A DNA stretch of 20,292 nt from a virus. Location of the stretch: the IMG/VR virus record IMGVR_UViG_3300000230_000044, positions 1 through 20,292 of that record; one strand, written 5' to 3'. The notes under the pieces were generated by a model that was not told the origin of the DNA, did no database searches, and saw nothing but the letters and a program-made list of their open reading frames with translations. Both the position numbers and the translations under genes were made by a program. Below, one piece after another: positions 1 to 20,292 of the stretch. Within the stretch, counting starts at the first letter, position 1; the number at the start of each line of letters is the position of its first letter.

Positions 1-26
1 CTTTTTTTTTTTTTTTCTTTTGCCAT
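1..26 (-). CDS. Possible start of a small gene cut by the window edge
   Basis: An ATG at 26-24 on the minus strand opens a frame beginning MAKEKKKK and running off the window. It lies just after the TAA at 30-28 that closes the preceding frame. The lysine run comes from a homopolymer of 15 T on the plus strand (2-16). No clear Shine-Dalgarno is visible. Only about eight codons are seen, so this may be noncoding, and the homopolymer length itself may be an assembly uncertainty. Confidence 0.25.
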
Positions 27-27
27 G

Positions 28-96
28 TTACTCTGCTTCGTAATCCATTTCAGCGGTGTTTTCGTCGTAGAGAGTTTTTCCGCCATCTTTCGACTA
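28..96 (-). other. In-frame continuation beyond the amber codon
   Basis: Reading through TAG (96-94) in the frame of the upstream 41-residue gene gives 21 codons, including KDGGKTLYDENTAEMDY, then TAA at 30-28. The composition, acidic with aromatic residues, looks coding and would give a 62 to 63-residue protein. The explanation could be a nonsense mutation, readthrough, amber suppression or a sequencing error. Genome-wide recoding is unlikely because TAG closes other genes normally (2183, 8502, 12315, 14250). Confidence 0.45.
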
Positions 97-219
97 ACCG
101 CTTTCATCGCCTTCGATGTATTCAAATCCTGCGGCTTCCATCGCTTGGTCAAATGTCATTGAGTGATTGGTGATGACCTTGCCGATTACTTCGTTTGTTG
201 CCTTATCCTTGATGTTCAT
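94..219 (-). CDS. Small phage protein of 41 residues, probably truncated by an amber codon
   Basis: The start at 219 is chosen because AGGAG (revcomp of 226-230) sits at good spacing before ATG. The longer frame starting at 420 only overlaps the neighbouring gene out of frame. The product begins MNIKDKATNEVIGKVITNHS and ends EYIEGDESG. From memory it resembles small phage proteins with a 'N-H-S-M-T-x-[DE]-x-A' core; no function is known to me. The frame is closed by TAG at 96-94, but the same frame stays open for 21 more acidic, gene-like codons to TAA at 30-28. The gene is the third in the minus cassette, after 426-629 and 272-433. Its leader matches the one before the gene at 7391. Confidence 0.6.
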   Translation of the reverse strand: MNIKDKATNEVIGKVITNHSMTFDQAMEAAGFEYIEGDESG

Positions 220-271
220 TTCGATCTCCTTTTTCTTGCTTTTTGATTTCATCATAAGTGTGCCGCGTATC

Positions 272-433
272 TCATTCGATGAGTTCCCGGATACCGCCGC
301 TTGCCGTGCCATTCGGGGAAACGCCGCAAAGATATTCCCATTCCGAATCCGAGAGATAAACCGTGCGCTTGCGCCCATTGACTTGGGGAGGGCGACCAAC
401 GCCCTCCCGACTTCCACCATGATTTTTAGCCAT
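272..433 (-). CDS. Small RHH-like putative DNA-binding protein
   Basis: The start is placed at ATG 433-431, giving 53 residues beginning MAKNHGGSREGVGRPP. The upstream extension to 463 belongs to the preceding gene in another frame. The N-terminus has the GGSREGxGRPP motif seen in many tiny phage and plasmid proteins, a basic AT-hook-like patch. The second half (RTVYLSDSEWEYL, then GIRELIE) follows the strand-helix-helix pattern of ribbon-helix-helix proteins, where the short strand enters the DNA major groove. The start overlaps the stop of the gene at 426-629 by 8 bp, so the two are probably translationally coupled. The inferred role is a small transcriptional regulator. The family is assigned from pattern only. 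Confidence 0.65.
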   Translation of the reverse strand: MAKNHGGSREGVGRPPQVNGRKRTVYLSDSEWEYLCGVSPNGTASGGIRELIE

Positions 434-629
434 TGATGATCTGCATAAGGTCGCCGCGCTCAATCGCGCCTTTTTTCTGAACGCACATCAGGGCTTCGAG
501 TTGGCTCTCAACAAATAGAAGTTTGTGCCCGCGCCCGGATTTCAGAGCAAAGACTTTGCGACCAGTGTAGTCGCTGGAGATTTCTTTTTGAGCGGACTTG
601 CTGAGTTCGGAAATTTTGATTGTGTTCAT
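426..629 (-). CDS. Hypothetical small phage protein, first gene of the left minus-strand cassette
   Basis: This 67-residue protein starts at ATG 629-627 with AAGGAG (revcomp of 635-640) well placed upstream. It begins MNTIKISELSKSAQKEISS and contains a basic, glycine-rich middle (GRKVFALKSGRGHK). No transmembrane segment or recognised catalytic motif is visible. It is the promoter-proximal gene of the minus cassette and overlaps the RHH-like gene by 8 bp. The plus-strand frame at 525-716 is its shadow and has no ribosome-binding site. I do not recognise the family; a small regulatory or host-takeover role is only a guess from position. Confidence 0.6.
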   Translation of the reverse strand: MNTIKISELSKSAQKEISSDYTGRKVFALKSGRGHKLLFVESQLEALMCVQKKGAIERGDLMQIING

Positions 630-678
630 GATTTTCTCCTTGTTTTGGTGGTGATGTTCGCATTACCTTATACTTTAT

Positions 679-706
679 ATTATACGGATATATTCAAATC
701 TGTCGG
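679..706 (-). promoter_or_regulatory. Candidate sigma70-type promoter for the left minus cassette
   Basis: On the minus strand CCGACA (706-701) is followed by 16 bp and a perfect TATAAT (684-679). This puts transcription start near 672 and a leader of roughly 40 nt before ATG 629. The -35 box matches the consensus at four of six positions. The surrounding stretch is strongly AT-rich and contains other TATA-like words, so the exact -10 is uncertain. An 8-bp inverted repeat (TTGGTGGT 645-652 with ACCACCAA 716-723) flanks the promoter. Confidence 0.5.
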
Positions 707-815
707 GGGTTTTTGACCACCAATTTCAAGAGAGATTTCAGAACTAGGAATAAGAAGCCGAACTCTGATTTATACTGCGCTGTAATACATACTCATTATG
801 TGGATAATTGCATAG

Positions 816-845
816 TTGTCAGGGGCTTTTTTATTATGCTATAAT
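816..845 (+). promoter_or_regulatory. Strong sigma70-type promoter with extended -10
   Basis: TTGTCA (816-821) is separated by 18 bp from TATAAT (840-845). The -10 is preceded by TG at the extended -10 position (837-838). Predicted transcription start is near 852, upstream of the lysis-like genes at 925. No other promoter this good is visible between here and the packaging genes, so it may drive the first block of the late operon. Confidence 0.7.
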
Positions 846-851
846 GTGGTA

Positions 852-886
852 AGCGCGGCGCATCGTGGGCGACCTGACGCCGCGCT
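852..886 (+). promoter_or_regulatory. Perfect hairpin at the predicted transcript 5' end
   Basis: AGCGCGGCG (852-860) and CGCCGCGCT (878-886) form a perfect 9-bp GC-rich stem with a 17-nt loop. It begins about where the promoter at 816-845 should start transcription. No T-run follows, so it is not an intrinsic terminator. A 5' stabilising hairpin or an operator are the likely alternatives. Confidence 0.6.
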
Positions 887-924
887 CATAATCATCATAC
901 TCAGCCCAAAAGGTAAATTACAAA

Positions 925-1251
925 ATGCAAATTGACCCCGAACTGTTAGCACTCATTACCGGCGTTCTTGGCGCCCTGTTCGCTCTGCTCTGGAAGTGGC
1001 TTGAAACGCGCTACACCTTGCCGAAACTGTCAGACTTCCTCGATGAGATTATGGCAATCGTTATCGCCACTCGTGAAAATCACGATTTGAAAGATGACGC
1101 GGCCCGGCTGGATTGGGCTATGGGCAAGGTCGAGCCGTATCTCAAGGCCAAAGGCCTGGATAAATATTTCGATGCGCGGGTAGTGATTGAGTACGCCATT
1201 GAGGTTATCAAACAGCGCAAAGAAGCCCGTTCTAGAATAGTAAACAACTAA
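925..1251 (+). CDS. Putative holin, LLH family-like
   Basis: The 108-residue protein has one N-terminal transmembrane segment (about residues 8-26, LALITGVLGALFALLWKWL). A soluble alpha-helical tail follows, with the pattern seen in LLH-type phage holins: repeated DAARLDWAMGKVEPYLKAKG-like helices ending in a basic stretch. LLH holins are about 100-150 residues with this single N-terminal segment, and the size fits. Holins open the inner membrane to release endolysin at a set time. A loose Shine-Dalgarno (AAAGG at 910-914) lies somewhat far upstream. It is the first gene after the promoter at 816-845. No endolysin is seen in the window, so the lysis assignment rests on fold and position; another small membrane protein is possible. 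Confidence 0.6.
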   Translation: MQIDPELLALITGVLGALFALLWKWLETRYTLPKLSDFLDEIMAIVIATRENHDLKDDAARLDWAMGKVEPYLKAKGLDKYFDARVVIEYAIEVIKQRKEARSRIVNN

Positions 1252-1255
1252 AGAG

Positions 1256-1280
1256 TTGCCCGGTCTAAACAGCCGGGCAA
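1256..1280 (+). promoter_or_regulatory. Intercistronic hairpin between holin-like gene and next gene
   Basis: TTGCCCGG (1256-1263) pairs perfectly with CCGGGCAA (1273-1280) around a 9-nt loop, starting five bases after the holin-like stop codon. The tail (TATTTGATTATG) has few Ts, so at most it is a weak terminator. It lies where the Shine-Dalgarno of the next gene should be, and that gene shows none, so it may control translation or RNA processing. Confidence 0.5.
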
Positions 1281-1289
1281 TATTTGATT

Positions 1290-1580
1290 ATGTTTACTGA
1301 TACCTTCCCGCCCGCGATTTACCCGGCTCTGCTAATTTTTAGCGGTTGTATTTTTACGCATCCGCACTTTTATCAGACGCCGGGATTTTATGCAATTTGG
1401 GCGGCAGTACCAGAGCTTATTTTAGGGGTGATTTATCTGATAGATTTTATCCATCCTTTCGCCACTATCGACCGCGTGAACCTGATTAGAAACACAATCA
1501 TGCTAATCTTTGCAACCGAGCTTTTTTATCAGTTTTACATCATGCCAAAACTGCGAAGGATGGCCGATGGAACTAAATGA
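1290..1580 (+). CDS. Small membrane protein, about three transmembrane segments
   Basis: The protein is 96 residues from ATG 1290; a TTG two codons upstream (1284) is a less likely start. Hydrophobic stretches around residues 9-22, 36-54 and 68-86 suggest three membrane passes, and the short C-terminus (PKLRRMADGTK) is basic. No family is recognised. It lies between the holin-like gene and a coiled-coil membrane protein and overlaps the latter by 14 bp. The cluster is therefore plausibly a lysis or membrane-modification module. No Shine-Dalgarno is visible; a hairpin occupies the upstream gap. Function is unknown. Confidence 0.6.
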   Translation: MFTDTFPPAIYPALLIFSGCIFTHPHFYQTPGFYAIWAAVPELILGVIYLIDFIHPFATIDRVNLIRNTIMLIFATELFYQFYIMPKLRRMADGTK

Positions 1581-1866
1581 TATTTTACTAATAGGGTCTT
1601 TTATTATCTCTGTCGTTGCGGCTATTATTGCAGTATCAAAGCGCCGAAGCGAAGTGAACCTCAACGAAGCGACAGAAGCCGAAAAAATAAGCGCGGCGTG
1701 GGAACGTCTGAACAAACCAAATGATGATCGTATAAAAGACCTCGAAACTAGACTGAGCAGCGCAATGGAAACTATTGAAAAATTACGAAAACGCGTGATT
1801 GAGCTGGAAGCTGAAAATACAGAACTCAGACGCCAAAACAAAGGGCGCGGATTGGCCTTCAGATGA
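1567..1866 (+). CDS. Membrane-anchored coiled-coil protein
   Basis: The start at 1567 is supported by AAGGA a few bases upstream; the frame is open further back but that part overlaps the previous gene. The 99-residue product has one N-terminal transmembrane helix (about residues 5-25, DILLIGSFIISVVAAIIAVS). A charged region follows, then a heptad-rich coiled coil (about 55-92, with IKDLETRLSSAMETIEKLRK and IELEAENTELRR). This is the topology of inner-membrane spanins and of some small holin-associated proteins. Spanin identity is unproven because no outer-membrane partner is visible and the host envelope is unknown. The stop overlaps the next start (ATGA, 4 bp). Confidence 0.65.
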   Translation: MELNDILLIGSFIISVVAAIIAVSKRRSEVNLNEATEAEKISAAWERLNKPNDDRIKDLETRLSSAMETIEKLRKRVIELEAENTELRRQNKGRGLAFR

Positions 1867-2183
1867 GAGAGATTGCCCGCTTTTTGTTCTCCGTTTTCGC
1901 CGGGTTGCTGTTACACCAAACTAGCAGCATCACGCATAAAATGCCGCACGGCTGGGAGCAGCTTGTCAATTACACAATCGGCGCGATGGGTGTAGTGCCC
2001 TTTATTATGATATGGCACAAAAGATACGCCGGTATAAAAGATGAAGATGCCCGCATAACTGCCGCCGGTACTACTGCGTTTTTGGGCGTCGGTAGTGGCG
2101 TGGCTCTGGGCTGGCTAATTGATACGATGTTTGGCGTGGTGTGGCCGGTGCGGTTTCGTATGGCCTCGAAAAAAGCACAATAG
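1863..2183 (+). CDS. Small multi-pass membrane protein
   Basis: The protein is 106 residues and starts at ATG 1863, overlapping the previous stop by 4 bp. Hydrophobic segments lie near residues 5-22, 38-52 and 69-92 (the last with AFLGVGSGVALGWLID). A loop containing KDEDARITAAGT separates the last two. I do not recognise a family. Context suggests it belongs to the same membrane module as the three preceding genes. The end of the frame is suspicious: after FGVVW the reading turns basic and stops, while the overlapping frame from 2141 gives a smoother hydrophobic continuation (AGAVSYGLEKS). An indel near 2140 may have changed the C-terminus. Confidence 0.55.
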   Translation: MREIARFLFSVFAGLLLHQTSSITHKMPHGWEQLVNYTIGAMGVVPFIMIWHKRYAGIKDEDARITAAGTTAFLGVGSGVALGWLIDTMFGVVWPVRFRMASKKAQ

Positions 2184-2344
2184 GGGCAGCGTCTGTTTTT
2201 GTCCCATTGGCAACGCTGACCGATAATGATTGCCCGTATACAGATGCTTCATGGTCTGGTTCCGCGTGGTATCGGATAAAAGCGAAGACGGCGGCGGTCT
2301 ATTTGGCTCGTATTCTGGCGTTTTGTTTGCTGGATAAAAAATAA
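2141..2344 (+). CDS. Doubtful open frame, possibly the displaced C-terminus of the previous gene
   Basis: This frame has only a GTG start at 2141, no Shine-Dalgarno, and begins inside the previous gene. Its first residues (AGAVSYGLEKSTIGAAS) would fit as the continuation of the last transmembrane helix of the 1863 gene if one frame change is allowed. The rest, up to LAFCLLDKK, has no recognised feature. It is either a frameshifted tail, an independent small gene or noncoding. Confidence 0.25.
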   Translation: MAGAVSYGLEKSTIGAASVFVPLATLTDNDCPYTDASWSGSAWYRIKAKTAAVYLARILAFCLLDKK

Positions 2345-2386
2345 ATTTTACTGTCCCGGTAAAAGGGATGTAAACGATTGTAAACT

Positions 2387-2887
2387 ATGAGACTAAACAA
2401 AGAGCAACGCGAAGCACTATTATCATGGGTAGCGGAAGGATTGAAAAGCGACGAAATCAATAAACGCGCTTCTCAGTTTTCGCCGCCCTTTAGTGTTTCG
2501 CGCGCGGCGGTCACAAAGGGGCGAAAGAAAAAGCAAATCGATCTCAAGACGTTGCAGACGATCAGCGATAATAGCGCCCTTACTACTGGCTACGCGCTCA
2601 AAGAATACCGGGTACAAAAACTCGCCCTACTGGCCGAACTTTTAGAGCGTGACATCCTGGGTGATAAGATTTGGCTTGCTCATAAAAAGGGTGTTGGCTC
2701 TGGTGACATTGCAGAAATCTTTGATTATCTCGAATTTAACAAAGGTGAGATTGACGCTTACCGGGGCGTATTGGATGACATTGCATCCGAGACGGGCGGG
2801 CGTATTAAGAACCTTGATGTAAAGAGCGCCGGTAAAGAGTTGCAAACGGTTATGTTTGTCGAGATTGTGAAGTCGAAAGATGAATAA
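2387..2887 (+). CDS. terS: Putative terminase small subunit
   Basis: The 166-residue protein lies directly upstream of the large terminase and overlaps it by 8 bp. This is the usual place for the small subunit, which binds phage DNA and presents it to the large subunit. Residues 4-50 look like a helix-turn-helix (EQREALLSWVAEGLKSDEI, then a turn and FSVSRAAVTKGRKKK). The central part is helical and charged, suitable for oligomer formation. No strong Shine-Dalgarno is seen upstream of ATG 2387. One exact copy of the 13-mer repeat lies within the gene at 2822-2834. The assignment rests on position and the N-terminal DNA-binding pattern; the sequence family itself is not recognised. Confidence 0.7.
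   Translation: MRLNKEQREALLSWVAEGLKSDEINKRASQFSPPFSVSRAAVTKGRKKKQIDLKTLQTISDNSALTTGYALKEYRVQKLALLAELLERDILGDKIWLAHKKGVGSGDIAEIFDYLEFNKGEIDAYRGVLDDIASETGGRIKNLDVKSAGKELQTVMFVEIVKSKDE
2822..2834 (+). repeat. Iterated 13-mer, copy 1
   Basis: This is an exact copy of AAGAGCGCCGGTA within the small terminase gene, read as codons for S-A-G. Confidence 0.85.
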
Positions 2888-4208
2888 TCTATTTGACATC
2901 AAAAACGAAAAAATGACGATCAACTTACACCCTGGCCAGACAAAAGCATGGGAGAGTAAGGCGCGTTTTACGTTTGTTATCGCCGGGACGCAGAGCGGTA
3001 AAACTAGCTTTGAGCCGTTCTGGTTACATCGTGAAATCAGAACATGCGGACCCGGTGATTATCTTGCGGTAACAGCGACTTATGGCCTATTCAAACTAAA
3101 GTTTCTGCCAGAAATGCAGGGCTATTTTGAACTGTTCGGATGGCAATATGCCGCGTCTGACCGCGTGATTTGGAAGAACGAAGGCCCGCAAAAGTATCGC
3201 ATAATCTTGCGCTCTGCCAATGCTCCCGGCGGTCTTGAAAGCGCAACAGTCAAAGCGGCTGTACTTGACGAATGCGGGCAAGATGAATTTAGCCTGCAAG
3301 CGTGGGAGGCCATACAGCGCCGGTTATCTCTATCGCGTGGTCGCGTGTTTGGTGGTACTACCCCGTATAACTTGGGGTGGCTGAAAACGCAGGTGTTTGA
3401 TAGGTGGCGTACTGGCGATCCTGATTACCGCGTTATTCAGTTCAAAAGCACGCAAAACCCCGCTTTCCCAATGGATGAATACGAGCGGGCAAAAGCTACG
3501 CTCCCAACGTGGAAGTTTGAGATGTTTTATAACGGTGAATTTAGCCGACCTGCAGGCCAGATTTACGAAGATTTTACCGAGTGGCACTCTTGCGATCCGT
3601 TCCCAATTCCGCAATCGTGGCCTCGGTTAATGGGTACTGACTTCGGCGCAATTCATACTGCTAAACTTATCGCCGTGATTGACCCGGCAACGGATATAAT
3701 CTATATTGTGGATGACCTGCTCGACGGTAACATGACCACATCGCAACACGTTGCAAGCGTCAAGCAAAACCGCTTTTACCGGCATGGGTTGGTTGCTTGG
3801 GGTGGCGCAGAATCCGAGAAACAACAGCGCTGGGATTGGAAAGCCGCCGGGCTTACAGTAAAAAAGCCGCCCATTTCAGACGTTGAAGCAGGCATTGACC
3901 GCGTTACCGAGGCGCTGAAAACTCGTAAGTTGAGAGTGTTCAATACCTGTGTCGGCCTGGTTGATGAGTTTGGTCGCTATGCGCGAGAGCTAAACGAAGT
4001 AGGCGAACCGACCGATAAGATCAAAGATAAAGAGACGTTCCATCGTTTGGATGCGGTGCGTTATCTGATAAGTGGCGCAACCAAAGCCGGTACGCTGAGA
4101 GCGTCCAAAGTTGACCTATACGCAAAAGTGCAAAGAGCGCCGGTAGGTGGTGCGGCGCGTGCTGATAGTGATATTGACGCCATGCTCGAGGAGAGTAATT
4201 ATGCCTAA
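2880..4208 (+). CDS. terL: Terminase large subunit (ATPase and nuclease)
   Basis: The 442-residue protein has the two domains of the packaging motor. In the ATPase domain the Walker A motif is GTQSGKTS (residues 36-43), Walker B is AAVLDE (126-131), and a GGTTP coupling motif lies at 158-162. In the C-terminal nuclease domain the acidic metal ligands are probably D254 (MGTDFGA), D278/D279 (YIVDD) and D391 (HRLDAVRY). It cuts concatemeric DNA and pumps it through the portal. The length fits the family. ATG 2880 overlaps the small-subunit stop; M12 is an alternative start, and neither has a strong Shine-Dalgarno. The stop overlaps the portal start by 8 bp. A 13-mer repeat copy lies at 4133-4145. 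Confidence 0.95.
   Translation: MNNLFDIKNEKMTINLHPGQTKAWESKARFTFVIAGTQSGKTSFEPFWLHREIRTCGPGDYLAVTATYGLFKLKFLPEMQGYFELFGWQYAASDRVIWKNEGPQKYRIILRSANAPGGLESATVKAAVLDECGQDEFSLQAWEAIQRRLSLSRGRVFGGTTPYNLGWLKTQVFDRWRTGDPDYRVIQFKSTQNPAFPMDEYERAKATLPTWKFEMFYNGEFSRPAGQIYEDFTEWHSCDPFPIPQSWPRLMGTDFGAIHTAKLIAVIDPATDIIYIVDDLLDGNMTTSQHVASVKQNRFYRHGLVAWGGAESEKQQRWDWKAAGLTVKKPPISDVEAGIDRVTEALKTRKLRVFNTCVGLVDEFGRYARELNEVGEPTDKIKDKETFHRLDAVRYLISGATKAGTLRASKVDLYAKVQRAPVGGAARADSDIDAMLEESNYA
4133..4145 (+). repeat. Iterated 13-mer, copy 2
   Basis: This is an exact copy of AAGAGCGCCGGTA near the 3' end of the large terminase gene. Here it is read in a different frame from copy 1 (R-A-P-V). Confidence 0.85.
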
Positions 4209-5460
4209 ATCTATTTTCGCAAGTACTGAATTTAAGCCGTACAAATCCCCCTGGGATGCACGGGTCAAAGAATTGGTAGCACGGGCATCGTATTATGATG
4301 GCTCTGTTTATACGCAACAACAGCAGAGCATTCTTTGGACAATGGGTCCGCGTATAGCCAAAGAAATCAAGCCGCTATTTCTGCCCCTTTCGCGCGCGGT
4401 TGATGTGGACGCGGGCGTCATACCGGCGGGTTGGTCATTTCCCCCAGAAGATCCAAAGTTCGAGGTGTGGAGCAAGGCGCGCGATGTGCTTTTTGATATG
4501 TCGGCGTGGGACACAAACGGCGTTTTGTTTGTCCACTACGGCGCCATGTATGGTGTTAGCGGTTTGCGCGTGGCTGATGTACGAGATAACAAGCAGGTAA
4601 TTATTCAGCCCATTCGCCCGATCAATTTTATGTTGGTATCATCCGCCCAATACAAGCAGGCCCCAGACATGGCGCTGTATGTCGAAATCCGCCAGGATAA
4701 TGCCGGTGATGAGTTTGAGTATGCCGAGGCCATCACAGATCAGTTTATCCGTACGTTCAAAAATGGCGAGCCGTTTGGCTACGATGATCGCGAGCCTGAG
4801 TACACAAATGAGCAAGGGGTTATCCCGATTATCGAATGCGTTCACATTGCAGACGGCACGGCGTTGGGAGAATGCACATTCCAAAAGTCAATCCCGATGC
4901 TGAACGAACTCAACGAAATGTCAAGCCGACTGTCTGAGGTTATCCGCAAAAACGCAGATCCGCAATTTGTGACCAGTGGCGCGGAACCGTCCGAGCTTCA
5001 GCGGGGATCTGATTACATGTGGTTTATTCCCGAAAACGCGGCGGTCAATGCGATTGTGCCAAAGGTTGATATTGCCGGCGTTCTTGAGTTCATTCGTGAA
5101 ATCAAAACAGGTGTAACAAGCAGCCTGCCCGAACTGTCATTTGACGACATCCGCAAGTCATCACAGATTGCCGCTGAGACTATCGAGTTACAACTTATTG
5201 ACCTGGTTATCAAGATCAAACGGACGCGCCCCAACTATGACCGGGCGCTGGTAATGGCTATGATGCTGGCAGGTGCAGCCGGTATTGAGATGGGCATCCC
5301 AGAACTGGCCGCACTGGCCGATACTGAGCTTATCCTTGACCCTGACCGGGCAATTATCCCGGCCTCACCTAAACAGCTTATCGAGCTTGAGATGATGCAA
5401 ATCGAGCTTAACAATATGCGGGCGGCTGGTAGCAATTTGGAAGGCGCTCTAAATGCCTGA
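4201..5460 (+). CDS. Portal protein
   Basis: The start at ATG 4201 is chosen because GAGGAG lies just upstream; the open frame to 4147 is inside the terminase gene. The product is 419 residues, within the range of portal proteins, which form the ring through which DNA enters the capsid and on which the tail is built. The central and C-terminal layout fits: beta-rich wing, the clip region, then a long stem helix (SFDDIRKSSQIAAETIELQL, about 305-325) and a helical, methionine- and alanine-rich crown near the C-terminus. The family is assigned by position between terminase and MuF and by this pattern. It overlaps the MuF gene by 8 bp. Confidence 0.85.
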   Translation: MPKSIFASTEFKPYKSPWDARVKELVARASYYDGSVYTQQQQSILWTMGPRIAKEIKPLFLPLSRAVDVDAGVIPAGWSFPPEDPKFEVWSKARDVLFDMSAWDTNGVLFVHYGAMYGVSGLRVADVRDNKQVIIQPIRPINFMLVSSAQYKQAPDMALYVEIRQDNAGDEFEYAEAITDQFIRTFKNGEPFGYDDREPEYTNEQGVIPIIECVHIADGTALGECTFQKSIPMLNELNEMSSRLSEVIRKNADPQFVTSGAEPSELQRGSDYMWFIPENAAVNAIVPKVDIAGVLEFIREIKTGVTSSLPELSFDDIRKSSQIAAETIELQLIDLVIKIKRTRPNYDRALVMAMMLAGAAGIEMGIPELAALADTELILDPDRAIIPASPKQLIELEMMQIELNNMRAAGSNLEGALNA

Positions 5461-6385
5461 TGTGGCAAACGCGCAAAAGTTTATTACTAAACTAACAGCG
5501 GTAGAAGCTGCCCATTTGCGGGCGGTTGAAGTTGCCAGGCGTGAGGCACGGCGCGGGATACTAGAGATTATCGACCGTGATGGTATCACCCGTCCCGGTG
5601 TGGCCGCCATGTTGCGCGAGGTGGATAATCTCAAGCGGGCTGTAGTGGCATCCGGGCGCGATACCGCAAAACTTGAGCGTATAACCGTACTCAATTATGC
5701 CCGTAAGCAAATCCAGACGGCGCAGCGCGTAGGGCTTGCGCGGGGAATTGATGTAAACGTTCTAGCCGGCCAAACCGCCGGTAATGCTTTAGACGGTGAG
5801 CAGGCTTATTTTACCTCCACCCCGGCATGGATCACGCAGCTCGAAAGCGCGATACAAACGACGGCAGCACGATTGCGGATAAGCAACGCCGCCCCAGATG
5901 AAGTCTCGGCCCTGCTTATCTCTGAGAGCGCAAACGCTGGTAGGCAATCAGCCTGGGCAAGCGCCGGTACAAAGGCGGGTTTGGAAGAGCAGCGCGGCGT
6001 TTGGACGTATGGCGTTGGACTTGTCGGGGCTTATCTTATGGCGCTGAACAAGGCCGATACAGAAACTACTTATTCTCGCCAATGGGTGAGTACACTGGAC
6101 GAAAGAACTACGGACTGTTGTTTACAAGCACATGGGCAGATTGTCGGTATGGATGAAAACTTTATCCTAAGAGGAACCCCAAGATTTGCTGACGAAATAT
6201 ATACAAGTCCAGCGCATTGGTATTGTAGAAGTAGCGTAGTTTTGTATAACGAAGAGTTTGAAAAGATTGGAATAACCACAGATGAAATGAAAAACGCCGC
6301 CAAAGCTGAATTAAACGCACGTGCTGAAACAAAAAAGAGAGTGCCAATTTACCCAAGTCATGCAACGTCTCGGCGTGGTAGGTGA
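5453..6385 (+). CDS. Minor head / head morphogenesis protein, MuF (SPP1 gp7-like)
   Basis: The protein is 310 residues and starts at ATG 5453, overlapping the portal stop. The MuF signature is clear: RQWVSTLDERTTDCCLQAHG (209-228), then PAHWYCRSS (253-261), with C222, C223, H227, H255 and C258 as probable metal or fold residues. The end (YPSHATSRR) is typical of the family. MuF proteins enter the head with the portal and may influence DNA ejection. Codon use changes abruptly around residue 203 (near 6060). Among 18 arginines before that point there are two AGG and no AGA, whereas of 10 after it five are AGA and one is AGG, and the DNA becomes AT-rich. This suggests that the 3' third came from another source. 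Confidence 0.9.
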   Translation: MPDVANAQKFITKLTAVEAAHLRAVEVARREARRGILEIIDRDGITRPGVAAMLREVDNLKRAVVASGRDTAKLERITVLNYARKQIQTAQRVGLARGIDVNVLAGQTAGNALDGEQAYFTSTPAWITQLESAIQTTAARLRISNAAPDEVSALLISESANAGRQSAWASAGTKAGLEEQRGVWTYGVGLVGAYLMALNKADTETTYSRQWVSTLDERTTDCCLQAHGQIVGMDENFILRGTPRFADEIYTSPAHWYCRSSVVLYNEEFEKIGITTDEMKNAAKAELNARAETKKRVPIYPSHATSRRGR

Positions 6386-6400
6386 TATAATAGTTTCAAT

Positions 6401-6676
6401 CCCTCAGTTGGAATAGGGGTAATTCTAGGAAATTGTCGGCTATTCATAAGGGAAAACCAATACCAACTTTAGTAGGACGTAAACATACCAAAGAGCATTG
6501 TGAGAAAATATCAAACGCTAATAAAGGACGAAAGCATACTCAGGAAGCAAAAGAAAAGATGTCAGCAGTTATGAAAAGGTAATAAAAACGCACTAGGAGC
6601 AGTACGATCACCAGAGACTAGAGCTAAAATGTCAGAAGCACAAAAGAAAAGACATTTACAAAAAATTCAACAGTAA
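6401..6676 (+). pseudogene. Remnant of a homing endonuclease (NUMOD3 repeats), frameshifted
   Basis: Directly after the MuF gene, codon-like sequence encodes repeated NUMOD3-type DNA-binding motifs. First come SWNRGNSRKLSAIHKGK, GRKHTKEHCEKIS and NKGRKHTQEAKEKMS in one frame, ending at TAA 6580-6582. Then GNKNALG and SPETRAKMSEAQKKR follow in another frame, ending at TAA 6674-6676. Dropping one A from the AAAA run at 6574-6577 joins the two frames without a break (K-G-N-K-N). NUMOD3 is a C-terminal DNA-contact module of HNH and GIY-YIG homing endonucleases. The catalytic N-terminal domain is absent here, and a stop lies just upstream (TAG near 6390). The remnant is AT-rich like the neighbouring part of MuF. 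No start codon or ribosome-binding site was found. Confidence 0.8.
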
Positions 6677-6686
6677 ATAATAAAGC

Positions 6687-6715
6687 AGAGCGCCCTTTAT
6701 ACCGGCGCTCTTTTT
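6687..6715 (+). terminator. Rho-independent terminator after the packaging/portal operon
   Basis: AGAGCGCC (6687-6694) pairs perfectly with GGCGCTCT (6704-6711), with a 9-nt loop and TTTTTATTA following. It should end transcripts from the terminase-portal-MuF block. The right arm carries a full copy of the iterated 13-mer in reverse orientation. Confidence 0.85.
6700..6712 (-). repeat. Iterated 13-mer, copy 3 (in terminator arm)
   Basis: TACCGGCGCTCTT on the plus strand is the exact reverse complement of AAGAGCGCCGGTA. It forms the right arm of the terminator. Confidence 0.85.
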
Positions 6716-6743
6716 ATTACTCTAACAGAGACTAACAGATGTC

Positions 6744-6769
6744 TCCCAGATGAAATAAATCATCTGGGA
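6744..6769. repeat. Perfect 10-bp inverted repeat
   Basis: TCCCAGATGA (6744-6753) and TCATCTGGGA (6760-6769) are exact inverted repeats around AATAAA. No T-run follows, so a protein-binding site or cruciform is likelier than a terminator. Confidence 0.8.
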
Positions 6770-6780
6770 TAGATAAATTT

Positions 6781-6848
6781 CGTGTAGTTCAATAGTAAAT
6801 AACATAAAAACAGCACTCTCTTAATACTATATACTCTCCCAGATATAA
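6781..6848. repeat. Noncoding direct-repeat module, copy A
   Basis: CGTGTAGTTCAATAGT is followed by CTCTCTTAATA and then CTCTCCCA. The same ordered elements recur exactly 150 bp downstream at 6931, with divergent spacers between them. No coding signal is seen. Confidence 0.65.
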
Positions 6849-6930
6849 CAGATAATATTGATTAACATTTACGTTATTTTGTAGGACTTTAAGCAATATA
6901 GTGTTATTTGTGGGAGAGCTGGGAGAGTTG

Positions 6931-6997
6931 CGTATAGTTCAATAGTCGTTTACGCTCTCTTAATGGCGCTTTTTTGCTCTCCCATCATCTGGTAGAG
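6931..6997. repeat. Noncoding direct-repeat module, copy B
   Basis: CGTATAGTTCAATAGT, then GCTCTCTTAATGG, then CTCTCCCA follow in the same order as in copy A. The first element differs from copy A at one base in 16. Confidence 0.65.
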
Positions 6998-7035
6998 TTG
7001 TTGTCTATGATTACAAAAACGTGATTTATGATTGC

Positions 7036-7048
7036 AAGAGCGCCGGTA
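7036..7048 (+). repeat. Iterated 13-mer, copy 4 (noncoding)
   Basis: This is an exact copy of AAGAGCGCCGGTA in the intergenic region upstream of the hairpin at 7057, outside any gene. Confidence 0.85.
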
Positions 7049-7056
7049 AGGGGAGG

Positions 7057-7085
7057 AAGCTCCCTATTCGGGGAGTTTAATTATT
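7057..7085 (+). terminator. Terminator-like hairpin between convergent transcription units
   Basis: AAGCTCCC (7057-7064) pairs with GGGAGTTT (7071-7078), with one G-U pair and a 6-nt loop. AATTATTTTA follows on the plus strand. It sits just past the stop of the minus-strand gene at 7086, so it could separate the converging transcripts. The T-tract is imperfect. Confidence 0.5.
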
Positions 7086-7391
7086 TTACTTATTCTTTGG
7101 CCGCCCACCCTTGCGTCCGTTTTCGGCGCTGGTCTTAGATTTGCGCTCCGATTTTATAGAGCCGAGAGCGGTGGCGGCTTTGGCTGTGGCGTCTGCGATA
7201 ACTGCGCCGTCTTTATAAATTGACCAGTGACCATCGTCCGACATGACCGGGTAAAAATTGCATTGGCAATTACTCATGCCGCAGAGCGTCTTTTCGAGTT
7301 TTGTTTGCTGCGCTTCGGTCAGGGGTTGCCCGTCGGTTACGTCGAGCGTTACGCGGGCATTGTGGTAGGGGTGTTCAAAGGTCTTTTTCAT
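7086..7391 (-). CDS. Hypothetical protein with basic GGRP tail, last gene of the minus-strand cassette
   Basis: The 101-residue protein starts at ATG 7391-7389 with AGGAGATCG just upstream, the same leader sequence as before ATG 219. The N-terminal part (HPYHNARVTLDV) looks beta-rich. Residues about 37-44 (CGMSNCQC) hold three cysteines that could bind metal. The C-terminus (SAENGRKGGRPKNK) is a basic AT-hook-like tail common in small phage DNA-associated proteins. I do not recognise the family. The plus-strand frames over it (7227-7561) lack start signals and are shadows. It is probably expressed from the promoter at 7749-7777. Confidence 0.65.
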   Translation of the reverse strand: MKKTFEHPYHNARVTLDVTDGQPLTEAQQTKLEKTLCGMSNCQCNFYPVMSDDGHWSIYKDGAVIADATAKAATALGSIKSERKSKTSAENGRKGGRPKNK

Positions 7392-7405
7392 TTCGATCTC
7401 CTTTT

Positions 7406-7510
7406 TTACTTGCTCATGGTGTTGTTGATTTTGCGGACGGATGCTTCGTATTTCTCGGCCTGGGCCTGGGCCCAGATTTGTGCTTCGGTTATCTGGTCTT
7501 CGTTGCGCAT
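7406..7510 (-). CDS. Very small protein of 34 residues, middle gene of the minus cassette
   Basis: The frame runs from ATG 7510-7508 to TAA 7408-7406 and encodes MRNEDQITEAQIWAQAQAEK followed by a short basic end. It is an alanine/glutamine-rich single-helix protein. It overlaps the end of the upstream gene (7489-7728) by 22 bp and ends 14 bp before the next start, so it fills the gap in the operon exactly. The Shine-Dalgarno is weak, and translation may be coupled to the upstream gene. No family is recognised. Confidence 0.6.
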   Translation of the reverse strand: MRNEDQITEAQIWAQAQAEKYEASVRKINNTMSK

Positions 7511-7728
7511 ATTTTGATCATTTCGGCGACGGTGGCGGGCATCGGGGTGACAAGTTTCTGACCGTTGATAAAAAACTGTATTCCTTCGGGGCGGATGCTT
7601 GCGCCGGTGCTGATTTCTTTGCCGTCGATGCTCATGCTGCTGATTTCGATCAACCGAGTGCCAACCCTGCGAGTGATTTCGATTTCGATTGTCTTGCCGC
7701 TTTTGGTAGTCCAGTTAGTTTTTGTCAT
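7489..7728 (-). CDS. Hypothetical beta-rich small protein, first gene of the minus cassette
   Basis: The 79-residue protein starts at ATG 7728-7726 with AGGAG about 9 bases upstream. It begins MTKTNWTTKSGKTIEIEI, has a strand-rich middle (IDGKEISTGASIRPEGIQFFINGQK) and a short helical end. It resembles small phage proteins with paired strands, but I cannot assign a family. It is the promoter-proximal gene of a three-gene unit oriented against the surrounding virion genes, a moron-like arrangement. Its strong promoter (7749-7777) and an overlapping dyad suggest regulated expression separate from the late genes. Confidence 0.65.
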   Translation of the reverse strand: MTKTNWTTKSGKTIEIEITRRVGTRLIEISSMSIDGKEISTGASIRPEGIQFFINGQKLVTPMPATVAEMIKICATKTR

Positions 7729-7748
7729 CTCATATCTCCTATGTATTT

Positions 7749-7777
7749 AGTATGTATCCTATCGCTAGGTTTGTCAA
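7749..7777 (-). promoter_or_regulatory. Sigma70-type promoter for the moron-like cassette
   Basis: On the minus strand a perfect TTGACA (7777-7772) is followed by 17 bp and CATACT (7754-7749). AGGAG and ATG 7728 lie just downstream, giving a short leader. This is the best -35 box in the window. Confidence 0.75.
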
Positions 7778-7790
7778 TGGATTATAGGAT
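7756..7790. promoter_or_regulatory. Operator-like dyad overlapping the cassette promoter
   Basis: ATCCTAT (7756-7762) and ATAGGAT (7784-7790) are exact inverted repeats flanking the -35 box. A second small dyad, CCTA-TCGC-TAGG (7758-7769), lies in the spacer. The arrangement fits a repressor site; no cognate protein is proven. Confidence 0.5.
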
Positions 7791-7946
7791 TTTGATACAA
7801 AGATACAATATGCAAAAACGGCGTTTTGATTGCGCGGATTATCTCTAAAAAGATTATGCCTGCATGACCACAGGAAGGGCTACAGCGCACGCATTTTAGC
7901 AATGGGTAATCTGATAAGGGTATAACTCTGAAATCGCCGCATTTTA

Positions 7947-8004
7947 TACCCCCATATATGGCTTATATTATGTAACTAACTAACCAATACCCATATATAG
8001 GGCT
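7947..8004. promoter_or_regulatory. Pair of related palindromic sites in the divergent intergenic region
   Basis: CCATATATGG (7952-7961) is a perfect palindrome and CCCATATATAGGG (7990-8002) a near-perfect one. Both sit in the shared context ATACCC...GGCT, with centres about 40 bp apart. TAACTAACTAACC lies between them. They look like two binding sites for one dimeric protein on the same face of the helix. The rest of 7791-8090 shows no gene. Confidence 0.5.
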
Positions 8005-8090
8005 AAAAATAACTAAAAAACGCTATTTTTGCCGGGAGGATTGCGCACGAACTTTTCAGCACAGCCCTTCTGTGTGGCTTGTGGCGGGTA

Positions 8091-8119
8091 TTGTTTTTTT
8101 TGGGGGATTGTCGTATACT
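8091..8119 (+). promoter_or_regulatory. Weak candidate promoter for the capsid operon
   Basis: TTGTTT (8091-8096), 17 bp and TATACT (8114-8119) precede the Shine-Dalgarno and start of the gene at 8146. The -35 match is poor (three of six), so this is tentative. A promoter is expected here because transcription from upstream should end at 6687-6715. Confidence 0.35.
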
Positions 8120-8145
8120 TGATATTAGTTTGGAGGCATTATCTT

Positions 8146-8502
8146 ATGGACATGATCCGCGTAGCAGTTACGACAGACGCCGGGGGAGTTGGTACCGCCC
8201 AGGCAACACAGCGCATAAACGGCGTTTTGTATGCCGTCCAATTGGCTGATGGTGACTTTGCTGACGGCGTTGATGTTACCCTGACATTTGAGCAGGCCGA
8301 AGTCAGTATCCCGGTTTTGGTCAAGGCCGATTTCAATACAGACCAGCTCGTTTACCCGCGCGCGTATGCGGCCCTGGGTACGGATGGCACGGCTCTGACT
8401 GACATCGTTTTACCGATCAGCGTGGGCTACCCGAAGGCGGTTATTGCTCAGGGTGGCAATGTAAAATCAGGAACATTTATTTTCTACATCATCCCGATGT
8501 AG
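8146..8502 (+). CDS. Conserved phage virion-region protein of unknown function
   Basis: The start at ATG 8146 is chosen for GGAGG (8132-8136) upstream; the open frame back to 8029 is not coding-like. The 118-residue product is beta-rich and begins MDMIRVAVTTDAGG. It has the pattern of small proteins found near the capsid genes of many tailed phages: an early 'DFADGVDVTLTFE' strand pair, a 'YPRAYA' middle and a closing 'VIAQGGNVKSGTF'. Its role is not known to me; a minor structural or decoration protein is the usual guess. It opens the capsid operon, 37 bp before the scaffold gene, and ends with TAG. Confidence 0.75.
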   Translation: MDMIRVAVTTDAGGVGTAQATQRINGVLYAVQLADGDFADGVDVTLTFEQAEVSIPVLVKADFNTDQLVYPRAYAALGTDGTALTDIVLPISVGYPKAVIAQGGNVKSGTFIFYIIPM

Positions 8503-8539
8503 TTTTCGCAGCGGTGCGTAAAAACCGGGAAAGGCCGAC

Positions 8540-9022
8540 ATGGCAGATGAAAATCCAGTAACAGAACCAACGACAGAGCCGGAAGCAAAAGACGCTCCGC
8601 CTAAATCGTGGGAAGAGATTTTCAAACACCCGCGATTTAAGGAACTCTCCACCAGGGCAACAAAAGCCGAGAAGGCGTTAGCTGACGCAGACGCGGCAAA
8701 GCTTAAAGAGGTGAGCGATTATAAAACTCTCTTTGAGAAAACCGAAGGCGAACTCAAGCAAGAACGCGCTATCAATCTGCGTTTGAGAGTTGCATCCTCA
8801 AAGGGTATCCCTGACCTGTACACCAGGCTGCAGGGTGAGACCGAGGAAGAGCTTTTACAGGACGCCGAAGGCTTACTGGCGCTTTTGAAACCAGCGCCGA
8901 AAGCCGATGACAAGGGCAAAGGCCTCGCACCCCTGAACGGTAGCGGCGGCTCCCCTGAAATCGACTTTACAAAAGAAACAGACCCCGCGAAGATCCGTGA
9001 GGCGTACCGAAAGAAACAGTAA
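8540..9022 (+). CDS. Scaffolding protein
   Basis: The 160-residue protein is highly charged. It has a disordered acidic N-terminus (ENPVTEPTTEPEAKDAPPK) and a coiled-coil core (about residues 35-85, with KAEKALADADAAKLKEV and LFEKTEGELKQERAIN). A lower-complexity region follows, then a basic end (KIREAYRKKQ). A helical body with a basic C-terminus directly before the coat gene is the classical scaffold layout; the basic end would contact the coat protein during procapsid assembly. GAAAGG precedes ATG 8540. No separate maturation protease is seen nearby, which agrees with a P22-like assembly route. Confidence 0.8.
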   Translation: MADENPVTEPTTEPEAKDAPPKSWEEIFKHPRFKELSTRATKAEKALADADAAKLKEVSDYKTLFEKTEGELKQERAINLRLRVASSKGIPDLYTRLQGETEEELLQDAEGLLALLKPAPKADDKGKGLAPLNGSGGSPEIDFTKETDPAKIREAYRKKQ

Positions 9023-9067
9023 CAAAATTGTTGCAGGCGTGGCGAACACGTAAAAAGCGTATAACCT

Positions 9068-9100
9068 GCTAATCCATCCATAACCTGAAAAAGGATTAGC
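9068..9100 (+). promoter_or_regulatory. Hairpin that would cover the coat-protein Shine-Dalgarno
   Basis: GCTAATCC (9068-9075) is exactly complementary to GGATTAGC (9093-9100), with a 17-nt loop. The right arm contains the GGA of the AAGGA site used by ATG 9105. ATAACCTG is also repeated directly at 9061-9068 and 9080-9087. The inference is translational control of the coat gene. Confidence 0.5.
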
Positions 9101-9104
9101 TAAA

Positions 9105-10001
9105 ATGGCAAACATTACTGCCGCACTCGTAGCCGATAGTACCCCTACTATCATCGCAGCCGAAGCGCTGCAATACCTCCAGAGTAATACCGTTCTGGCC
9201 CGTCTCGTCAACCGGGATTATGAGAACGAAGTTGCCGAATTTGGTAACGTTGTGAAAATTCCCTATGGTGGAGCGTTGACTGTCAACGACAAAACCGCTG
9301 ATACCGTCATCACCCTGAATGCCCCGGACGATGCCGCGTACACCTTGACGCTGAACAAGCACAAGGAAGTCAGTTTCGTGATCGAGGACATCGCCAAAGC
9401 CTTTGCCCGCCCGGATTGGTTCCAGGTGTATGCCGCGGATGCGATGGCGAAAATGGCCGAAAAGATCGACGATGACATCGCCGCGCTGTACGCTGGCTTT
9501 TCGCAGTCGATCAACGCCGTTGCCGGTCTGAGCGAAGGAACCTTCCGCGAAGCCCGCCGCCTGCTGAACGCGGCCAAAGCCCCCCTGACCAATCGTAATT
9601 TCGTGCTGCATGAAGATGCGGATTATGAATTTCTTGGTATCGAGAAAGTCATCAACGCCGAGTACGCTGCCGCGTTGGGTGGCAAGGCCGCCGACAGTCT
9701 CGTTGGGCGCTTTATGGGATTTGATGTGTTCATGGATCAGCAAATCGCCGTGGCCGGTGGTCAGTGTAAAAATATGGCTTTCCAGCGCAATGCGATTGTG
9801 ATGGCTAACCGCCCGCTGCCCGTTGCCCCCGCCGGTATGGGCGTTATACAGCGCGTTTTGAACGAAGACGGTATCGCCGTCCGCGTTACCATGAGCTACG
9901 ATCACAACTACCTCGGCGCGAAGTTCACCCTCGATACCCTGTACGGTGTCGCCGAAATGCGTGACTCGCACGGTATCGCCGTCTCGACTGACGAAATCTG
10001 A
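9105..10001 (+). CDS. Major capsid protein, P22 coat-like
   Basis: The 298-residue protein starts at ATG 9105 after AAGGA. Its sequence pattern matches P22-type coat proteins of the HK97 fold. There is an N-terminal arm (PTIIAAEALQYLQSNTVLA), a strand-rich part (FGNVVKIPYGG), a long spine helix around residues 100-135 (QVYAADAMAKMAEKIDDDIA), and a core with NRNFVLHEDADYEFL (165-179). The C-terminus (GVAEMRDSHGIAV) is also typical. It assembles around the scaffold into the icosahedral shell. Codon use here is GC-leaning and uniform, as expected for a highly expressed gene. It is flanked by hairpins on both sides (9068-9100 and 10015-10040). Confidence 0.92.
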   Translation: MANITAALVADSTPTIIAAEALQYLQSNTVLARLVNRDYENEVAEFGNVVKIPYGGALTVNDKTADTVITLNAPDDAAYTLTLNKHKEVSFVIEDIAKAFARPDWFQVYAADAMAKMAEKIDDDIAALYAGFSQSINAVAGLSEGTFREARRLLNAAKAPLTNRNFVLHEDADYEFLGIEKVINAEYAAALGGKAADSLVGRFMGFDVFMDQQIAVAGGQCKNMAFQRNAIVMANRPLPVAPAGMGVIQRVLNEDGIAVRVTMSYDHNYLGAKFTLDTLYGVAEMRDSHGIAVSTDEI

Positions 10002-10014
10002 GATTGACATAGAG

Positions 10015-10040
10015 TTGGGCGGGTAGCAATGCCCGCCCAA
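10015..10040 (+). promoter_or_regulatory. Perfect 9-bp intercistronic hairpin after the coat gene
   Basis: TTGGGCGGG (10015-10023) pairs with CCCGCCCAA (10032-10040), with an 8-nt loop. No T-run follows; TTGGAG (Shine-Dalgarno) and ATG 10056 come next. It could stabilise the coat message or attenuate downstream expression. Confidence 0.65.
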
Positions 10041-10055
10041 TTGGAGAAATAAAAA

Positions 10056-10448
10056 ATGGCTCTCTTCGATAACGCCGAAAGCAAAAGCATCAAAATCAAA
10101 CCCGTTTTTATGGTGGCTGCCGAAGCCGCAAATGTGAAAACCGTATCAATCCAGTTGATTGATCGTGAAAACGGCAATGAAATCAGCGAACGTGTTACCT
10201 TGCTTTGGTATCTGTCTGCAGATGCTAATGGAGATGCAATCGGCACAGCCCCGAGCGGTGGAACTGCCGCCGGTACTGATGGCTTGCTGATTGAATGGAC
10301 TGCAAACCTCGCCGGTATCGTTACGTCTGAGGCTGATGGTGATATTGATATCGCCATGACAGAAGCGGGCGCGCTGACGAATTATCTTATCTTGGTAATG
10401 CCAGACGGCAAGCTGTACGCCTCCCCGGCCATTACTCACGCTTCATAA
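10056..10448 (+). CDS. Capsid-associated beta-rich protein, possible decoration protein
   Basis: The 130-residue protein starts at ATG 10056 after GGAG. It is rich in predicted strands, with the pattern of an Ig-like or jelly-roll domain: VKTVSIQLIDRENGNEI, an ADANGDAIGTAPSGGTA loop, LLIEWTANLAGIV, ADGDIDIAMTEAG and a closing LVMPDGKLYASPAI. Similar proteins occur directly after the coat gene in other tailed phages and are usually left as structural proteins of unknown function. The position suggests that it decorates the shell. No catalytic motif is visible. Confidence 0.6.
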   Translation: MALFDNAESKSIKIKPVFMVAAEAANVKTVSIQLIDRENGNEISERVTLLWYLSADANGDAIGTAPSGGTAAGTDGLLIEWTANLAGIVTSEADGDIDIAMTEAGALTNYLILVMPDGKLYASPAITHAS

Positions 10449-10465
10449 ATTACAGAAAGGTGAAT

Positions 10466-10759
10466 ATGGCTCCGAATAAGAAATCTGCTTATGTTGCCCC
10501 GGCTCTCGCCGCTGATGAGGTTGAAAAGTTTTATCTGATCGTCAACCCCAAAGGCGCGATGCACGTGGTCAGTGAAGAACTGGCCCGCGTGCGGCTCAAA
10601 CTCCCCGGCTGGCGTCTCGCGTCGGCTGATGAAAAAGCCGCGTACAAAAAAGCTGACGGCAATCAGCGCGCCGGTCGCCCCCTGGCGAAACCGTTTAGCC
10701 CATCGCGTGAGATTGATGACGCGCTCCCGATGGACGCTGAAATCAAGAGCGAGGAATAA
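10466..10759 (+). CDS. Hypothetical small phage protein between capsid and connector genes
   Basis: The start at ATG 10466 is preferred over GTG 10460 because AAAGG lies 5 bases upstream. The 97-residue product begins MAPNKKSAYVAPALAADEVE and is charged and partly disordered at the end (FSPSREIDDALPMDAEIKSE). A middle segment (FYLIVNPKGAMHVVSEELA) looks ordered. No family is recognised. Its place between the coat-associated protein and the connector fits the small head protein often found here. Confidence 0.65.
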   Translation: MAPNKKSAYVAPALAADEVEKFYLIVNPKGAMHVVSEELARVRLKLPGWRLASADEKAAYKKADGNQRAGRPLAKPFSPSREIDDALPMDAEIKSEE

Positions 10760-10762
10760 CCC

Positions 10763-11587
10763 ATGCCCGCCGGTCGATCACTGTTTATCAATCACGACTT
10801 CGCACATAACCTAAACGGTTGGACTTCGACCGGCGGCGCGGTTTATCTTGTATCCGATGGAGATGAGCATTACGGCATGGCGAATTTGCCGGTAGGTGGG
10901 GCAATCTCTCAGGCTTTCGCGGTCATCCATAGCCGCGCCTATAGCTTACACATAAGTGCAAAATCCCCTACCGGCGCTCTTGTTGGGGCGCAGGCGACAG
11001 TATCGATCACGGACGGCGCAGGTTTGCCCGTTGTCACAAATAACCTCGTTGCAACTACCGCAACGTGGACTGAGACGATTTACACAATTGGCCTTGTCCC
11101 TGGTACAACCTATAACGTTAAGATCGAAAACGAGAGCGCCCCCGGCGATTTGCGGATTGATGACGCCTGGCTCTGGTTTGTCCCTGTCACCCGTGCGCAA
11201 ATTGCAACAGCAGTAAATACAAAACTTGGACGTATCGCAACTGAGCGCGGCTTGAACACTACCCCAAACGGGGCGTTGACCGAAGGCTCCTATACCTACG
11301 CCATTGACGCAGCTCTCCGCAATGCGGGGGCGATTGATCCTGATACCGGCAATCCTGATGTGCGTTGGCTTGACCCGTTGACCGTCCAAACCGCGATTGA
11401 TGCGACCCGGCGCGAGATGCTCGAGCAGTTGCAGAGCGATTACGCGGTTGAAGTTGATACACGCACAGGCCCGTATCAACAGAGCCTAAGCCAAAAACGC
11501 GCTGCAATTACCGAGATGTTAGGTGGCGGTAGTGGCGACGGCTCCCCGACTGGCGGCGTAGTAGTTCGTAGGATGACGCATGATTGA
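10763..11587 (+). CDS. Head-tail adaptor-like protein with an N-terminal carbohydrate-binding-like domain
   Basis: The 274-residue protein appears to have two parts. Residues about 6-141 look like a jelly-roll of the CBM4/CBM22 type: FINHDFAHNLNGWTSTGG at the start, alternating strands, and LRIDDAWLWF at the end, as in galactose-binding-like folds. Residues 143-274 are mostly helical. Near the C-terminus VDTRTGPYQQSLSQKRAAI resembles the end of gp15-type connector proteins, which sit below the portal. Gene order supports the adaptor role: the next gene is closure-like. The sugar-binding fold is a pattern-based inference. The stop overlaps the next start by 8 bp. A 13-mer repeat copy lies at 10969-10981. 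Confidence 0.6.
   Translation: MPAGRSLFINHDFAHNLNGWTSTGGAVYLVSDGDEHYGMANLPVGGAISQAFAVIHSRAYSLHISAKSPTGALVGAQATVSITDGAGLPVVTNNLVATTATWTETIYTIGLVPGTTYNVKIENESAPGDLRIDDAWLWFVPVTRAQIATAVNTKLGRIATERGLNTTPNGALTEGSYTYAIDAALRNAGAIDPDTGNPDVRWLDPLTVQTAIDATRREMLEQLQSDYAVEVDTRTGPYQQSLSQKRAAITEMLGGGSGDGSPTGGVVVRRMTHD
10969..10981 (-). repeat. Iterated 13-mer, copy 5
   Basis: TACCGGCGCTCTT on the plus strand is the exact reverse complement of AAGAGCGCCGGTA, inside the adaptor-like gene. Confidence 0.85.
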
Positions 11588-11906
11588 TTACAGCTTTGCG
11601 GCTATGACCACCGTCACGGCGTCAACCGAGCGCGCATCTCTTACCGGCTTTGTTGCAAATCTTTCGGGGCTGAAAATAACCCCACTTGCGCCGGTAGATG
11701 CTGAGACTAAACAACGGCTCGAAATCAATACCCCGCATGTGACTTGGGAAACCTGCCTGCAGGATGCGCCGGATATACGCAAGGGCGATAAGCTGGTAAT
11801 CGGCGCGGTGAAGTATCCTATTTACCATGTCGAGAAATGGCATTGGCTCCCGTCCGCTGATACCCGCTTGCGCATCATCGTTGAGGATCTCCGCAATGGC
11901 GTATAA
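11580..11906 (+). CDS. Head closure (head-tail connector) protein, gp16-like
   Basis: The 108-residue protein starts at ATG 11580 within the end of the adaptor gene. Size, position and fold pattern fit SPP1 gp16-type closure proteins, small beta-barrels that seal the portal after packaging. The second half has the typical '[DE]IRKGDKLVIGAVKYPIYHV' run followed by a strand with HWLPSADTRLRIIVE. The next gene starts before its end (11 bp overlap), so the connector genes are translated in a chain. The assignment is mainly from order and length. Confidence 0.6.
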   Translation: MIDYSFAAMTTVTASTERASLTGFVANLSGLKITPLAPVDAETKQRLEINTPHVTWETCLQDAPDIRKGDKLVIGAVKYPIYHVEKWHWLPSADTRLRIIVEDLRNGV

Positions 11907-12315
11907 ACCAGAGTTGTCAATCCAGGGTATCCAAAAAGCGCAGGAGCGGAATAATCGCCGTATCGCCGCTGTCAGGCCCGAAGGTGCAGCCGGTCAAGCC
12001 GTCAAGGATGCGATTATCAGTCTGCACAGGTACGCGACCCAGATTACGCACGTGGGCAAGTATACCGGCGGTGGTGCGCTCAAATCGTCTCATCGGATGG
12101 ACATAGACGAACTGCAAGGGACAGTGAGTATCGACCCTAAAAGTGTCTCGCCTCGCAGGACGAAAACGAAAAATAAGCCGGTAATCTATGGTATTTACGA
12201 AAACGCGCACGGTGGTGAACATGCCTTTTATGACCGGACTATATCCGAAATAGGCGAGCAAGTAGTCGAGCGCGCAAAAGATACAATCAGGAACGCGGTG
12301 TTATATGCCAAGTAG
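11896..12315 (+). CDS. Neck / tail completion protein, HK97 gp10-like
   Basis: The start at ATG 11896 (139 residues) follows GAGGAT; the open frame back to 11827 lies in the closure gene. The protein begins MAYKPELSIQGIQKAQERN and has the helix-then-strand layout of HK97 gp10-like proteins: a helical start, a long helix (AAGQAVKDAIISLHRYATQI), basic loops with KSSHRM, a YENAHGGEHAFYDRTI segment and a final helix (VVERAKDTIRNAV). In this family the 'G...A.F...T' segment near the end is characteristic. It would join head to tail during assembly. It ends with TAG and overlaps the next gene by 11 bp. Confidence 0.65.
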   Translation: MAYKPELSIQGIQKAQERNNRRIAAVRPEGAAGQAVKDAIISLHRYATQITHVGKYTGGGALKSSHRMDIDELQGTVSIDPKSVSPRRTKTKNKPVIYGIYENAHGGEHAFYDRTISEIGEQVVERAKDTIRNAVLYAK

Positions 12316-12751
12316 CGCAACCAATCGCAAGACGATCAGAAAAGCCGTTGCCGCGTTGATTGATACCGCTTTCGGCGCAACGTGGGACGTGTTTGCCTAC
12401 AAGACGGTCGAAAACTTGTCGAAGGCGCGTAACATCGTTGTCTCATCCGTTGGCAGTATGCGCGAGATGAAAGCCGCCGACCAGGTTACGGCGGATAGCT
12501 CTTTTCAGTTTCGCGTTTATGTGTTCGTGCTTTACCAGGATACCGGTAATAGTTGGACGGCCGAAAATAGCGAAGATGAAATTGATGACACAGAAAAGAC
12601 GTTATGTGACTTATTCAACGGCAACCAAGAGACATCCGATTGGAGCAGGCTAACAATCGTTGGCATGTCCGATCCTGATATGATCGTTGACGAAGGCGGG
12701 CGCACATTTCGCCGCGAAATTATCACAATTCGTACCGACATTTATACCTAA
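12305..12751 (+). CDS. Tail terminator protein-like
   Basis: The 148-residue protein starts at ATG 12305, overlapping the previous stop. It has the length and alpha-beta layout of tail terminators (gpU/gp17 type), which cap the tail tube and set its final length: an N-terminal helix (TNRKTIRKAVAALIDTAF), then strands with ARNIVVSSVGSM and FQFRVYVFVLYQD. A helix with IDDTEKTLCDLFNG and a last strand (RREIITIRTDIY) close it. No motif proves the role; the order (closure, neck, terminator, tube) supports it. Confidence 0.62.
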   Translation: MPSSATNRKTIRKAVAALIDTAFGATWDVFAYKTVENLSKARNIVVSSVGSMREMKAADQVTADSSFQFRVYVFVLYQDTGNSWTAENSEDEIDDTEKTLCDLFNGNQETSDWSRLTIVGMSDPDMIVDEGGRTFRREIITIRTDIYT

Positions 12752-12766
12752 GAAAGAGGTAATCAG

Positions 12767-13135
12767 ATGGCACGTTTGACACTTGTAAAAACCGCCGCTC
12801 CTGGCAATTTCCCGGCAATCCAACCTACAGCCAATTCGTTGGACGTGGCGATGGTTGTCACCGTCTTGGTGAATAAAGCCCAATTTTCTGCCAGTGGCAA
12901 AGATTTGGTATTTGCCCACAATACCGGCGCTGGTGCTGGCACCGTGACGATCAACTCTGTTGCAGATCCAAAAAACAACCGTACCGGCGACATTACCGCG
13001 TACAGTATCGGCGCGGGTGAGTATGCCGTTTTCGGCCCGTTCTCACGTGAGGGTTGGGTACAGACCGACGGCAACGTCTACCTCGAAGCATCCACCACAG
13101 ACGTTAAGTTTGGCGTTGTTTCCCTGCCCCAATAA
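12767..13135 (+). CDS. Beta-rich phage structural protein of unknown role
   Basis: The 122-residue protein starts at ATG 12767 after AAAGAGG. It is strand-rich and has blocks that recur, to my memory, in small proteins near tail-tube genes of other phages: DLVFAHNTGAGAGTVTI, YSIGAGEYAVFGPF and VYLEASTTDVKFGV. The single-domain beta-sandwich look suggests a virion surface or neck decoration protein. No enzyme motif is present. It sits between the terminator and tube genes, where siphoviruses normally have no essential gene, so an accessory role is possible. Confidence 0.6.
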   Translation: MARLTLVKTAAPGNFPAIQPTANSLDVAMVVTVLVNKAQFSASGKDLVFAHNTGAGAGTVTINSVADPKNNRTGDITAYSIGAGEYAVFGPFSREGWVQTDGNVYLEASTTDVKFGVVSLPQ

Positions 13136-13147
13136 GGAACCTGAAAA

Positions 13148-13543
13148 ATGGCAAAGTTTGACGGAAAAAACATGGCTTTCAAGTTCGGCGGCTTCACCTT
13201 CCCCGCCGGAACGCTGGTATCTGTTGACTGGCCGCGTACTCGTGATGAACTCGAAGCGACCGGTGCAAACCAGCTTGATAAAGAATTTTACCCGAGCGAG
13301 CGTTCTTCGACCATCACAGTCAATGCCTGGGATGATGTTGCTGGCACCATTCGCGCCGCGATGGAAGTAACGACCGCCGAAGCGACCGCCGAGTTTTGGC
13401 CGCAGGGCGCAACCGCTGGCAAGCCGAAGCGCAACGCTCAGGCCTTTGTCACATCCGTGAGCGATCCGATCACGCATAACCAGATGACCGCAATCACCAT
13501 CTCGTTGCGTGTTAATGGCGCAGTCACCCCGACCACCGTATAA
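13148..13543 (+). CDS. Major tail (tube) protein
   Basis: The 131-residue protein starts at ATG 13148. It has the all-beta layout of small tail-tube proteins: N-terminal MAKFDGKNMAFKFGGFTF, a loop with REDELEATGA-like text (here DELEATGAN), strands with SSTITVNAWDD, AEATAEFWPQGA and NAQAFVTSVSD, and a final strand (TAITISLRVNGAV). Location before the frameshifted chaperone and the tape measure makes the identity convincing. It polymerises around the tape measure. No sheath gene accompanies it, so the tail should be non-contractile. Codon use is uniform and GC-leaning, as in the coat gene. Confidence 0.75.
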   Translation: MAKFDGKNMAFKFGGFTFPAGTLVSVDWPRTRDELEATGANQLDKEFYPSERSSTITVNAWDDVAGTIRAAMEVTTAEATAEFWPQGATAGKPKRNAQAFVTSVSDPITHNQMTAITISLRVNGAVTPTTV

Positions 13544-13546
13544 CCT

Positions 13547-13972
13547 ATGATTTACACACTGGGAAAACAGGCGTTTGAGATTATTGACGAACCGCTGCAA
13601 GAGCACGTGGAAGCGTGGGAACGCGCCGCCCGCGCCTTGCGGTCGGAAGATGCCAAGCCATACTTACGCGCAACGATGGAGCAGCTAAAGACGATTAACG
13701 TAACGGCGCAATCCTTACCGGCGCTCTTGGTCATCTTTGCCGAAGCCGCGAAAAACATCACCGCCGCTGTTGAAGTGCTCGAAGCAAACGAAACGCTTAC
13801 CATGTCAAGCAATCGCGGGATGATGGTCAAGGCCGCAATCACGGCGGGCTGGATAAAAGCGCCGGTAATGGTTGCGGGCGACGTTGACAAAATGAAACCG
13901 GGGCTCGTGGCGTGGTTGGCTGAGAAGGTCGGCGTGATCTATTTGGAAGCGGTCGAAATCCCAAAAAACTAA
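13547..13972 (+). CDS. Tail assembly chaperone, short (gpG-like) form
   Basis: The 141-residue protein is helical, starts at ATG 13547 and ends with IPKN-TAA at 13970-13972. Its role, by analogy with lambda gpG, is to coat the tape measure and help tube subunits assemble. The last codons hold a slippery sequence, and the following gene is in the -1 frame with no ATG. A minority of ribosomes should therefore make a longer gpG-T-like fusion of about 234 residues. The order tube, chaperone, extension, tape measure is the standard one. A 13-mer repeat copy lies at 13716-13728. Confidence 0.85.
   Translation: MIYTLGKQAFEIIDEPLQEHVEAWERAARALRSEDAKPYLRATMEQLKTINVTAQSLPALLVIFAEAAKNITAAVEVLEANETLTMSSNRGMMVKAAITAGWIKAPVMVAGDVDKMKPGLVAWLAEKVGVIYLEAVEIPKN
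13716..13728 (-). repeat. Iterated 13-mer, copy 6
   Basis: TACCGGCGCTCTT on the plus strand is the exact reverse complement of AAGAGCGCCGGTA, inside the tail chaperone gene. Confidence 0.85.
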
Positions 13973-14024
13973 TATTGGCGACGGCGGATTATGCAGAAGA
14001 TAGTGACGAAAATCCGCCGCCGCC
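13960..14024 (+). promoter_or_regulatory. Programmed -1 ribosomal frameshift signal
   Basis: CCCAAAAAAC (13960-13969) in the zero frame reads C-CCA-AAA-AAC, so both C CCA AAA and A AAA AAC slippery heptamers are present, directly before the stop TAA. Seven bases after the second heptamer a stem begins: GGCG (13977-13980) and CGGCGGATT (13982-13990) pair with CGCC (14021-14024) and AATCCGCCG (14011-14019). That is 13 pairs around one A/C mismatch, with a 20-nt loop. Confidence 0.9.
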
Positions 14025-14250
14025 AGAATTAGCAGAAGCGTTTCAAGCTGAGATTTGGGGCGCATCCGCTTTATATCCTGGCACAATCCCGGTTCGAAAG
14101 CTCAGAAGGTGGGGCGCTTGCCTGAATATCTATCGTGCTGTAAAATCATATCAGGCAGGCTCTACCCGATTTGCACAGTGGGCAGAGCGCAACCCCGGCC
14201 AGTTTGAGATCGTAGCCAAAATTCGTGAAATGAGGTGTCTTGCATGGTAG
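13969..14250 (+). CDS. Frameshift extension of the tail assembly chaperone (gpT-like part)
   Basis: This -1 frame adds 93 codons to the 141-residue chaperone. It has no ATG, and the only start within it is a TTG at 13975 without a Shine-Dalgarno, so it is best read as the extension made by frameshifting. After LILATADYAEDSDE it is acidic and proline-rich (ENPPPPELAEAF). A short helical domain with PVRKLRRWGACLNIYRAV and WAERNPGQFEIVAKIREM follows. In lambda the T part recruits tube protein. It ends with TAG, and the tape measure start (14244) overlaps it by 7 bp. Confidence 0.85.
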   Translation, partial: LILATADYAEDSDENPPPPELAEAFQAEIWGASALYPGTIPVRKLRRWGACLNIYRAVKSYQAGSTRFAQWAERNPGQFEIVAKIREMRCLAW

Positions 14251-15893
14251 ATGAAATCCTAATCCGTTTTAGCGTAAAAGACGACGGGACGCCTGTAATT
14301 GAGAAGGTTAATAAATCCCTCGGCGAGACTACAAAGCAATCTAAGGCGCTTGCACCAGGTCTTGAAAATGCCCGTGAGAAAATGACGGGCTTTTTGTCTA
14401 CAAACGCCGCTCTTATTGGTGTGCTTGTCGGCGTGGGGCTTGCGCTCAAAGATGTAATTGAGACGGGTATTGAATACGCTATGACCGTTGATAATATGGT
14501 ACGCGCCGGGGGAGAGAGCGCCGAAGAGACAAGCCGATTTATACAGGTGCTTGACGATTACGAAATCAGCGCCGAAGAAGCCCTCGCAGCTACTCGCGCT
14601 CTTACAAAAAACGGCTTGGCCCCCAACATTGACACTCTTGCAAAACTTAGCGATCAATACCGCTCTCTCAACTCAGCCGAAGAGAAAAACGCTTTTATCA
14701 TTGAGAACTTGGGGCGTGGTGGTTTGCAGTGGGCAAAGGCACTTGACCAGGGCAGCGTGGCATTACGAGCGCAAGCCGCCGCCGTCAGTCAAAGTCTAAT
14801 TCTGTCACAAGATCAGATTGATAGTGCAGAACAGGCGCGCCTGGCGATTGACGAGTGGAATGATAGCATCGAAGGGTTGAAGGTTACTCTTTCGATGGGA
14901 TTGTTACCCATTTTCGCTGCTGTGGTTACAAGCATAAACAACAATATCAAAGCCGGTTTTGAGTGGAAAGACCTACTCCGGGCAATTGCGCCGGTAGGTC
15001 TGGTAATGCTCATAAATGACATCAAGGAAGCGTACGCCCAGAACACAGAAGCAATGGAAGATGCAACGTTTGCATCCGTTACCCTGGCCGATACTCAGGC
15101 GCAGCTCGAAGAAAAAGAGAAAGCCGCCGCCGAAGCCGCAAAGGCATTATCGGAAGTACTCTCCGGGCGCATTGGGTTGATAAATAGCATTCAGTCAGCC
15201 GAAGAAAGCTACACCGAAAAGTCACAGAGTTTGAACGATCAGCGCATCCAGGCCGAGCAGGATTTAGCCAAGTTTCGCGCTCAAGGTTATTGGGAACAGA
15301 GTGAACAGATCCAGGGTTCGCTAAAAAAGTTAGATGAAATCAAGCAGGCTGAAGCCGATCTCGCCAAAGAGCGCGAGAAACAAACGTTACAGTTTATCTC
15401 AGACATACTCGCTCAAAACCTTGCCCGCGATGGTTGGACAGAGAACGAGTTTGCCGCGTTTGCCGATCAGCAAGTGGCCTGGGGTTTGTGGTCTGAAGAT
15501 GTTGTAGCAAAGGCCAAAGCCGCGTGGAGTGAAGCCGACAAAATCACGCAGTCAATCAACGCGATCCCAACTCAGAGAAATATCAATTTCATTTTCTCGA
15601 CATCTGGCGTTGATCCGCAAACCTTACCGGGTGGCTATGCGTACCAGTACGCAAATCAATCAACCCCCCACGCGGGCGGCGGTTCGTTTACAATCCCGTT
15701 TGGTGGTGGTAACGAGAGTTTTATGATGCCCGGCGGGAATACTGCGAGTGGTGGCGAGACTGTCACGATCACACAGGCCAACCGGGAAAGCCGCACAGAT
15801 GCACTCTTGCAGGAGCTAATCAATAAGAAGATGGTTGACGAAAATCGTCTCGCGCGCGCCTTCCTCACTGGTTTGCAATCGGTAGGCCAATAA
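14244..15893 (+). CDS. Tail tape measure protein
   Basis: The start at ATG 14244 is chosen over GTG 14235 for the GAGGTG spacing. The 549-residue protein is the longest gene of the helical tail set. It begins MVDEILIRFSVKDDGTPVIE and has a hydrophobic segment at about 52-68 (STNAALIGVLVGVGLALK) plus others around 215-260. A long coiled coil with repeated A/E/K heptads lies between roughly 275 and 395, then a glycine-rich region and a short helical tail. By the usual 0.15 nm per residue rule the tail would be about 80 nm. No lysozyme or peptidase motif is obvious. It overlaps the chaperone extension and the tail-tip gene (1 bp). Confidence 0.85.
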   Translation: MVDEILIRFSVKDDGTPVIEKVNKSLGETTKQSKALAPGLENAREKMTGFLSTNAALIGVLVGVGLALKDVIETGIEYAMTVDNMVRAGGESAEETSRFIQVLDDYEISAEEALAATRALTKNGLAPNIDTLAKLSDQYRSLNSAEEKNAFIIENLGRGGLQWAKALDQGSVALRAQAAAVSQSLILSQDQIDSAEQARLAIDEWNDSIEGLKVTLSMGLLPIFAAVVTSINNNIKAGFEWKDLLRAIAPVGLVMLINDIKEAYAQNTEAMEDATFASVTLADTQAQLEEKEKAAAEAAKALSEVLSGRIGLINSIQSAEESYTEKSQSLNDQRIQAEQDLAKFRAQGYWEQSEQIQGSLKKLDEIKQAEADLAKEREKQTLQFISDILAQNLARDGWTENEFAAFADQQVAWGLWSEDVVAKAKAAWSEADKITQSINAIPTQRNINFIFSTSGVDPQTLPGGYAYQYANQSTPHAGGGSFTIPFGGGNESFMMPGGNTASGGETVTITQANRESRTDALLQELINKKMVDENRLARAFLTGLQSVGQ

Positions 15894-18823
15894 TGACACA
15901 TGTAACCGACTTGGTTTATGCGGTTTGGGCGTATCTCAATAGCGTTTGGACCGACATAACAGCCGACGTTATTACCGGCTCTGTTGCTGGGCGTGATGGG
16001 TTTGCAACAAATTCGCCGGTAGACAGGGTGGCCGATGTTGGCGAGTTTTCGTTTACGCTCAAAAACTTTACAGGCAAGTACAGCCCCGGCCATGCCTCCG
16101 CGTTATCGGGTTGGCATGTTGGTATCCCGGTCAAGATTGTGTTTACCTACAAGACGCAAAACTACCCGATATTTGGGCGCATCGCTACGCCGGGCGGGAT
16201 TGAGATTGATCCGCGTCAAAAGGGAATGCCAACGGTAAGCGTAACCTGCTTGGATTGGTTTGATTTTGCCAGTAAACACCCGATTGTAAACCCTGGCATT
16301 TTGACCGACAAAACAGCGGACGAGGTAATAACTCAAACGCTCTTATACACGCCGATAGCACCGCAGGCCGTATCCCTTGATACCGGCGTTTTTACATTTC
16401 CAACAGTTTTTGATACCGTGACCAGTAAGACTAAAGCCTATTCAGAATTAGCAAAATCCGCACTCGCTGAGATGGGCTATGTCTACATGCGCCATGACAC
16501 AACTTACGGCGGAACGTTAGTACTCGAAAATCATCACCGGCGCAACGGCTTGCGGGCTGAAACAACCTTTGATGAATTTATCGAAGATGCCGGTATTGAA
16601 CTCCGCGAGGATGGCGGGTATGAATTGCGCGAGGATGGCGGGTATGAACTCTGTGAAAATTGGGAAACTGGAACATTTGATGGTGACAATACCTTTATCT
16701 CTGCTGACATTTCTCACGGTGATAATTTACTAAATCGCCTGGGGAATTTCGCCTATCCGCGCAGCGTTGACACAAGCCCACAGATTTTATTTAGCCTCGC
16801 GCAGCCGATCCAAGTACCGGGCGGCGGCTCTATCACGATAAAAGGGTATTACGCAGATCCCAACGGCGGTGCGCCAATCAACGCGCAGAACATGATCGAC
16901 CCTGTTGCTACTACGGATTATTTGGCGGCTGTCAACCAAGACGGGACGGGAACAAACTACACGGCTAATATAAGCGTTGTTGCGAGCTACGGTACTGAAG
17001 GTTTTACTCATGTAGTATCAAATTCTGGTACTTCGGCCTGGCTGTATCAGTTCAATTGCCGGGGTTATGGGATTTATACTTATAATCCTATTGAGCATAC
17101 TGAAAGTGCATTACAATCAATACAGGATAACGGCGTCAACGGAAAAACTCTGCACCAGAAATATCAGAAAACTTTGATGGTGGCCGAACTGGCCTCGAGC
17201 GCAATTGTAGAGTTTGACCGTGAACCCGAAACGCGCATAGATCGTATATACGCAATAGCTAATCAATCCCCAAATATGATGGGCGCATTTCTCAACCTCG
17301 GAACTGGAGATTTGATTAGACTAAAATCAACTCTTGCGGCTATTGATGGCTATCACTATATTTGTGGCCGTGAGTGGAAAATTGAGAAAGGCAGACTTAT
17401 CATGTTTAGTTGGACAACAAAGGCAATGCTATCCTTACGGCTTGGTTTATCAATGCTGGGCATGGAAGTTAGCGAAAATTTCAAGGCAGTAACCTATCAT
17501 CACGACCCCGCGCTTATACCGATGAAACAATACAGCATGAGCGTATGGTTGAATTACAAATCATCCCCATCTACTGGATATTTTCATTTTTTCGGGTTGG
17601 AATGGCATCCTATTGTTGCAACCCGATATAGTTGGGCAATTGGCATTCAGGAGCAAAAGATTTTTTACAGACGCTCTTATACCGATGGAATAATGGGAGG
17701 TGATTTAGATGTTGGCGAATGGCAACATGCTACGCCCGTGTCGGCTAATGATTGGCATCAGGTTGTTATTACGCATGATGGTAGCGTAAATGAGCGAACA
17801 AAGCCTAAAATGTATATTGACGGTGCAGAAGTTGCCATACCAGATGCAATAATAGACCCTGACGCTTTATACTTTTCGGCGATGGATGGCGGACTTGGTA
17901 TGCAGGTCGGTTTTTCACAAATGACCCCTACGGTCTATCTAAATATGCAAGTCGTCAACCCGCGCATCTATAATCGCATCTTAAGCGCGGCAAATGTGAG
18001 CGAGTTATACGCAGCCGGTAAGGACGATACCACCACTCAGACTACCGGCGTTGTTTTCTGGCCGCTGAACACTAAAACAAAATGGCTGAACTGGACAGAC
18101 TTGTATAACTCGGATATGAAGCCGGTAGATAACATTTACGGTTATGCCGGTAATCCATCTGGGACGCCTATTTATTTTCATCCGTTTGACGGGGCGCGAA
18201 ATACCGTGACCGTTGACGCCTCATCTGTTGCCACAACTGCCAACGGTACTACCTCCACTTTTGCGCACACAATAAGCGCCGGTAATGACCGGATGCTTAT
18301 TGTCGCAATCTCAAAGCGTGCTTTCAACAATGCGACTTCTGTCACCTATGGCGGCGAAAGCCTGAGACGGTATTACAAAAACCGTTACGACAACAATAAC
18401 TATCCGCAGTTCGAGTTATGGTACTTACCGGCTCCTCCGGTTGGTACTGCCAATGTAGTTGTAACCATCCCGGCTAACGATTGGTTTGAAGTCAACGCAA
18501 TCTCATTCTTTGGCGCGGATCAGATTTACCCATTCCGAAATTTTGACCAGACAACCGGGACAGGAACGGGACCGGCGCTAACAATCGATAGCGTATCAAC
18601 CGATATTGTTTTCGACATCCTAGCAATCGAAAAAGGCAGCGACACAACGTGTATACCAACCGCCGGTCAGACGCAACGGATGAACGCTTCGGCAGATAGC
18701 AACTGGGCAGGCTTAACCAGCACAAAGCCGGGAGCCGCGTCAGTTTCTACCGGCTGGACTATTTCAGCATCCGGTAAAAACTGGATTTATGCAAGTGTAT
18801 CAATTCAAGGGAGCATCCCATAA
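15893..18823 (+). CDS. Large tail-tip protein with LamG-like and C-terminal adhesin-like domains
   Basis: The 976-residue protein starts at ATG 15893 (TAATG overlap). Residues 1-about 230 look like a distal-tail or baseplate-hub module: DITADVITGSVAGRDGFAT, then LSGWHVGIPVKIVF and PTVSVTCLDWFDFASKH. About 236-256 hold a tandem ELREDGGY repeat. About 544-704 form a LamG/concanavalin-like lectin domain (YSMSVWLNYKS, WHQVVITHDGS, KMYIDGAEV, PRIYNRILSAANVSEL). About 770-976 are a strand-rich adhesin-type domain (AGNDRMLIVAISKR, ATSVTYGGESL, GTANVVVTIPA). The inferred role is tip assembly plus host-surface binding. Domain order is mosaic; exact borders are estimates. Confidence 0.75.
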   Translation: MTHVTDLVYAVWAYLNSVWTDITADVITGSVAGRDGFATNSPVDRVADVGEFSFTLKNFTGKYSPGHASALSGWHVGIPVKIVFTYKTQNYPIFGRIATPGGIEIDPRQKGMPTVSVTCLDWFDFASKHPIVNPGILTDKTADEVITQTLLYTPIAPQAVSLDTGVFTFPTVFDTVTSKTKAYSELAKSALAEMGYVYMRHDTTYGGTLVLENHHRRNGLRAETTFDEFIEDAGIELREDGGYELREDGGYELCENWETGTFDGDNTFISADISHGDNLLNRLGNFAYPRSVDTSPQILFSLAQPIQVPGGGSITIKGYYADPNGGAPINAQNMIDPVATTDYLAAVNQDGTGTNYTANISVVASYGTEGFTHVVSNSGTSAWLYQFNCRGYGIYTYNPIEHTESALQSIQDNGVNGKTLHQKYQKTLMVAELASSAIVEFDREPETRIDRIYAIANQSPNMMGAFLNLGTGDLIRLKSTLAAIDGYHYICGREWKIEKGRLIMFSWTTKAMLSLRLGLSMLGMEVSENFKAVTYHHDPALIPMKQYSMSVWLNYKSSPSTGYFHFFGLEWHPIVATRYSWAIGIQEQKIFYRRSYTDGIMGGDLDVGEWQHATPVSANDWHQVVITHDGSVNERTKPKMYIDGAEVAIPDAIIDPDALYFSAMDGGLGMQVGFSQMTPTVYLNMQVVNPRIYNRILSAANVSELYAAGKDDTTTQTTGVVFWPLNTKTKWLNWTDLYNSDMKPVDNIYGYAGNPSGTPIYFHPFDGARNTVTVDASSVATTANGTTSTFAHTISAGNDRMLIVAISKRAFNNATSVTYGGESLRRYYKNRYDNNNYPQFELWYLPAPPVGTANVVVTIPANDWFEVNAISFFGADQIYPFRNFDQTTGTGTGPALTIDSVSTDIVFDILAIEKGSDTTCIPTAGQTQRMNASADSNWAGLTSTKPGAASVSTGWTISASGKNWIYASVSIQGSIP
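16597..16656 (+). repeat. Tandem 24-bp repeat within the tail-tip gene
   Basis: Two nearly identical 24-bp units (16597-16620 and 16621-16644) encode ELREDGGY twice. A degenerate third copy (ELCENW) follows. Acidic 'LREDG' repeats are common in phage tail proteins. It could vary in copy number by slippage. Confidence 0.8.
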
Positions 18824-19878
18824 TGGCAGACCTAAAACTATCCGCAGAAAACAATCACATTGTCACCTTTGATGGCACAGAACGTATCCGCGCTGTAAAC
18901 GACATGGGCGGCACCCCCGATACCGGCTTTATCGAAATGATACAGCTTTCACCGCTTATCCCAGGCTTTACCAACACAGAAACAATTAGTGCAACACGGG
19001 CATTACTCAATACCGATTTACCAGTACAGCGGCTTACTCCAAGCGGGGCAAATCGCGCTATAACATTTCCTGCGTTTGGGGCAGACAATCATCCCTTTTT
19101 TATCGTCAATGCCAGCGATACCCATTCCTTGCTCATGCCCGCCGGATTTGACAACATCGCGCCGGGGGGGAGCGCGATGTTTGTGTCAGACGGCGCGGCG
19201 TGGCATGTGGCAGGAACGTCTCCGACGTATCCATTGAACGCCTTGAGCGGTCTGAAAATGCTACGGGTTAGTGGGACTGCATTAACTATCGAGTCGGGAT
19301 ACGCTGTTTTGCCTGATGGCACATTAATCAATGTTGCTTCGGCAATAACAAAATCGTCATTATCGCTGTCGGGGAACAGTTGGTACCACATTTATCTGTA
19401 TCTCAACAGTGGCGCACCCGACGTTGAGATTGTGACGACTGCGCCAGCCAGTCCATATTTCGGGGTGGCGCGGACGAAAAACGGTAACACAAGCAGGCGG
19501 TATATAGGCAGTGTGCGGACGGATGACAGCGGAAATCTGTACGATTTCGACCACAATCCGATCACAAATTATGTTGCTTGGGTAACTTCAGTATTCATTA
19601 ATATGCGGCGGGTGCTGATTGACGGTACGGCAACAACGTGGACTGCTATATCACTGGCAAACGCATCGCCTGTCACGGTGTCTGGCGCAATGCTTTACGT
19701 CACTACACCTGCCGGCGCGGGCATATTTCTGGGTACTGTCAGTGTTGAGATTACGAGTGTTGGCGTAGGGTTGAGAGTTGTGACCAATTTGCCGACTCGT
19801 AATCAATCTATTTACTACCGCATGAGTGCGGCCGGCTCAGGCAATATCGACTTGCTTGGCTTTTTCTTCGAGAGGTGA
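18823..19878 (+). CDS. Tail fibre-like protein
   Basis: The 351-residue protein starts at ATG 18823, overlapping the tail-tip stop by 1 bp (TAATG). It is beta-rich throughout and low in cysteine. The N-terminal half (to about 130) has turns typical of a fibre shaft, including LTPSGANRAITFPAFGAD and FIVNASDTHSLLMPAG. The second half has more regular strands (LSGNSWYHIYLYLNSGAPDV, YIGSVRTDDSGNLYDF, WVTSVFINMRRVLIDG). No chaperone or lyase motif is recognised. The place after the tail-tip protein suggests a side or tip fibre. The family itself is not identified. Confidence 0.62.
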   Translation: MADLKLSAENNHIVTFDGTERIRAVNDMGGTPDTGFIEMIQLSPLIPGFTNTETISATRALLNTDLPVQRLTPSGANRAITFPAFGADNHPFFIVNASDTHSLLMPAGFDNIAPGGSAMFVSDGAAWHVAGTSPTYPLNALSGLKMLRVSGTALTIESGYAVLPDGTLINVASAITKSSLSLSGNSWYHIYLYLNSGAPDVEIVTTAPASPYFGVARTKNGNTSRRYIGSVRTDDSGNLYDFDHNPITNYVAWVTSVFINMRRVLIDGTATTWTAISLANASPVTVSGAMLYVTTPAGAGIFLGTVSVEITSVGVGLRVVTNLPTRNQSIYYRMSAAGSGNIDLLGFFFER

Positions 19879-19976
19879 TGCATGGGAGTAATACAATATC
19901 GCTCATCATTTCACCTTCTCCCTTCCTGATTTTTTCCAACCCGCTTGCTTATCGCCTGCGGGCTTACTCCGAATAG
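19878..19976 (+). pseudogene. Short or broken tail gene after the fibre
   Basis: The frame from ATG 19878 overlaps the fibre stop by 1 bp (TGATG), the same style of junction as at 15893 and 18823. It gives 32 residues with a coding-like core (SPSPFLIFSNPLAYRLRAYS) and stops at TAG 19974-19976. An alternative ATG at 19882, better placed for GAGAGG, gives only 15 residues. Since the next open stretch (from 19982) is in another frame and lacks a start codon, a larger gene has probably been broken here by a nonsense change plus an indel, or the sequence contains errors. Confidence 0.4.
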
Positions 19977-19981
19977 TTTAG

Positions 19982-20292
19982 CTGCCGGGCGGGGCGTATA
20001 AATACGGGGTCTTGCAAACCGTTGCGGCGACCCTGCTCACGATCATCACCAATACCGATTACGTGATTGCTAACGCGGCAATAACCGACGTGGCAATAAG
20101 CCGCATTGCTTTTCCGCTTGGTTGGCCCGAGTGGTTCAATTATGCCGCCGTGCCTACCGTTTTTAGCGCAGTACCGGCGGGCGCGATTTACCGTTACAAA
20201 TCAGACGGGCGCGGAATATCGGTAGCATTCAGACAACCAAACACCGGCACAAGTGGCCAGACCTATTTCACGATCCCCGCCCCTGTCCCCGC
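19982..20292 (+). CDS. Partial fibre- or virion-like protein running off the right edge
   Basis: The frame is open from after TAG 19979-19981 to the window end, 103 codons, with no ATG. TTG 20012 or GTG 20063 are the only plausible starts. The text (LPGGAYKYGVLQTVAATLL, DYVIANAAITDVAISRIAF, GWPEWFNYAAV, GAIYRYKSDGRGISVAF) looks like a real beta-rich virion protein. It may be the continuation of the frame at 19878-19976 after disruption. The codon pattern matches the surrounding structural genes. Confidence 0.55.
   Translation, partial: MPGGAYKYGVLQTVAATLLTIITNTDYVIANAAITDVAISRIAFPLGWPEWFNYAAVPTVFSAVPAGAIYRYKSDGRGISVAFRQPNTGTSGQTYFTIPAPVP

Follow-up and report, generated by a model that had tools for sequence, protein, structure and literature searches.

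The analysed stretch of DNA, hereafter the window, is the 20,292-bp IMG/VR record IMGVR_UViG_3300000230_000044, which carries terminase, portal, head morphogenesis, scaffold, major capsid and tail genes of a virus of Chloroflexota bacteria. Its capsid relatives sit in Chloroflexota genomes, at 61% identity in AL-N1, followed by Anaerolineae and Kouleothrix. The heptamer GCCGGTA has 41 copies in the window (23 forward, 18 reverse), close to the roughly 40 copies counted by hand in an earlier sequence-only reading. A third-order Markov background, as that reading had proposed, predicts 8.5 copies, with 2.5 at order 1 and 13.3 at order 4; the order-5 expectation of 33 is circular and has no test value, as its background holds the word itself. 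At order 3, the 9-mer GCGCCGGTA is found 12 times against 1.1 expected and the 13-mer AAGAGCGCCGGTA 6 times against 0.005, and the top 7-mer score of the window (-log10 p of 15.0) compares with at most 4.9 in 60 order-3 shuffles. Markov background was therefore rejected as the source of the word.

Exact copies of the 13-mer lie forward at 2822..2834, 4133..4145 and 7036..7048 and reverse at 6700..6712, 10969..10981 and 13716..13728, all as previously located, and the copy at 7036 is indeed noncoding. The copy at 6700 forms part of the 3' arm of a terminator-like hairpin, as had been claimed, with arms that read AGAGCGCC (6687-6694) and GGCGCTCT (6704-6711) in the sequence and are followed by a T run. 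The 9-mer recurs at the six further places already reported, forward at 5961..5969, 11688..11696, 13859..13867, 14988..14996 and 18276..18284 and reverse at 12922..12930. Other forward copies of the core are at 2028..2034, 2064..2070, 4086..4092, 5278..5284, 5777..5783, 9831..9837, 10269..10275, 10311..10317, 10888..10894, 12177..12183, 16015..16021, 16589..16595, 18014..18020, 18121..18127 and 18146..18152. Reverse copies are at 957..963, 3777..3783, 4421..4427, 11344..11350, 11642..11648, 12063..12069, 12982..12988, 15973..15979, 16381..16387, 18043..18049, 18426..18432, 18748..18754, 18921..18927 and, where no CDS is called, 20172..20178.

Codon choice is excluded as the cause of this excess, because 1,000 synonymous shuffles that preserve both the proteins and their codon usage gave 3.4 ± 1.7 sense and 1.8 ± 1.3 antisense copies against 22 and 16 observed, counts that none of them reached (0/1000 in each case). 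The earlier dismissal of codon bias thus holds, and codon bias was rejected as a source of the word.

Extent and placement of the word in the joined phage

A second record, IMGVR_UViG_3300000234_000020, overlaps the window at 99.99% identity. The extended contig alone holds 77 GCCGGTA in 28.5 kb, with 6 copies of the reversed word as control, and joining the two gives a phage of 32,861 bp with 84 GCCGGTA (48/36) and 13 copies of the 13-mer. The word therefore persists over the full 32.9 kb when the rest of the contig is inspected, with about one copy every 400 bases, on either strand and both within and between genes. Local tandem repeats were rejected as its source, and 84 scattered copies argue against the packaging signal that had been offered as one option.

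Alignment of the flanks, another step proposed earlier, yielded the extended consensus [CA]AAnAg[CA]GCCGGTA followed by a weak preference for G. The core itself is nearly all-or-none, because cores with one mismatch are barely enriched (132 against 106 expected). Nine of the 84 sites are noncoding, where 12% would be expected, and the coding sites are split into 38 sense and 37 antisense copies, which bears out the claim of both orientations and gene-blind placement. No relation of the sites to gene starts or ends was seen across the joined phage, and their spacing is about random. GCCGGTA is thus a real, orientation-free, gene-agnostic and phage-wide iterated word.

The nearest sibling, L034, has a major capsid protein 88% identical to that of the window phage and writes the word in a different form, CAAAAGAGCCGG[TG]A, with 14 copies of AAAAGAGC (2.0 expected) and 11 of AGCCGGGA (1.2 expected); its contig stops short of the right arm discussed below, so its genes there are unseen. 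Aligned sites of the two phages differ mostly by substitutions. Of the positions compared in this sibling, following the suggested search for conserved ones, the sites at 957, 11642, 13859 and 14988 are kept; that at 13716 differs, reading CAAGAGCGCCGGTA in the window and CAAAAGAGCCGGGA at the homologous site. In four further capsid relatives with 76-79% identity (L035-L038), the motif is not enriched, and a 14-mer scan of IMG/VR returned only chance matches beyond the window phage itself and L034. Among other capsid relatives, the words of L018 and, in part, of L063 proved to be local repeats that lie in clusters. Dispersed words were also found in L065 (CTCGAG) and L055 (GCCGGCA), neither of which has the module described next, and these may be something else than a module word. 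As a side observation, CTCGAG reaches 68 copies (20 expected) over 35.6 kb in L065, which with record G009 (L258, L259) stands for a capsid relative of high GC content that has no recombination module.

A replication/recombination module and the sister words

Just outside the window, the right arm of the phage carries a replication/recombination module of which all seven genes are present, encoding a 253-aa protein, an ERCC4 nuclease, RecT, a J-domain protein, VWA, Prim-Pol and VapE. The RecT-like protein has a PHROG match with an E value of 6e-7. The 253-aa protein belongs to no known family, and a Foldseek search with its AlphaFold model (mean pLDDT 84) gave nothing significant, the weak MCM-type matches having E values above 0.02. 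The same arm also holds a pentapeptide-repeat-like protein (L105:20576-21313, reverse) that arises from a 15-bp tandem repeat with CTCCGCTCAG inside the unit.

This module is common to phages with another iterated word, TACTSAGTA or GCTCAGTA. ATACTSAG is present in 7-41 copies in 8/8 module-carrying records, among them every record found via RecT homology, and in 0-3 copies in 12 capsid or terminase relatives; a prophage of genome G017 and record G1051, both found by capsid and not by module, carry word and module as well. Individual module genes are common to 6-9 of nine word-bearing phages and to none of the word-less relatives compared, and the structural genes of these phages differ; by a more sensitive profile search, four word-less relatives show an isolated homologue of Prim-Pol or RecT. 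Presence of an iterated word thus tracks the module across phages with differing structural genes.

A search by the ERCC4 family, not selected on words, gave 59 loci, nine of them the window phage or known records and a few near-duplicates. An over-represented dispersed word is found in 37 of the 59, mostly of the TACTSAGTA or GCTCAGTA type, by a criterion chosen after the data were seen, which asked for no fewer than 8 copies and for 4 times the count of the reversed control and also admitted five loci with other words. A module does not by itself ensure a word, because 22 loci have none by this criterion, some of them fragments or GC-rich; many loci are fragmentary, so that a missing module gene or word there means little. 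No single gene is exclusive to the word-bearing phages in this set, VapE being the best (p=4e-4). Of 589 pooled TACTSAG sites, 57 are noncoding, against 56.9 expected. In record G1056 (L286, L287), 38 words lie outside and none within a 13.7-kb structural block (8.5-22.2 kb), which looks like a recently swapped segment.

Could the word serve the Prim-Pol as priming sites for lagging-strand synthesis? Sites on both strands at a spacing of 0.4-1.4 kb, an association with a replication module and the detection of Prim-Pol in 26 of the 37 word-bearing ERCC4 loci would fit such a role. We nevertheless hold it to be very unlikely, as homologues of Prim-Pol and VapE are both missing from the word-bearing records G1052 and G1056 and we know of no published primase that requires a site this long. 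Their lack in these two records instead points to the recombination operon (253-aa protein, ERCC4 nuclease, RecT and J-domain protein).

The right arm further contains an N6/N4 methyltransferase that extends over two neighbouring open frames (L105:16110-16821, reverse), with catalytic and cofactor motifs apart, possibly owing to a frameshift or a split gene, as well as a second gene resembling a DNA methyltransferase. The word could accordingly have arisen as a side effect of repair guided by methylation, or of biased mutation near a methyltransferase site, in the manner of the repair model put forward for HIP1 (PMC4390886). Since GCCGGTA is asymmetric, near-miss words show the slight enrichment given above and none of the other word-bearing phages checked by motif scan has an intact methyltransferase, this origin strikes us as highly improbable.

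The type of word follows the phylogeny of the module, with 18 changes on the ERCC4 tree against 31.5 ± 2.0 for shuffled labels and 16 on the tree of the 253-aa protein against 29.7 ± 1.9. The ERCC4 tree places the window phage beside L365, L366 and L368; its 253-aa protein is 59%, 45% and 58% identical to theirs, respectively, and 16-33% identical to those elsewhere. The word of L365 is GCC[AG]GTAG, with 29 GCC[AG]GTA sites in 10.5 kb, that of L368 is AAGAGCGCC, and L366 has no clear word of the GCCGGTA type. Because this group nests among TACTSAG phages on the module tree, GCCGGTA is probably a derived dialect of the clade of the window phage; the two words differ, and their family link rests on the shared module and its tree, not on a host genome. 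Among the other words of the ERCC4 set, L372, a distant module phage, has GACCTTGTAT, which is repeated as ACCTTGTAT at 21 dispersed places in 20.6 kb (0.2 expected). L118, from a Levilinea MAG, was noted along the way for GGGACAAC, whose more than 40 copies within 12.8 kb probably form a repeat array.

Dispersed, phage-specific sites whose motif drifts with the phage lineage are reminiscent of the stoperators of cluster A mycobacteriophages, which number 20-30 per genome and are oriented with transcription (PMC6550527). The word might likewise consist of sites for a phage repressor or a nucleoid or partition protein that would silence or organise the prophage, and the palindromic TACTSAGTA would suit a dimeric protein. 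Unlike stoperators, GCCGGTA is unoriented (38/37), gene-agnostic without enrichment between genes or near gene starts, and present 84 times per 33 kb, and no DNA-binding repressor family is common to the word-bearing phages compared. We thus regard stoperator-like sites as an unlikely explanation.

Host genomes and the putative reader of the word

The sequence-only reading had also considered a host-wide word adopted by the phage. Some 1,040 genomes, almost all of them Chloroflexota, were searched, including partly overlapping sets of 396 Anaerolineae, 400 Chloroflexota and 330 Anaerolineales genomes. GCCGGTA reached background counts only, with no host-wide iteration in any of them, and the search did not bring up the host of the window phage. 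No iterated word was seen in the host-genome stretches of six relatives either. For the sister word, prophages can be compared directly with their hosts. All 21 copies of TACTSAGTA in the 3.1-Mb Anaerolineaceae genome G017 fall within the prophage at C18:597,883-626,979 (loci L264-L266, L117), and none elsewhere; these copies read as the palindrome RTACTSAGTAY (n=21), the 9-bp core of which is absent from the remaining genome. Of the 32 RTACTSAGT in G854, 22 fall within a 34-kb prophage region that surrounds the ERCC4 gene, and the word is at background level elsewhere. Two more ERCC4-positive genomes (G780 and G845) have RTACTSAGT at background only. In two hosts, TACTSAGTA is thus concentrated in the phage and at background or absent in the host chromosome.

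These results bear on the option that the phage mirrors a DNA-uptake signal or the Chi of an unsampled Chloroflexota host. Such mirroring is possible in principle, because Haemophilus phage HP1 carries the uptake word of its host 17 times against 0.6 expected in our yardstick count. GCCGGTA also resembles the uptake sequences of Pasteurellaceae (USS) and Neisseria (DUS) in its hard core and soft flanks, its occurrence on both strands and within genes, its copy in a terminator arm and its dialects. It differs from them in having no host-wide occurrence in the genomes searched and in its link to a phage module. As the presence of the word follows this module and TACTSAGTA is prophage-concentrated in two host genomes, we see little likelihood in a host-wide word, an option left unsupported by the genome searches. 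The uptake signal as proposed earlier retains the precedent of HP1 but leaves the link to the phage replication module unexplained. A HIP-type repeat finds no support: HIP1 is palindromic and chromosome-wide in cyanobacteria (PMC4390886), and the likeness to it ends at iteration in and outside genes, given that GCCGGTA is asymmetric, no host-wide word was seen in the genomes searched and even the palindromic sister word TACTSAGTA is not host-wide.

The word is probably a signal for the virus's own DNA machinery rather than for that of its host. On balance, we favor the view that GCCGGTA is a recognition word, dispersed over the phage, which the replication/recombination module of this phage would read with a Chi-like effect. 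A recombination signal was the best-fitting option on the earlier list. The putative reader would be a protein of the module, the members most regularly present being the ERCC4 nuclease and the 253-aa protein. By a Chi-like action, which we infer as the simplest mechanism, the word would mark the phage's own DNA, and recombination or resection would be started or limited by it at many places on both strands; sites may spread by point substitution and, in step with changes of the reader, diverge into dialects. Like Chi, read by RecBCD or AddAB, the word is short, over-represented in phage DNA and tied to recombination genes. Unlike Chi, a host word rich in recombinase-less phages, the sister word abounds in phages that carry RecT and is not host-wide. 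In lambdoid phages, Chi is missing from those that bring their own recombinase and RecBCD inhibitors and rich in those without a recombinase (PMC3784561), and we count this reverse of the module-word pattern against the Chi-like reading.

More tentatively, and with less confidence than for GCCGGTA itself, a widespread phage family may possess its own Chi-like self-recognition, in which the module would read a phage-specific, non-host word iterated over the entire phage genome, and reader and word would evolve together into dialects (TACTSAGTA, GCTCAGTA, GCCAGTAG and GCCGGTA). Our literature search found no published description of these words, and the iterated words known so far are host words (Chi, uptake signals and HIP) or repressor sites. 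If true, phages would bear self-marking or recombination-signal systems of their own, based on a module word that is gene-blind and shifts between dialects, which would help to explain which phage genomes can recombine together. The word could then be used as a fingerprint for such phages and their mosaics, as illustrated by the word-free 13.7-kb block of G1056.
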